Shown piece after piece: positions 1 through 64,000 of a stretch of 64,000 nucleotides of DNA. The position numbers and the translations under genes are program-made. The notes below the pieces were generated by a model. It ran no database searches and had not been told where the DNA came from. It was given only the letters and a program-made list of their open reading frames with translations. Location: NCBI GenBank assembly GCA_029931535.1, contig JAQPZY010001675.1, positions 1,986,501 through 2,050,500 on the forward strand, in the 5' to 3' direction. Each line of letters opens with the position of its first letter. The stretch's first letter is position 1. The DNA is from Margaritifera margaritifera. Lineage: Eukaryota > Mollusca > Bivalvia > Unionida > Margaritiferidae.

Positions 1-1300
1 GATGAGTATGCCGATCATTTTTGATTGTAGTATGCCGATCAATTTTGATTGTAAAACTGGATTACAATTATATTGCAGCATATACAGTGTATATATGGTA
101 AATATTCTACTGTCCAAACTATGTGCAGAGAAGACCGCCTCGGCAGAAACGATATATAAGTAAAACAGGGAGGTGTATTGATCTCTTCAGTTATATTTAT
201 CATAATTTGATTTTTTTAGTTTAAGAGTCAATAAAACACAACAGGCATCGGAAGCACTTTTTCGGGTACAGAAGTTCTGTCTTTTTCTCATGAAATTACA
301 TTTCAATCCCATTTTTGACGTTAAAAATAAACGTTCTGAGATATGTTGGACAGTTCAAGTCGATTATCAGTTCAACATCTTAACTCTTAGAATTATTTTT
401 CTGTCACTTTATATTCATGTAAATGTCTTGTAGTTAAAAAAAAATTCGTGATATTCAAACCATCTACAATATATCACTTTTTGTGGTTTTTACATTTTAA
501 AGAATATAGCTGATCGCTGACAATACAAAGATGAACATACCCAGCATATGATTAAAAGGTGGATAATTTGAAGTCATTGACTCCCATGCATTGTGTTATG
601 TCTATTTTATAACGAGGCTGGGAAGTAGTTTAGCATTGTATTAAGCAAAACCACGATAATTTTTACCAATTCATAATTGTAACTAATTAAAGTCGATTCA
701 ACTGCTTTTCGGGTTTGGAAACGACAAAAACCGCTTCTTACGATCTGCTAAATTAAATAGCAATATCTATGATTTAAGAAAAGGAAAAATCTAAGGGCTG
801 TCATTTATCGAATCAAAATGATGTCATTTATCGAGTCAAAATGCTGTCATTTATCGAGTTAAATGCTGTCATTTATCGAGTCAAAATGATGTCATTTATC
901 GAGTCAAAATGCGCCAGTCATACTGATGGCAAGACATTTTTGACACAAAAGCGTGCTTTCCTCAGCAATTTAAAAGCATAGAGGGAATTGTTGTCTTAAT
1001 TAATATAAATGTTTTAATGGATGTAACTAGATAGTGATAAGACATGAATGTTTAATGTCGCTATAACATCGTTACTGACAATTGTGAATTTTGGAGACAT
1101 CTATTTTTAAATTCTCCATTTATAATGTTTAATGTGTATTACGGAATTATAGCATGTTGTGGGTTAAAACGAAACAGTGGCGTGAACAAAAATTTTTAGT
1201 CACTTTTTCGATGGTTTAAACAGAAAATATTTCATATCATAACCACCAATCTTTTGCTGGGAAAGAAGATAAAAGGTTGCGAATTTAATAGGTGAGAATC
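1..1300. other. AT-rich noncoding host DNA with short tandem repeats
   Basis: No supported gene. Two copies of a roughly 28-bp unit (GTATGCCGATCA...) start the window. Five copies of a 23-24 bp unit containing GTCATTTATCGAGTCAAAA lie at about 797-912. The rest is unstructured AT-rich sequence typical of the host flanks. Confidence 0.6.
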
Positions 1301-1321
1301 TTATAGTTTTTCTGTCAGTAT

Positions 1322-1866
1322 ATTTGTCTTAGTGTCTCTGTGTCCATCTGTATGTCTGTCAGTCAATGTATTGCATCTTGTCTTAGTGTCTCTATGTCCA
1401 TCTGCATGTCTGTCAGTCAATGTAATGCAACTAGTCTTCGTATTTCTATGTCCATGTGTATGTCTGTCAGTCAATGAGCTGCATCTTGTCTTAGTGTCTC
1501 TATGTCCATCTGTATGTCTGTCAGTCAATATAATGCATCTGGTATTAGTGTCTCTATATCCATCTGTATGTCTGTCAGTCAGTGTGATGCATCTTGTCTT
1601 AGTGTCTCTATGTCCATCTGTATGTCTGTCAATCAATGTATTGCATCTTGTCTTAGTGTCTCTATGTCCATCTGTATGTCTGTCAGTCAATGTATTGCAT
1701 CTTGTCTTAGTGTCTCTATGTCCATCTGTATGCCTGCCAGTCAATGCATTGCATCTTGTCTTAATGTTTCTATGTCCATCTGTATGTATGTCAGTCAATG
1801 TGCTGCATCTTGTCTTAGTGTCTCTATGGCCATCTGTATGTCTGTCAGTCAATGTATTTCATCTTG
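1322..1866. repeat. 54-bp minisatellite, about 10 copies
   Basis: A 54-bp unit (core TGTCTGTCAGTCAATG) repeats about ten times with point differences. Because 54 is divisible by three and the unit lacks stops in several frames, long ORFs appear on both strands. These are repetitive low-complexity translations and not genes. Confidence 0.9.
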
Positions 1867-2213
1867 TGTTCAATTCAAACTTATATCATGTCTTTAGTGA
1901 AATGTTTTTCTAAAATCTATTATCTACCGTGCCGACACACCCGCATTCATCCAATCACTATCGTTCCCTCTATCTGTCCAATCTATGTATCTGTCCTTTT
2001 GTCTATACCATCGATGAGAAAACGAAGATGCAGAACAGGTCAGATTCTCCCTCCTCAATGAGAACACGAGGATGCAGAATAGGTCAGATTCTCCCTCCTC
2101 AATGCCGTACAATAAGAGCGGTCTAATGGATGCAATATGTTTACCTTTGGATGCGTCACGTGGTAATGTTCCACCTGTGAAGTTCATTGACATTTTAAAT
2201 GAGTGCGCTTTAT

Positions 2214-2332
<119 letters not shown>

Positions 2333-2393
2333 CCTTTATCTTTGTTTTGAATGCCTTTGTGAGGTTTTGCAATATCTTTACCTTTCATCTTTT

Positions 2394-2742
2394 GTCTCGT
2401 TGGTTGGATGAGTTTATCTTCTTGGATAACTTTGTCTCGTTGGTGGAAGGAATTTATCTTTTTGGGTAATTTTTTTTTTCTCGTCCTTGGAGGAGTTTGT
2501 CTTCTTGGATAATTTTGTCTCGTTGGTTGGAGGAGTCTGTCTTCTTAGATAAATTTGGCGAGGTTTTTGTCTCTACAATTTTCGCTACCTGACTTTTGCT
2601 CTGCATTGTATAGCGCTGATTGTGCTAATGTGCCGTTAAACCCTACATACATACATACATACATACATACATACATACATACATACATACATACATACAT
2701 ACATACATACATACATACATACATACATACTTTCTGTATATG
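2394..2742 (+). repeat. Degenerate repeat ending in (ACAT)n tail
   Basis: About four diverged copies of a unit containing TTTGTCTCGTTGGTTGGAGG are followed by AATGTGCCGTTAAACCC and then about 22 tetranucleotides (ACAT)n at 2643-2730. A unique 3' end followed by a simple tetranucleotide tail resembles the 3' end of a non-LTR retroposon (SINE or LINE). I cannot name the family. Confidence 0.5.
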
Positions 2743-3004
2743 TATTTATCTATCTACCGACACTCAAATCTGCTGCAGCAAATACCTGCATATAAAAACA
2801 ACCTATGTAATAAAAATGTTCTTACGTCCGAATTCTGAATAAAAAACAACAATTCATCTGTATATAGAAACCACTGTCCATTAAGACAACTTCTAGGTAT
2901 CACTACACTAACTGAACCGATAAACTGTTATTGTCTCCTATTGTACTTCCTAAGAAAATCAGTCATATTTGTTCTCTAATGTTTTTTTTCTTGGGGATGC
3001 GTCA

Positions 3005-3335
3005 ATCAGTGAATAATGTTCGTTAAGGCCTAAACAGAAAATTAAATATTTAATGAATTAATCAGAGAATAATGTTCAATAAAAACAGCATTAAGGCCTA
3101 AACGGAAAATTAAATATGTAATGTGTTAAACAGTATATAACGTTCAATAGAAAACAGCATTAAGGCCTAAACGGAAAATTAAATATGTCATGAGTTAAAC
3201 AGTGAATAATGTTCAATAGAAAACAGCATTAAGGCCTAAACGGAAAATTAAATATGTAATGTGTTAAACAGTATATAACGTTCAATAGAAAACAGCATTA
3301 AGGCCTAAACAGAAAATTAAATATGTAATGTCATG
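3005..3335. repeat. 69-bp tandem repeat, about 4-5 copies
   Basis: The unit contains AACAGCATTAAGGCCTAAAC followed by GGAAAATTAAATATGTAATG. Copies differ by a few substitutions and the first copies are shortened. No coding potential. Confidence 0.85.
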
Positions 3336-6560
<3,225 letters not shown>

Positions 6561-6564
6561 TTAA

Positions 6565-6790
6565 GAGAAAGCAGCATGACAATGTTAGAGCACACGGGTA
6601 TGCAGCATGACAATGTTAAACCACACGGGTATGCAGCATGACAATGTTAAAGCATATAATATGCAGCATGACAATGTTAAAGCACACGGGTATGCAGCAT
6701 AACAATGTTAAAGCACATGGGTATGCAGTATGACAATGCTAACGAACATGAGTGTGCAGCATGACAATGGTAAAGCATACGGGTATGCTA
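6565..6790. repeat. 31-bp tandem repeat, about 7 copies
   Basis: The unit contains ATGCAGCATGACAATGTTAA followed by AGCACACGGGT. Copies drift by one to a few bases. A short ORF that crosses the end of the array has no recognisable content. Confidence 0.8.
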
Positions 6791-7727
6791 CTTTTCATTC
6801 TCATACTCAAACAAGTATATTTTTGGGGTCAGTCTGAACAGGAAAAACTAATTTTGCTAGATTGTATCACAAATATTGGAAAGCATTTGGCGAAAATTAA
6901 AGCCTCTAATTGGGATGAAATGCGTACAAGTTTAGCAAATGTGGATAAAGGGTAAGTCCGAGACAATTCCATTAGATTTGTAACGAAAAATATTAAATAT
7001 TGTATAAGGGTTAAGGGTTATCTACATCCTCCTCTTTAACATCTATGTTTATCATATTTAAAAAAAAAAAAACTCTTCCATCGTTCCGAGGTCTCACACA
7101 TCTGTTAAAACGCGTCTTCAGGGCTTAACACAAAGCATGGATGACAAGATATAATACATATTTATTATGAAATGAAATTATTATTTATTATGAAATGAAA
7201 TTATTATTTATTATGAAATTAAATTATTTACTATGAAACGCTTTCCAAATTTAGTTGTAAATATCATATGCAATCTTGCTATATATTTTCATAAATCCAT
7301 AAATACCCTTGAAAGTATGAGTTTGAATTCAATCAAGGCATGCATAGATAAATGTCAAAACATTATGTGTTGTTCGGCTGTTCCGGAACCAGGCGAACAT
7401 CATGTTTTCATGGTAGGCCATTTCAAAATCACGAATCTCTCTTATCTCTGTGTTAACGTATATTTCTGACTGCCTTATTTTATTTTAGTTTTGCTCGGAT
7501 ACTTCTACAACCACGGGCATGTCTGATGTTTGTGATATATTAAAAATAAATAAAAACAAAAATGAAACCAAAGAGTAATGAACAAATGAGCTTTGAGACC
7601 AGTTGTAGCTAAAAGGTGTGCGACTTTCACTCGAAAGTATAGGACACCTACTATCCACCATTCGCTCCTTTTTTCAAATATTCAAGTGACTATTCCAAGA
7701 ATTGTAGCTGGAGAAAACAAGTGAAAC

Positions 7728-7746
7728 ACACACACACACACACACA

Positions 7747-7816
<70 letters not shown>
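7728..7816. repeat. (CA)n(TA)n microsatellite
   Basis: A CA run of about 20 bp passes directly into a TA run of about 65 bp. The same compound structure occurs at about 4753-4858, so CA-to-TA compound microsatellites recur in this genome. Confidence 0.9.
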
Positions 7817-7817
<1 letters not shown>

Positions 7818-8213
7818 TATCTCCGTTGTTTTACTTTACCTCGCAAGTTTTGAAAATTCTTTGCCTTGAAAGTCACATTAGTGTCTGCACTGTAATTCAC
7901 GGAGTAGAAGTGAACTAATGTTAAATACCACTCATCGGCATTTCTGATAAATATGATTCATTACACAAAAATACACCACATGTATTCTATTCTGAATCGT
8001 GTTCCTATACAAGGGAACATGGGCATAATTCAAGACTGATGAATTTAGTTGCTTTATATATTAGCGCAAAACACAAACGCGGGAGAAATAGTTTTTCATT
8101 TGAAAATTAAAATTATCCAATTCGTGTGACCGTGTGTGCGGGCCAATGTGTTTGTGAGTATACGTGATGATACATAGATAAACAGTTATATAATTTTGAT
8201 AGTTTGATAGCTT

Positions 8214-8421
8214 CAGGGCCGGCCCTAGGAGAAATGGCGCCCTGTGCAAACTGTGCATTAGGCGTTTCACGCCTCCCCCCCCCCCCCAAATAGCGCCCCT
8301 TAAAAAAAATGGCGCCCCCTCCAAAAAAATGCCCCCCTCCTCTGCAAACTTTGCATTCGGCTCTCCCGATCGCGGCGCCATGTGTGGTGGCACATGTCAC
8401 CCACCCCTAGGGCCGGCCCTG
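8214..8421. mobile_element. hAT-type non-autonomous DNA transposon (208 bp)
   Basis: The ends are inverted: CAGGGCCGGCCCTAGG at the left and its complement CCTAGGGCCGGCCCTG at the right. The flanks GATAGCTT (8206-8213) and GATAGTTT (8422-8429) match at 7 of 8 positions, an 8-bp target duplication as expected for hAT transposases. The inside is C-rich with repeated GCGCCC words and codes for nothing convincing. Confidence 0.85.
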
Positions 8422-8429
8422 GATAGTTT

Positions 8430-10612
8430 TATTTCATATTCCAGTCGGCACTAAAACCCGTGAGGATGAAAAATTGATTCAAAACAGGATATATTAATAT
8501 TTCGTAAAAAAATCACACAATCAACTTATGTTAATGTATTATTCTTTTCTTACAAAAAGACAATTACGCAATGAAATATGTGCAAACATCAAGTTAAACT
8601 CTTTGGTCATGGAGAACATGATTAAGTTACAAAAGATTAATCATTTACTGCTTAAATCCTCTAAAAATGTTCAATATGTCCTACACACACACACACACAC
8701 AAAATTTTGATACATATAGACGTATGTACGTGCGTAGGTATCTATGGTTAAATCGTATGTATGTATGATTATGTATGCATTAGTATATAGAGTATGTAAA
8801 ATTTGTATGTGTGATTATGCATTAAATGTATGTATCATTAGACAATATATTTAATGTGTGTATCATTATGTATGTAATTGATATATCATTATAGGTCAAG
8901 GAATATGTCCTTGAAGAAGTTGTTGCACATCATAAACAGCCGACAATGGCTTAATTTCATTTCGATAAACATCATCTTAGCTATATGAAACTTCCTTTAT
9001 AGCTACAACGTTTCGGTGATTCATCTAAACTTCAGAAATGAATAAATGTGTCACCAGCCTTTTTATGACACAAAACTTTCTTTCGTACTTGAGGTTGGGC
9101 AGTACTGTGACCGGCCATAACTGCTTGTAGGTTCCCATATACAGCTAGCAAAAGTATATGAAAAATATATAAGTAGTTGAAATAATGTTAAGAATATACA
9201 AAATTTTCTGCATTTTAATGCATTAAATTTGATTATTTTCATTACTTTTGAGAAAATTAGAAAAGGACCGTAAAAAGCACGACATTAAATATAAGTAGAA
9301 ATAAGATTTAACTTTTCGAGGCAGAAGGGGGCTGTATACACTTCATTTGTCATACATGTATGATGTATATTTCCTCCTTTTCAATTTCTTATAAATATTT
9401 GTTTTACAAAGATAGCTTTATTTCAATTTTTAACTTCCTTTCAGATTTTTGTAAAACAAACACTTGTTTACATATTGTAGAATTTTGTAGTGTACATGCT
9501 GGAGAGTTGAGAAGGGTTACTTAAGGTTGATGATGTATCAACATATTGGAGTGTTGAGAAGGGTTACTCACTCAAGGATGGATGATGAAGTAAACATGCT
9601 GGAGTATTGTACGTCTCCACCTAAGAACAGGACGTAAGAGCAAGTATGATAAGCATGTATTATCTTTCCAAACAAATTATACAAACCCACAATTAAACTT
9701 AATATGAAAGGAAATCCTACTTTATTATTCCCCTGGTGAAATATCTATAATACTGTTAGAAATTCTGGAAGTGTTCATTGATTCAATAAGTCTTTCCCGT
9801 ATCGATTTACGTCATCAATCGCAAATATATTCCTATTTCTTACAGGTCTCAAATATGTCAACACAGTTAATTTTTGTTCCACAATATATAAGAACCGAGA
9901 TAAAATGGAATAAAGGAATCTGATGAAATAAAGATGTAATAATAATAAATAAAAGAGGGAAAATGTTGAAACATGCTTTATCCTTCATGAGATGTATTGT
10001 TTTTTTTTCCCTATAATTTGAGAACAAAGATGAAAATCATGAAATAATATTAATACCTTTGAAAGTATAATTTCTCTTATTGTTACTATTCAATTATCCA
10101 TCACCTGCAAGAAGTCACTATTGGTTTCAATTGGCGGTGATGTTAGCGTCGTCATAAAGTTTTGTGTTCCACCTATGTAAGTAGTAAACATATACAAGAT
10201 GTTGGGCCACTCATATTTTGTTGTGTTTTACATTCCGGATACGAGAACATTAAAAATCAATACTAAAAACATACCAGACCAGCAAGATCTGCAAGTGATT
10301 TGAAAATAAAAATGAACAATCACTAAATCATTCATATTTGTAGGAATCAACATCTCGTGTAACGAAACGCGAACATTAAAATTCAAAATTTAATAATTTA
10401 ACTGTCCAGGTAGACTCAGTGATATTATTTCAAAAACTAAAAATAGACCAATCAGATCATGAAGACAATTAGCGAATACTAATTGGAAATTTTCGTGCAC
10501 ATATGAAATAATGGCATGGAGCTCCATTCTATTGAATTCAACGGTTTTAGAGCAGTGTCGACGATATGCCGGTGTTCACAATAGACACGTGTCAAAGTTA
10601 TTCATTTATTAG
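8430..10612. other. Noncoding host DNA
   Basis: Short CA run at about 8682-8701, GTATGTAT-rich stretches at 8720-8880, and two copies of a segment containing GAGAAGGGTTACT near 9505-9590. No supported gene or RNA. Confidence 0.55.
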
Positions 10613-12101
10613 TAGGGGTGAAACGATACACCTCTGGCACGCATCGATACGATTCTCGATACACAACCTACGATACGATACATTATCGATACGCATATCA
10701 ACTTGATGGTCTTTTCATCTTTAGAATGTCTGTCAATGGCAGGGTGTTGATATATTGGGTTTATTTCCAATATGCAGATTACAAACAAACATAGATTTAT
10801 CGTCTGTTCATATGCCATTCTCATCCTTGACAAGATTTTTAAAAAATACTTCTAAACAGACTAGCTGTTAGTGATTTTTATTCACCCTTTTAGGCCATTT
10901 CAGGCTGCTTCATTCGATCATAAGCATGACTAATCCTGGTCACCACGCCCTTTGTTTTACAATGAATATATGTTTTTAAAACATCTTATTACCAGTATCA
11001 TGTCTTCACTTAAATTTTGAAGAGATTACGGTGTTGTCTTCAAAACAGACGAAACAGTGCAATTTCCTTGTGCAAGAAAATTCTTATCTAGAACAAATCC
11101 GAGTGTGGGAGCGGAGATGACTAATAGCCAAATCCTTCACACTGTACTTCCTGCAGATGCTAATCAACTGCCGCGGCCACAGACATTAGTTTATGTCAGT
11201 GAAAAAGGAAATTATTGACAACATCCACTTCCTTTCTACAAATTAACGAGGTAGCTATAACTCGTGCGGTTTGGAATCTGTCCCCTTGCCGATTCTGTGC
11301 TACTTTTTTTTATCCCATCGGCAGGTTCGGTCGCTGATTACATATATCAACGTAAAAGGAGATATTCCAGACTTATTCCCCACGTACGATTTAAGTACTT
11401 TACACATATCATTTTGTGTGAAGTTTCTATGTTGCTTTCTATCTATTCGGATATAGTTTGGGTGCCAATATTTCCGGTATGTCACGCAGTGAACACGCTA
11501 CAGTTAGTTATGATTGGTGGTTATTGTTTTACCCTGGACTTGAACAAACAATAACCACTAATCAGAATTGCATGTAACACTGTGTGACACACCGGATGTG
11601 TAGCCTTCAATTCAATCCAAGTAGACAAGATGCGATGCAACAGATAACTTTCGCGTAAAAGTGGTTATTAAATGATCAGTAAAGTACTTAAATCACACAT
11701 AGGGAAGAAATCTGCAATGTCTTCTTTCCTTTGATATATGTTATCAGTGGCTGAAGATGCAGACGAGATAAACTAATTAGCACGAAATTGGGGAGAGAGA
11801 AGGGGGCAGATTTCGAACCACGTGAGTTAGTCACCTTGTGTTAATTTGTAGAAGGCAAGTGGGTGTTGTCGATTGCTTTTGTTTTTTACTGACAGAAATG
11901 AGTACATGTACTCAGATGAATTCTCAATTTAAAGAATGAAAAGGCAAATGACTAATAATTATTCAGGACTGCTGAAGATTAAAATAACTTGCATAGAGTA
12001 AGTATCGTTTTGTAACGATTCTTCCCCTCTTGTATCGATATGGATATCGATATAGAAAAAGTATCGATACATCGATATATCGATTAATCGTTTCGCTCCT
12101 A
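10613..12101. mobile_element. hAT-type transposon, non-autonomous (1.49 kb)
   Basis: The termini are imperfect inverted repeats, TAGGGGTGAAACGAT at the left and its counterpart ATCGTTTCGCTCCTA at the right, with ATCGATA-rich subterminal sequence on both sides. A perfect 8-bp duplication TTTATTAG flanks it (10605-10612 and 12102-12109). The inside contains only small ORFs with no transposase motif, so this copy would depend on an enzyme supplied elsewhere. Confidence 0.88.
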
Positions 12102-12109
12102 TTTATTAG

Positions 12110-14284
12110 TAACATAATATGTCCACAATGGACATGTTTCCACAACAGACATGTTTCCAAAATAGACAGGTGTCGTAATATAAATGTGTCCGAAAAAACC
12201 CATATATGTTGTGTGTTGATTATTACGTATTAGTTCCCTTAATTACAGCTAATTAGAGCTGAAGTACAATATATGCAAATTTAATTACACCGTCAACCTA
12301 ATTTGCAGAACAGGTAATGGTTCACACATAAATCGAGGATATGTGTATTTAGCCATTAAGCACCACTGAGTGTATTAATGGGAGTAGCCATCCATTAATA
12401 TATTTAATAGGAAATCTCCGAAAATACTAATTGTTAGAGGGTAAAACCCAATTCCCGTTGTCGTCATGGTCTCAATGGTCACAGAGGGTTGAAATACCTA
12501 CTGACTCCCCCGTCGAGATAGCGACACTAGTAACTGAGTGCGAGTTGCTTCGTGCCTGTAATCATAAAAGCAGCACGGACGTGGAGGAGAGTTGTTTCAT
12601 TGGATTGCTGCAGAAGGTAAATGATCAGCAATGCCTAGTACCCATTCACTGTGGGCCTTTGTCAAAATTTATGCCAAAGTTTAAAGGATAAATTATTAAA
12701 TGCTACAGTGGTTAAAGATAGATTGTTCATATCTATAAAAACATAGTAGTTCAATGTATTGCACGTTTTCTAGTGAAATAAATCAAAATGAACTATTCAT
12801 TACTTGATATGCCAAGGTCAAAGCAAATAGGGAACAAAAATACAACCCCATTTCATGCGACTTCCAAATAGAAAAGAATTTAAAAACGCATGTATGGACA
12901 GAATTTAAAAAACGAATCATATAAAGACAATTCAGAGATTAATTTAAAAGAAATATAAATGAATATATATCTTACGGCGGGAACAATCACGATTCAGTAC
13001 TTGACATGCAAATACCAAAACAAATAGGAAAAACAACAACCCCCTTTCATACGTGTTCCATATAGAAAATAACTACTTCAATATAAATTAAACATTTAAA
13101 TATTTATTTTATGGAACAATACTAATTTCTATGAATTTTAAAGTGACATTGAACTATAAGAAGATCACCATGAAAAATTTTGACACTTCGGATTTGTAAA
13201 ACCTCAATTAGACTTAACGATCAAACTTATGAAGAGACCCACCTAAGAAGGGGAACAAGTGGAGCACATACATTTTACAACATAACCAGACCTATTACCA
13301 TAACGAACCGACTCGAAATTAATGATATCATTTCATATTTTACATACCAAATTTTACAGGAAATAAGCGAAAGTACAAGTTAGATGTTTGATTGTATTGA
13401 ATACTTAACATTTCACATAGATAGGTATCAGCCACGCAAAGGAATTTCATACATAGATCTAAATGCGTGAAAAACATAAAGAAGACTTCGATAAACATAG
13501 AAACTAAAGACTATATATGTTTCTTTTATGCTGTGTAATTTGTGTGAAGCACACCAAGGGATGATTTAGATAGACCATCAAAATGCAATTTAGATAAATA
13601 CAGTCATTGGTTTGATACATGTCTCGAAAAAATAAAGAAGATTGGAAAATATGATAATGAGTTCTATACATCCGTAAATTTATATAAATTGCATATAAAG
13701 TATTGGAAGTTGGAGGAAGCGGATATTTGAAATTGAGACGAATTTGACATCAAACCGGTTACAAAAACCGAAATAAACAGACATGTAGACAGTTAAATTA
13801 TATTTCAATGTGCTGATAATAACAACTATAAAATATGAAAGATACCATTACTTTGGAACAAAAGATTTTTAAACAAATTGGTGCCATCACAGATAAACAA
13901 ACATGAAAAAGCAAATGCTTCTGTTAACAATTCTTGATTTGTTTCAATGAACCATACAAATTATCATGATTCAAAAGATTACATTGCAATGTATATAACT
14001 CAGTAGATATAATGCCTAAAAAAGCTTAGTTACAAAATTATGAAACTATCAACTGCCAATTATACATTTAGAAACAATCAACTGTCAATTAAAAGTTTCG
14101 CATGCTTTTTATTGCGACTTTGAGAGTATCATCTTACCAGCTAAAAGACATATCGACACACAACTGGAGAGTTGCACAGAAGGCAAGCGTTAATAGTAAA
14201 CTAAGCAGAATTATCAGGTTCTTCGATAAAAAAAACAGCCAAGCACATTCCATGAGGGCTATTTATTTACCTCAAATTAATCCG

Positions 14285-14357
<73 letters not shown>

Positions 14358-16191
14358 TGAAAGAAAAACTGAAAAACAACAGTGCAAAACTGGTGTGAAA
14401 CCCGCCAAAGCGCTTTCAGAATCTACCGATTCTTTTTTCATGGCACAAAGCCACAAAAGATGATTATATAAACAAAACCAGAACAAAACACAAACGACAA
14501 AAGGTAAGTACTATACAGAATCTACATGATGTTTGCGGTAGATATGTACATAGACGATACAATGAAACAATAAAATAAATAAAGAATAAAACATTAATAT
14601 ACAAAAAAAATAAAACTAAAAAAATATGTAAAACGAGCAATTACGTAAGATGCAAATATAGAGGTCCAGCACATAACGAATACAATGTGAATAATAAATA
14701 TCCAAAATGCATAGCATTGTTTATTCATAACTTGCCTGATTATGACGTTCATTTATTCATCAATACATCGGTTAAAATGTTTCAGATGAAAATTATACCT
14801 AACAACGACGATAAATATATATAATTGACCAATTCCATATTTCATAGGTTAATGAAAGAACGGAAAGAAATAACAGTTAAAAAGACAATCAAGTTTGCGG
14901 ATAGTTTCAAATTCATGGAACAGTGAATTGAACATCTGGCTACAAATTTGAGTGGATGAAAGAAACACTGAAACAGTTTACAAATATCGTGCTTTTAACA
15001 GTAGGAATACATTTGTAACTTTGGAAGGCTTAATGAAATCTCTGTAACAATAATATACAAGTTTTACTCATAACATAACGATTCACATTATTTTAAATGA
15101 CGATTACCAATCATCAGGATGTCGTGGAACATTTGAACCTTTAAATATTAGGTGCTCTTCATGATTATTACATAAAGAAGATTCTTTGATGCCATATGAC
15201 ATTTTTTTTAGGAATTTATGAAAATCTGTATTAAAGTTACAAACTAGACCCTGCTCGATTATAGTACACCATGAGTACAACAAAATCATAAATTAGGCGT
15301 AAATGTTGTTCTCTCCCAAATTTATGTTAAACACAAGATTACTGTATCCTGCTCACTTTAATCCATCCTATAAAAGAAATCATCACTGACTTAAAATATA
15401 CACCAATCTTAGTTTGTTCACGCTTTAAAAGTAATATTTGGATTAGCCAGTTGCTCAACTCGTCAAGATCACAAGACAGTCGGCTTATGTGAGAAGCCTG
15501 TGATGAATAGGAAATCAGAAGAAACCGTAAATGGTTATTCTTTATGACCCGTGAACCGAAACTTCCCCTGCCTTAACAGACAAGTTTTAAATATTAAATG
15601 ACCCCTGACCCTAATGAAAAGGGATGTAACCCATATCTCTTCTCAAAAACTAACTTTTTTCTTCAGAGATAGCTTTAATTCATAGGCAAAGAGATGAAGA
15701 TATCTAACTATACCCGTCACACTGGCACAAAAGGTGACTTCATTTCACTTGCGATAACACAACTACTTTTCCCACCATCCAGCGAACGAATTGCTTCGAC
15801 CCTCTAACATAATGTCAAAAACTGCCTCGCTTTCGAATTTGACATATTGACACTTTTGAGTTACACTATCAACGTGACTGGAGTGCAGTGAGTACAAGCG
15901 AGATAAGAAATGTTTTAACACCGATTCACATGATATTCCTTTATCTAAACAATGCATTCCTCATGAAGCAAAAGACTGAGCGGTCACTGCTGTAGATACA
16001 CGCCAGTGACCCCTTATAACAGGAAGAAACCATTGATTGGTTAGGAAACACCTGGCCGCTGACCCCGGAAGACAGATGACCATTATATACAGGATATTTA
16101 TATAGGATATTTTCCAGGGGGAAATTATAATGACCGTTGTGAACAGGTGACCGCTGAGTAAAGGTGACCGTTATGACAGGTTTAACTGTAG

Positions 16192-16248
<57 letters not shown>

Positions 16249-16950
16249 CCAGACATTATTTTCATTTTCTTATTAAGAATCTTTTTTGTTATTATCGATT
16301 TACATATTTATTCATCCAATCTACCACCTAATGCAAGACTCTTTATGCCCATTTTTCGTATTGAATTCATATATCCATGTTTTTATTTATTTCGGATTTT
16401 AACTGTATCAATTCTACCACTTAATGCAGGAATCTTTTTTTCTATTTCAGTTTTCAATGCACATGTCTCTGTTTAAACGTTTGTTTGAAGATAATATAAA
16501 TCTTGTCTCGTTCTTTTCCTCTGTGTATGCATTTCATCACTACTAGCTTGTACCGCACCGAACTATTAACCACTTCTCGATTGGTCAAGATAATATTTCG
16601 TATCTGTTTTTGATTGTTTAACCTCAGCACAAAATTTGTTGTACAATTTAGTAAATATAACATCTTTATCATTTTGATCTTATAACTCAAATCTGTAATA
16701 TATAAATCGTAAGTTGTCTTCAAAGCTCTTACCTCTCTTTCACACATTTAATTTGTATTTGTTTTACTTTCTCTTTATGGTTATTTATGTTAAATCATTT
16801 TAATTTATTTATTATTTTTGTTGTGAAGTCTTTGCAGGGTATTTGGTGTTGTTATATTCAAAGCAGAAATTTTTGTGCTGAAATCATTAATTTGATTTTG
16901 TTATTTATTCATCATTTTGTTTGATTTCATTATTAAAATCTGTATGTAAC
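12110..16950. other. Noncoding host DNA with microsatellites
   Basis: AT-rich. It contains (TA)n at about 14287-14354 and 16195-16246, and several degenerate GGTGACCG words around 15960-16190. The ORF of 86 codons at 12431-12691 has no recognisable domain and no supporting context. I see no gene I can defend. Confidence 0.5.
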
Positions 16951-16960
16951 TGTTCTAACT

Positions 16961-17230
16961 GTGGTTATAAAGTGTCATCGTCTTCTAATGATTTCTTTAT
17001 CTCCTCCATGTCACTGTCCAAAGCCTCTGTCTCAGTGTTTATCCTCTGTTAGATTTGCCATAAATATTGTTAAATATTATGGGTCTCACCTGGTCTTTAT
17101 GTCAGTGTACACCATTAGACTATTTATTAAATGGTTATTTAATCAAGTGTTTATCATCTAAAATCCTTTTTCTATTCTCATCGATCTGGATTTGTAGATC
17201 TGAGATTTTATTCGCTCTTTCCGTTCCGTT
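16961..17230 (-). pseudogene. Decayed coiled-coil repeat ORF, related to 63.8-64.0 kb
   Basis: Reading the - strand, short open segments carry heptad-like helical sequence, for example TERANKISDLQIQIDE near 17.2 kb and EEIKKSLEDDDTL ending near 16.97 kb. The last segment clearly resembles the C-terminal EKIKKSLEDSNTLK of the ORF at 63822-64000. Stops and frame changes break it here. It is probably a remnant of a dispersed coiled-coil gene or transposon ORF; no function can be assigned. Confidence 0.45.
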
Positions 17231-17299
17231 CTGATCAAAAAACTGTTATTATATTGTCAATTTGTCCTCTCCATGTTTTGATATATTTCAAATTATTAT

Positions 17300-20200
17300 C
17301 ATCTAAAGTTTATATATATGTATATATATATATATGAGTATCAATATGTCTTTGCACAAACCGACTAATAGCTGATTCAGTTAATTTAATAGACTCACGT
17401 ACATTTGTGATACGGTTATTATTGAGGTTCAGGAAACTGTTACTTTAATCGTGTTATGATGTACCTTGTCCTGATTTTGCAATCTGACTTTGTTCGTCTT
17501 GAATGTTTAAAGGAAAACCCAAGTCACTATTACCTCTTAAAGATATCGTGCCATATAGTGCTCCATACTATTTCCCGTTCACGAGAAACATATGCTGCAT
17601 GCATGGCATGAAAGTCTATAACTATCCGACGATCATATTCTATGCTGACGTTTAATCTGTTAATGGCACTCTTTGTGATTGCTTGTATTTACCATTAATA
17701 TTGTATGAAACGAAGTCGCCGCAAAAAAAAAACATTTTTAAAAGGTAGAGAATCTAGCAGACACGAACAAGAGCCAATATGGTTATTTTTGGTGTTATTG
17801 ATCTGATCGAGAAAAATATATAACTGTATTAGATTCAACAGATTTCTCTAGTGATCTCTGGCTATTGAATCCTAACAATTCTGAGTTATAGTTGGTTATT
17901 TACACCGTGTATTAATTACTCGGAGTGAAGTGAACTTTTGAATTGTATTTTAAATATTCAACATCTATCTATACTTCCTTCGTTTCACCATTTACAGCCA
18001 TTCGCTCTTTTTTGAGTTATTTTAATGCACATGTCGAGTCTGTGAATACCATCAGATTTTAAAATAGTTACTGTTTCATTCCTGTCATTCATGTTTATTG
18101 TTTTTTTTTTATTTCTTCAGAAATACTATGGTAACCGACAATGCATATCCTATGCAATGAAATGGATAGTTTACCATTTCTGGTATCAATGGAATTCACG
18201 AAGTTGTTTCTGAGGAGGACCGTCGATTCTAACATAGCTCTCCATTTGTACAGGAAATATTAAACAGCCAAGAGTTAAAGTAGGTCTGTTTGAACGCTTC
18301 CCGAATTTCTTTTCAATTTCTTCACTTTCTCAAAAAAAAAAGTAAAACAGGTTTTTATCAGTGGCTCTATAAATTTGTCTTTCTATACCGTTTACTTTCT
18401 TTCGGACTGCGTGTTTTTTCTTCTACTGTTGTATTCGTTGGTGATGAAAATTCTCAGTTTAATTGTATTGTCACTCACTGCTTTACTTATCATGTCGTCC
18501 GTATTTTTCAACTTAGTAATGTCAGATGTTACTATTTTATTATGTTTTAAAGCTTTTGTTGTAGATCAACTTTTTGGCAGCAAATGCTTTTCATGTTGCA
18601 GCAAACTCACTAAAAGCCAAAGGAATAACGACATCTGTCTGAAAAACATAATCTACCTGCAATTATTTCCATAGAACCTAAAACTGTTTCCATTGCAACT
18701 TCTATCCAGTATAAAATTGTATATCTTGGGTTTCTTTCTAGCACCTCTATTGCTTTCGATCTATTTAACTAAATAATTGACAACGTCGTTAATTGTTTGC
18801 AGTCTAAAGCTAATATATTTATCAGATAAAGTCCTTGTTTCACTATCTATTTGCAGTACAGGATATAAAAGACATGTTGTTCCAGAGATGTGCTTCAAGT
18901 ATGTCTTTGACATTCTGCAGGTTTCGCCGTTTTAGGTTGTACTGTTGTATTTATTAAAATTTCTTTGATTTGCTTTTCTAAACAGAAATGAAATCCTTCA
19001 GAGCAATTGTATCAAAAAAGGTACAGTCCTCGGTCCCAAAGTATTCATTTGCCTGTAGTTAAAAGCTGTCCTTTAATTAAAACAGAATTTTGTCAGGTAA
19101 AAATCCATGAGCTATTAGGCTGGCAATTGGGAACTGACTAAATGAAACTGGAATAATTATCTTTACAATTTATTCAATATCCATACTTGACCGTGGACCC
19201 ATTGTAAACCTCAGTAGCTTTTTCTCGACAGCTTGTTGTAGGCATAAGTAAGGGCAGAGTTTAATGTTGCATGGCAACTTGTTTTGACACTGTTTTTTTT
19301 CTCAGTAGATTTGTCTGCAGGTAACGGCTATGCTATTTATTAGTAACAAAAGTTAAGATATTTATTAATATAAGTTTAATTTTCCTTTTGTCTCTACAGT
19401 GTAAACCAAATTTTGTGAGTCAAACGTCCGCGTGCTATTAGGTACTAAATTGTGAATTACGTGAAAATTGAATAATTCGGGTTGCAATTTCTCCAATATT
19501 CATATTTGATGGTGGTCCAATTTACATCTTAAGCACTTGTTTTAAAAGCTTGCTGAACGCGACTTGTGAGAGCAGATTTAAGTGCTGCCTTCTAAACCAA
19601 GTTAATAAAATCTATTTTTCACTCGACATTTGTCACTAGTAAAAGCTATGCTATATATTATCTGAAAAAAAATTAAAGCATATCTGAAATTGGGTTGGAC
19701 AAAGTCGAGGCTTCGTAGTTGTATGTTGAATTTTGAATAGGCTTTCCTGTTGTTGTTTAGATGCGTATTTAGTACAAGTTTTGCCGTTCCATCAGCTTCA
19801 AAAAACAGAAACACTTTGCTTTCAGACCAATTGAAAAATATACAGAAAAAGCTACATCACCACATATCAGCGTTCCCTGTTTGAACTTGTATTATTTTTG
19901 TCATGTAGTGTATCGTGCACCGAAAGTGCAATCTGTGATATTTAATAGTATTATTTTTCTTTCTTCAATTGTTCAGCTTTGACTTTTTTTTTATTCTTAT
20001 GAACGTTTTTCAAGTTGTCTACCAGCTTAAACTCTACAAGTGTGTTTTGGCTTTTGTAAAGTAACCTTTTCAGGTTATTTGCTAACTTTGCTATCATTGT
20101 CAATTTTGCTGTTCACCTTCCATTTAGTTGTAAGGAAATTTGGAAAGTGAACTGATTATAAATCTAAAATCTGAGCAAAGATTTATTGCAAGTCACATTT

Positions 20201-21365
20201 CAATGATATACTGGATCGTAAAAACTAATTTTAAATTTAATTGCTTTAAGTAAAAAAGGGATTTCAAGATATATCTTATGCACGGAGAATGTAAATACAA
20301 ATTAATTTATTTTGTTAATAAAACTGTTGTTAACTGTAAAATAAAAGAAAAAAAGAAAAAAAGAAAAACGGAGAGAAGAAAACAAGCAACACATAAATGA
20401 ACACAACAAAGAGTACATAAAACAAAATACCATGGCGATGAAAATTTTAAATTTATTTACAAAGCAAGAAATGCAATTTTGCAAGTATTGAGGCAAAACT
20501 TAACATGAGATGTGACTTTGAAAATGTAAATTATACCATCAATATACATTTACCGTAGATGTCCAAATCTTACAAAAGGTGGGAACAACAGTGAAAATGT
20601 TTTCACTGGTCAAACACTATATATATGATGTATAGACAAATCAAAACGTGCTAAGATGCATTGGAGAAAAGAAATAAAATAGTATAACAAAAATTCAAAT
20701 CAATGAATATTGCTTATTTCGTCACTGAGATGATTGTGCTAGCTTGTTACCTTCTGAAATCTGCTATCGACTAAGTCACCCGTTTTCTCAAGTTTTGAAA
20801 TATCATCTAAAATATATACCATTAGCCACCTTATTCATTATGAAGATTTTAATAAACTTAATGTCAAACTGGATTTGCTTATGGAAATACATTGAGTCCA
20901 CATTTACTGTTTTCTCGCATTCATGTGCAATTCTGTGTTAATTTCTCTAATATTTTCATTCCTCCACAGTAATACAATTTTAATTTAGTTGATTTTGCGC
21001 AACTTGTACCTCTCTGGTATTTTGTATTTCCGTTTTTCATTTCTTCTAACAGTTATTCCTCAATTACATTTGTAAGATTTTACATCTGAGTGTGTCTCAA
21101 ATATTGATTGTACAATTTATTTGTGTTTTTTTATTTGCATCATTTTGTACTTCACCTGTGACGTTTTGGGATGTACTTTCATGATTCCCTCTGGATTTCT
21201 AATTAACAGAAATGTGCATACCATTTATATTTCAACTCAATTATGACCTAATTAGCTGGGGTTTTGTTCCAACTGGTTCCCAACTGTTAAACCATTCATT
21301 ATATCCTGTCCATTTCACAATCACATATTTGTTTGTACCGTTCATTCTTTTGGTCTTAAGATTCT

Positions 21366-21453
<88 letters not shown>

Positions 21454-23290
21454 TTTGTAAGATAGAGATAACTCTTGTTTGTAAATCTAAATGACTGGAT
21501 CACCTAAAATTACTAGCATGAGTTGACAATATTTTCTCGCTAACATTTGAAAGGTAGTCCTTCACAAAGATTGTTTTGCATTTTGAAATTCGGACTGTTT
21601 CACCAATTTTATATTTAGGCGTTTCAAAACCTATATTTTGTCAGGTAACCAACTAGATTCATTTGTGCTTTAAATATGCTCTCTCACTTGCTTGCTTAAT
21701 CTGGAGTCATGTCTACTGAGATGTGACAAGTGTTATTGTAACCCTCAATTAGCGTTGTTAAAACATTAAGTCATTTTGTGTTTTCCTTCCAATCTTTGTG
21801 TTCTTTAAAACTTTCCTCTAGATATGACTTTTTGTCTGAGTAGGTTGAACAGTTTTCAATGTTTTCCTTTTACCAGTGAATCTTTAACTTTCTCTGCTGA
21901 AATTGTTTTCCTTCATCAAACTGTGTATGTTCAGATTTTCACTTTTTGATGATTTCTCTAAAAGTATCGAGTTTGTCATCTTCCGTTTTGGTCTTCACTT
22001 TTTCAGCCCAAGTGTATTTAGTGAAAATAGCTATCACCGTAAAAATGTATTTGTATTTTCGTTGAGTGTTTCATATACAAGTCATCTATGTCTCCCCACT
22101 ACTGCTTATCCACGTGACTAACAAACTCTTCTGTAGTGAAATCTTTAAACGCTTTTTTGTGTAATGTGTAAGTAGATTATTTATTCAACCATTCTTTCGA
22201 TTCAGTGCATTTCATTTTCTTTTTAACCTGCAAATGTATTCCAACAATTAGTTGATATTTGTGTAAGGTCTTTGAGGATCGTAGTAAAGATGCCTTAAAT
22301 ATTGTTCTTTGTCCGTCATCTAAAACGAAATAAAAGCACACAGAGAATATTATATGCTTGATAAAATTGACTTTAGGTGTTATCAACAAGCCAATATGAG
22401 GACCTTCTACAACAGGTACTTTTAACAGCATCAATTTGCATCGTTCTACAATCCTTTCATGCGTATGAATGATTTTACATTCATGACACATTTTATCATT
22501 CCTATGGTTAATTATAATGCAAATACTTTATATATTAAGACAACATGTGATATTTTCAATCTAACTTTTTCCATAAATTTTCTATCTCTTTTTTTGCAGA
22601 ATAGTTGTAGATTGACCTGTAAAGTGTGAAAGATCTTCAAGTTTACTGCAAATTTTGCCGAATTCAAATTTGTTTATTCACTTGCATCGGATACGTATTT
22701 TCTTCCTTCCTCCACTGCTTTATCCAGGTTGATGCTACTCATTAAATGTAATGTGTAAATATGCATCTCTTCTGAAAGATTGAAGTATATTATTTGTAAT
22801 ATTTGAAATCAACAAATTAACACTTTGGTACTACTCGGGTGTATTTTGAAGCACAACTAGCTTTAAACGCTCTATTCCAAATTTGTTACCAAATAGGTGC
22901 TATCTCCACTACACACCGACATTGACACTTTTGTGTTAAACTCATGAAATATTTTCATCACTGTTGAGTTCAATCAATGCGCCATTAAATGTTATGTGCA
23001 CAAAATTTCAAATTTGTTTTCATTAATTGTCTTCATGATCTAACTACGCTAGTGATTTTTAGCTCGTGAAATAATATCACTAAGTCAGACTGATCGACTG
23101 ATTTTTAATTTTGGGATCTTTAATGTTATCGCATCCCTATACGAGATGGTGATGCACAAACATAATAGCGGTCTAGTGATTTCTAATTTTGATTTTCAAA
23201 TACCCAAGTCTTTCTTGTCTAGTAATTTATATATCAATTTTTTATTTTCTCGTATCCCTCATTCAATAGGTAAAAATAAAAAAATGTGAG
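17300..23290. other. Noncoding AT-rich host DNA
   Basis: About 6 kb with a (TA)n run at about 21370-21447 and a pyrimidine-rich + strand. The ORFs present (for example 18290-18674 in two frames) are hydrophobic translations of T-rich DNA without start context or domains. No gene is supported. Confidence 0.5.
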
Positions 23291-23317
23291 TGGTCGAATG
23301 AACTATATGTATAATAC

Positions 23318-23768
23318 TTATATATATTCATATGTGTCATCTCTATCCTGAAACTGGATAGTATGGTCAAAGTTTTCATCAAAAGTTTTTCCTTTCTGAT
23401 AGGTACTGTCATACGCATCGCTATTAAGAGTGTCATTTGTATGATCATATGTTTCGTCTAAATCAACATGGTTTGTTTTTTGAAAACTTGAATCATGGTC
23501 ACTGTCCTCTGTCAGGCATGCGCACTGAGCATCAGAATAAACAGAGTCCTCTAGGGGAACAGCGTTGGAGTTTCGTCCCTTTTCAGAAGGTACGTTCGTT
23601 TGATTGACATTAGCATAAGTGGTATCAACAGAGACCCCATGTGGAGCTAAGGTGGTTGAATTTATGCGTTCACTGCGTTCATGACTATCTGCATATTCTG
23701 CATTTTCTAGTCTCAACAATGTGTTAGATGGACTGGCTGTTGACTGTTTTCTTCTTTTTCTTCGACTT
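23318..23768 (-). CDS. Last exon of host membrane receptor: cytoplasmic tail with Tyr motifs
   Basis: The exon starts after a good - strand splice acceptor (TGACTTTTCAG) and ends at a stop at 23318-23320. It opens with the basic stretch SRSRRKRRKQ, typical just inside a membrane. About 140 mostly acidic and Ser/Thr-rich residues follow, with repeated tyrosine sites (EYADS, TYANV, VYSDA, TYDHT, AYDST, TYEYI) that could be phosphorylated docking sites. Its frame continues that of the transmembrane exon at 24170-24245 across the intron. I recognise the architecture (single-pass receptor tail) but not the family. Confidence 0.7.
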
Positions 23769-24169
23769 CTGAAAAGTCAATTTTTGGTGTGTAAAACATA
23801 TGTCTATATTTCAATATAATTTTATGTAGGTAATATAATAAAATCTAGGAAAACGAGGGGAAAATGGAATATTCGGTTGCCAATAAGAGACACTTGCTCT
23901 AGATTTAGCATAATATCATGCAAAAAATGTGATACAAATATGAAAGATCGATTTGCATTGATTATAATTGATTGATTGATTACGACTGATTACTTTATAA
24001 TTGTCATAACTATTTTGCTTGAAAATATGTTTTATTTTTGTTCAAGGTGTGTTTATTGTCCTGCTTATTTAACTTTTCATTATTAGAAAATTAACATAAT
24101 TGACCTCTGTTACATGAACGTTATTTATTATAGCATCAAAAAAAGGGAAGGGAAATCATGTGGCATTAC

Positions 24170-24245
24170 CTGAGATATAGGAATATAGAAACACAGATGA
24201 TAACCAAGAACACAACAGTAACAGAGGTACCAGCAATCACACCGG
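24170..24245 (-). CDS. Transmembrane exon of the host receptor
   Basis: A 76-bp exon bounded by acceptor TTTTTTCTAG and donor CAG|GTAATG on the - strand. It encodes GVIAGTSVTVVFLVIICVSI plus FLYL, a single hydrophobic helix of membrane-spanning length. It starts in phase 1 and ends in phase 0/2 such that the next exon supplies the rest of an Arg codon and then a basic stop-transfer stretch. The hydrophobic helix, clean splice sites and matching frames on both sides make this a confident exon. Confidence 0.72.
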
Positions 24246-24419
24246 CTAGAAAAAAAATAAATGTATGATTTTAATGACTTCAAACTTAAAGACTTAATTT
24301 ATTTTACAACAAATGTATATTGTTAACTTGTCTGTGTTCAAACGATATTTTCATTATATCCACACAGTGGAAAGAAGCATGAGATACGTAAAGCAAAGGT
24401 GTTTATATCTGACATTTAC

Positions 24420-24440
24420 CTAGACACCACGGCATTTTAA
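24420..24440 (-). CDS. Predicted 21-bp microexon of the receptor
   Basis: Between the stalk and transmembrane exons a 21-bp segment is bounded by a strong acceptor (TTCTTTTACAG) and donor (TAG|GTAAAT) on the - strand. It is phase 1 at both ends, so it can be included or skipped without changing frame. It would add KMPWCL and split codons just outside the membrane. This is inferred from splice signals and phase only. Confidence 0.5.
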   Translation of the reverse strand, partial: LKCRGV

Positions 24441-24655
24441 CTGTAAAAGAAACAGTCCTGAGTATAACTGTATGTACGTTATAAAATTATCTAATTAGAA
24501 CACTGCGAAATTAACAACTTGTCTCTCAGTCTAATAAAAACACTGCTAAGTTAACTTGTCTCTCACAATTTCAGACAGAAAAATGGAAAGACCTTATGAT
24601 AAGTAAATTAAATTAAAAGGAAAGGAAATAAAATGGTGAACATCGAAATACAGTT

Positions 24656-25590
24656 ATTATTAAAGTACCATTTTATATTGTATACGCTGTGCCTCTAGAC
24701 GTATGTACCATTTAATATTGATAAGACTGTGCCTCTAGGCATGTGTACCATTTTATACTGTATACACTGTGCCTCTAGACGTATGTACCATTTAATATTG
24801 ACAAGACTGTGCCACTAGGCATGTGTACCATTTTATACTGTATACGCTGTGCCTCTAGACGTATGTACCATTTAATATTGATAAAACTGTGCCTCTGGGC
24901 ATATGTACCATTTTATACTGTATACGCTGTGCCTATGTGCCATTTTATAATGTATACACTGTGCTTCTAGAGGTATGTACCATTTCATATTGTATACCGC
25001 GGTGGTTCAGTGGTTAGCGTGCCAGACTCATGACCGAAAGGGTGCGGGTTCGAATCCTACAATCGGACCAGCCTGGGTCAGCTACCGTGGTGTGTCCTTG
25101 GGCAAGGCACTTTACTACAATTGCCTCTGCACTAAATAACTTCCTTGTGTTGCTATGCAGTAAAACACCAAACCAAACCATTTATTTGAGATTACGTAAC
25201 AAGTTTTACTTGTACTCTCTCATGCAAAGTTTTACTTGTACTCTCTCATGCAAAATTTACGACAGATGAATACTACACTTATAATTGTAATCTGCCCTCG
25301 AGATTGTTTACTTTAACACCAACCTAATTCCAATTCGTTGCATAGGCGAAATGCTTGAGCTACAAAAGTTGAGCTTCTTTTCTTGAATGGCTACTCCTCC
25401 TTCAAGGCTATGATGTTGAAATATTAAAAGTAATAATACTAGAGGCACAGCGTATACAGCATGAAATGGTACATACCTCTAGAGGCACAGCGTATACAAT
25501 ATGAAATGTTACATACCTCTAGAGGCACAGCGTATACAATATGAAATGTTACATACCTCTAGAGGCACAGCGTATACAATATAAAAAAGA
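24656..25590. mobile_element. Foldback-like structure: inverted minisatellite arms around a SINE
   Basis: A tandem array at about 24656-25000 (unit about 40 bp, core TGTATACGCTGTGCCTCTAG) reappears in the opposite orientation at about 25437-25590. The two arms enclose about 440 bp including a tRNA-derived SINE. Tandemly repeated inverted arms are the hallmark of foldback DNA elements, but no transposase is encoded and no target duplication was identified. Confidence 0.5.
25001..25190 (+). mobile_element. tRNA-derived SINE
   Basis: The 5' part resembles a tRNA gene with an A-box region (GGTTCAGTGGTTAGCGTG), a CAT anticodon position in ACTCATGAC, and a B box (GGTTCGAATCC). It is followed by a non-tRNA body containing GTGTCCTTGGGCAAGGCACT, a core shared by many invertebrate and vertebrate SINEs. 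The internal Pol III promoter is visible. There is no CCA-compatible folded 3' end, so it is not a functional tRNA gene. Confidence 0.75.
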
Positions 25591-26376
25591 AAGAAAGAAA
25601 GAAATATAACGCGAACTTTATTATATTTTGGGCGGGGGTACCATTATGGAAGTACATTCATGAAGATTAAAATATTGTCACAGGTAAAGGAAAGTATACT
25701 TAATCTTAACCATAAGCAAAAGTATATCAACTATACCAAATGAGACCAAAAAATATTGTCTGTTGAATCTGATTATTCCATACATTTAGATGTAACGGTT
25801 TGCTGGGTTCATTTCACTGCTTTTACACGATATCCATATTTGCTCTGTTGAAATGGACGCAAAATGTATGACCAATGAAGAAAACAAAGATGATAAATCA
25901 ATAAATTATCAATTGAAAAATAGACTTTAACACATCCAAGGGATTCCTATTATTGTCTTTATATGATACATAACAGAATTTTGTTGGGTAAAAATCAAGT
26001 ACAAAAATACAGCATGTTCTACAATTTATTGAGTCAGTACTGGTTATAGTTTGTAAAAAGTGAATAATAGTACATCCTATTATACTGTAGTGCATGATAA
26101 TATACTATCTTTATGTTGGAACTCAGTTGAAATCGCTGAAGTCTTTCATATTAATTACGTAATTACTCACTTACCTTACTACTAAACATTTTCGATCATG
26201 ATTTTATTATTTATCTATAGTAGCTAATTTTTTAAAATTACGCTCGACGTCTTCCAGTGTTGCGAAGTATCCAACGTGCGCTTAATGAGACATGGCACAG
26301 TTTGAAACTTAGGATCATTTATTTGATTAATTTGTTAGTTAGTTAATTAATGAAACTTTTAGAAAAATATGTTTAC

Positions 26377-26610
26377 CTGAAAAACTTGTTTGAGTGCTGG
26401 ATCTTGCTGTTTCTCCGCTATTGCCAATACTTCTTGTTGTGTAGGTGACACGGCTGTCGATGGAACCGCTGACCTCGGATGTATACGTATGGTGTACATG
26501 TGTTACGTTTTTGTCGACTGCAGAAGTAGCCGTTTCATTTTGCCATATTCTTTCAGTTGATGTTGTTTCTGGTAATGATGATGACGTTGTTAAGAATAAA
26601 GTAGTTGATT
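26377..26610 (-). CDS. Ser/Thr-rich stalk exon of the host receptor
   Basis: A 234-bp - strand exon with acceptor CTTCTATTTTAG and donor TTTCAG|GTAAAC, phase 1 at both ends. It encodes about 78 residues rich in Ser and Thr (for example TTSSSLPETTSTER) with possible N-glycosylation sites (NET, NVT), as expected for a mucin-like extracellular stalk. Its 3' phase joins the microexon or the transmembrane exon directly. The gene's further upstream exons are probably beyond the inserted mobile elements, see the exon at 55840-56067. Confidence 0.62.
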
Positions 26611-27584
26611 CTAAAATAGAAGTAAAATCAGAGTTAATTTCCCCTTTGAATGCAATAACGGCAACACAATATATGTTAGATATGATGCACAAATGTATGT
26701 AGGCTTCATTGCTCAGGAGTTATTCTGAAAAAAACTGTTCACACTTATTCATCATTTTACCGCTGTTGTATCAAGATTTTGCGATGTATGTTTATCTTTG
26801 ATGTATGTCTGTCCATATATCTATCCTTGCGTACGTCCGTCAATTTGTTTTGCTGGTAACCTAAACTTAGTCTACACTGATGGAGGGATGATTCTGTTGC
26901 ATGCTCTTTCCTGAGGAAGAATAATCTGTCAGTGATCTATTTCAGTGAGATGCTATTATTAGATTGTTCAGTTCGTTCCTTTTCATCTATAAGAATTTAC
27001 TTAGTATTGGTAACTATTAAGTATTTTTTTTAATATAAATTTTTCACCGTTTGCCCTTTCCCAAACAAAAGAGGTGAGCAAAGATTGGTGCCTGTGATTG
27101 ACGGACGGAACTATAGTGGAAAACCGTAATTTCAGCCCCGTGACTGTGCGACTGACTGTGTAATGACGGAGGGATTAAGAATAACGATTAATTTTCTCTT
27201 TAAAGATTATTGAATCACCTGAATTGAAAAAAATAAAAAATAAAAATCATGGTAAACAGAAAAATTAATATTCATCTTTGGTTCCAGGATCACGACCTTT
27301 ATTAAAAGGGTAATTCGCAGGCTTGATTATCGGCGCCAGTATTTGTTTCGCATCAACATTAGTCGCAGTAAAAAACAAAGAGGGAACATTTGATATAAAT
27401 TAAAACTATACGAAATGTTTGAGATCTTGAATAATGAACACGCGCATCCTACATGCATGTAGTAATGTATAAACGGTAATAATCATATCAAAATAAATAA
27501 TGGTAGACGATTGCATTGTCATGTAGAAAAAAAGCAGGTGAAAGCTGTAAATGTATTAGTAAAAGTATTTATAAGTATCCGAAG

Positions 27585-27960
27585 TCGTAAATGTCATAGT
27601 AACAGCAGTTGTAGTGGCAGTAATAGTAGCGGTAGTTGTGGTAATAATAGCATTAGTAATAATACTAGTTAGTAGGAGTTGTAGCAGTAGTGTTGCTTTG
27701 GTAGAAACACTATTAGTAGTAGTGACATAAGTAGTAGTAGTATTATCTGAAATGGTGGCATTGGCAGTAGTTGTAGTAGTTTAGAAGCAACAGTGATATT
27801 AATGACATCAGCAGTAGTAGTGACATAGTAGTAGTACTTGTAGAAGTACTTTTAATGTACAATCAACAACATTAATAGCGGCATCAGCACCAACAACAGT
27901 AGTAGTGGTCGTAGTAGTAATAGTTATAGCATTGTTGTTATTCTTGCAGTATGAGTTGAA
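27585..27960. repeat. Degenerate AGT/GTA trinucleotide tract
   Basis: About 375 bp dominated by GTAGTAGT-type trinucleotides with many interruptions. No coding evidence. 26.7-27.58 kb on its left is unremarkable noncoding DNA. Confidence 0.75.
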
Positions 27961-28244
27961 GCAAATGACAGTCGGAACAAGACCAGTACGGTAACATACA
28001 GCATGCAGACGTTATAATATTTTTAGGGGTGGATGTTAATATTTAAAAATTGTAGATAAAAAATAATTTATGTTAGATATATTTATCATCTATCTAGAAG
28101 CTTGAAAGAGTGGATAACAGTGAACAATGTAAACAATATTGAAGTGGCAATTTCTAGGACACCTGCTTTATGTTAGGACTTTTTTGTTTAATTTTATCAA
28201 TTTTCAAAGTGACTTAGAGAAGTAGCACTAACTAATGTCAGATA

Positions 28245-28435
28245 TAAACAAGAAATCATTCAAAAAACAGTGGCAGTGGCCTAGAACTCGCGATTTCTAT
28301 ACTAATAATTTCACATTCCAAGATCATGGGTGGCTAAGTGAAGTACTCGTTCCCATACACCTCATTCCCCCCGCCAAAAAAAAATATTGGTTGTTTAGGG
28401 ATATTCTAGTACCCCTCCACATGTTACTAAATTAC
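28245..28435. repeat. Left terminal inverted repeat of the older element
   Basis: About 190 bp that align, roughly 75-80 percent by eye, with the complement of 55470-55680. Shared blocks include CATTCCAAGATCATG / AATTCCAAGATAATG and ATATTCTAGTACCCCTCCAC / ACGTTCTAGTACCCCTGCAC. The divergence indicates a much older insertion than the nested Polinton. Confidence 0.6.
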
Positions 28436-29107
28436 TATAGCAGAATCCTATCCAGATAATAAACCACCACTGATTAGAGATCCCTTGGTTAAATCAGCTA
28501 AACCTACTGGCACAATTAGCTCATAATCTCTTCGAAAATTAGTTTGTATGGTGGTCCAATTTCGAATTCTATAATTTTGAATAGCAATACTCTGTATGAC
28601 ACAATGCAAGCAATATAGAGTGCTTGCGATATTCTATATACAGAAATAGAATATAAACTAAGAGAGGCAACCCACGTAGTTAAAAAATGAGTAATAATAT
28701 ATCAGCTACCAAATGTCGATATTGTAAATGTCATGGAATGCTTTTTGGACGAGACATATTGAAAAAAAACATATCAATATTATTAATAGAAGAGAAAAAA
28801 AGGACTAAAGAACTAACTATTTAATAACAGAACAAGTGGATGCAATAGAACAAAAAGCAAAACGAATGTCGGACTTTGTAAATAATTTAGCAGTATGTCT
28901 AACTGAATTCTCGAAGCTGCATATGAAACAAAAAAGAAATTGGAATACCAAAATTTGTAAATAAGTTCACAGTGTCTGTGAAAACATTAGAAATAATTGT
29001 CAGAGAGATAAAAGAACAAATAAATAAAATATAGGAAATAATGAAGGTACAAAAGTAGCCTTCCAAGTTTTGTGAATCAAGTGGAGTAATTGAAAAGTAT
29101 ATTAACA

Positions 29108-29440
29108 TTAATGGAACGTATAGTTGAAAAAACTGTACATAACCCGTTGATGATTGAAACAAAGCAGAAATGATCTGTTTTCTTGTACGTATTGCTTGGT
29201 GTACCGCAAGATCCTTCTTTCCAGTCTTTTGTTAGTTTGTCCCTTAACAATTTCTAGTGGTTTAAACTTTTCACCTGTTTTCTGAGCAATGTTTAGATTA
29301 AATAACAAAAGATGTTTCATTCGTTCCATGTTATCTTCTAACTCATCCTCAAATTTGTCTGCCTCCTCAAACGACTGTTTTAATGCATCACCTAACATTA
29401 CACAACCATATTTGTACAATGAGGCTTGACATGTCATCAT
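29108..29440 (-). pseudogene. Unknown ORF remnant in older element
   Basis: A 110-codon open stretch on the - strand. It has an acidic helical segment (EADKFEDELEDNMERMKHLL) followed by a basic segment containing QTNKRLERRILRYTKQY. I do not recognise the family. Its position 3' of the polymerase remnant on the same strand suggests it belonged to the same old element. Confidence 0.4.
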
Positions 29441-29731
29441 TGAGTAGTTTGTAACTTAGTTCCTGGAGTCGAGGATAGGTTCTCTTTGATTCCAATCATG
29501 CTTTTTCTTGAGGATGTGTAACAAGTTATTGTCACTTGCAAATTTAGTTAGCTCAGACATTTTATTGATCCAGGACGAATCATTCAAATTTCAGTTTCAT
29601 CAATAAAATTGTCAGCCTTATCCTCGTTATTTAAACTGTACGTGTATTTAGGTGGATCTCTTCCTGTAATGTAAGATGGTTCCTCAGTTACATTTGCTTA
29701 ATTTATCCTTCTCCTCCTGGTTGTCGGTGTT

Positions 29732-30065
29732 TTAGACTTTTGTTGAATCCTCCTGTATATGTAAATACTTCAGGAACTGTATTTGAAACACCTTCTGGAA
29801 CTGTACTTGGAACTCCTTCAGGAAATGTGGGATTTGTTTTTCTATTTTCTTTATGTGCCTAATTTTGTCACACCTAAATGGTGAAGGTATTGCATACTCT
29901 TCCATTATCTTGCAGTAAGTGTTCTCGGGACACCAACATTTTGCATGCTCTCCGTATATTTCTGTTCTTTTCAAGCTCGGAGAATACCTTTAACACTAGT
30001 GACAATTTGAAATGCTTTATGATGTCACTCGCACTTTTTATTTGATAGATACTAGTCCAGTACAT
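29732..30065 (-). pseudogene. Unknown ORF remnant in older element, two overlapping frames
   Basis: Two - strand frames overlap here. The upstream one reads MYWTSIYQIKSASDIIKHFK and the downstream one carries a Cys-containing segment (EHAKCWCPENTYC). Both read as parts of one gene broken by a frameshift around 29.9 kb, since each stays protein-like only on its side. No domain recognised. Confidence 0.4.
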
Positions 30066-30149
30066 GTCCTATAATTATAGGTGCGCCTAGTATGTGAGTC
30101 ATTTGCACAAAATTCGTTGTAAAATGATTCATTTTAACAGAACAGATGT

Positions 30150-30570
30150 GCGCGACTATGCTGCTAAATAGCCATAACGTAGCGTATTTACACTGTCAAC
30201 TAAATAACGTTTATAATCAAGACACGATAGAGCCACTTTGTTAATTTCATTCGTGTACATGTCTTTATTGTACGACCTAAGTAATGTCGTTGTTGGTAAT
30301 TGTCGGCATGATTTAATAAACACTCCTTGTACATATCACATCCCCAACATTTTGCTTAATCACGGATATCTTCATCCCTTTACGGGCTTTCTTCTCATTT
30401 GATCAGTTTTGAATGAACAGAGTTTATACTCTAGCCTACATAACTCTCTTATCGGTGTACACTGTACATTTTAGTTCATCTGTGAATAAACCGACAACCT
30501 TCTTCTTTACTTGATGGATTTTTATAGACGTTGTCCTTACTAGTCTCTTGTATAAAAAAGTACATTATAC
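30150..30570 (-). pseudogene. C-terminal part of the older DNA polymerase B
   Basis: Directly left of the Polinton insertion, the - strand encodes degenerate matches to the C-terminal part of Maverick-type polymerase B: KKVVGLFTDELK near 30.5 kb and NKVALSCLDYKRYLVDSV near 30.2 kb, the conserved segment preceding the polymerase C terminus in this class. Several stops and frame changes separate them. It continues, across the Polinton, the polymerase sequence that ends at 51664 on the right. Confidence 0.65.
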
Positions 30571-30576
30571 TTCATT
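30571..30576. repeat. Target site duplication TTCATT (left)
   Basis: The six bases immediately outside the left TIR are identical to 51658-51663 outside the right TIR. A 6-bp duplication is the standard signature of Polinton integrase. Confidence 0.93.
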
Positions 30577-30896
30577 AGTAGTATACGGTGGCGATTGAGA
30601 CCCAAACTTCCGGTGGAGGCGATTGAGACCCACCGAGCATTATGGGTCGGTGGGTCTCAATCTACTCCACCGGAAGTTTGGGTCTCAATCTGCCACCGGG
30701 TCAAGTGGGGGCACTTGAGAGCCATAGTAGGGTCGCACCGTAATGTAGTGACGAAGACAACGTCCACTACCATCAAAACTGGGGTGGGGGGTGTTTTGAT
30801 AGTAGTGGACGTTGTCTTCGTCACTACATTACAGGGGGTGTGGGGAATATAATTAATCTTTCTTGAAAAAGGGTGGTCCTAAAAAGGACCGTTGGA
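30577..30896. repeat. Left TIR of the Polinton with two large hairpins
   Basis: 320 bp, inverted copy of 51338-51657 with about four substitutions by eye. It contains two long internal palindromes: 30587-30697 (arms about 50 bp, built from GATTGAGACCCA units) and 30740-30832 (arms of 40 bp around a G-rich loop). The inner end carries a histone-type stem-loop and downstream element used by the outward-facing arm gene. Confidence 0.95.
30857..30890 (-). terminator. Histone-type 3' end signal 1 (in left TIR)
   Basis: On the - strand: AAC, then the 16-nt stem-loop GGTCCTTTTTAGGACC (six perfect pairs, four-T loop), ACCC, and CAAGAAAGA (30865-30857). This matches the replication-dependent histone mRNA 3' end and its U7-binding downstream element. 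It lies 18 bp past the stop codon of the - strand gene 30908-31456. Confidence 0.8.
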
Positions 30897-30907
30897 GGAG
30901 GAATATT

Positions 30908-31456
30908 TTATTTCCCCCAACATTGAGTTAGGAAGCCTGGGAGGTGGAACTTGTTTTTCTTCTTCTTCTTCTCCTCCTCCTTCTTCTTCTTGGGTATCCA
31001 GTCGGGATGATTCAATTGTCTGAACTTGTCCTGAATTTTCATCCAGTTCAAGTTCAGACGATTGAATTGTTTTTCTCTTTTTTCCTTAACCCACATTAAC
31101 TTGATTTTGGCGACCTCCTGTTCCATAATTTTTTTAATAATTGTTTCTACTCGGAGCAGGGCCGCTTCTTGTCGAGTGAGGATTATGCACTTTAAATTAT
31201 CATCTAATTTATGAATGCAATCCAAGACTTCTTTAAGAAGTCCTACTCGACAAGGTGAAGAGGAGTTCTTGCTCTTCTTAACTTCCTCCTCCTTCTTCAC
31301 TTCTTGAATTAAATTTATAATCAAGTTAATGTAGGTGAAGTGTTCTATTTCCCACTGCAGACTGACTGGGTACCACCACATCATTTTTTGCCTATAATAT
31401 TTAACCTCCACCATCCAGTCCCAGGCTTCCTGTAGATTGTCAATGATATCTATCAT
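30908..31456 (-). CDS. Left arm gene L1, unknown helical protein (182 aa)
   Basis: No known family recognised. The protein has a Trp-rich N-terminal part (AWDWMVEV, MMWWYP), a central KKEEE-type charged segment, a long predicted helix (residues about 95-145) and a Lys/Glu-rich run near the C terminus. It is transcribed outward, its stop lies 12 bp from the TIR, and its mRNA 3' end would be formed inside the TIR by a histone-type stem-loop. A TATA-containing module shared with two right-arm genes lies about 45-85 bp upstream of the ATG. The segment INLIINLIQEVKKEEE weakly resembles ILDVVSHIIQDMIKKEEE of the right terminal gene, so the two may be diverged paralogues. Confidence 0.75.
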   Translation of the reverse strand: MIDIIDNLQEAWDWMVEVKYYRQKMMWWYPVSLQWEIEHFTYINLIINLIQEVKKEEEVKKSKNSSSPCRVGLLKEVLDCIHKLDDNLKCIILTRQEAALLRVETIIKKIMEQEVAKIKLMWVKEKREKQFNRLNLNWMKIQDKFRQLNHPDWIPKKKKEEEKKKKKNKFHLPGFLTQCWGK

Positions 31457-31500
31457 TCTTGAAGAGTGAAAGTGTGAATGGCGTCACTGTGGAAGGCACC

Positions 31501-31542
31501 GCTTTATATGCTAGAAGCGCGGACGTGATGGAAAACATCCCC
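31501..31542 (-). promoter_or_regulatory. Promoter module P1 for gene L1
   Basis: The - strand reads ATGTTTTCCATCACGTCCGC, then GCTTCTAGCATATAAAGCGG, with TATAAAG at 31508-31502. Near-identical modules precede the + strand genes at 50098 and 51057. The TATA box lies about 50 bp upstream of the L1 ATG, a suitable distance for a short leader. Confidence 0.8.
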
Positions 31543-31544
31543 CT

Positions 31545-31740
31545 TTTTTTCCCAAAAAAACCATACAAACAAACAAAAAAAAACACACACCACACTATCC
31601 TTTTTTATATCAAGCACAAACTTACACAAAACACAAAACATACAAGGGGTAAAGGGTTTTTTTGTTGGGTAGACTATCACAAACAAAATAACATACAAAC
31701 ATATAAAACACAAATATATATAGGCAATCATTGGAAAAAT
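31545..31740. repeat. Spacer mirrored in the right arm
   Basis: This AC-rich spacer is an inverted, diverged copy of about 50600-50800: both contain TTTACCCCTT followed by GTATGTTTTGTG-like sequence and TTTTGTTTGTGATA in the same order when one is complemented. No gene inside. It shows that arm symmetry extends beyond the 320-bp TIRs. Confidence 0.65.
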
Positions 31741-31743
31741 TAA

Positions 31744-31779
31744 TCTTTTCTTGAAAAATGGGTGGCCCTTAAAAGGGCC
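31744..31779 (-). terminator. Histone-type 3' end signal 2
   Basis: On the - strand: AACAAC, stem-loop GGCCCTTTTAAGGGCC (six perfect pairs, loop TTTA), ACCCA, then CAAGAAAAGA. It lies 23 bp past the stop of the - strand gene 31802-32032. Flanks and downstream element match the histone consensus. Confidence 0.8.
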
Positions 31780-31801
31780 GTTGTTTTTTTGTTGTTGTTG
31801 T

Positions 31802-32032
31802 TTAACATGGGCATCTCCTAGAGGGTTTTCTTTTCCTTAAACTTTTTCTGACTTCTGGTCCGTACAACAAAACCCTCTTTAGACAGCCTTGTCTCTCCAC
31901 ATAAATCTGTCGATGCCATGTAGCGGTGTCTGTAATTTTTGTGATAGCCCATGAGGCCTTCACATACATTGGAAATGCTGGATTAAACAGCATTCCTGAG
32001 ACAATGTTTGAGGATTCCACACTGGTCCACAT
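31802..32032 (-). CDS. Left arm gene L2, unknown small protein (76 aa)
   Basis: No family recognised. The ORF starts at ATG 32032 and ends with a very basic tail (RKSLRKRKPSRRCPC), which could serve DNA binding or nuclear entry; that is inference. A TATATATA box on the - strand (32103-32095) lies about 65 bp upstream and the gene is divergent from L3. A histone-type stem-loop follows the stop. The consistent gene-plus-stem-loop layout is the main reason for calling so short an ORF. Confidence 0.6.
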   Translation of the reverse strand: MWTSVESSNIVSGMLFNPAFPMYVKASWAITKITDTATWHRQIYVERQGCLKRVLLYGPEVRKSLRKRKPSRRCPC

Positions 32033-32094
32033 TTTTTTCTTTAGGAGTAGTCTTGGAGAAAAAAGTCGGTGAAGCTTTATGAGACAAGCGGTAG

Positions 32095-32103
32095 TATATA
32101 TAC
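32095..32103 (-). promoter_or_regulatory. TATA box of gene L2
   Basis: GTATATATA on the - strand, about 63-71 bp upstream of the L2 ATG, in a shared divergent promoter region (32033-32266) that also holds two CCAAT-like words (ACCAATCC, TCCAATGG). Confidence 0.6.
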
Positions 32104-32200
32104 CTTACGATCGGATTGAAATGGATCGAAATCAACTACCAATCCAAACACGCGTTACAAGTGGGTCGGTTTTTCTTCCAATGGGAAGAGAGCGGGGGTG

Positions 32201-32221
32201 TGACGTCATCTCGGGTATAAA
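32201..32221 (+). promoter_or_regulatory. CRE/ATF site plus TATA box for gene L3
   Basis: The full palindrome TGACGTCA (32201-32208) is followed 7 bp later by TATAAA (32216-32221). CRE plus TATA is the arrangement of several animal DNA-virus early promoters. Two more perfect TGACGTCA sites occur in the right arm. Confidence 0.7.
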
Positions 32222-32266
32222 GGTATGGTAGCGTTCGCAGGGCTTATTACTTTTTTGACAGCCTTC

Positions 32267-32911
32267 ATGGAGACTGGAAAGACAAGTATGTATTGGAGTG
32301 AGCCTTCAATTATTAATGCTGCTGCTGCTGCTGCTTTGTTGAACTTCCGGCCGGAAGACTTGGATTTAGATTTTCTAAATCAAGAGTTTCAGTCGTCTGA
32401 GAGTACTACTACTACTGCTACACCAATGATGTATGAATTTAAAAAGAAGCAAGAGGAAGAGATGGAAATTTTTTTTAAAAAACAACGAGAAGAGGAAGAA
32501 ATGTTTCTTCTTCTTCAGCAGCAGAAAGAAGAAGAAGAGAGAAGAAGAAAAAGTGAGGAAGAAATCAGACAGCAGTTACAAGAGGAGGAGAAGAAGGAAA
32601 CAGTAAAGGAAAGCATCAGTCTTGAAGAAAAAACGGTGAGTCTTTTAGAAGAGATATTATATGAGTTAAAATGGATGACCAATGTCTATAAGTATTCTTT
32701 AACTCATCAATCACCTAAACGAAAAAGACCATCACGGGCTAAACAACATTCTTCCAAGCCTACCAGTTCTAGTGAGATACCACCACCGATGCCACCACCA
32801 CCAACGCCACCAGTGGCTACCACCATAAGCAAAACACCATCAGTAGCAGCAGCATTAACAGGATATGGATTGGGTCGTGGTAAAGGACTACGACATTTGA
32901 AGTTGATTTGA
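32267..32911 (+). CDS. Left arm gene L3, coiled-coil protein (214 aa)
   Basis: The ORF is open from 32225, but TATAAA at 32216-32221 would place the mRNA start near 32245, so ATG 32267 is chosen. The protein has a short Ala run near the N terminus, a long Glu/Lys/Gln-rich coiled coil (roughly residues 60-125), a basic stretch (SPKRKRPSRAK, likely nuclear), a proline-rich segment (PPPMPPPPTPP) and a Gly/Arg-rich end (GYGLGRGKGLRH). Function unknown. It carries a histone-type stem-loop 46 bp past the stop. Confidence 0.75.
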   Translation: METGKTSMYWSEPSIINAAAAAALLNFRPEDLDLDFLNQEFQSSESTTTTATPMMYEFKKKQEEEMEIFFKKQREEEEMFLLLQQQKEEEERRRKSEEEIRQQLQEEEKKETVKESISLEEKTVSLLEEILYELKWMTNVYKYSLTHQSPKRKRPSRAKQHSSKPTSSSEIPPPMPPPPTPPVATTISKTPSVAAALTGYGLGRGKGLRHLKLI

Positions 32912-32957
32912 AGTTTGTTTTAACCAAAGCAACAACAAAAAAAACAAACAACCCAAC

Positions 32958-32994
32958 GGTCCTTTTAAGGGCCCCCAGATTTCTAGAAAAGAAA
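32958..32994 (+). terminator. Histone-type 3' end signal 3
   Basis: CCAAC, stem-loop GGTCCTTTTAAGGGCC (five Watson-Crick pairs and one T-G), CCCA, then AGAAAAGAAA. It lies 46 bp past the L3 stop. The flank is slightly off consensus (CCCCA for ACCC). Confidence 0.7.
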
Positions 32995-33054
32995 TCAAAT
33001 TGCCAAATCAAGTAAAACTTAAAAAATCCCATTGTGTTGTATATAAGTGTGAGT

Positions 33055-33081
33055 GCGTGCGTGCGTGCGTGCGTGCGTGCA
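33055..33081. repeat. (GTGC)n microsatellite
   Basis: A run of GTGC/GCGT tetranucleotides in the spacer between gene L3 and the zinc-knuckle gene. The remaining spacer 32995-33216 is noncoding; a 61-codon ORF on the - strand is not supported. Confidence 0.8.
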
Positions 33082-33216
33082 TCTATACTCTAAAACAAAA
33101 TAACACAAAATCACTTACTTTTTTTCTCCATTCTGGTGTATTCTGCCATTTTTTTACAAAATAATTCACCAATAACATATAACACCAAAAAAAACACACA
33201 ACAAAGTTCCTTTTTT

Positions 33217-33735
33217 TCACTGTCTGTCTCTTTTGTTCTTCTTGATATTCTTCTTCATAGGAACCCATATCTTCAAAGGAACCATTGGTGCCCTGGGTTC
33301 ATAATTTTCTTTTTCATTCTCACTGTCTTCCGTGCATCTTACTCTCTTCTTACTTTTCTTGATGATATGTTCTTCTTCTTCTTCTAGGTTTGAAGATCCT
33401 TCGGCTTCCTCCCTCTCCTCTGATAGATTTTCTTCTTCTTCTTCTTTTTCTTCTTCTTCTTCTTTCTGAGGGCACTCCGAAGACCAATGTCCTGGTCCTT
33501 TACAATGATAACAGATATCTTTTGTTTTGTCTCTCTTTTCTTTTTTTGGTTTTCGACGTTGTGGGCATTCTGGAGCCCAATGTCCTTTCTCTTGACAGAT
33601 ATAACAAGTATCTTCACTTTTATCTCGAGAGGTAGAGGAGGAGGAGTAGTCCTTACTCTTACTGGTAGTATACTTTCGAAGGACTGTCTGTAAATCTCTC
33701 ACCAAAAAATCAATCTGTCTTCTTGACTCTTCCAT
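33217..33735 (-). CDS. Zinc-knuckle (CCHC x2) protein, 172 aa
   Basis: Two retroviral-type zinc knuckles with exact CX2CX4HX4C spacing: CYICQEKGHWAPEC and CYHCKGPGHWSSEC, separated by a basic linker. They are followed by an acidic Glu-rich tract and a basic C terminus. Such knuckles bind single-stranded nucleic acid. No capsid or other Gag domain is present, so this is not a retroviral Gag. The first ATG is at 33735 (the ORF is open upstream without ATG). The gene is divergent from polymerase B: a TATA box on this strand (33804-33799) lies about 65 bp upstream. Unusual for a Polinton; a role in genome replication or packaging is only inference. Confidence 0.8.
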   Translation of the reverse strand: MEESRRQIDFLVRDLQTVLRKYTTSKSKDYSSSSTSRDKSEDTCYICQEKGHWAPECPQRRKPKKEKRDKTKDICYHCKGPGHWSSECPQKEEEEEKEEEEENLSEEREEAEGSSNLEEEEEHIIKKSKKRVRCTEDSENEKENYEPRAPMVPLKIWVPMKKNIKKNKRDRQ

Positions 33736-33798
33736 CTTTTTCAGCAGTTTTGAAAGTTCAATCACCAAAGACTGATTCTGAAGGTACGAAGCTCTCTC

Positions 33799-33826
33799 TT
33801 TATATACTCTCCTCTCTCTATATAAA
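33799..33826. promoter_or_regulatory. Divergent TATA pair between zinc-knuckle gene and polymerase
   Basis: TATAAA on the - strand (33804-33799) and TATATAAA on the + strand (33819-33826), 15 bp apart, each facing the gene it would serve. The two genes are therefore likely controlled together. Confidence 0.7.
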
Positions 33827-33870
33827 GGTACCTGGGTGAAAACTGAATCAGTTTCAAAGTAAAGTTCAAG

Positions 33871-34608
33871 ATGAAAAGATCACGCCTAAACCATGAGAAA
33901 CCAGAAGAAGAACAAGAAGAACAAGAACACACAAAGAGGCCACGACGACGAAGGTATTCTGTGCCACCTGAAACACCATTAGATGAACTACTAGCTCAAG
34001 TCCATGCCAGTGACTTCGAAGACGAGATGAGTGAACCTGAAACCTTACCACCTTCAAAACCACCCAAAACAAAAACCAACACCAGAACCCCTGACCAAGA
34101 AACACCACTATCTAGTACTTTGGCTCCTCCTGAAAATTACTATCGGATTCGAGAGAGTCAAAAAATTACCTCTCGAAAATTTAGAACCACGGCCTACACT
34201 CACACAGTACACTTCAAAGACTTTAAGTCCGAAGTACCTCCAGAGAAAGCGGCGGGGTTCATTAGCGATTTGTGGGAATCTGTGTTACAGAACTTGAAAC
34301 GGCAATGTGGAGCCAAAGAAGATGATCGCTTGAGACTAGCCATCCATCATGACAACTTGAAGAGTCCCGTTTGGATTGAGTTCAGCACCCCGGCAGAATT
34401 AACGCCAGACAAAGTCATGTCTAAAATAGAACATGTACAACAATCCAATGACAAGTTTACCATCACCGATGGAAAGGCTACACTCTACATGACTCACGTT
34501 GCTCCACCTCGAGGAAGTGGACGAAGCAGAAAACCGTTATTGGTGGACGATCTTCGTACTACCAAACAAAGTGTCGTCCAAATTGACAATACTCAAGATC
34601 AAATGTGA
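33871..34608 (+). pseudogene. polB: DNA polymerase B, N-terminal part (ends at in-frame TGA)
   Basis: 245 codons from ATG 33871 to a TGA at 34606-34608. The same frame stays open beyond it to 35334, so one stop splits a longer gene. The N terminus is acidic/basic low complexity. From about residue 95 (YRIRESQKITSRKF) it matches the N-terminal region found upstream of the Cys-rich segment in Polinton/adintovirus polymerases, including SVVQIDNTQ directly before the break. This region is family-specific; its biochemical role is not established. TATATAAA lies 45 bp upstream of the start. Confidence 0.82.
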
Positions 34609-35334
34609 TTGGCTCGAGCTATCGTGGTGGGCCGTACCTATGCTAACAAGAACGAGAGTAAAGAATGGAAAAAAGCCTGGAAGAACATTCGACGATCGCA
34701 AAGACCCAAACAACGAAAAGAAGCAGAACTTCTGTTGCAACAAGCGGGTATCCCTAAAGAGACCGTGTGTGGTATTTCTCAGATGCAGAAACTTCAAGAT
34801 GTTTTGGCTCCTCACTACACTTTGAAAGTTCACCCTCAAGAAGTGCGCGGAGATATGGTGTTTCGAGGCCCTAATTTCCCTGAAGGAAAATACATTCACC
34901 TCTATCACCATCAAGAACATTTTGATACCATTACTAGGATTACCGGATTTTTGGGATACTCTTACTACTGTGAGAGATGTGACCAAGGATTTAAAAATCG
35001 AGAGCGACACCTTCATTGCGGAGTAAGATGTCGAGGCTGTTTAGCAGACCATCCATGCCTTTCTGAACAACACCACGTCCATTGTGAAACCTGTCGACGC
35101 GAATTTGTCAGTCCCTCTTGTTACCAACAGCATCGCAAGACACAAGGTTACCAACAAAAATGTGCTTGCGACTTATTGAAATCGTGTTCCACGTGTGGAC
35201 ATCTAATTCGAACCAACGACCCAAAGAGACACGTTTGTGCTGGCAAGAAAAAATGTTCTATTTGTCATCAGATCGTCGATTTTGATCATCGATGTTTTAT
35301 TCAAAAGTTGACAAGACAGAGAAGAAAGAAATAA
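34609..35334 (+). pseudogene. polB: DNA polymerase B, Cys/His-rich segment
   Basis: Continues the frame of the preceding fragment after its TGA, beginning LARAIVVG. It has a long array of paired cysteines and histidines (CERCDQGF, CRGCLADH, CETCRREF, CSTCGHL, CSICHQI), a predicted multi-zinc region placed just before the exonuclease domain in Polinton-type polymerases. The frame runs into a stop at 35334 while the exonuclease frame starts within the same A-rich stretch (35292-35340), so a small indel separates the two. Confidence 0.82.
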
Positions 35335-37283
35335 AGAAAAATAAGAACAAGAAACAAGTAGATTTCATCTTCTTTGATTTTGAATGCATGCAAGAAACAG
35401 GCATTCACATTCCTAATTTTTGTGTGGCGGATCGGGCTTGTGATCAGTGTATTCAAGAATCGATTCATTTTCACTGTCCTCATTGTAGTCGAATTCCAGG
35501 AGGACGTGAAAAAATCTTTCGTGGAGTTAACACTTTGTCTGAGTTTGCTGAATGGGTTTTAGACCCTACCACCCACGACAGTTGGAGCGAAGAAGACATT
35601 CAACGTTATGGAGATTGTCATCGGTATGCCACCGTCATAGCTCACAATTTTTCGGGATACGATGAGCAGTTTTTACTCAATTATTATTTGAACCATGGGA
35701 CCGAACGACCTGTAGTTACCATGAACGGAAAAAAGCTCATCTACATGAAAGTAGGACAAGTTCAGTTTAAAGATTCTATGAGTTATTTGGCCATGCCTTT
35801 GAGTCGCATGCCAAAAACGTTTGGCATGACAGAAATGGCTAAAGGCTACTTTCCTCACTTTTTCAACACGGAAGCTAATCAACATGCCGTCCTACCCAAT
35901 TTGCCTGACCTTCATGATTACGACCCCGACGGAATGCGCCCCGAACAGCGAGAAGCTTTTCACACTTGGTACCGTGCTCACCAGACCGATCCATTTGACT
36001 TTCAAGAAGAGATGCTCAAATATTGTCGATCTGATGTAGATATTTTAAGACGTTGTTGTGGAAAGTTTCGAGAGTTATTTCTCGATCACGGAGAGGTCGA
36101 TCCTTTGAAAGATGCATCCACCTTACCTAAAGCCTGTTCGTTAGTCTACAGGCAAAATTTCATGCCCGAGAACCAACTAGCCATCATCGACTCCAACACG
36201 TCTCTCTTTGCTAGTCGTCAATATTCGGTCAAAGCCTTACGTTGGTTTCATTACTTGTGTGAAAAAGAAGACAAATGGATACAACATGCTAGAAACGGAG
36301 GAGGAGAAAAGAAGATTGGAGGTTATTCATTGGATGGTTTTGATTTAGAAAACCCACACACAGTATACGAGTTTCAGGGTTGTTTGTTTCACGGATGCCC
36401 TACTTGTTATCCTGATCGAGAGATGAAAGGTCCTTATTCAAAATCTACCATGGAACAGTTATACGAACAGACTTCCCAACGACGACTCAAGTTAGAAAGT
36501 CAAGGATACCAAGTGGTAGAAATGTGGGAGCACGAGTACAATCGACGTTTGAAAACCGATCCTGAATTTAAGAACATTACTCAAAGTTACGACGCGGCCG
36601 ACATCGAACCTTTAGATCCGCGCAACAGTTTATTTGGAGGACGAACCAATGCTACTCGCTTGCTCTACGACGTGAATGAATCCCAAGGAGAAGAAATCAA
36701 ATACATCGACGTGTGTTCTTTGTATCCTTGGGTGTGTAAATATGCTCGTTTTCCCACCGGCCACCCTGAAATTTTGACAGAACACATTGACGTGGAACAC
36801 ATTCGTCAATACGAAGGATTAATTAAATGTAAAGTCTTACCTCCGACAAACTTGTTTCATCCCATCTTACCTTACCATTGTCAAGGAAAACTGATGTTTC
36901 CTTTATGTCGGACGTGTGCCGAAACGTGCAACCAAGATCATCCCTGTCACCACACGGAGGAAGAACGGTATTTGATAGGAACGTGGGTCAGTGCCGAATT
37001 GTTTCGGGCTCTGGATCGTGGATACCGTTTGTTGAAAGTGTATGAAATCTGGCACTTTCCAACTACAGCCCAATACCAAAAAGACGACGCCACCAATCAT
37101 CCAGGCATTTTCTCGGGGTACGTCAATCAGTTTTTAAAACTGAAACAAGAAGCTAGGGGTTATCCTTCGTGGTGTCAAACTCCCGAAGACCAAGAACGAT
37201 TCAAAGAAGAGTACCGTAACATCGAAGGCATCACTTTAGATGAGGTGGAAAAAATGAAGGAAAAAGATCGTTTGCGAAAGTGA
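35292..37283 (+). pseudogene. polB: DNA polymerase B, exonuclease domain to motif A
   Basis: 663 codons. The 3'-5' exonuclease motif I is FFDFECMQ (Asp29, Glu31) and motif II is AHNFSGYDEQF (about residue 117). Palm motif A is IDVCSLYPWVCKY (about residue 470), the DxxSLYP form of family B enzymes. A conserved GCLFHGCPTCY segment precedes it. The polymerase would copy the element's linear DNA, probably by protein priming. The frame stops at 37281-37283, exactly where motif B begins in the next frame, so a single-base shift breaks the catalytic core. Confidence 0.9.
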
Positions 37284-38032
37284 TGCTTAATTGCTTGTGG
37301 GGAAAAATGGCCCAACGTACGATCTTACCCAAAACGGAATATGTCACCGAACCGTATCGTTACTTTCAACTAGTGGACGACAAAAGTATACTAGTCAAAC
37401 ACGTCGAAATCGTCCGCGATGATTTGATCATAGTCAATTTCGAAGAAGAACCCAAGTTTGTCAAACCTGACAAGTTTAGCAACGTAGTCATTGCCGCCTA
37501 CGTGACCGCTCATGTTCGTTTGAAATTGTATGACGAAGCGTTAGAAGTCTTGGGAGATCGTGTCCTGTACTTTGATACTGACAGTTGTATCTACATTCAT
37601 CGCCCCGGTTGCCCCCACCCTACCATTCAAGGAGATCGTTTAGGAGCCTGGACAGATGAGCACCCTCAAGACACCATTTTGAGTTTTGCCAGCGGTGGCC
37701 CTAAAAATTATGGGTACCGATACCGAGACCCACAAGGCCAACTTCACACCTCCTGTAAAGTCAAAGGGTTGACTCTGAACTATCGAACTAACCAAGTAGT
37801 GAACTTTGAGGTTTTAAAAAATGCTTTACTGTCAGGACAAGTGGAAGACTTTCGAGTACCCACGTTAGAACCTCACAAGATTGTACGACTACCTAATCAT
37901 CAAATCGTGACTCGACCTGTTCAAAAAGTGTATCGTATTGTGTACCAAAAACGAGTCAGACTTCCAGATCACACGACTTTACCTTACGGACACGTTGATT
38001 TGGAGTATATAAAAAAAAGGAAGCCGTCTTGA
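37280..38032 (+). pseudogene. polB: DNA polymerase B, motifs B and C and C terminus
   Basis: 250 codons in a frame shifted by one base from the previous fragment. It begins with motif B (LNCLWGKMAQR) and contains motif C (LYFDTDSCIY, about residue 96), the catalytic Asp pair of family B polymerases. The end (QKVYRIVYQKRVRLPDH) is usual for Polintons. Without upstream motif A in frame it cannot be active as it stands. A TATA box for the next gene (38006-38013) is embedded in its last codons. Confidence 0.9.
38006..38013 (+). promoter_or_regulatory. TATA box for the BIR gene
   Basis: TATATAAA inside the 3' end of polymerase B, about 50 bp before ATG 38062, so the BIR mRNA would start around 38037. 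Confidence 0.55.
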
Positions 38033-38061
38033 AACAGAAAAAAAAAGACAACACCAAAAAG

Positions 38062-38400
38062 ATGACTTCAACATTTGCCTTGCCTGACTATTGTGATTGT
38101 ACCAGTCGATTGAACACGTTTAAAAAATGGCCTAAAGGGGATCGATTACCCACTGCCATCTCTTTAGCCAGAGCAGGATTTGTCTACTTTGAACAGCGAA
38201 GTTTAGTGAAATGTTTCAGTTGTGGTGCAAGCATTCGCATGAGTCCTAAAGATTCAGCTATCGTGGAACATACCAGATGGTCACCAAACTGTGCTTACCT
38301 TTCTTTAGAGTTTCCACGGATGACATTACAATACTTTTCGGATGGTACAGTCGACAGGTATAAAAAAGGAACCCCTTCCAAACCTAACCCTTCATTCTAA
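38062..38400 (+). CDS. BIR-domain (IAP-like) protein, 112 aa
   Basis: A single BIR domain: SRLNTFKKWP at the start, LARAGFVY, then the zinc ligands CFSC, His in EHTRW and Cys in SPNC (C-x2-C-x15-H-x6-C), very near the usual spacing. Viral BIR proteins commonly block host cell death or bind its regulators; the domain is clear, the function in this element is inferred. No RING finger follows. The ORF is open upstream without ATG, and ATG 38062 fits the TATA box. An intact gene next to a broken second copy. Confidence 0.85.
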   Translation: MTSTFALPDYCDCTSRLNTFKKWPKGDRLPTAISLARAGFVYFEQRSLVKCFSCGASIRMSPKDSAIVEHTRWSPNCAYLSLEFPRMTLQYFSDGTVDRYKKGTPSKPNPSF

Positions 38401-38428
38401 CTTTCAACGTTAACCAAGAAGCAATAAG

Positions 38429-38964
38429 ATGAGTCACGACTTGGAGTGTGATGCAGTACCATGCGATGAAACGGATTCTGTACGGTTTGGTATTCCCGAT
38501 TACACGTTCAAAAGGATTCCGTAGCTTGTAACATCACCACCACTCATCGGCCACCCTCTAAAGAGGCAGTACGCCCTTTATGTTTTACTGGAAATACTAA
38601 AGGAACTGGTATTGACGTTAATGACAACAAGGTGAATGTTGGTCAATATTTACATGTCAGAATACCTGTGAGTTTACTTGGTTATTCCAAGTATGAAAGT
38701 CGACTCGAGTCATTCAAAGACAAGTGGCCAAAATATCTGCAAGGACCTAAACCCGAAGATTTAGCTAGATCTGGATTTAAATACACGGGAGAAGGAGATA
38801 AAGTTTAATGTTTCAGTTGTGGTTTGAAACTTCACCAATGGGAGCCTACCGACTCAGCTGACATTGAACATGCCAGATGGTCTCCGCACCGTCACTTCTT
38901 TCCTTTAGTGGCTTTAGAACAGTACGGGTACGATGAGCCAGATGCCAAACAAAAGAAGAAGTAA
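38429..38964 (+). pseudogene. Second BIR-like gene, broken
   Basis: A related BIR lies downstream: ESRLESFKDKWP, LARSGFKY, CFSCGLKLHQW and IEHARWSPHR. It is interrupted by a TAA at 38806-38808 just before CFSC, and the N-terminal part changes frame (stop near 38520). The last zinc-ligand position (Cys in the intact copy's SPNC) is Arg here, so the fold would be impaired even without the stop. It is a decayed tandem paralogue of the gene at 38062. Confidence 0.75.
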
Positions 38965-40045
38965 AAAAAATTCCATGGCGGAGGAGAATACTTCTTCTTT
39001 AGAAGAATACATTGGTGGATTACCTTTGGAGTTGCGAGTACACATTTATCAGTATTTTGTCACTATCAAACCTAGTTTAGAAGATCAAATTTGTGGTTTA
39101 CCTTTGGAGCTACGAGAACGGATTTTCAAAGAATTTGTTCAGATTCAAGTGAAACGTAAAGAATAGTTACATCCTTTACGACATACATGTTGTAACCATT
39201 GGTATTTGAAGGCGATAAGACATTTGATTTGGGCTAAGATATTCAAATGGTCAGACATTGATGAAGAACTACATTTCAATTTTAAGCAATTGAATGGTGC
39301 CACCTACAATGTGGCAGTGGAATATAGAATTCGATGGGATGAAGTGAAGGAAAAAAATGTGACTAACAGACAAAAATACCAAAAGCTGTTACAAGAACTG
39401 TCCCCTCAAGACGAATCACCTTTACGTCGTTTGAAATTAGATAGGATAATCACTCATCATTATGGATATCCTTTACCTACCGATTCCGTTTGGTTGGTGT
39501 GTGAGTATTTTGTCACCAAGAAGACCACTTTAGAAGATCGCATTCGTGACTTACCTTTGAAGTTGCGAAAACGGATTTACGATGAGTTGGTCAAGATTCA
39601 AGTGAAACGTAAACTTCAAGTGATTCCTCGATTTCAATACTATGGCTACTTTCGCCGCATCAGAAATCTGATTCTGAACAATAACTATCACCAGTATCGT
39701 GCAGAATACAAAAGAGAGTTACTTCTTTCCAAATCGGAAACTTTACCCAAGTACATTTGTGGTATGCCTTTGAATGTGCGCGAAAGAATTTACAAATAGT
39801 TTGTCAAGATCCAAGTGAAACGTAAACTCAAAGTCATTTCTCGATTTTTACACTATACCCTCTTCCAAGGTCATAGAAGAATGATTATGGGAAACGTCTA
39901 TCACAATAGCTACGTTCACGGAGACTTTCTCAAAAGGTACCAACCTTGGGAGCCTGGCTATAAAAACATGCCACACAAGATACCTACCTTTGCCATCGAC
40001 CCCTATAAAGAGGCGGCCTACTTACACTGTTCACGTCACTCGTGA
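38933..40045 (+). pseudogene. F-box-like repeat protein, two in-frame stops
   Basis: One frame from ATG 38933 (or 38975) to 40045 is interrupted by TAG at 39164-39166 and 39797-39799. It holds at least four copies of a unit like CGLPLELRERIFKEFVQIQV and RDLPLKLRKRIYDELVKIQV, resembling the LPxELRxxI core of F-box motifs, spaced by helical segments. Viral F-box proteins recruit substrates to SCF ubiquitin ligases; that role here is inference and the resemblance is by eye. The N terminus overlaps the end of the broken BIR gene in another frame. Confidence 0.55.
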
Positions 40046-40366
40046 AACGGATTCCGTGGAAGGAAGTCAACTCAACGACATGAGCATTCATGCTTTATCG
40101 GTACACGAAAGAGAAATTATACTCAAAGTGTTGAGAGTGGTGATGAACATCCCAAGTGGGGAAGAAGACATTAGTCAAAATTTATCTTGCCTTGACACGT
40201 TTGAAGAAGTGTGTCTTGTTAGTTGGTTACACCAGCAACTTAACGATTGGAAAGATGTACGTGACTGGAAAAGTGTTGGTTTCGATGTTTGGCTACAAGA
40301 AGTACCACAGTTTGCCAAAGATCTAGCCCGTCACCACTAAGTGTTTATTGGGAGCCTGGCTATAAA
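39956..40366 (+). promoter_or_regulatory. Duplicated TATA segments
   Basis: GGGAGCCTGGCTATAAA occurs twice (about 39948-39964 and 40350-40366), and CCCCTATAAAGAGG lies at about 40002-40015. With ACGTCACTCGTGAAACGGAT and TCCGTGGAAG, repeated near 40033 and 40388, these show a tandem duplication that copied a promoter and gene start. Confidence 0.6.
40080..40340 (+). CDS. Unknown helical protein, tandem copy 1 (86 aa)
   Basis: From ATG 40080 the ORF encodes a compact protein with SVHEREIILKVLRVVMNIPS and a C-terminal WLHQQLNDWKDVRDW ... VWLQEVPQFAKDL segment. The same blocks recur, broken, at 40.69-40.95 kb. It may be the C-terminal half of a longer gene whose first half is lost in this copy. 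No known family. A TATAAAG at about 40006 suits the start. Confidence 0.5.
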   Translation: MSIHALSVHEREIILKVLRVVMNIPSGEEDISQNLSCLDTFEEVCLVSWLHQQLNDWKDVRDWKSVGFDVWLQEVPQFAKDLARHH

Positions 40367-40374
40367 GAGTTGGT

Positions 40375-41298
40375 ATGCCTGAGCTCTACACGTCACTCGT
40401 GAAACGGATTCCGTGGAAGAAAATCACAGATCATGTTCAGACCTTAGAGGATTATAAAAAAGTGATACAAGAACTGTTTCCATTGAATTTTGGACGCTAT
40501 GTGGTGTGTGTCTTAGTGACTGCTTATCTTGGAATTCGTTTTCCAGGACATTCGTTGTGGAATATTTTTGAGGACAAGTGTTTGCCTTGGATTATTTTGG
40601 AGGATCCGTGGTTGTTTTGGACTCAATTGTTGAGTTCAAAAAAACAATATGACCCTGTGTTCTTTTTTGGACTTAGTAGAAGAAGAAGACTATAAATATT
40701 TGATTTTATCAGTACAAGAAAGAAACATTGTACGTAAAGCGTTGAGAGTGGTAATGAAAATCAGTGAGGAACCTCCATGTGAAGCAGACATTCGTCACAC
40801 TTTATCTGTTTATAAAACAAGAAGTGTGTTTTGCTAGTGAGTTACACCAACAACTTTTCAATTGGAAAAATGTTCGACCCTGGAGAAACCTTGGTTTCCA
40901 ATATTGGCTACAAGAAGTGGCTCAGTTTGCCAAAGATTTGGCAACTTGTCCATAAGGGTCCAAAAGTGAAAAAATGGGAACCTCAATGGGAAACCCTGAA
41001 AGAAGAAAAAGAAGAAGAACCTGACACCACTGTTGTCCAAATACCTCTTGAGGAACACAACCCTTCTTTACCACCGCCGCTGCCGTCAGAGGATTCAAAA
41101 ACAAAGAAGACCAGAAAAATACCACCACCCCAAACAGTGTCTGTGTCTTTCATTACTAGGACACGAAAATATTGTTGTACATTGACTTGTTTAGAGATTA
41201 CTTTAGATGTTTTAGTGGTAGTCTTCATCGTGTACGTGTTCATTTTAATTGCATATTTTCTCACTAATTCGCTTCTTCGTGTTCGTGTAAAGTTGTAA
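40375..41298 (+). pseudogene. Tandem copy 2 with C-terminal transmembrane segment, frameshifted
   Basis: The first frame (40375-40695) carries RIPWKKITDHVQTLEDYKKV and YLGIRFPGHSLW, similar to blocks of the F-box-like gene. The coding sense then moves to another frame near 40660 (SVQERNIVRKALRVVMKISE) and again near 40820 (ELHQQLFNWKNVRPW). The last frame, to 41298, has a charged and proline-rich region and one strong transmembrane helix (DVLVVVFIVYVFILIAYFL) near its end. At least three indels. AATAAA follows at 41339-41344. No known family. Confidence 0.5.
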
Positions 41299-41338
41299 AA
41301 TATGTTTTTGTTGGTTGGTTGTTTTTTTTTTTTTTTAA

Positions 41339-41344
41339 AATAAA
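41339..41344 (+). terminator. Polyadenylation signal
   Basis: AATAAA about 40 bp past the stop of the transmembrane-segment gene, after a T run. It shows that core transcripts use ordinary polyadenylation, unlike the arm genes. Confidence 0.5.
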
Positions 41345-41349
41345 CGTGT

Positions 41350-42153
41350 ATGAAAATGTATAAAATGTCTTGGGTTTTTTGTCTTCTTCTCAAAAATCTT
41401 CTTACCTCAGTCATGGCTACATCATCTTCTTCTTCTACCTCGTCTACCTCCTCTTCTGTGGTTAAAGTGATTGACGAAAAGTTAGATCGTCAAAGTTGGA
41501 ACGCTTTGTATCTGTGCCATCCATTTAACATGTTGATTGCTGGACCGAGTGGTTCAGGTAAAACCGAATTTGTCAAACGTTTGATCGAACAAAAAGCTAT
41601 TTTGTTCGATCGTCCACCTCAACGTATCGTGTGGTGTTACAAAGAGTGGAAAAAGTCTTACACGTTATTGAAAGAAAGTCAAGGAGAAACCATTTCGTTG
41701 ATAGAAGGCATCCCTCACGAAGACGATGAAATTGTGTCTGACGTGAATCAAACCCATTTGGTTATTTTTGACGACATGTTAGGAGAAGACGAAGAAGAAA
41801 TTAAATTTTGGTTTACACGAAAAGGACACCATCGTAATGCTAGTATTGTCTACATTACTCAAAATTTATTTCAACAAAGTAAAGCCAATCGAACCATCAG
41901 TCTGAATGTTCATTACGTGGTCTTGTTTAAAAGCCCCAGAGACAAATCTCAAGTACAAGTGTTAGCCAAACAGTTAGGGGCTCCTTGGTTGAATTATGCG
42001 TACGACGATGCCACTCAAACCCCTCACGAGTATTTACTCATCGACTTAAAACCCACCACTCCTGACTATTTGAGATTTCGTGCTCAATTGTTTCACCCTT
42101 GGGTTGAAGAAGGTGGTCCTGTCATTTACACGTCCCCTTCAGCCCATTTTTGA
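41350..42153 (+). CDS. Genome-packaging ATPase (FtsK/HerA, A32-like), 267 aa
   Basis: Walker A GPSGSGKT at residues 65-72 and Walker B LVIFDDML at 137-144, followed by the FTRKGHHRNASIVYITQNL segment with the sensor region typical of Polinton, virophage and poxvirus A32 packaging ATPases. It would pump element DNA into capsids. The Met at 41413 (residue 22, before ATSSSSST) is a likely alternative start, since the first 21 residues are hydrophobic and atypical. Length fits the family. Intact. Confidence 0.9.
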   Translation: MKMYKMSWVFCLLLKNLLTSVMATSSSSSTSSTSSSVVKVIDEKLDRQSWNALYLCHPFNMLIAGPSGSGKTEFVKRLIEQKAILFDRPPQRIVWCYKEWKKSYTLLKESQGETISLIEGIPHEDDEIVSDVNQTHLVIFDDMLGEDEEEIKFWFTRKGHHRNASIVYITQNLFQQSKANRTISLNVHYVVLFKSPRDKSQVQVLAKQLGAPWLNYAYDDATQTPHEYLLIDLKPTTPDYLRFRAQLFHPWVEEGGPVIYTSPSAHF

Positions 42154-42168
42154 AAGGAAAAAAAAAAC

Positions 42169-42176
42169 TATAAAAA
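42169..42176 (+). promoter_or_regulatory. TATA box before basic core-like gene
   Basis: TATAAAAA 38 bp before ATG 42215; a half CRE (ACGTCAT) lies between them. Confidence 0.5.
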
Positions 42177-42214
42177 CAACCTACTACGTCATTTCTGTCT
42201 CACACTCCTTTGAG

Positions 42215-43059
42215 ATGGCTTCCTTTCAACCTCATCCTTCGGCTAAATTGATTCGTGCCTTGTATGGTATCAGTCGTGAAAAAAATGCACAAGTCCGTGC
42301 TCATTTGTTAGAAGCGAGTCTTAAAGAAGTGTTAAGATGGTTTACTTTGACAGCACGTCAATTACTACAAGGCATCATTCACATCCCTCATCAAACTCAA
42401 CGTTTTTTCAAAGACATAAAGCGGCATTGTCACAACTGGCTGATCTTAGAATCGATTCACGGACTAAAAAACAAATCATTTTAACTCCTGGTGGAAGTGG
42501 TTCTTTAGGAGGGGTTATGATTCGTTCCCTTTTGAAATGGGATCCTAATGCCCAAGCCAAAAAACCCAAATCACCCAAAAAGAAGAAAAGTCCAAAGAAA
42601 GCCAGCAAAAAAAAAAAGAAAAACCCTCAAAAGAAGAAAGTCCCCAAGAAAAGTCGTGCCAAGAAGAAGAAGAAAACAACACCTACCACCACTACCACCC
42701 GACGCAAGAGAGGTACTGCTGCAGCCAGGAAAAAAACACCACCACAGCAACAGACCCCATTAGTGACAAGGTCACCTTTTGCGTCCACATCTTCTTCACC
42801 CTTCACGATGATGCCTGCCAAACCAGACTTAAGTCCCGTGTTTCCTAATTTAATGCAAAAAAAAAAATGGAAACCTATTTCAAAAGTCACCCCTTCGGGA
42901 CCGTCAACTTCAGCTGATTTAGCCATGGCAGCAGCCGCCAACAAAGTGCCATCCCCTATAACCAAAGTCCAAGAAAGAACTGGTATCTTACAAAGTTTAC
43001 TGGATTTATCCAAACAAGAATTGACTCGATTTAGTCCTTTGAAAACACCTCAACGTTGA
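42215..43059 (+). pseudogene. Basic core-like protein with SPKK repeats, one frameshift
   Basis: The ORF from ATG 42215 stops at 42484, while the downstream part is open in another frame from about 42390 to 43059, so one indel lies around 42400-42480. The N-terminal part is helical (HLLEASLKEVLRWFTLTARQ). The second frame continues with HKAALSQLADLRIDSRTKKQ and a Gly-rich GGSGSLGG motif, then a Lys-rich stretch with SPKK units (KSPKKKKSPKK) like linker histones and protamines. A DNA-condensing core role is likely by composition. The H..L..L...KK...GG layout is shared with the next gene. Confidence 0.65.
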
Positions 43060-43117
43060 GTGAGGCCTGTCATTATGTTGGTACGTCGTGCAGACAATCA
43101 GTGGAGACGTATTCCAG

Positions 43118-43125
43118 TATAAAAT
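43118..43125 (+). promoter_or_regulatory. TATA box before pX-like gene
   Basis: TATAAAAT at 43118-43125, 57 bp before ATG 43182. Confidence 0.5.
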
Positions 43126-43181
43126 AGAAGGGTACCCTGTCAGAGACTTCAGACTTGTTTTTTCTACCCAACTAAAATAAG

Positions 43182-43620
43182 ATGACTCCTAAGCGTATTC
43201 ACCACCACCACCACCAAAAAAAGAAGAAGAAAAGAAAGTAAAACCACCAAAAAAGGACGACTTCCCCCTCGTCTAGCCAAACATTGGGATGTCTTGTCTG
43301 TCCTAATCAAATCCAATCCTCCCATGCGAAAACAACTCATTCAAACAGCCCCTAAAGAAATCATCGATACCGTGTGTGAATGTTGTTTGAACGTGTTGAA
43401 AGGAACGGTACCTTTGTCCAAGATACAGAAACAAAAATTAGGGAAACATCGGAACGTTCTTCGTCAAATGGTAAAAAAGAAAATACCTCTTCAACAAAAG
43501 AAACAAATGTTGGTACAACGAAGAGGATTTCTACCTATGTTGATAGGACCGTTTTTAAAAATAGCCGCTCCTTTGTTAGGAACGATTGCTGGACCGCTTT
43601 TAGGAGGGGTCATGCGATAA
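43182..43620 (+). pseudogene. pX-like virion core protein, frameshift in A-tract
   Basis: ATG 43182 opens a short basic frame with five histidines (RIHHHHHQ) that ends after about 19 codons. The conserved part lies in another frame, open from about 43240 to 43620, so an indel in the A-rich stretch near 43215-43245 separates them. The conserved frame has KHRNVLRQMVKKKIPLQQKK, then RRGFLPMLIGPFLK and a hydrophobic Gly-rich end (PLLGTIAGPLLGG). This pattern recurs in Polintons and adintoviruses and has been compared with adenovirus core protein X/mu. Function inferred from that. Confidence 0.72.
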
Positions 43621-43694
43621 CCCCTCAAAAAAAGAAGATAAAAAGGACCACCCTTCTCTGAAAAGACCACACCTTTTTGGTACCTTTGAATGAA

Positions 43695-44285
43695 ATGGAA
43701 GGACGAAAACTGACTTTAGTACCTTACAAACGATGGATGGAATTTCATCGTTGGAACGAACAACGGATACCTCATTTACCACCCAATCCTAATCTCAACG
43801 AAATGTCCCAGTTACAACAAGAAATACAATCCCTGATGGAACGAAGCGATTTGTCCGAAACAGAAAAATCCCAACGGTACGGTCAACTTTCACAACGTCT
43901 ACAACTCTTTCGCCAAAAAGCTGTCGACGAAACAGCTCCACCCACTCTGAGAGATTTCAAAGCCCTGATGAAAAGTGAACCTAAAACAGACACCGGTACA
44001 GGAATGACCGTAAAAAAAGAAAAAGAAGAAGAAGAAGAATTGCCAACTCCACCTCTTAAAAAGAAAAAAAAGTTAGACACCCCGGGTTGGATGAAAAAGA
44101 TGTTGTCTACCCCATTACCCTCAGAAAAGAAAAAGGAAGAAGTGAAGACAGAAGTCAAAACAGAACCGATGACCCCTGTTCAAACCACATCCACCTTTAC
44201 CCCAGTAGCACGTCGGACACGTAAACAATCCAAAAAGATACCTCACGAAGAAAAGAGCATTGGTACTTGGTTGACTTATTCTTGA
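43695..44285 (+). CDS. Conserved Polinton virion-associated protein, coiled coil (196 aa)
   Basis: Starts at ATG 43695 (the frame is open upstream only through a TTG). The N terminus reads KLTLVPYKRWMEFHRW, a motif near the start of a protein commonly found between the pX-like and integrase genes of Polintons. A helical region (SQLQQEIQSLMERSDLSETE) and a long Lys/Glu/Pro-rich tail with VKTEVKTEP follow. It ends 12 bp before the integrase ATG. Exact role unknown; probably structural. Intact. Confidence 0.65.
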   Translation: MEGRKLTLVPYKRWMEFHRWNEQRIPHLPPNPNLNEMSQLQQEIQSLMERSDLSETEKSQRYGQLSQRLQLFRQKAVDETAPPTLRDFKALMKSEPKTDTGTGMTVKKEKEEEEELPTPPLKKKKKLDTPGWMKKMLSTPLPSEKKKEEVKTEVKTEPMTPVQTTSTFTPVARRTRKQSKKIPHEEKSIGTWLTYS

Positions 44286-44297
44286 GGAAAAAAAATC

Positions 44298-45410
44298 ATG
44301 GAGAAACTGTTAGCTACCATTTATTACAATCCTGGCCATGCTGCTGGTTACGGAGGAGTTCAAAAATTATATCGAGCTGCTAAAAGTAAATTGAAAAGTG
44401 TACGTTTACCCGAAGTACGACGATGGTTACAAGAACAATCAACGTACACGTTACACAAACCCATTCGACGTAAATTTTCTAGAAGTACAACTCAAGTAGA
44501 AGGCATCGATCATCAATGGCAAGCCGATTTAGCCGACGTCTCTCATTTAGCCACTTACAATCGTGGTCACAAATATTTGTTTTGTGTCATTGACGTGTTT
44601 TCCAAATTTGCTTTGGTCGTGCCTTTGACCTCTAAAAGCAGTACCGAATTGGTACGTGCCTTAAAATTGGTCTTGAAACAAAGTGGACGTCAACCTTTAC
44701 GATGGCAAACTGACAAAGGCACCGAATTTCTAAACCAAGCTTTTCAAAAAGAATTGAAACAAAGACAAATTCATTTTTTTACTACCGAAAATCCTGAAAC
44801 CAAAGCTAGTATCGTGGAACGTTTTCAAAGAACTTTGAAAGAACGTATGTGGAAATATTTTACACATCAACATACTCTCAAGTACATCGACGTGTTACCT
44901 CGATTGGTCAAAGCGTACAATCAATCGTACCATCGTAGCATCGGATGTGCCCCCGAAGAGGTCAGCCCTGAAAACGAAGTGTCCGTATTTGATAAATTAT
45001 TTGGTTCACCCCAGAAGAAGAAGAAGAAAACCTTGTTGGAGTTAAAGACTGGAGATTGGGTTCGCATCGGAAAAACCAAACGTACTTTTGACAAAGGTTA
45101 TTTACCCAACTGGACCACCGAATTGTTTCGTGTCACTACCCCCGTGCGTGGACGCAATCCTCCCGTCTATAAATTGGAAGACATGCACGGTGAAGTACTC
45201 AAAGGAACATTTTACTTGCCTGAGTTACAACGAGTGACCAAAAAAGAAGACACCTTGTACGACATCGAAAGCATTCTCGAACAAAGAACACGCAAAGTAG
45301 GTAAACGTCGAGTAGAAGAAGTCAAAGTACGTTGGAAAGGATATCCACCTAGTTTTGATTCTTGGATTGCTGCTTCTCAAGTCGTCGACTACAAAAAGAA
45401 AAAGAAGTAA
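44298..45410 (+). CDS. Retroviral-type integrase with chromodomain (370 aa)
   Basis: The rve core has the catalytic triad Asp77 (WQADLADVS), Asp139 (WQTDKGTEF) and Glu174 (ASIVERFQRTL), giving the DDx35E spacing of retroviral and Polinton integrases. A C-terminal chromodomain follows (about residues 315-365; YDIESILEQR and RWKGYPPSFDSWIAA with its aromatic residues), which can direct integration to modified chromatin. It catalyses insertion with 6-bp target duplications, which matches the TTCATT found here. I see no clear HHCC finger at the N terminus. Intact, unlike polymerase and protease. Confidence 0.95.
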   Translation: MEKLLATIYYNPGHAAGYGGVQKLYRAAKSKLKSVRLPEVRRWLQEQSTYTLHKPIRRKFSRSTTQVEGIDHQWQADLADVSHLATYNRGHKYLFCVIDVFSKFALVVPLTSKSSTELVRALKLVLKQSGRQPLRWQTDKGTEFLNQAFQKELKQRQIHFFTTENPETKASIVERFQRTLKERMWKYFTHQHTLKYIDVLPRLVKAYNQSYHRSIGCAPEEVSPENEVSVFDKLFGSPQKKKKKTLLELKTGDWVRIGKTKRTFDKGYLPNWTTELFRVTTPVRGRNPPVYKLEDMHGEVLKGTFYLPELQRVTKKEDTLYDIESILEQRTRKVGKRRVEEVKVRWKGYPPSFDSWIAASQVVDYKKKKK

Positions 45411-45419
45411 ACTAACAAC

Positions 45420-45860
45420 ATGCCATTCAACACAGCAGCAACCCAGACTTCAACGACTCCTTCGCAGAGTTCTTCTCTTCAAGAATTACAAAAACAACCA
45501 CTTTGGCTGTGGTGCGGAGAACGTGTGCCTAAAAATCAAATCGTCTTTTTCTGCCAAATTTTTGTAGTGTATTGTGTCATCGGAGCAGCTATTGCTAATT
45601 TGAGTTTACAACAAGGAGACAAACAATTGTGGACTATTTTACTTAGCAGTTGCATCGGTTATCTTTTACCTAGTCCCTCTTTGAAATTTACGACAACGAC
45701 GGACAACAGTCACCACCACGGGAGTACGAGCAACGCCAGTCCACCTTCTTCTTCGTCCAGTCACCACCACAATACCAACCCTCTTTTGGAACCTTTTGAA
45801 CATCATTCTTCTGTTCACTTGAGTGACTCCTCGGACACCAGAACCACTTTGGAACTATGA
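45420..45860 (+). CDS. Conserved two-transmembrane Polinton protein (146 aa)
   Basis: Two hydrophobic helices, NQIVFFCQIFVVYCVIGAAI and WTILLSSCIGYLLP, separated by a short loop containing NLSLQQGDKQLW, then a long hydrophilic Ser/His-rich tail. This arrangement and the CQI...NL...LW..LLSS.IGY.LP.P pattern recur in many Polintons next to capsid genes; function unknown, perhaps a membrane-active virion component. Its stop overlaps the next start (ATGA at 45857-45860), a tight coupling. Confidence 0.75.
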   Translation: MPFNTAATQTSTTPSQSSSLQELQKQPLWLWCGERVPKNQIVFFCQIFVVYCVIGAAIANLSLQQGDKQLWTILLSSCIGYLLPSPSLKFTTTTDNSHHHGSTSNASPPSSSSSHHHNTNPLLEPFEHHSSVHLSDSSDTRTTLEL

Positions 45861-46867
45861 ATGACCAATTTTATTTAACGTTACCTAGTGACAGTTCCAT
45901 GAATGTGTTTCCCAACAACACTTTATGTTGTTTCACCACCAAATTACCTCAATCCATCCAATTGGATCACGATGCTCATTGGGAAGTAGGATTGGTAGAA
46001 ATCATTCATCCTACGCAAATCATGAACATCAACAAAGGTCAAAACACTATCATTGTGGAAATCTTGAACAAAAAAATACAAGATGACTTGGAAAAAAATG
46101 ATCCTAAAATCTGTGAAGGAGACAAAAATAATCCTGACATGAAGGGATCATTCAAAAAGGTCTCAGATGAAAAAAAAAAGGTCTTTGGTCAGTATACCCT
46201 GAGAATTCCTACAGGGTATTATTTTAGTTCTGGACATTTGGTGGACACTATTTAGTCCATCCTTGAAGATCAATTTGGCAAAGCCTTAAACAATAACCGA
46301 AAAATTCTACGTGTCAGATTCAATAATGTGGCACGCCGTTTCCACATGGAATTTTATATGTTCGAGCCAGATAATGGTGAAATGGTGGACGACAAAACTG
46401 CTAAAGAAAAAGGTATACCCGAGCAGGAGAGAAGATTCATGACCATTGAATTTTCTCCTGGGTTGTATGCTATTTTGGGTGGAAATAGATTGTATGCCAA
46501 TCGAAAAGTTTCAACCAACATAGAATTCGCAGATGCTTTTCGCAGCCCTATCGAAGTGAACATTGGACTGAATTTAATATTTGTGTACTCCGATGTGGTA
46601 GAGTACAGCGTGGTGGGACACACAGCTGCGCCCTTACTGAGAGTCATTCCTTTCAAAGTAAATACTGATGCTGGTGCGTACGAAGAAGGTGGAAACACGT
46701 TTCACGTTCACCGTGAATTTGTACACCCTCATTATCTTTCAGTCAGTAAATCGTATTTTGACAGTGTCAACATTAGTATAAAAGGAGATTTAGGACAAGA
46801 TGTGCCATTCATTGACAAAGGAAAAGTCACGGTGAAACTACATTTTCGAAAAAAACAAGTTCTCTAA
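45857..46867 (+). pseudogene. Minor capsid (penton-like) protein, one in-frame TAG
   Basis: A single frame of about 336 codons interrupted once by TAG at 46253-46255. The N-terminal half begins FYLTLPSDSSMNVFPNNTLC and contains HWEVGLVEIIHPTQ, features of the single jelly-roll penton protein of Polintons. The second half (YSVVGHTAAPLLRVIP, HYLSVSKSYFDSVNI) is the C-terminal part of the same family. It would occupy capsid vertices. Apart from the one stop the frame is clean, so the lesion is recent or an assembly error. Confidence 0.85.
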
Positions 46868-46892
46868 CATCTTGTAACCTCCCCCCAAAAAA

Positions 46893-47271
46893 ATGTATCC
46901 AGTGTACCGAGGAGTGGCTAGACATGGTGAGTCGAGGATTTCATGCTTTAAAAGATGCCGCTTTGACACAAGGAAAAGAATTTTTGCAAAATGTCCTCAT
47001 CGACAAACAAAATCCTAAAGAAGCCTTTATGAGAGCAGGCAAAAATGTGTTGATGAGCACTGGTAAAGATCTTTTAGGTCTCCGAGAAAATCCTATAAAT
47101 ACGCTTCACGCTTCAGGCTCTGGCATTACTTCACAGCAGCAAGGACAAGGCAGAAAGAGACGACGACGACATCGAAATCCTTTCAAAGTTCATAAAAGAA
47201 CACATGGTACTTCCAAAAAGAATAAGAAAAGAAAAAGAACCATCAGAGAATTAGACGTGTTTGATTATTAA
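46893..47271 (+). pseudogene. Small minor virion protein, frameshift near the start
   Basis: ATG 46893 begins MYPVYRGVARHG, which resembles the usual start of this protein in Polintons, but the main body is one base out of frame from about 46924 (ATG) to 47271. The body has FHALKDAALTQGKEFLQNVL and EAFMRAGKNVLMSTGKDLL, then a strongly basic tail (GRKRRRRHRNPFKVHKR). The conserved gene sits between penton and major capsid, as here. Translation from ATG 46924 could still give a 115-residue protein. Confidence 0.65.
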
Positions 47272-47286
47272 AAAAAACCATTGAAA

Positions 47287-48651
47287 ATGATGCACCGAGA
47301 TTCTTGCGAATGTACTAAGTCAGAACTAGATATGTTTACCATGCCTCCCACCATGATGACGATGCAAGAATCCCAATGGGTGGAATTTCATCCTGTATCG
47401 TCTTTGTCGGATTCAGCTCCTATCGAATTTGAAATCAAAGGACAAACCGAAGATTACATCGACCTGAATGACAGCTACTTGTACCTGAAACTCAAAGTGA
47501 TCAAAACGGCGGACAGCAGTCTTCCTGGGGATGATTCCAGAGTAGCTCCCGTCAATAATTTCATGCATTCCTTGTTCAGTGGAATAGATTTGTACTTGAA
47601 TAACAAACTGGTCAGCAGCAGTTTGGATACTTACCCTTACCGTGCTTACTTGGAAAATCTCTTGACGTATGGAAAAGAAGCCAAGAACACTCATCTGGAT
47701 GCTTCAGTGGTCTGGAAACCTGACACCGAGGGTTCCTTCAACGACACACAGGTGTCAGAACCGGCGAGGATTGAGGGTGCTGATTTTGATCATGCAAGAA
47801 TAACTCCAGCAGAGCCGCAAAATGTGGGATTTAACGACCGTCGAAAGAAAATCAGAGGGCACAGTTTAGAATTGATGGATCGTTTGCATTTGGACATGTG
47901 GTTGCAAGACAAGTATTTGTTGAACAGAGTAGATGTACGCCTGAGACTGAATCGCAGTAGTGCCGCTTTCCATTTGATGGCTTTTGCTAACGAGTGGAAA
48001 ACGGTCATCCAAGAAGCCAAACTTTACGTGCGACGTGTAGAAGTCTTACCGAAAGTGGCCAACGACATCAGTCAAACCTTGAGCAGAACCACTGCTAAGT
48101 ATCCTCTTAGACGTGTGGAAGTGAAAACCTTTACTGTGGCCGCTGGACTCCGATCCATAGTCAAAGATCACATCTTCCAAGGACAGCTCCCCAAACGTTT
48201 GCTGATTGGTATGGTCGGAAATTCAGCCTTCAACGGAGTCAACGATCAGAATCCGTTCCAGTTTCAGCACTTTAACGTCTCCAAGATAGAAGTCAGTCGA
48301 GATGGCAAGACCTTGTGTACCAGACCTTTTGAACCTGACTTTAGTGTCAACGTAAAAAATTACTTACGATCTTACTTGATCCTGTATGAAGCCACAGGAC
48401 AGTTAGGCACCAACACCAGCCACGGCATTACGTACGACGATTTTGCAGGAGGGTATGCTTTGTGGGGATTTGATTTCACTCCGGACCAAGGCAGCGATGA
48501 AGGACATTTCCACCCTATAAAATCAGGCCCCCTTCGAGCGGAACTTCAGTTTACAGCTCCTCTAGCCGAGACAGTGAATGTCGTCTTGTATGCAGAATTT
48601 GATAACACTCTAGAAATCAACAGCTTGAGAGAAGTGATTCTAGACTATTAG
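47287..48651 (+). CDS. Major capsid protein (double jelly-roll type), 454 aa
   Basis: Recognised by conserved Polinton MCP segments: ESQWVEFHPVSSLSDSAPIE near the N terminus, DLNDSYLYLKLKV, and RVAPVNNFMHSLFSGIDLYL followed by NNKLVSSS and a DTYPYRAYLENLL stretch. This protein forms the trimeric hexon-like capsomers. The start is ATG 47287 (a tandem ATGATG); the frame is open 6 bp further up without ATG. Length is usual for the family and there is no lesion. It follows the penton and small virion genes closely. Confidence 0.93.
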   Translation: MMHRDSCECTKSELDMFTMPPTMMTMQESQWVEFHPVSSLSDSAPIEFEIKGQTEDYIDLNDSYLYLKLKVIKTADSSLPGDDSRVAPVNNFMHSLFSGIDLYLNNKLVSSSLDTYPYRAYLENLLTYGKEAKNTHLDASVVWKPDTEGSFNDTQVSEPARIEGADFDHARITPAEPQNVGFNDRRKKIRGHSLELMDRLHLDMWLQDKYLLNRVDVRLRLNRSSAAFHLMAFANEWKTVIQEAKLYVRRVEVLPKVANDISQTLSRTTAKYPLRRVEVKTFTVAAGLRSIVKDHIFQGQLPKRLLIGMVGNSAFNGVNDQNPFQFQHFNVSKIEVSRDGKTLCTRPFEPDFSVNVKNYLRSYLILYEATGQLGTNTSHGITYDDFAGGYALWGFDFTPDQGSDEGHFHPIKSGPLRAELQFTAPLAETVNVVLYAEFDNTLEINSLREVILDY

Positions 48652-48665
48652 AAGAAGAAAAAAAG

Positions 48666-49153
48666 ATGCAGAACGTAGAACTAATGGAGATAGATGAGGG
48701 ATTCTGTGAAGTGAATCATTCAGAACCTAGAATAGAAGAAGAAAAAGAAGAAGAAATCAATTCAGTTCCTGAGGAGGTGTTTACTGGATTTATGGTTTCT
48801 CGATGGCCAGAACAAGAACAACATTTAGTGTCCTGTTATGCTCAGAAATTGAGTGACATCATTTACAGTCTGAGTGAAAAACATTGTTATGGATGTCAAA
48901 CCGATCATCCCAGTCAGAACAACACGAATGTTTGATGATGACAGGCGAAGAAAAATTGGATGAATATTTGGAAACAGCCTGGACACAAATCTCAGATGAA
49001 CACGTGTTGAAACAGTGGTATAAAGACTTGGTGAATTCTTCTTCTCCTCCACTTACTCCTCTGGAGATCAAGCGTATCGAAGGACTCATTGTACAGAGTG
49101 CAGACCCTAACAAACGTGAATATTCCTGGAATTACAAGACAGATCAAGTTTAA
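48666..49153 (+). pseudogene. Conserved CYGC-motif Polinton protein, one frameshift
   Basis: The first frame (ATG 48666 to stop 48935) has an acidic N terminus, then VSCYAQKLSDIIYSLSEKHC and CYGCQTDHPSQ. A second frame (about 48900-49153) carries EQHECLMMTGEEKLDEYLE and a C-terminal helical part (VLKQWYKDLV). The CYGC...HPSQ...H.CL pattern is common to a Polinton gene found near MCP and protease, and here it is cut by an indel around 48905-48930. Cys/His spacing suggests metal binding; function unknown. Confidence 0.65.
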
Positions 49154-49198
49154 AGTCAGGTGTGAATTGATAGTTCGTTATTTCAAGTGGTAAAAAAA

Positions 49199-49766
49199 AT
49201 GGATACCAGGGAACTTCATTACTTATTGATTCGCGGTTCCTATACTTCTTCTTGGAATCCTGTGGTGTGTGCTAAAGATGAACTACCTCATCGTAAACCA
49301 AAAAAACGTTCATGCCTATGTCATCAATACCGACGACAGTCATCTACCAGGAACCCATTGGGTTGCCGTGTACTTTCCCAACACTCACTGTGTGGAATAT
49401 TTTGATTCTTATGGATTACCTCCTTTGGAAAAAGACATCATCGAGTTTATGAGAAGAAATGCCGTCTCGACTCGATTCAATAATGTGAGACTACAAGGAT
49501 CCGATTCCATGGTGTGTGGACAATATTGTGTACATTATCTTCATCAACGCAGTCTTGGATATTCCTTAGAACATTTGCTGACTTATTTTGATAGTGACTA
49601 TGTTCGAAACGATGCTAAAGTACAAAGATGGTTTTGTGAACGTTATGGTTATCTCTTGTCTTTAGCTCACAATCGTAGTGTGCATCAGAATGATGTTGAT
49701 GTAGAAAGTTTGACATTTACTTTACCTTCCCAACGCTGTCAACCTTGTAAATATGTTCCTGTTTGA
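49199..49766 (+). pseudogene. Adenain-like cysteine protease, one frameshift
   Basis: ATG 49199 opens with MDTRELHYLLIRGSY and VVCAKDELP, the usual N terminus of Polinton maturation proteases. The frame then fails, and the catalytic part is in the frame open from about 49269 to 49766. There the expected residues are visible: His in GTHWVAVYF, Asp in EYFDSYG, Gln in RLQGSDS and Cys in MVCGQYC. The family cleaves capsid precursors. One indel near 49285-49330 (an A-rich tract) separates start and catalytic frames. AATAAA lies at 49821. Confidence 0.85.
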
Positions 49767-49820
49767 AAATTTTTTTTATTGTTGAATGATTAGTTTTTTA
49801 TGTTAGAATAGTTATTGTTG

Positions 49821-49826
49821 AATAAA
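49821..49826 (+). terminator. Polyadenylation signal after the protease
   Basis: AATAAA 55 bp past the protease stop, in an AT-rich spacer (49767-49985). It probably ends the rightward core transcript before the right-arm promoter. Confidence 0.55.
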
Positions 49827-49986
49827 AACAATGTTATTGTTTTTTTGAAAAAAGGTGTTGTGTGGTTTTTTATTGAATTTTTGAAAAAAATAATTATTAT
49901 GTTCTCTCTCTCTTTCTATCGATCTAAAAAAAGTTAAACCCTTTCCTCTATCTGTGACCTCACTGTCGATCTGAAAAAAACCCTAC

Positions 49987-50030
49987 CATGTTTTCCATCG
50001 CGTCCGCGCGTTAAGCATATAAAGCGGTGC
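49987..50030 (+). promoter_or_regulatory. Promoter module P2 for gene R2
   Basis: ATGTTTTCCATCGCGTCCGC followed by GCGTTAAGCATATAAAGCGG; TATAAA at 50018-50023. Almost identical to the - strand module at 31501-31542 and similar to 50976-51015. It argues for ATG 50098 over an upstream non-ATG start. Confidence 0.8.
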
Positions 50031-50097
50031 GTTGGCCAGTGTAGTCATTCTCGTTGACTCGTCAAGATCTCAACAGTTCCAAAAAGAAGAAAAGAAG

Positions 50098-50532
50098 ATG
50101 GCCGCAACCAAGATTACAAAGCTGAATGAAGCTATGGTTAACATTATGAGGGTGAAGAATCATTTGATGGAAACCAACCCGGAGAGAAAGACGATGACGT
50201 TCATTCAAATGGCGCATGATCTAGTAGAAGAGGTTCTGAGAGAAGAAATACTTCGGGAAAGAACAGAATGGGAAGTAGGACATCGACTACAGCAACAGCA
50301 GCAACAACAACAACAACAGCAAAGACAACAACAACAGCAGCAGCAACAACTTATGCAGTCCAACAAACTACCTGACGGCGAAGTAAGTTGCAAGATTGAC
50401 TGTGAAGAATTTGCTTTCTCTTTCACCCGAAAGAGACCTGCCTGCCTTAAAGCTGTGAGGCCCATCGTCAAACGTGGCCGCCCTGCTGGAGCTGCTACTA
50501 CTACCACTGCTACTTCACCCCAGAGAAGTTAA
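50098..50532 (+). CDS. Right arm gene R2, polyQ and AT-hook-like protein (144 aa)
   Basis: The ORF is open from 50032, but the TATA box at 50018-50023 places the mRNA start near 50045, so ATG 50098 is chosen. The N-terminal half is helical (KLNEAMVNIMRVKNHLMETN), followed by a glutamine tract of about 25 residues with one Arg, and near the C terminus IVKRGRPAGAA, an AT-hook-like KRGRP core that binds the minor groove of AT-rich DNA. Function unknown; chromatin or DNA binding is inferred from the hook. A histone-type stem-loop lies 31 bp past the stop. Confidence 0.75.
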   Translation: MAATKITKLNEAMVNIMRVKNHLMETNPERKTMTFIQMAHDLVEEVLREEILRERTEWEVGHRLQQQQQQQQQQQRQQQQQQQQLMQSNKLPDGEVSCKIDCEEFAFSFTRKRPACLKAVRPIVKRGRPAGAATTTTATSPQRS

Positions 50533-50563
50533 AAACAACATAACTTCTTTAAAAAAAACCAAC

Positions 50564-50600
50564 GGGCCTTTTAAGGGCCACCCCAAATCTCTAGAAAAGA
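50564..50600 (+). terminator. Histone-type 3' end signal 4
   Basis: CCAAC, stem-loop GGGCCTTTTAAGGGCC (five of six pairs; third pair G-G), ACCCC, then TAGAAAAGA. Located 31 bp past the R2 stop. Slightly weaker than the other copies. Confidence 0.68.
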
Positions 50601-50905
50601 TTACTACTCTCAAAATTGCCATATATATCTATATGTTTTGTATGTTTGTTTTGTTTGTTTGTGATAACCCACTTCACCAAAAAAAACCTTTACCCCTTAT
50701 ATGTTTGTGGCTTGTGTGTTTGATATATAAAATTTTTTTTTTAAAAAAATAGTTGTGTGGTGTGTGTAAGTTTAATATAAAATTTTTTTTAAAAAAAAAA
50801 TAGGTATTGTATGGTGTGTGTTTGATTTTTATCAAAAGTAGTTTCTTTTAGGTCCGCGCTTTTAGAGTAAGGGGTGATGGAGTGCAAAATCCGCGAAGCC
50901 TAGAA
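50600..50905. other. Right-arm spacer, mirrored in left arm
   Basis: No gene. The first 200 bp are the inverted counterpart of 31545-31740. At 50851 a fragment GGTCCGCGCTTTTAGAGT repeats part of the arm promoter module without a TATA box. Confidence 0.6.
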
Positions 50906-50927
50906 TGACGTCAAAGGAATGACGTCA
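50906..50927 (+). promoter_or_regulatory. Two CRE/ATF palindromes
   Basis: Perfect TGACGTCA at 50906-50913 and 50920-50927, 14 bp apart, about 80-100 bp upstream of the TATA-like box of gene R1. The same octamer occurs in the left arm at 32201. Confidence 0.75.
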
Positions 50928-50975
50928 GACGCGGGGTAGTGGGGTGATGTTTTTTTTGTTATTTTTAGGTGTAAG

Positions 50976-51015
50976 GGATGTTTTCCTTCACGTCCGCGCT
51001 TCTAGTATATTAAAA
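50976..51015 (+). promoter_or_regulatory. Promoter module P3 for gene R1
   Basis: GGATGTTTTCCTTCACGTCC followed by GCGCTTCTAGTATATTAAAA; TATATTAA at 51006-51013. Third copy of the arm promoter module, about 45 bp upstream of ATG 51057. Confidence 0.75.
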
Positions 51016-51056
51016 CAACGTCTTCCCTAGTTAAGCTACCCCGTTTATTCAAGAGA

Positions 51057-51320
51057 ATGAACAGCTTAAGAAACCTTAGGCAAGTAAAACAAATCTTGGA
51101 TGTGGTATCTCACATCATCCAAGATATGATAAAGAAAGAAGAAGAGAAGAGGGAGAGTAAAATCCCGATCAGAACCCACCCCATGCTTGAAGAAGATTGG
51201 GAACATGAAGCAGACCATCCTCCCTTCTTTTTAACCTTTTTAAAGACAACAAAAGAAGAAACATGGAGGGGGAGCTGCCCTGCATGCAGGGCAAAGCCAG
51301 GGAGGTTCCCCCACCTCTAA
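51057..51320 (+). CDS. Right arm gene R1, unknown protein (87 aa)
   Basis: A short ORF with a helical N-terminal half (LRQVKQILDVVSHIIQDMIK), a KKEEEKRESK segment and a C-terminal CPAC pair (SCPACRAKPG). It faces outward, ends 17 bp from the right TIR, and its 3' end signal is inside the TIR, mirroring gene L1 on the left. The IIQDMIKKEEE segment weakly resembles L1. Function unknown. Called for its promoter, position and stem-loop more than for the protein itself. Confidence 0.65.
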   Translation: MNSLRNLRQVKQILDVVSHIIQDMIKKEEEKRESKIPIRTHPMLEEDWEHEADHPPFFLTFLKTTKEETWRGSCPACRAKPGRFPHL

Positions 51321-51337
51321 AATACACTCAAAACGAA

Positions 51338-51657
51338 TCCAACGGTCCTTTTTAGGACCACCCCTTTTCAAGAAAGATTAATTATATTCCCCACACCCCC
51401 CGTAATGTAGTGACGAAGACAACGTCCACTACTATCAAAACACCCCCCACCCCAGTTTTGATGGTAGTGGACGTTGTCTTCGTCACTACATTACGGTGCG
51501 ACCCTACTATGGCTCTCAAGTGCCCCCACTTGACCCGGTGGCAGATTGAGACCCAAACTTCCGGTGGAGGCGATTGAGACCCACCGACCCATAATGCTCG
51601 GTGGGTCTCAATCGCCTCCACCGGAAGTTTGGGTCTCAATCGCCACCGTATACTACT
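51338..51657. repeat. Right TIR of the Polinton with two large hairpins
   Basis: Inverted copy of 30577-30896. Hairpins at 51402-51494 and 51537-51647; the terminal one is essentially perfect here, whereas the left copy has two mismatches. The inner end carries histone-type signal 5. Confidence 0.95.
51344..51377 (+). terminator. Histone-type 3' end signal 5 (in right TIR)
   Basis: CCAAC, stem-loop GGTCCTTTTTAGGACC (six perfect pairs), ACCCC, then CAAGAAAGA (51369-51377). It lies 24 bp past the R1 stop. Confidence 0.8.
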
Positions 51658-51663
51658 TTCATT
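51658..51663. repeat. Target site duplication TTCATT (right)
   Basis: Identical to 30571-30576 on the left. Confidence 0.93.
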
Positions 51664-54235
51664 TCTTCATAAAATTATCTGTCTCAACATTGATACATAA
51701 TGAATCTGTATATGTGAGAAGTAGCTTAATTCGGTCATCATATTTGTTTATGAACTTGCTGTAGTAAAAATCATACATTAGCCACTTGTTTAACTCTAAC
51801 GCTGTAAATCCACCATATATCGGTTTTTTAAGTTTCATCTTTTCGTTTCTCATACTCACAAGTACCAAATCCTCACCTACAATCGTTCTGTTTGCAAATG
51901 ACACATCTTTTTTTAACTTATCATATTTCTTTTTATACGTATATATTTTTACTGTTGTTCATTTTACCAGATTCTTAAATATGTTTGCCAAATACAGCAC
52001 AAGTCAAAAATTTTTACAAAAGTCCTTCTCACAATCATTAGCTGCTCTTTGTCTCAATGAAATATTGAGCTCGAGATAGGACTTCAACCAAAGTTGCTGA
52101 TTGGAAAAGATGACCCTTGTGTACATTTGTCACTTTCGCTCCGAACTCCACGTAAAGCATTAAGTTTCTGTAGTGTTTTTATCTTTCAATGTACATAACA
52201 GCTTGGGTATCATTGGTTTAGTTGCCCAGTTGTCTTTAATGCATTTATTTTGCTGATCGGAAAATCTTCCATGGATGGCACACGATTTGCTGGAGCAATA
52301 TGGGTAGTCTTTGAAATATTCGTATAGACGTTTTAGAATTTCCAAATCTACTTCCAAAAAAGCCTGTTTAATTATTGTCGGGTAGGTTTAACAGGTTTTA
52401 TTCTACCCATTTAATCTGTTCACTTGTTCCTCGATCTGAAATTGTTTTACCGGGAAATGGTGACACAAGGCCAAATTATTTATATCAATTTGCATGATAT
52501 ATGTTTTTGGTTTTGTCTCATAATACGTACTATAACTTGTATTTGTTCCATCATCTACATAGAATTGGTGATTGGCTTTAGCATATATATTAGGTATCAT
52601 GCTAATGCCCACACAAATATCAATCTCAGTCATGATAAACAGTTATATTTCTACACCTGATATATTTAAACTTGCATCATATGCAAGACCTGGAGTAATA
52701 TAGTATGGTGCTAAGTTTAGTTTGTAGTGTTTGATGCAGACATTGCGAAATTCTTCAAAGATATCGCATAACATTAAGTTATCTTTTTCACATAATAGTT
52801 TTGAGAATCACCTAAAGTGTTTAGTATGAAGTGAGGCATTACGTCGTGTACGTATTGATACTCATCATTAAAAATGTTTAAATTGAAGAGCGATGAATAG
52901 AATTTGTTCAATCGTAGGAATTTGGGTTTCATATTTTGGAAAAGTTTGTCTCATCTACATTTTGTACCTGGAGTTTCAAGGGCTTCGCTCATGAATCTAT
53001 AGATGTCCACAAATATACTCGTTCTTTTCACAATGATCTCTTTTCTTTCTTTTTTGTAGTTGACACCTACTACGTTTTTATGGAATGAAACGCATATTCG
53101 TCCGTGTTATGGATGGCGTTTACATAATTTTCAGGGTCTTTTTAAAAAACTTATTGATGAAGAGGTGTGAATCATATCCAGAAAAGTTATGGAGTATGGA
53201 GTTATGAAGTAAGCGGAATTAATTTCGCAGATTTGCAGTTTAGATTCCATTCAATATGAGCCGGCCCTCTGTACAATTGAATCAAATCATCGTGATCTCG
53301 CACCACATTCTTTTATGGGTTTTTTTTCTTTCTCACAGATATGGAATGTATTTGTTGAATCGAAATGCCTTATGTGTCTTCTTTTATGAAGAGCATAGGT
53401 TTTGCATACTTTGTTCGCAATTTATCATATACAAGTCTTGCAATTCTTCTTAATAAATTGTAAAATGCTTCAACGCAATCAGTTGACATGTAAATAATGG
53501 TGTGTATTTTTTGTGTATTGCCTTCAGATACATGCCAATCCGGAAGGTGTGTGTTTTTTAGTTTTCTCTCTTAAACTTTGATGTGCCTCCAACTTCCAAA
53601 ATTGTTGAGTACTCTCAGATGATGTTACATCGTTCCTGGCATAAATAACAAGGTGTTATGACTCTAGCAAACCTCTTCTCTGGCGATGCACTGTATGTGC
53701 TTCATCAGTTTTAACCAGCACATACAAAGTTACAATAATAAAAAACGAATATAGTCACAAATAACAACAAACGGAACTTTGAGCTATTGATTAAAGATTT
53801 TAAATTTGACAACAGAACCATTCTCCGTCAAGCTGTCAACCGTATTTCCTACTTTAAAGCACAACACTTTATGTTGAATCAATTTTGATCCTGTGTTGGA
53901 GTGGATGAAATACTGCTTGCATATGATGTTGTGATTTTTGTATTTATATATTTGACTTGATACCAACCGAGATAAATTCTTAATGCCCATATAATTAAAT
54001 GTATCCACGCCATCGAAAATTATCAACATAGCAACACGTGATCCTTTTGTTCTTCGAACACTCTAACCGGTCTAATGTACTTGTCTTCAGTGATTTCATA
54101 GACCCTAACTGATATATTGAATTCTTTATAAAATTTGCCGATGTCATTTAGAATTAAATATTTGTAAAATCTTCTCCATCTGTAAATTAAAAACCTTACG
54201 ATTTTAATACATAGGGAATTTTCAATGTATATCAC
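51664..54235 (-). pseudogene. polB: Older DNA polymerase B, interrupted by the Polinton
   Basis: Degenerate but ordered polymerase B landmarks run right to left: N-terminal MGIKNLSRLVSSQIYKYK near 53.95 kb, motif A-like KTYIMQIDINNL near 52.48 kb, a motif B region with WLKSYLELNISLRQRAANDC near 51.98-52.07 kb, and motif C LLLTYTDSLCINVET near 51.73 kb. Stops and frame changes lie between them. The motifs are of the DxNNLY / TDSL class, different from the nested Polinton's SLYP / DTDS enzyme. The reading continues at 30570 on the other side of the insertion. Confidence 0.75.
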
Positions 54236-54840
54236 TGTGCTAAACTTTTGTTGTCAACTCTATTGACAAAGTGCAAATAGACGCTAGACTTATCAATGAA
54301 GTTGAGGTGCACATTCTGCTCAATTTATTATGAATATTAGGCTGTAGGTGTGGCTCATAGAGCCGATTTGAACGATTTTTATACATTCACATACTGTTTT
54401 GTGTCTAAATTTTGCTACTACACTCCTGTACTTACTTTACTTTGAGAAACTATTTCATACAATGAAGGAAATCAGTGTGTTACATTTAGTACTTGTTAGT
54501 GAGATTTAGTTAGTGTCTCTCTGAGACAATTTATTACTTACTTTTTTCGTATCTAAATTTTTACCAATGCCTAAACAATGTCAATGTTGAAAGCACACAT
54601 CTGGAGGCATGGAGAATATAACCATGCACGTAAAAGCGAGCACTCTGATCAGGTAGAAAAATTCAATGCACCATGAACTGAAAAGACTTTACCTGCAATA
54701 ATGACAACAGAAAATAATTAACAACAAGAGAAACAGCAAGAAACAATAAAACAGCTTGAGATAAAGAAAAGTCATAGATGAGTGTGTAGCCAAAGCTGAT
54801 AAGAAAATGTGAAGAAAAGGTAGCGTACAATTTTATTTAA

Positions 54841-54975
54841 ATGGAATTCAACATTTTGAATGACAAAATACACGGCTTGTACCAAAAGACTGACGCATTA
54901 AATGCAAATTTTAACCAGTTTCTTATTTTAAACGAGAAACAAGTCAAAGAAAATGTTGAAGAGTTTAAAAATTAA
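54841..54975 (+). CDS. Small ORF of older element, 44 aa
   Basis: MEFNILNDKIHGLYQKTDAL and a Lys/Glu-rich helical end. It opposes the polymerase strand. No family recognised; called only because it sits inside the old element between polymerase and TIR. Confidence 0.3.
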   Translation: MEFNILNDKIHGLYQKTDALNANFNQFLILNEKQVKENVEEFKN

Positions 54976-55230
54976 TTATTGAGGGAAAAATCAATATAAT
55001 AGAATTGAAGAAGTTTTTAATCTCTGTCATGGTCATATATTAGCATGATGTTTACAATATACCTAGTAATTTAAAGTTGTTGAGCTAACGCCTAAGATAG
55101 GTGAAACCAAAATTGAAGAATCACATGTTCACTCAGTGTGTGATCCATCTGTACCCAAAATAACAGTTTAATATGTAAATTACCATAATACATGCATCTC
55201 TGAGCTGTTATAGTTTCTTTCTTTGAGTAA

Positions 55231-55473
55231 ATGAGCGTAATGAAGAGCATCGTCAATACACTATATCATGTAGCACTCCGTACTGCTTTCATTATGTCAT
55301 ACAGTGTATTGCTATTCGAAATTATAAAACTCAGAATTGGACAACCACACAAACTTAGTTTCGAAGAGATGATGAAGCTACTTGTGACAGGAGGATTGTC
55401 AAAATTAATCAGTGGCTATCTAATCAGTAGTGGTTTATTACCTGATAAAATTCTATCATATTATTTGTTTTAA
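55231..55473 (+). CDS. Small hydrophobic protein of older element (80 aa)
   Basis: An intact ORF with two hydrophobic segments (AFIMSYSVLLFEII and LLVTGGLSKLISGYLISSGLL), probably membrane-associated. It ends at the inner edge of the right TIR of the older element. Being the only fully open ORF in an otherwise decayed element is notable. No family recognised. Confidence 0.45.
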   Translation: MSVMKSIVNTLYHVALRTAFIMSYSVLLFEIIKLRIGQPHKLSFEEMMKLLVTGGLSKLISGYLISSGLLPDKILSYYLF

Positions 55474-55680
55474 TTGCCGTGCAGGGGTACTAGAACGTCA
55501 CTAGGTCAGCAATACATATTTTTTTTTATTTGTAAGTGCGGTGTAGGGGTACGAGTAACTCTCTAGGCCACACATTATCTTGGAATTTGAAATAATAGTA
55601 TAGGTGGGTTCTATGTTACTGCTGTTGTTTTGTGACTGATTGTTCCCTTAAATCTTGCAGCAGTGATGAGTATTTATCAA
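55470..55680. repeat. Right terminal inverted repeat of the older element
   Basis: Complement aligns with 28245-28435. The segment CCTGGAACTCGCCGCTTCTG at about 55750 also matches left-TIR sequence but in direct orientation, so the outer end may be rearranged. Confidence 0.55.
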
Positions 55681-55839
55681 ATTAGTTTCAAAAAAAAAAA
55701 AAACAACAAAAAAAAAAAGGTCAAAAATAATTGGAGGTTACCTGGAACTCGCCGCTTCTGTACAACTAATAAACATTAAGAATGATGATATGTAATAACA
55801 TACTATCTAATAAAACTGAAAAATAAATTTAAACTCTAC

Positions 55840-56067
55840 CTTCCATGACACAGTAAGATAATTCCACAACACATGGCCAAGATACACGAACACACTTTTG
55901 ATATTGGTTGTTGTTTTGCATGTCAGACGAAAGTCCCAGAAAACAAAAAATGTTGGTGCCTGTAATATCAGCTTTTATCACATTCCTCTGTGGCGGAGTA
56001 CAGCATTCACCTGATTTGCATGTAAGAGTGCCCTTCACGCTATGTCCATCACAGTTATACAATTGCA
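55840..56067 (-). CDS. Cys-rich extracellular exon of a host gene
   Basis: A 228-bp - strand exon with acceptor CTTCTTTTATTTAG and donor GAAG|GTAGAG, phase 1 at both ends as in modular extracellular proteins. It encodes about 76 residues with eight cysteines (YNC, LTC, ECC, FCF, KCV, PCV, YC). Strand and phase are compatible with the Ser/Thr stalk exon at 26377-26610, so the old element and the nested Polinton may occupy one intron of a single receptor gene. I do not recognise the domain. Confidence 0.55.
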
Positions 56068-56589
56068 CTAAATAAAAGAAGAAATGAATAAACTTACACA
56101 TAAACCATGAGCAAAAGATATATAATAACTCAAAGATAACCATACGAAATTGATTCTGATTATATTAGCCATATGCAACTATCCTTAAAAAATAAATTAA
56201 AAATTAGTAGAATAGCCACACCCATCTGCGTGCATAAGCAATGTATTTGCAAGATATATTTAATTTTAGACAATATATAGTTTCATACGTAGGTTTACAT
56301 TAAGGACATCTAATATTTATCCATTTTGGACAAAGTTAACATTGATGACATCCAATGGGTACCTGTTCGCATCTCGAATGACAATAACAAATAGTACTTT
56401 GTTCTTTAGCCATGTCATGAAAATTGTTTAAAGTCTTCTAAGTTATGAAAGCTCAGTTCATCTTTGGAAATCCTTTGGATGACTGATATCACGATTTTAA
56501 CTTTATGGGAAAAAGAGCGAAAAAAAAAAATGACAAAAAAATAATAATGGAAAGCTTGTAACTGAAAACAACTCGTCATTTTCAAATTA

Positions 56590-57440
56590 TTACGATGATA
56601 ACTCCTTACTATAGTGTACTGTGATGTCTGTTCTAAAGTCTCCAAACGTCGATAGTGTGATGTGCTGTCTGTGCTAAAGTCTTCAAACGTCTATAGTGTA
56701 ATGTACTGTCTGTGTTAATGTCTACTAACATATAAAGTGTATTATGATGTGTTTGCTAAAGCCTCCAAACGTATATAGTGTAATGCACTGTCTGTGCTAA
56801 GGTCTGCAAACGTCTATAGTGTATTGTGATGTCTGTGCTAACGTCTACAAACGTCTATAGTGTAATGTGCTGTCTGTGCTAAAGTCTACAAACGTCTATA
56901 GTGTAATGTGCTGTCTGTGCTAAAGTATCCAAACGTCTATAGTGTAATGTACTGTCTGTGTTAAAGTCTACAAACGTCTATAGTGTAATGTGCTGTCTGT
57001 GCTAAAGTCTACAAACGTCTATAGTGTAATGCACTGTCTGTGCTAAAGTCTTCAAACGTCTGTAGTGTAATGTGCTGTCTGTGCTAAAGTCTACAAACGT
57101 CTATAGTGTAATGTGCTGTCTGTGCTAAAGTCTACAAACGTCTATAGTGTAATGTGCTGTCTGTGCTAAAGTCTTCAAACGTCTATAGTGTAATGTACTG
57201 TCTGTGTTAATGTCTACTAACATATAAAGTGTATTATGATGTCTTTGCTAAAGCCTCCAAACGTCTATAGTGTAATGCACTGTCTGTGCTAAGGTCTGCA
57301 AACGTCGATCGTGTATTGTGATGTCCGTGCTAAGGTCTACAAACATCTATAGTGTAACGTAATATCTGTGCTAAGGTCTACAAATGTATAGAGTGTAATA
57401 ATGTGATATCTGTGCTAAAGTCACCAAAAGTCTATAACCT
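56590..57440. repeat. 41-bp minisatellite, about 20 copies
   Basis: The unit contains GTCTATAGTGTAATGTGCTG followed by TCTGTGCTAAAGTCTACAAAC. Two higher-order blocks with ACATATAAAGTGTATTATGA suggest repeat units were duplicated in groups. Not CRISPR: adjacent copies with no unique spacers. Confidence 0.9.
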
Positions 57441-58393
57441 TCGGATCGGTTCTTTATTATTTCACCGATGTGTAAATCTACACGCAAAATATTCAAGGAT
57501 AGTTTAATGTTTTCATAATGTATATGCTTCATTGTTCCGAAACTTGTTTTTTTTTTAAGTTGTAATTTATTATCATTTATATTATGCTGATTCAATGTAT
57601 ATTTTGTACATTAAATTTGTAATGTTTCTCCAGTACATGTTATAGGTTGATATCAATAAACTATTGTCTGTTTACACAATATACTTGCTATTTACACACT
57701 AGACTTGAACCAGTCAAGATTAAATCAGCATGATCTCGGCGAATAGGGTTTTTACTTGATTATTTACAGAATAATAGTAAACTAAGTGAGGTGATGGCCA
57801 TTTTTATCTACAATAAAGTATATGTAAGAAACATCATCTGAGGAAATATTACTATCAATTAAATCTTATCATAGGCTTTCATGATCTGAACATAAGATGC
57901 CAATATAGTTATCCGGAGCACTGTAAAATAAGTACGTACATACAGCAACGTAGTTTTAGCTACATACCTTTTGTGATGTAACATAAGAAACAGATTCCAC
58001 CTATATGTCCACCAAATCGATTTAATGTGAGTCTCATCTTCAGGTAAAGAGTGTGTCCCAAACAAACAGCTTATCTAGGTAAGAAACTCCTTCACAACGA
58101 AGTCAATATTTCATTCCTTTCGTTGAAAGTTAGATCAACTGCACAGAAATAATTTGATGTACAGAAGGCACACCCTACATCTACGTACTAGTGTTTGTTC
58201 CTGATGATAAGTTCATTCAAGGACGAACTTCCTGTAAGACAGTCTGATTATGCATTCTTGAGAGTGAGGCAAAAGGAAGAAGCACATCTCGAGAGACATA
58301 TTATATTTCTCATTTGTGTACATGCAAAGACATTTTTATTCATAGCCATCGTCGATTCTTAAGTAACATTACTCTAACGAACATCCTGAAAGA
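57441..58393. other. Noncoding host DNA
   Basis: No supported gene. Short ORFs on the - strand at 57371-57595 and 57859-58065 have no domains or splice context. Confidence 0.5.
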
Positions 58394-58401
58394 CTATCAG
58401 T

Positions 58402-58588
58402 CAGGCCCGCCGACCTAAATTCCGGGCCCCTGGGTAGAGCAGTCATGGGTCCCAAAACTAGTTTAATTTTTTTTATATAAGAACCTGTGTAAAGTTTTGC
58501 ATATAAAACCTGTGGTAATATACCATAACTGAGACTATTTACTGCAAAGGTTAATTTATTTTTTGTAACTTAGTTGACGGCGGGCCTG
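58402..58588. mobile_element. hAT-type MITE (187 bp)
   Basis: Inverted ends CAGGCCCGCCGAC and GACGGCGGGCCTG (one unmatched base in the subterminal part), flanked by a perfect 8-bp duplication CTATCAGT (58394-58401 and 58589-58596). No coding capacity. Confidence 0.9.
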
Positions 58589-59135
58589 CTATCAGTAGCT
58601 AACAAAAACAATAATATGTGTATTTACCTAATGCTTTGCTTATACCTGTCCATAGCTGAATGGACTGAAACATTCCATAGCACCTTGGTTAGAGTCATAA
58701 GACATTTTCCAAGACTAAAGTCCGATTTCACTAACAGAACTTAAGTCTAGACCTAAATTTCAGTTTGGAATCGAGCGATCTGACTGCCTGAAAGTTAAGT
58801 CTGACTTAAAATTGATCAATCAGATGTCTTCAGTCTAAACTTATATTAAGACTTATGTTGGTGAAATAGAAGTCAGGTCTCTACACTATTTTGTTGTCAA
58901 TCTAGCATTTTTACCACTTCAGCCGCGTCCCCCATAAATGGATTTTTTTATTGCCACTGTAAGGATAAGATTTGAGGTCGTGATCAAAACTTTCCTTATT
59001 ATGCGATTAATTTTCAGAGATAAATTTGCAATAATAGGTGTGACATACCATTAATCGTTGAATAAAAATCAGCCAATATCTCTTCACTTTTTGAGCATAA
59101 TAAGGAGGGCTGTTTACGTGTAGGCACCCTGTGTT

Positions 59136-59293
59136 CAGTGGCGTAGCGGGGGGGGGGGGGGGGGCCCGGGCGGCACTTTCTAGGGGGCGGGAATTTGGCA
59201 AGAGTACCGTATATATCATAAATAATGCGAATGGAGTGGGGGCGTAAGTTTGGTAGTTGGCCGTGGGCGGCACTTTGCCTCGCTACGCCACTG
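59136..59293. mobile_element. hAT-type MITE (158 bp)
   Basis: Inverted ends CAGTGGCGTAGCG and CGCTACGCCACTG, flanked by a perfect 8-bp duplication CCTGTGTT (59128-59135 and 59294-59301). The inside has a long G run. CAGTGGCGTAGC-type ends are common among hAT MITEs of animals. Confidence 0.92.
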
Positions 59294-59795
59294 CCTGTGT
59301 TTAACGGTTAAAACATATCTATTTATTTATGTTTCTATAATGTGATGGGGCCGAATATTATATATAAATTCAGAATTGTAGAGTCTTGTATATCCTGTCT
59401 CACCTGGGGACAAAATCCTTCCGGATGAACGGTTGTTCCATGTACTGTTCGAATTTACCCAATCTGCTCATTTAAGATATGCAGTAGATATATGATTGAG
59501 ATAAACTAATAATCCAGATAAAAAGCTTTATATTGTAATTATTTTAAAGATCCATATTATTTATTTATTTATTTAATTATGTATCCAATTTTGAACTTGA
59601 TATATAACAGTCGATGTACATGATCTATATTACTTAATAGCAAAAAGAAATCAGACTGAAAAGGATTACACCTCTAATGTTATCCAAGTGATATAATATC
59701 ACATGGGCAGTGTGTAATTACGTTCCCTGTTTTAATACAATATCTCTAGGTATGACGTTAGTTCTATTTCCTTCTCCGTGCTTCTTGTCACGAAT

Positions 59796-59798
<3 letters not shown>

Positions 59799-59833
<35 letters not shown>

Positions 59834-59842
59834 TTATTTTTT
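59799..59842. repeat. Poly-T tract
   Basis: About 30 T residues followed by T-rich sequence, directly before the 39-bp array. Confidence 0.9.
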
Positions 59843-59937
59843 ATTTTTTTGAATTCACGCAGATATTAAAGCTGTTGAACAATTAATGACAGCTGTAATT
59901 TATAAGTTGTCACAAATTCCCAGCAAGTGTCTGAATG

Positions 59938-60880
59938 GAATTCATTCTCATACCAATCTGGCCATCAGTCACCGAAGCAGCCTACAGATACCCATCTGGC
60001 CATCAGTCACCAAAGGCAGCCTACAGATACCAATCTGGACATCAGTCACCAAAGGCAGCCTACAGATACCCATCTGGCCATCAGTCACCAAAGGCAGCCT
60101 ACAAATACCCATCTGGCCATCAGACCCAAAGGCAGCCTACAGATTCCAATCTGGCCATCAGTCACGAAAGGCAGACTACAGATACCCATCTGGCCATCAG
60201 TCACCAAAGGCAGCCTACAAATACCCATCTGGCCATCAGACACCAAAGGCAGCTTACAGATTCCAATCTGGTCATCAGTCACCAAAGGCAGCTTACAGAC
60301 ACCCATCTGGCCATCAGTCACCAAAGGCAGCCTACAAATACCCATCTGGCCATCAGACACCAAAGGTAGCCTACATATTCTAATCTGGCCATCAGTCACC
60401 AAAGGCAGCCTACAGATACCCATCTGGCCATCAGTCACCAAAGGAAGCCTACAAACACCCATCTGGCCATCAGACACCAAAGGCAGCTTACAGATTCCAA
60501 TCTGGTCATCAGTCACCAAAGGCAGCTTACAGACACCCATCTGGCCTTCAGTCACCAAAGGCAGCCGACAGATACCCAACTGGCCATCAAACACCAAAGG
60601 TAGCCTACAGATTCTAATCTGGCCATCAGTCACAAAAGGCAGCCTACAGATACCCATCTGGCCATCAGTCACCAAAGGCAGCCTACAAATACCCATCTGG
60701 CCATCAGACACCAAAGGTAGCCTACAGATTCTAATCTGGTCATCAGTCACCAAAGGCAGCCTACAGATACCCATATGTCCATCAGACACCAAAGGTAGCC
60801 TACAGATTCTAATCTGGCCATCAGTCACCAAAGGCAGCCTACAGATACCAATCTGGCCACCAGTTACCAAAAGGCGGCCT
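59938..60880. repeat. 39-bp tandem repeat, about 24 copies
   Basis: The unit contains CAGTCACCAAAGGCAGCCTA followed by CAGATACCCATCTGGCCAT. As 39 is 13 codons and the unit has no stop in several frames, ORFs of 319 codons (+) and 261 codons (-) run through it. They have no other content, so I treat them as by-products. Confidence 0.92.
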
Positions 60881-60899
60881 ATTTAAATAAAGTCTGATA

Positions 60900-62640
60900 G
60901 CTCCCTGTATATTTCTTGAGTCCAAACCAAATGCATCCTTTACTTCATTGAAACAATAGCGCGTTTGTAATGGCGAATCGAAAGTTGACTGAAACTAACT
61001 AAACGCCGCATTCAATCATGCAACCTCTGATAAAAAAATGCCTTGTCTGTGCCACCACTCACACTTCTTTACCGACACTTTAACCTTTACTTTAGGACAC
61101 CATACTGATATAACCATTGCCCTAAGAAGACTTGTTATTTCAAACCATACTATATAAGAATTCGTCTTCAATTTCTTTGCAGTGATACTCCCTTAGAAAT
61201 ATTCCCTGTCTATACCATTTGACGCTATAGGAACACAAACTTAAACTTCAGATTCTCTTGAAATCGCTGAGAGCCATGTTTCGTTATTTTTGTGTTTGTT
61301 TTTCTAAGTGAGATAGAAATGCTTTCTCATTTTCTGTCGTTTTTACTACCTCGTTATGACTCAGGACGGCATTTGTTTTTGAGGAAATTTAAAATGATCA
61401 TTTTCTTTACTTGCAAAATGTAATAATGGGGATAGATCGATAAGTTACTCCTCATTTAAGCAGGAACTTATTGCTTGAAAAATAATTATTATGAAATAAA
61501 AATAAGGAAAGTTTACAAATTCTAATCAAGAGAAAGAATGCTTTTAGAAAGAAACCTGCATTCTCAAATACAGCTTCAACTACTTGGATAAAGTCTTTAA
61601 TTTCATTAATAAACAAGTGCTTTTTGCGCCCAATTCATGATACAAATCCAACGATACGGATGAAGTAAAATGCGTACTACCGCGGATATTAAAAGGTAAA
61701 TTTTGATGGTAGAACTAAAATCATCATGATATCCGTATAAGGCAATATTAAAATATCAGATTTAAAATGGACTTTGACCTTTTGAATATATTATCGTGTT
61801 GGGTTACATAAACGAGGACTCACCCGGTGTTAATTTGAATACAACCTGTTAATCTGATACAACTTTCCCAATGGTCTCTGTGAACTGCAGGCATTTAGCG
61901 TTGTCTTTCATGCTACGTGTTGTTTTTGCTTGGCAAGCCTTCATATTTGGATCCATGTAGCTTTCGGGGCTGCACTCTTACTCAGCTGCTGACAAGTGTG
62001 ATCAATAATGTGTTTAAATCTTGTCCATGAAGGTAACTAGCACTTTAGATTCTGGTCACTAGTAAACAGAATGATCACTAGCATTTGAGTTCAAGGCCAG
62101 TCATGTTGACAGTTAGACTTGTTTTTTCCGATTTTATTGCTTTACATTCTGTTGATATAGGTCAAGTAAAAATGTGTATAAATAAGGATTTGGTAAACAA
62201 ATAATTAATTCCTGTGTTAGATCAGTCTATTGGAATCCATCTAAGATCATATTTTATAGTTTGTGCCGTTGAAATCATATATATTTCGAGAGGAATTATT
62301 TATTTAATATATTCATTGGAATTACTAAACTGCTCATCGACTTTTGAATTAATAGATTACTTTGAATTTTTGTAAACTCATTCAAGACATTCTGGATTGT
62401 ATCATTGTGTAATATCATGACATTCAAGACTATTGGAACTCTTCCTGAACATTCTATATTTTTGGACTTGTGATTAGGACATTTATGATTATTTTGAATT
62501 TGATTCACAATATCGTAAGTATCTTCTGAATTTCACTTTATATTGTAGGGAAATAAATTGCTTGATGATGTTACTTACATTGCTGGTTTCGCTTTCTTTA
62601 AGTTACATATTTTTTAAGACCTAGAGTCGTAACACAAGTA
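60900..62640. other. Noncoding host DNA
   Basis: AT-rich. An area at 62290-62510 repeats the words ATTGGAATT / GACATTCAAGAC / CATTCTGGATTG in a loose way. No supported gene. Confidence 0.5.
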
Positions 62641-62649
62641 AGTAGTCGG

Positions 62650-63280
62650 TGTCACAGTCTGCACTGTGATAGATGCGGGTGTGAAGTACACTGGCTAGTA
62701 ATAATCAGGTCAAGTCGACGCCAATGATTGAATCTAGGTTGGCGCCATAGCACCTTGTGCTGATGTTTGTCTTTAAAGAATGTGTTGGTGATGCAAAACT
62801 GCTTCTGAGAGCATAGTTCGAGTAATCTCTGGCCGTTCTCGTTAATCCGAGACATGATGCCCATGAGCTATGATCTGATCCAGCTTTTGCATTGAAATCT
62901 CTGAGGACGAACAGCTTCTCGCCCTGTGGTACGCGTTCGAGGATATCATAGACGCTGATGACTGTAACAAAGCCTCCAACGGATGACATGCGGAGAGAGA
63001 TGATGCGCTCAGATATTGCAACCGGTGTCTGGATCTTCTGCATCAATGCGTTGCTGACTGCAAAACCCACGCCATGTTTACGGTGTTTGTCAGAGCCCTT
63101 TTCCGTGCCAGTAGAAGGTGCGAAGGTGTAGATGGCCTCACGTATTGAGCCTATGTCAGCCAGTCTTGTTTCCTGGAGAGCTGCAATGTTGATGTTCAGG
63201 TTATGCAGCTCGCGGTCAATCAGTTCTGTCTTGCGAACATCAACTGTCACTTGCACGTCATCAATCATTTTCGTATTCAC
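62650..63280 (-). pseudogene. LINE endonuclease (APE-type) fragment
   Basis: The - strand frame 63280-62705 reads NINIAALQETRLAD, GVGFAVSNAL, ISERIISLRM and VTVISVYDIL, the order of conserved blocks of the apurinic-type endonuclease domain at the start of non-LTR retrotransposon ORF2. The following block is in another frame (ENGQRLLELC, KHQHKVLWRQPR, RRLDLIITS at 62864-62652), so a frameshift separates them. A 5'- and 3'-truncated, inactive LINE copy. Similar endonuclease blocks occur in RTE/CR1-like elements; I cannot name the clade. Confidence 0.8.
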
Positions 63281-63821
63281 TTTCGTTTTAAATGTCTCTG
63301 GTTTCGTTTATTTCTCTTTTAACTATATCAGTTCTGCCACTTATTTCTAACGTCTTTCATCTCTGTTTCTGTTGCAAATGCGTATTCCAGTCAGTTGAAA
63401 ACTTTTCTCATTCGTTTTATCTATTTATCTATTTCGTAAATACTACCTTGTACCACACTGATATTATTATTTGTCAATCGACATAGTCTTTCACTTATGG
63501 CTTTGATTGTTGAACTTCAGCATTTAACTTGCTTTAAAATTCAGCGAATGTAACATCTTGTAGTGTTTTCATATTTTTCATTTAAATCTGTACAAGATAA
63601 ATAGTAAAATGTTTTCGTACCTTTTATCATGCTTTCGTACACATTTATTTGGTTTTTTATTTTGATGTCATCATTATTCTTTCTCTTTTTTGGGGGTGGG
63701 GGAAGGGGGTAGTTTGTTAAATCATTCTTCTTTTGCCACTCTGACAGGGTATTAATGTTAAATGTTATCTTGTTGGTCAAGTCTGTAAGTTTTGTATTAA
63801 AATTAATAACTGTTGCAACTA

Positions 63822-64000
63822 TTATTTTAAAGTGTTAGAGTCCTCCAAAGATTTCTTTATCTTCTCATTGGCACCCTCTAAAGCATCTATCGCACTGTTT
63901 ATCCTCTCCATGGCACACTCAAAAGTATATATCGCACTGTTTATCCTCTCCATGGCACACTCAAAAGTATCTATCGCACTGTTTATCCTCTCCATGGCAC
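63822..64000 (-). CDS. Coiled-coil repeat ORF, cut by window edge
   Basis: The - strand is open from the window edge to TAA at 63822-63824 and reads repeated MERINSAIDTFECA units (14 codons, 42 bp), ending EKIKKSLEDSNTLK. The heptad-like pattern suggests a coiled coil. A related broken copy is at 16961-17230. The gene start is outside the window. No function assigned. Confidence 0.5.
   Translation of the reverse strand, partial: AMERINSAIDTFECAMERINSAIYTFECAMERINSAIDALEGANEKIKKSLEDSNTLK

Follow-up and report, generated by a model that had tools for sequence, protein, structure and literature searches.

Histone-type promoter boxes and 3' ends at the arm genes of a Polinton from Margaritifera margaritifera suggest expression tied to host DNA replication

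The arm genes of a Polinton in the bivalve Margaritifera margaritifera end in a bipartite histone-type 3' signal like that of the host's own histone genes, and this signal is kept over many copies of the element. Together with histone-type promoter boxes, these ends suggest that expression of the arms is tied to host DNA replication. On the evidence of sequence, we consider it likely, with a probability of roughly 0.8, that the arm genes form a histone-mimicking, replication-coupled class of Polinton genes whose transcripts are processed by host SLBP and U7. The element was found in a window of 64 kb, by which is meant the whole stretch of DNA analysed, and the host genome (2.45 Gb) was searched for histone genes and further Polinton copies.

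As in Polinton/Maverick elements and adintoviruses, the element (30577-51657) is bounded by terminal inverted repeats (TIRs) and a 6-bp target site duplication (TSD), and carries polymerase, integrase, ATPase-like and candidate capsid genes. The left TIR (30577..30896, forward strand) and the right TIR (51338..51657, reverse strand) are each 320 nt long and 99% complementary to one another; their inner edges coincide with the stem-loops of arm genes A and E, and the TSD, TTCATT, was read by eye directly outside them at 30571-30576 and 51658-51663. Two long palindromes lie in the TIRs beside these stem-loops, and matches to mir-876 and mir-4877, which fell below the cut-offs of those families and were rejected, are located at the same palindromes. 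The DNA polymerase matches phrog_1907 (E 3.1e-17), which places it in family B, with protein priming putative; its reading is distributed over three overlapping ORFs (34783-38032), so the polymerase gene of this copy may be broken. The integrase is retrovirus-like by its match to the phrog_956 transposase (E 5.1e-12), and the ATPase match is weak (best E about 1e-3). A gene with 1,565 relatives, most of those that bear a name being 'F54H12.2-like' in bivalves, and with no Pfam match, is presumed to encode the capsid from its place and size in the Polinton, and the gene at 49278-49766, for which the profile search gave no informative match, is taken from its position to be a putative adenain-like protease.

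Each of the five arm genes is followed, in sense orientation, by a 16-nt stem-loop and, beginning 10-13 nt past the stem, a purine-rich element of the form AGAAA(A)GA. On the reverse strand, the 3' end of gene A (30857..30890) comprises the stem-loop GGTCCTTTTTAGGACC at 30890-30875 and AAGAAAGA at 30864-30857, and that of gene B (31723..31779) comprises GGCCCTTTTAAGGGCC at 31779-31764, AAGAAAAGA at 31752-31744 and a further downstream word, TTGCC, at 31727-31723. On the forward strand, gene C (32958..33004) has GGTCCTTTTAAGGGCC at 32958-32973, AGAAAAGA at 32985-32992 and TTGCC at 33000-33004; gene D (50564..50620) has GGGCCTTTTAAGGGCC at 50564-50579, AGAAAAGA at 50593-50600 and TTGCC at 50616-50620; and gene E (51344..51377) has a stem-loop identical to that of A at 51344-51359, followed by AAGAAAGA at 51370-51377. 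TTGCC is absent from A and E, and the hairpins of these two genes lie at the inner edges of near-identical TIRs, so they represent one sequence and not two independent cases. The stems begin 17, 22, 46, 31 and 23 nt past the stop codons of A to E, respectively; that of C contains one U-G pair and that of D one mismatch, in keeping with the earlier note. Scores against the Rfam model RF00032 exceed the 34-bit cut-off for A (35.0), B (44.2) and E (34.6) and fall below it for D (28.2) and C (23.5). The pattern GG..CTTT..AG..CC was found five times where 0.04 occurrences were expected in 64 kb by first-order Markov simulation, and a looser hairpin definition, for which 2.5 sites were expected, recovered the same five sites and no others. 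By these definitions the five arm hairpins are the only ones in the window, which bears out the earlier claims that the signals stand at all five arm-gene ends and that the core genes lack them; a random scatter across the element, which would have counted against the earlier reading, was not seen. The genes without the signal occupy 33217..49766 and comprise the polymerase ORFs, BIR, ATPase, integrase, capsid and protease-position genes, others, and, as a sixth gene beside the five, a CCHC zinc-knuckle gene (33217-33735) close to the left arm.

When the arms are compared with host histone genes, as had been proposed, the two agree in hairpin stem and loop, in spacing, in the purine element and in a candidate further element downstream. 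At the ends of host H1, H2A, H2B, H3 and H4 genes stand 16-nt hairpins of the form seen in the arms, followed by a GAAAAGA-like element and mostly by a TTGCC-like word. The arms resemble metazoan replication-dependent histone genes (RF00032), with the stem-loop placed after AAC or AAA and the purine element 10-13 nt on, and their stop-to-stem distances (17-46 nt) may be set beside the 27-38 nt of host histone genes. They differ in the letters directly after the stem, which are ACCC in Polintons and ACA, ATA, ATG or ACT in host histones. Host purine elements are variants differing by a base or two: a single regular expression matched 83 of 86 Polinton ends and 8 of 21 host ends, and inspection by eye showed the remaining ends to be variants. 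With RF00032, the histone ends of the host in L103 score 36.1-38.0 bits, above four of the five arm ends in the window; many other Polinton copies outscore them. A search with the Rfam model for host U7 snRNA yielded none among the 65 scored of 776,085 candidates, and the control genomes were equally without a match.

Other copies in the same genome carry the signals too; their absence from related Polintons, which would have spoken against the earlier reading, was not seen. Of 75 Rfam histone-3'-end matches scored in the host genome, all that could be assigned belong to arm genes in further copies of the Polinton. A single rule was applied to every gene end that tblastn had picked. The 91 arm-gene ends, made up of A 42, B 34, C 5, D 1 and E 9 with a few duplicates among them, all differ at 0-2 positions from a 21-nt consensus, whereas all 33 core-gene ends differ at 7-9; by the analyst's tally, at least 13 arm ends with the signal came from outside the Rfam selection. 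In the C72 copy, arm ends score 33.3-45.4 bits, four of the five over the cut-off and the fifth at 33.3 against 34. Covariation across copies is modest, with two of six stem pairs changed on both sides and 124 of the 500 shuffles attaining two measures. Stems with a C-A mismatch form a class of 11 among 89 sites. Many of the copies are probably dead. A genome contig search gave four distant capsid loci from other genomes, none with a Histone3 match; tblastn aligns these loci with core genes but not with any arm gene, and they therefore provide no test of the arm signal. In a viral contig collection, single hexon and integrase queries and a 38-row capsid alignment found no relatives, and two histone-3'-end patterns gave 0 matches.

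Beyond the 3' ends described in the earlier note, the arms possess TATA-like and histone-type promoter boxes, as does the host histone cluster. A 19-nt box, exact in host H2B and with one change in host H1, precedes genes A, D and E: before A it is TTTTCCATCACGTCCGCGC (31517..31535, reverse strand), identical to the host H2B box and followed by TATAAA at 31508-31503, and before D (49991..50009) and E (50981..50999), both on the forward strand, it has one mismatch. Further upstream of E lies TTTCTTTTAGGTCCGCGC (50842..50859, forward strand), an exact copy of which stands before H4 in one (L105) of the three types of histone repeat in the host. Gene B has CCATTTCAATCC (32113..32124, reverse strand), one mismatch from the host H2A box GCATTTCAATCC, with TATATATA next; taken on its own, the window gives this short box little weight (two sites at one mismatch or fewer, 0.33 expected), and across copies 29 of 30 B loci have the H2A box upstream with no more than one mismatch. 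In the host it is exact in two of the three repeat types and has two mismatches in the third. The promoter of gene C, upstream of 32267..32911 on the forward strand, has TGACGTCA and TATAAAG and neither host box. With up to two mismatches, the 19-nt box is found upstream of 32 of 39 A loci, 7 of 8 E loci and the sole D locus; it is absent at the other seven A loci, the other E locus and the C locus, and from the core genes of the window. Genome-wide it occurs 3,718 times, against 0 in a reversed control, and 65 of the first 100 occurrences stand in Polinton geometry.

The arm genes encode proteins of 182 aa (A, 30908..31456, reverse strand), 77 aa (B, 31802..32035, reverse strand, start codon chosen by the analyst), 214 aa (C, 32267..32911, forward strand; 228 aa if the first ATG, at 32225, is used), 144 aa (D, 50098..50532, forward strand) and 87 aa (E, 51057..51320, forward strand, with a conserved C-terminal CPACRAKPGR). 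Median dN/dS values of 0.22-0.33 across copies indicate purifying selection on A, B and E. Gene D contains an IxCxE motif (IDCEE), which resembles that of some Rb-binding proteins. Unlike histone genes, the arm genes belong to a mobile element and their products are not recognised as histones; the idea that they are diverged histones was rejected as no Pfam histone match was obtained. Paralogy among the arm genes, suspected from shared helices, was not supported, A against D reaching only E 0.005 and 0.007 and other compared pairs being worse. No homologues of A and B were found at E 1e-3 among 5.8 billion proteins searched.

It is improbable, though the best placed of the alternatives, that the arms merely carry captured, unused host DNA, with histone promoters and 3' flanks brought along and the mRNAs polyadenylated in the ordinary way. 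Capture would give a shared flank reaching past the known signal, as TTGCC does, and an AATAAA coincides in part with gene A's own stop codon. However, the signal ends five coding sequences without clear relationship, in diverged copies, and information per column, at sites mostly chosen by their hairpin, amounts to 1.0-2.0 bits in the hairpin and purine element, with a single loop column at 0.9, and drops to less than 0.7 bit from 44 nt past the stem start onward. AATAAA or ATTAAA, moreover, occurs within 250 nt past the stop of two of 18 core ORFs in the window and of none of the five arm genes, a result qualified by the hexamer at the stop of A; the earlier note had assigned AATAAA to at least two core genes.

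Less probable again is a decoy, in which arm transcripts, instead of being regulated by SLBP or U7, would capture these factors and so interfere with the histone mRNA of the host. The many copies that outscore host histone ends, and the number of promoter boxes, could yield many competing transcripts, yet the A, B and E reading frames are under purifying selection, and a decoy would not need promoters of histone type. Slightly behind it, and also very unlikely, is a role at the level of DNA, the hairpins and boxes serving replication, integration or packaging of the element: two of the five hairpins do lie at TIR inner edges beside the palindromes, but all five, the three inner ones included, share the orientation of a gene and begin 17-46 nt past its stop, with the form and spacing of host histone genes. 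In AT-rich DNA, short hairpins whose loops are T-rich are frequent, as the looser expectation attests, but chance or intrinsic-terminator-like hairpins are refuted by the signal in the copies, and the host histone form, the window counts and the arm-core difference also leave them a negligible probability.

Under the preferred reading of a replication-coupled gene class, RNA polymerase II would start at the histone-type promoter while host histone genes are on, host SLBP would bind the hairpin and host U7 snRNP the GAAAAGA element, and the transcript would be cut a few nucleotides past the hairpin to give a short, poly(A)-free mRNA, translated and stable during the cell's DNA replication. Arm proteins would then fall in S phase, with replication factors and nucleotides at hand. 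At A and E, cutting would also end transcripts before the terminal palindromes.

Parvo-, papilloma-, polyoma- and adenoviruses use S phase or push cells towards it, and gene D, with its IxCxE motif, would align the element with such S-phase-dependent animal DNA viruses. To our knowledge, the mRNAs of these viruses rely on poly(A) signals rather than on the processing used for histone mRNAs, and descriptions of the histone stem-loop treat it as marking replication-dependent histone mRNAs. PMC11071296 describes adintoviruses as having a PolB with an OTU-like domain and an integrase with a chromodomain, and passages of it mention histone-like proteins in other viruses, not histone-type RNA ends. 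Within the portion of the open-licence PMC literature covered by our search, Polintons or adintoviruses were nowhere found to be credited with histone-type promoters or 3' ends, which accords with the novelty suggested earlier.

A broader proposal, which we favour with less assurance, is that a whole lineage of animal Polintons has two classes of gene: an ordinary core, and arms that copy host histone genes at both ends and from different classes (H2B/H1 for A, D and E, H2A for B, and H4 for the box before E). Such a lineage would read the host replication clock, make poly(A)-free mRNAs and, if D binds Rb through its motif, might help to set that clock; it would be the first DNA virus or transposon to run a full programme of histone-type expression. 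A virus-like element that uses both halves of the histone system, promoter and 3' end, on the scale of 3,718 boxes and 91 arm ends, offers a natural non-histone gene set for separating the roles of promoter, hairpin, purine element and the unexplained TTGCC element. If this reading is true, poly(A)-selected RNA-seq would miss the arm transcripts, and the reading would predict when such Polintons are active.

The Polinton in the window has a length of 21,081 bp, derived from its TIRs (30577-30896 and 51338-51657, 320 nt each) together with TTCATT, which was read by eye on both sides of the element. The genes identified in it include pol and integrase, with a weak match for the ATPase, as well as a CCHC zinc-knuckle gene, a BIR-domain (inhibitor of apoptosis) gene at 38062-38400 and a gene in the capsid position that has 1,565 relatives, the nearest named ones being in bivalves such as Mercenaria and Ostrea; a molluscan host is likely. 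Part of the BIR gene is repeated near 38760 (repeat D13). Since the DNA polymerase reading (34783-38032) is split over three overlapping ORFs, this copy may be inactive. Each TIR also contains two long near-perfect palindromes with arms of 40-44 nt (30593-30690 and 30740-30832; 51400-51496 and 51544-51641), and in some other copies gene A is followed by the beginning of the inner palindrome. Outside the element, repetitive ORFs at 59853-60886 indicate a tandem minisatellite-like array. Among distant capsid loci, Polinton-like pieces occur in four contigs filed as bacterial genomes (MAGs, including one of a tubeworm symbiont and one of a mussel symbiont); host contamination of genome collections is the probable source.

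The earlier note had claimed histone-type mRNA 3' ends on all five outer, or arm, genes of this element (A, B and C on the left, D and E on the right) and none on the core genes between them. The five stem-loops and purine-rich elements lie where it placed them, in sense and 17-46 nt past the stop codons. Three of these ends score above the cut-off of the Rfam histone 3' stem-loop model and the remaining two below it, and 24 kb searched at E up to 5 gave no other Histone3 match. Against 0.04 expected per window, a strict hairpin pattern is observed five times, and a loose pattern, for which 2.5 are expected, finds the same five only; the signals are thus not equally frequent at random places. 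The outer two are not independent of each other, because both belong to the TIRs.

The host genome, 2.45 Gb in size, carries tandem histone repeats ~8 kb apart, and three repeat types were compared. In these, H3, H4, H2B, H2A and H1 all possess the terminal hairpin GGCCCTTTTNAGGGCC (H1: GGTCCTTTTCAGGACC) 27-38 nt past the stop, followed by AC or AT and then GAAAAGA or variants such as GAGAAGA, GGAAAGA and GAAAAGG. The end of H3 in one repeat type, TTTCAAGAAAAGAG, is close to those of arm genes A and B, and that of H2B in another, TCTCTAGAAAAGA, is identical to that of gene D; hairpins and GAAAAGA-like elements are alike in host and Polinton. Beyond hairpin and purine element, most of the host histone and Polinton ends that were read have TTGCC, or a word close to it, ~31-39 nt past the stem; we know of no name for this third 3' element. 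As raw frequencies, TTGCC occurs within 70 nt of the stem in 77 of 86 distinct Polinton ends (in 76 of 86, TTGCC or a close variant lies at 33-39 nt) and in 8 of 21 distinct host ends, with TTGTC, ATGCC or GTGCC in 10 more; a TTGCC-like word is found at 31-35 nt in 17 of the 21. In the window it is present at 31723-31727, 33000-33004 and 50616-50620, and is absent after genes A and E.

Histone-type promoter boxes are an addition to the earlier note. Genes A, D and E share TTTTCC(A/T)TC(A/G)CGTCCGCGC, with a TATA-like box after it. Host H2B carries gene A's 19 letters unchanged in all three repeat types, and host H1 has the box with one difference. From base composition, 6e-6 sites of this box at up to one mismatch are expected per window; three are observed, and no further site appears at up to four mismatches. 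Gene B has CCATTTCAATCC plus a TATA-like box; in host H2A, GCATTTCAATCC is exact in two repeat types and has 2 mismatches in the third, with TATAAA after each. By itself this short box is weak evidence, because another one-mismatch site lies at 298 in the window. Between D and E, ~200 nt upstream of the coding start of E, 50842-50859 holds the letters of the H4 promoter box of one host repeat type, and similar TCTTTTAGGTCCGCG boxes lie upstream of E in other copies. Across loci, the 19-nt box (at most 2 mismatches) is upstream of 32/39 A, 7/8 E and the single D locus, and the H2A box (at most 1 mismatch) is upstream of 29/30 B loci; the sole C locus has neither. The 19-nt box has 3,718 sites across the genome, some of these in host histone genes, and the reversed pattern has 0. 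Among the first 100 of these places, letter variants give 26 D-to-E pairs on the same strand (0.8-1.7 kb) and 13 A-D pairs on opposite strands (15.8-19.2 kb), with 65 places in all in Polinton geometry.

The signals are also present in other Polinton copies of the same genome. The Rfam model gave 508,685 first-look candidates, of which 75 were scored and all exceeded the cut-off; this is a subset rather than a full ranking, as host histone ends (36.1-38.0 in one histone locus) are missing from it and a dozen of the 75 score below 38.0. None of the match places overlapped histone places, as compared by eye with 150 of 645 histone candidates scored. The 68 loci fetched around the matches contain 80 hairpins by pattern. 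Of these, 37 follow A, 28 follow B, 7 follow E and 1 follows C; one follows a protease-position gene, where another comparison gives D, and 6 follow no identified protein, four of them being cut by the locus end. A further 2 A, 2 B and 1 E come from loci L110-L114. Since the hairpin was the basis for choosing such loci, arm genes merely beside a chosen one were examined as well, and by our tally at least 13 arm ends lie outside the Rfam selection. A choice by tblastn, which passes over ends with too diverged a protein C-terminus, gave 91 arm-gene ends, and 85 of them have a hairpin by the strict pattern. The other six comprise one overlap artefact (L007) and five ends with substitutions at one or two positions (L010 A, L005 B, L011 C, L010 C and L008 E). 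Under one rule for all, a 21-nt consensus, all 91 arm rows have 0-2 mismatches (80 with 0, 9 with 1, 2 with 2), a few being duplicates (A and E of the C72 copy fetched twice, L007 A counted twice), whereas all 33 core rows, comprising 18 ORFs of the window (three of them pol pieces) and 15 rows from other loci, have 7-9. The C72 copy, a second Polinton whose capsid-position protein is 81% identical over 319 residues and whose arm proteins are 52-76% identical to those of the window, retains all five signals (33.3-45.4 bits). Some copies (L007 and L008) place an E-type gene immediately inward of an A-type one and in the same orientation, unlike the window, where each has its own end of the element. 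Such arrangements make it seem that arm genes are shuffled together with their signals.

Stem variants include GGCTC/GAGCC, GGCCC/GGGCC and GGTCC/GGACC plus U-G forms, with a C-A mismatch at 11/89 sites. In 36 distinct hairpin sequences 97.2% of cells pair, with changes on both sides in 2 of 6 stem pairs, and sliding the stem partner reduces pairing to at most 63%; for these sites, selected by pattern, the covariation score was matched in 1/500 shuffles and two other measures in 124/500. For pairs of near-full-length copies at a dS of 0.05-1, median dN/dS is 0.33 for A (48 pairs), 0.22 for B (91) and 0.22 for E (5); the A, B and E proteins are therefore kept by selection. No outside homologues of the A and B proteins were found in a search of 5.8 billion proteins (E 1e-3).

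In passages of the papers concerned, Hydractinia is described as an invertebrate whose histone genes are expressed in S phase and carry hairpin and purine element (PMC5011920), and in the clam Lucina the hairpin is said to be on all histone mRNAs, and purine-rich elements were detected there in four genes (PMC6210712). According to passages of a survey, adintoviruses carry candidate oncogenes and other animal viruses histone-like proteins; histone-type RNA ends are not described in these passages (PMC11071296). In agreement with the earlier note, which knew of no precedent in Polintons or adintoviruses, literature searches on Polintons, adintoviruses, transposons and viral mRNA yielded no report of such a histone-type element among the titles and abstract starts listed.

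At the level of sequence, the arm genes bear both halves of host-like histone gene signals in many copies, and the examined core genes do not. Arm genes would be transcribed together with host histone genes and their transcripts cleaved via SLBP/U7, giving mRNA without poly(A) and limited to S phase. Why this should apply to the arms and not to the core may be read in two ways. On one reading, the arm proteins would ready the cell or its chromatin so that the element can replicate; gene D contains an IxCxE motif (IDCEE in the window, IDCDE in the second copy) that resembles that of some Rb-binding proteins. On another, hairpin cleavage would end transcripts before they reach the terminal palindromes, although this leaves the three inner genes unexplained. 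The observation of the earlier note is confirmed and extended: judged from their signals, the arm genes appear to form an expression class that is new, and in the literature searched unreported, in an element of a known kind.
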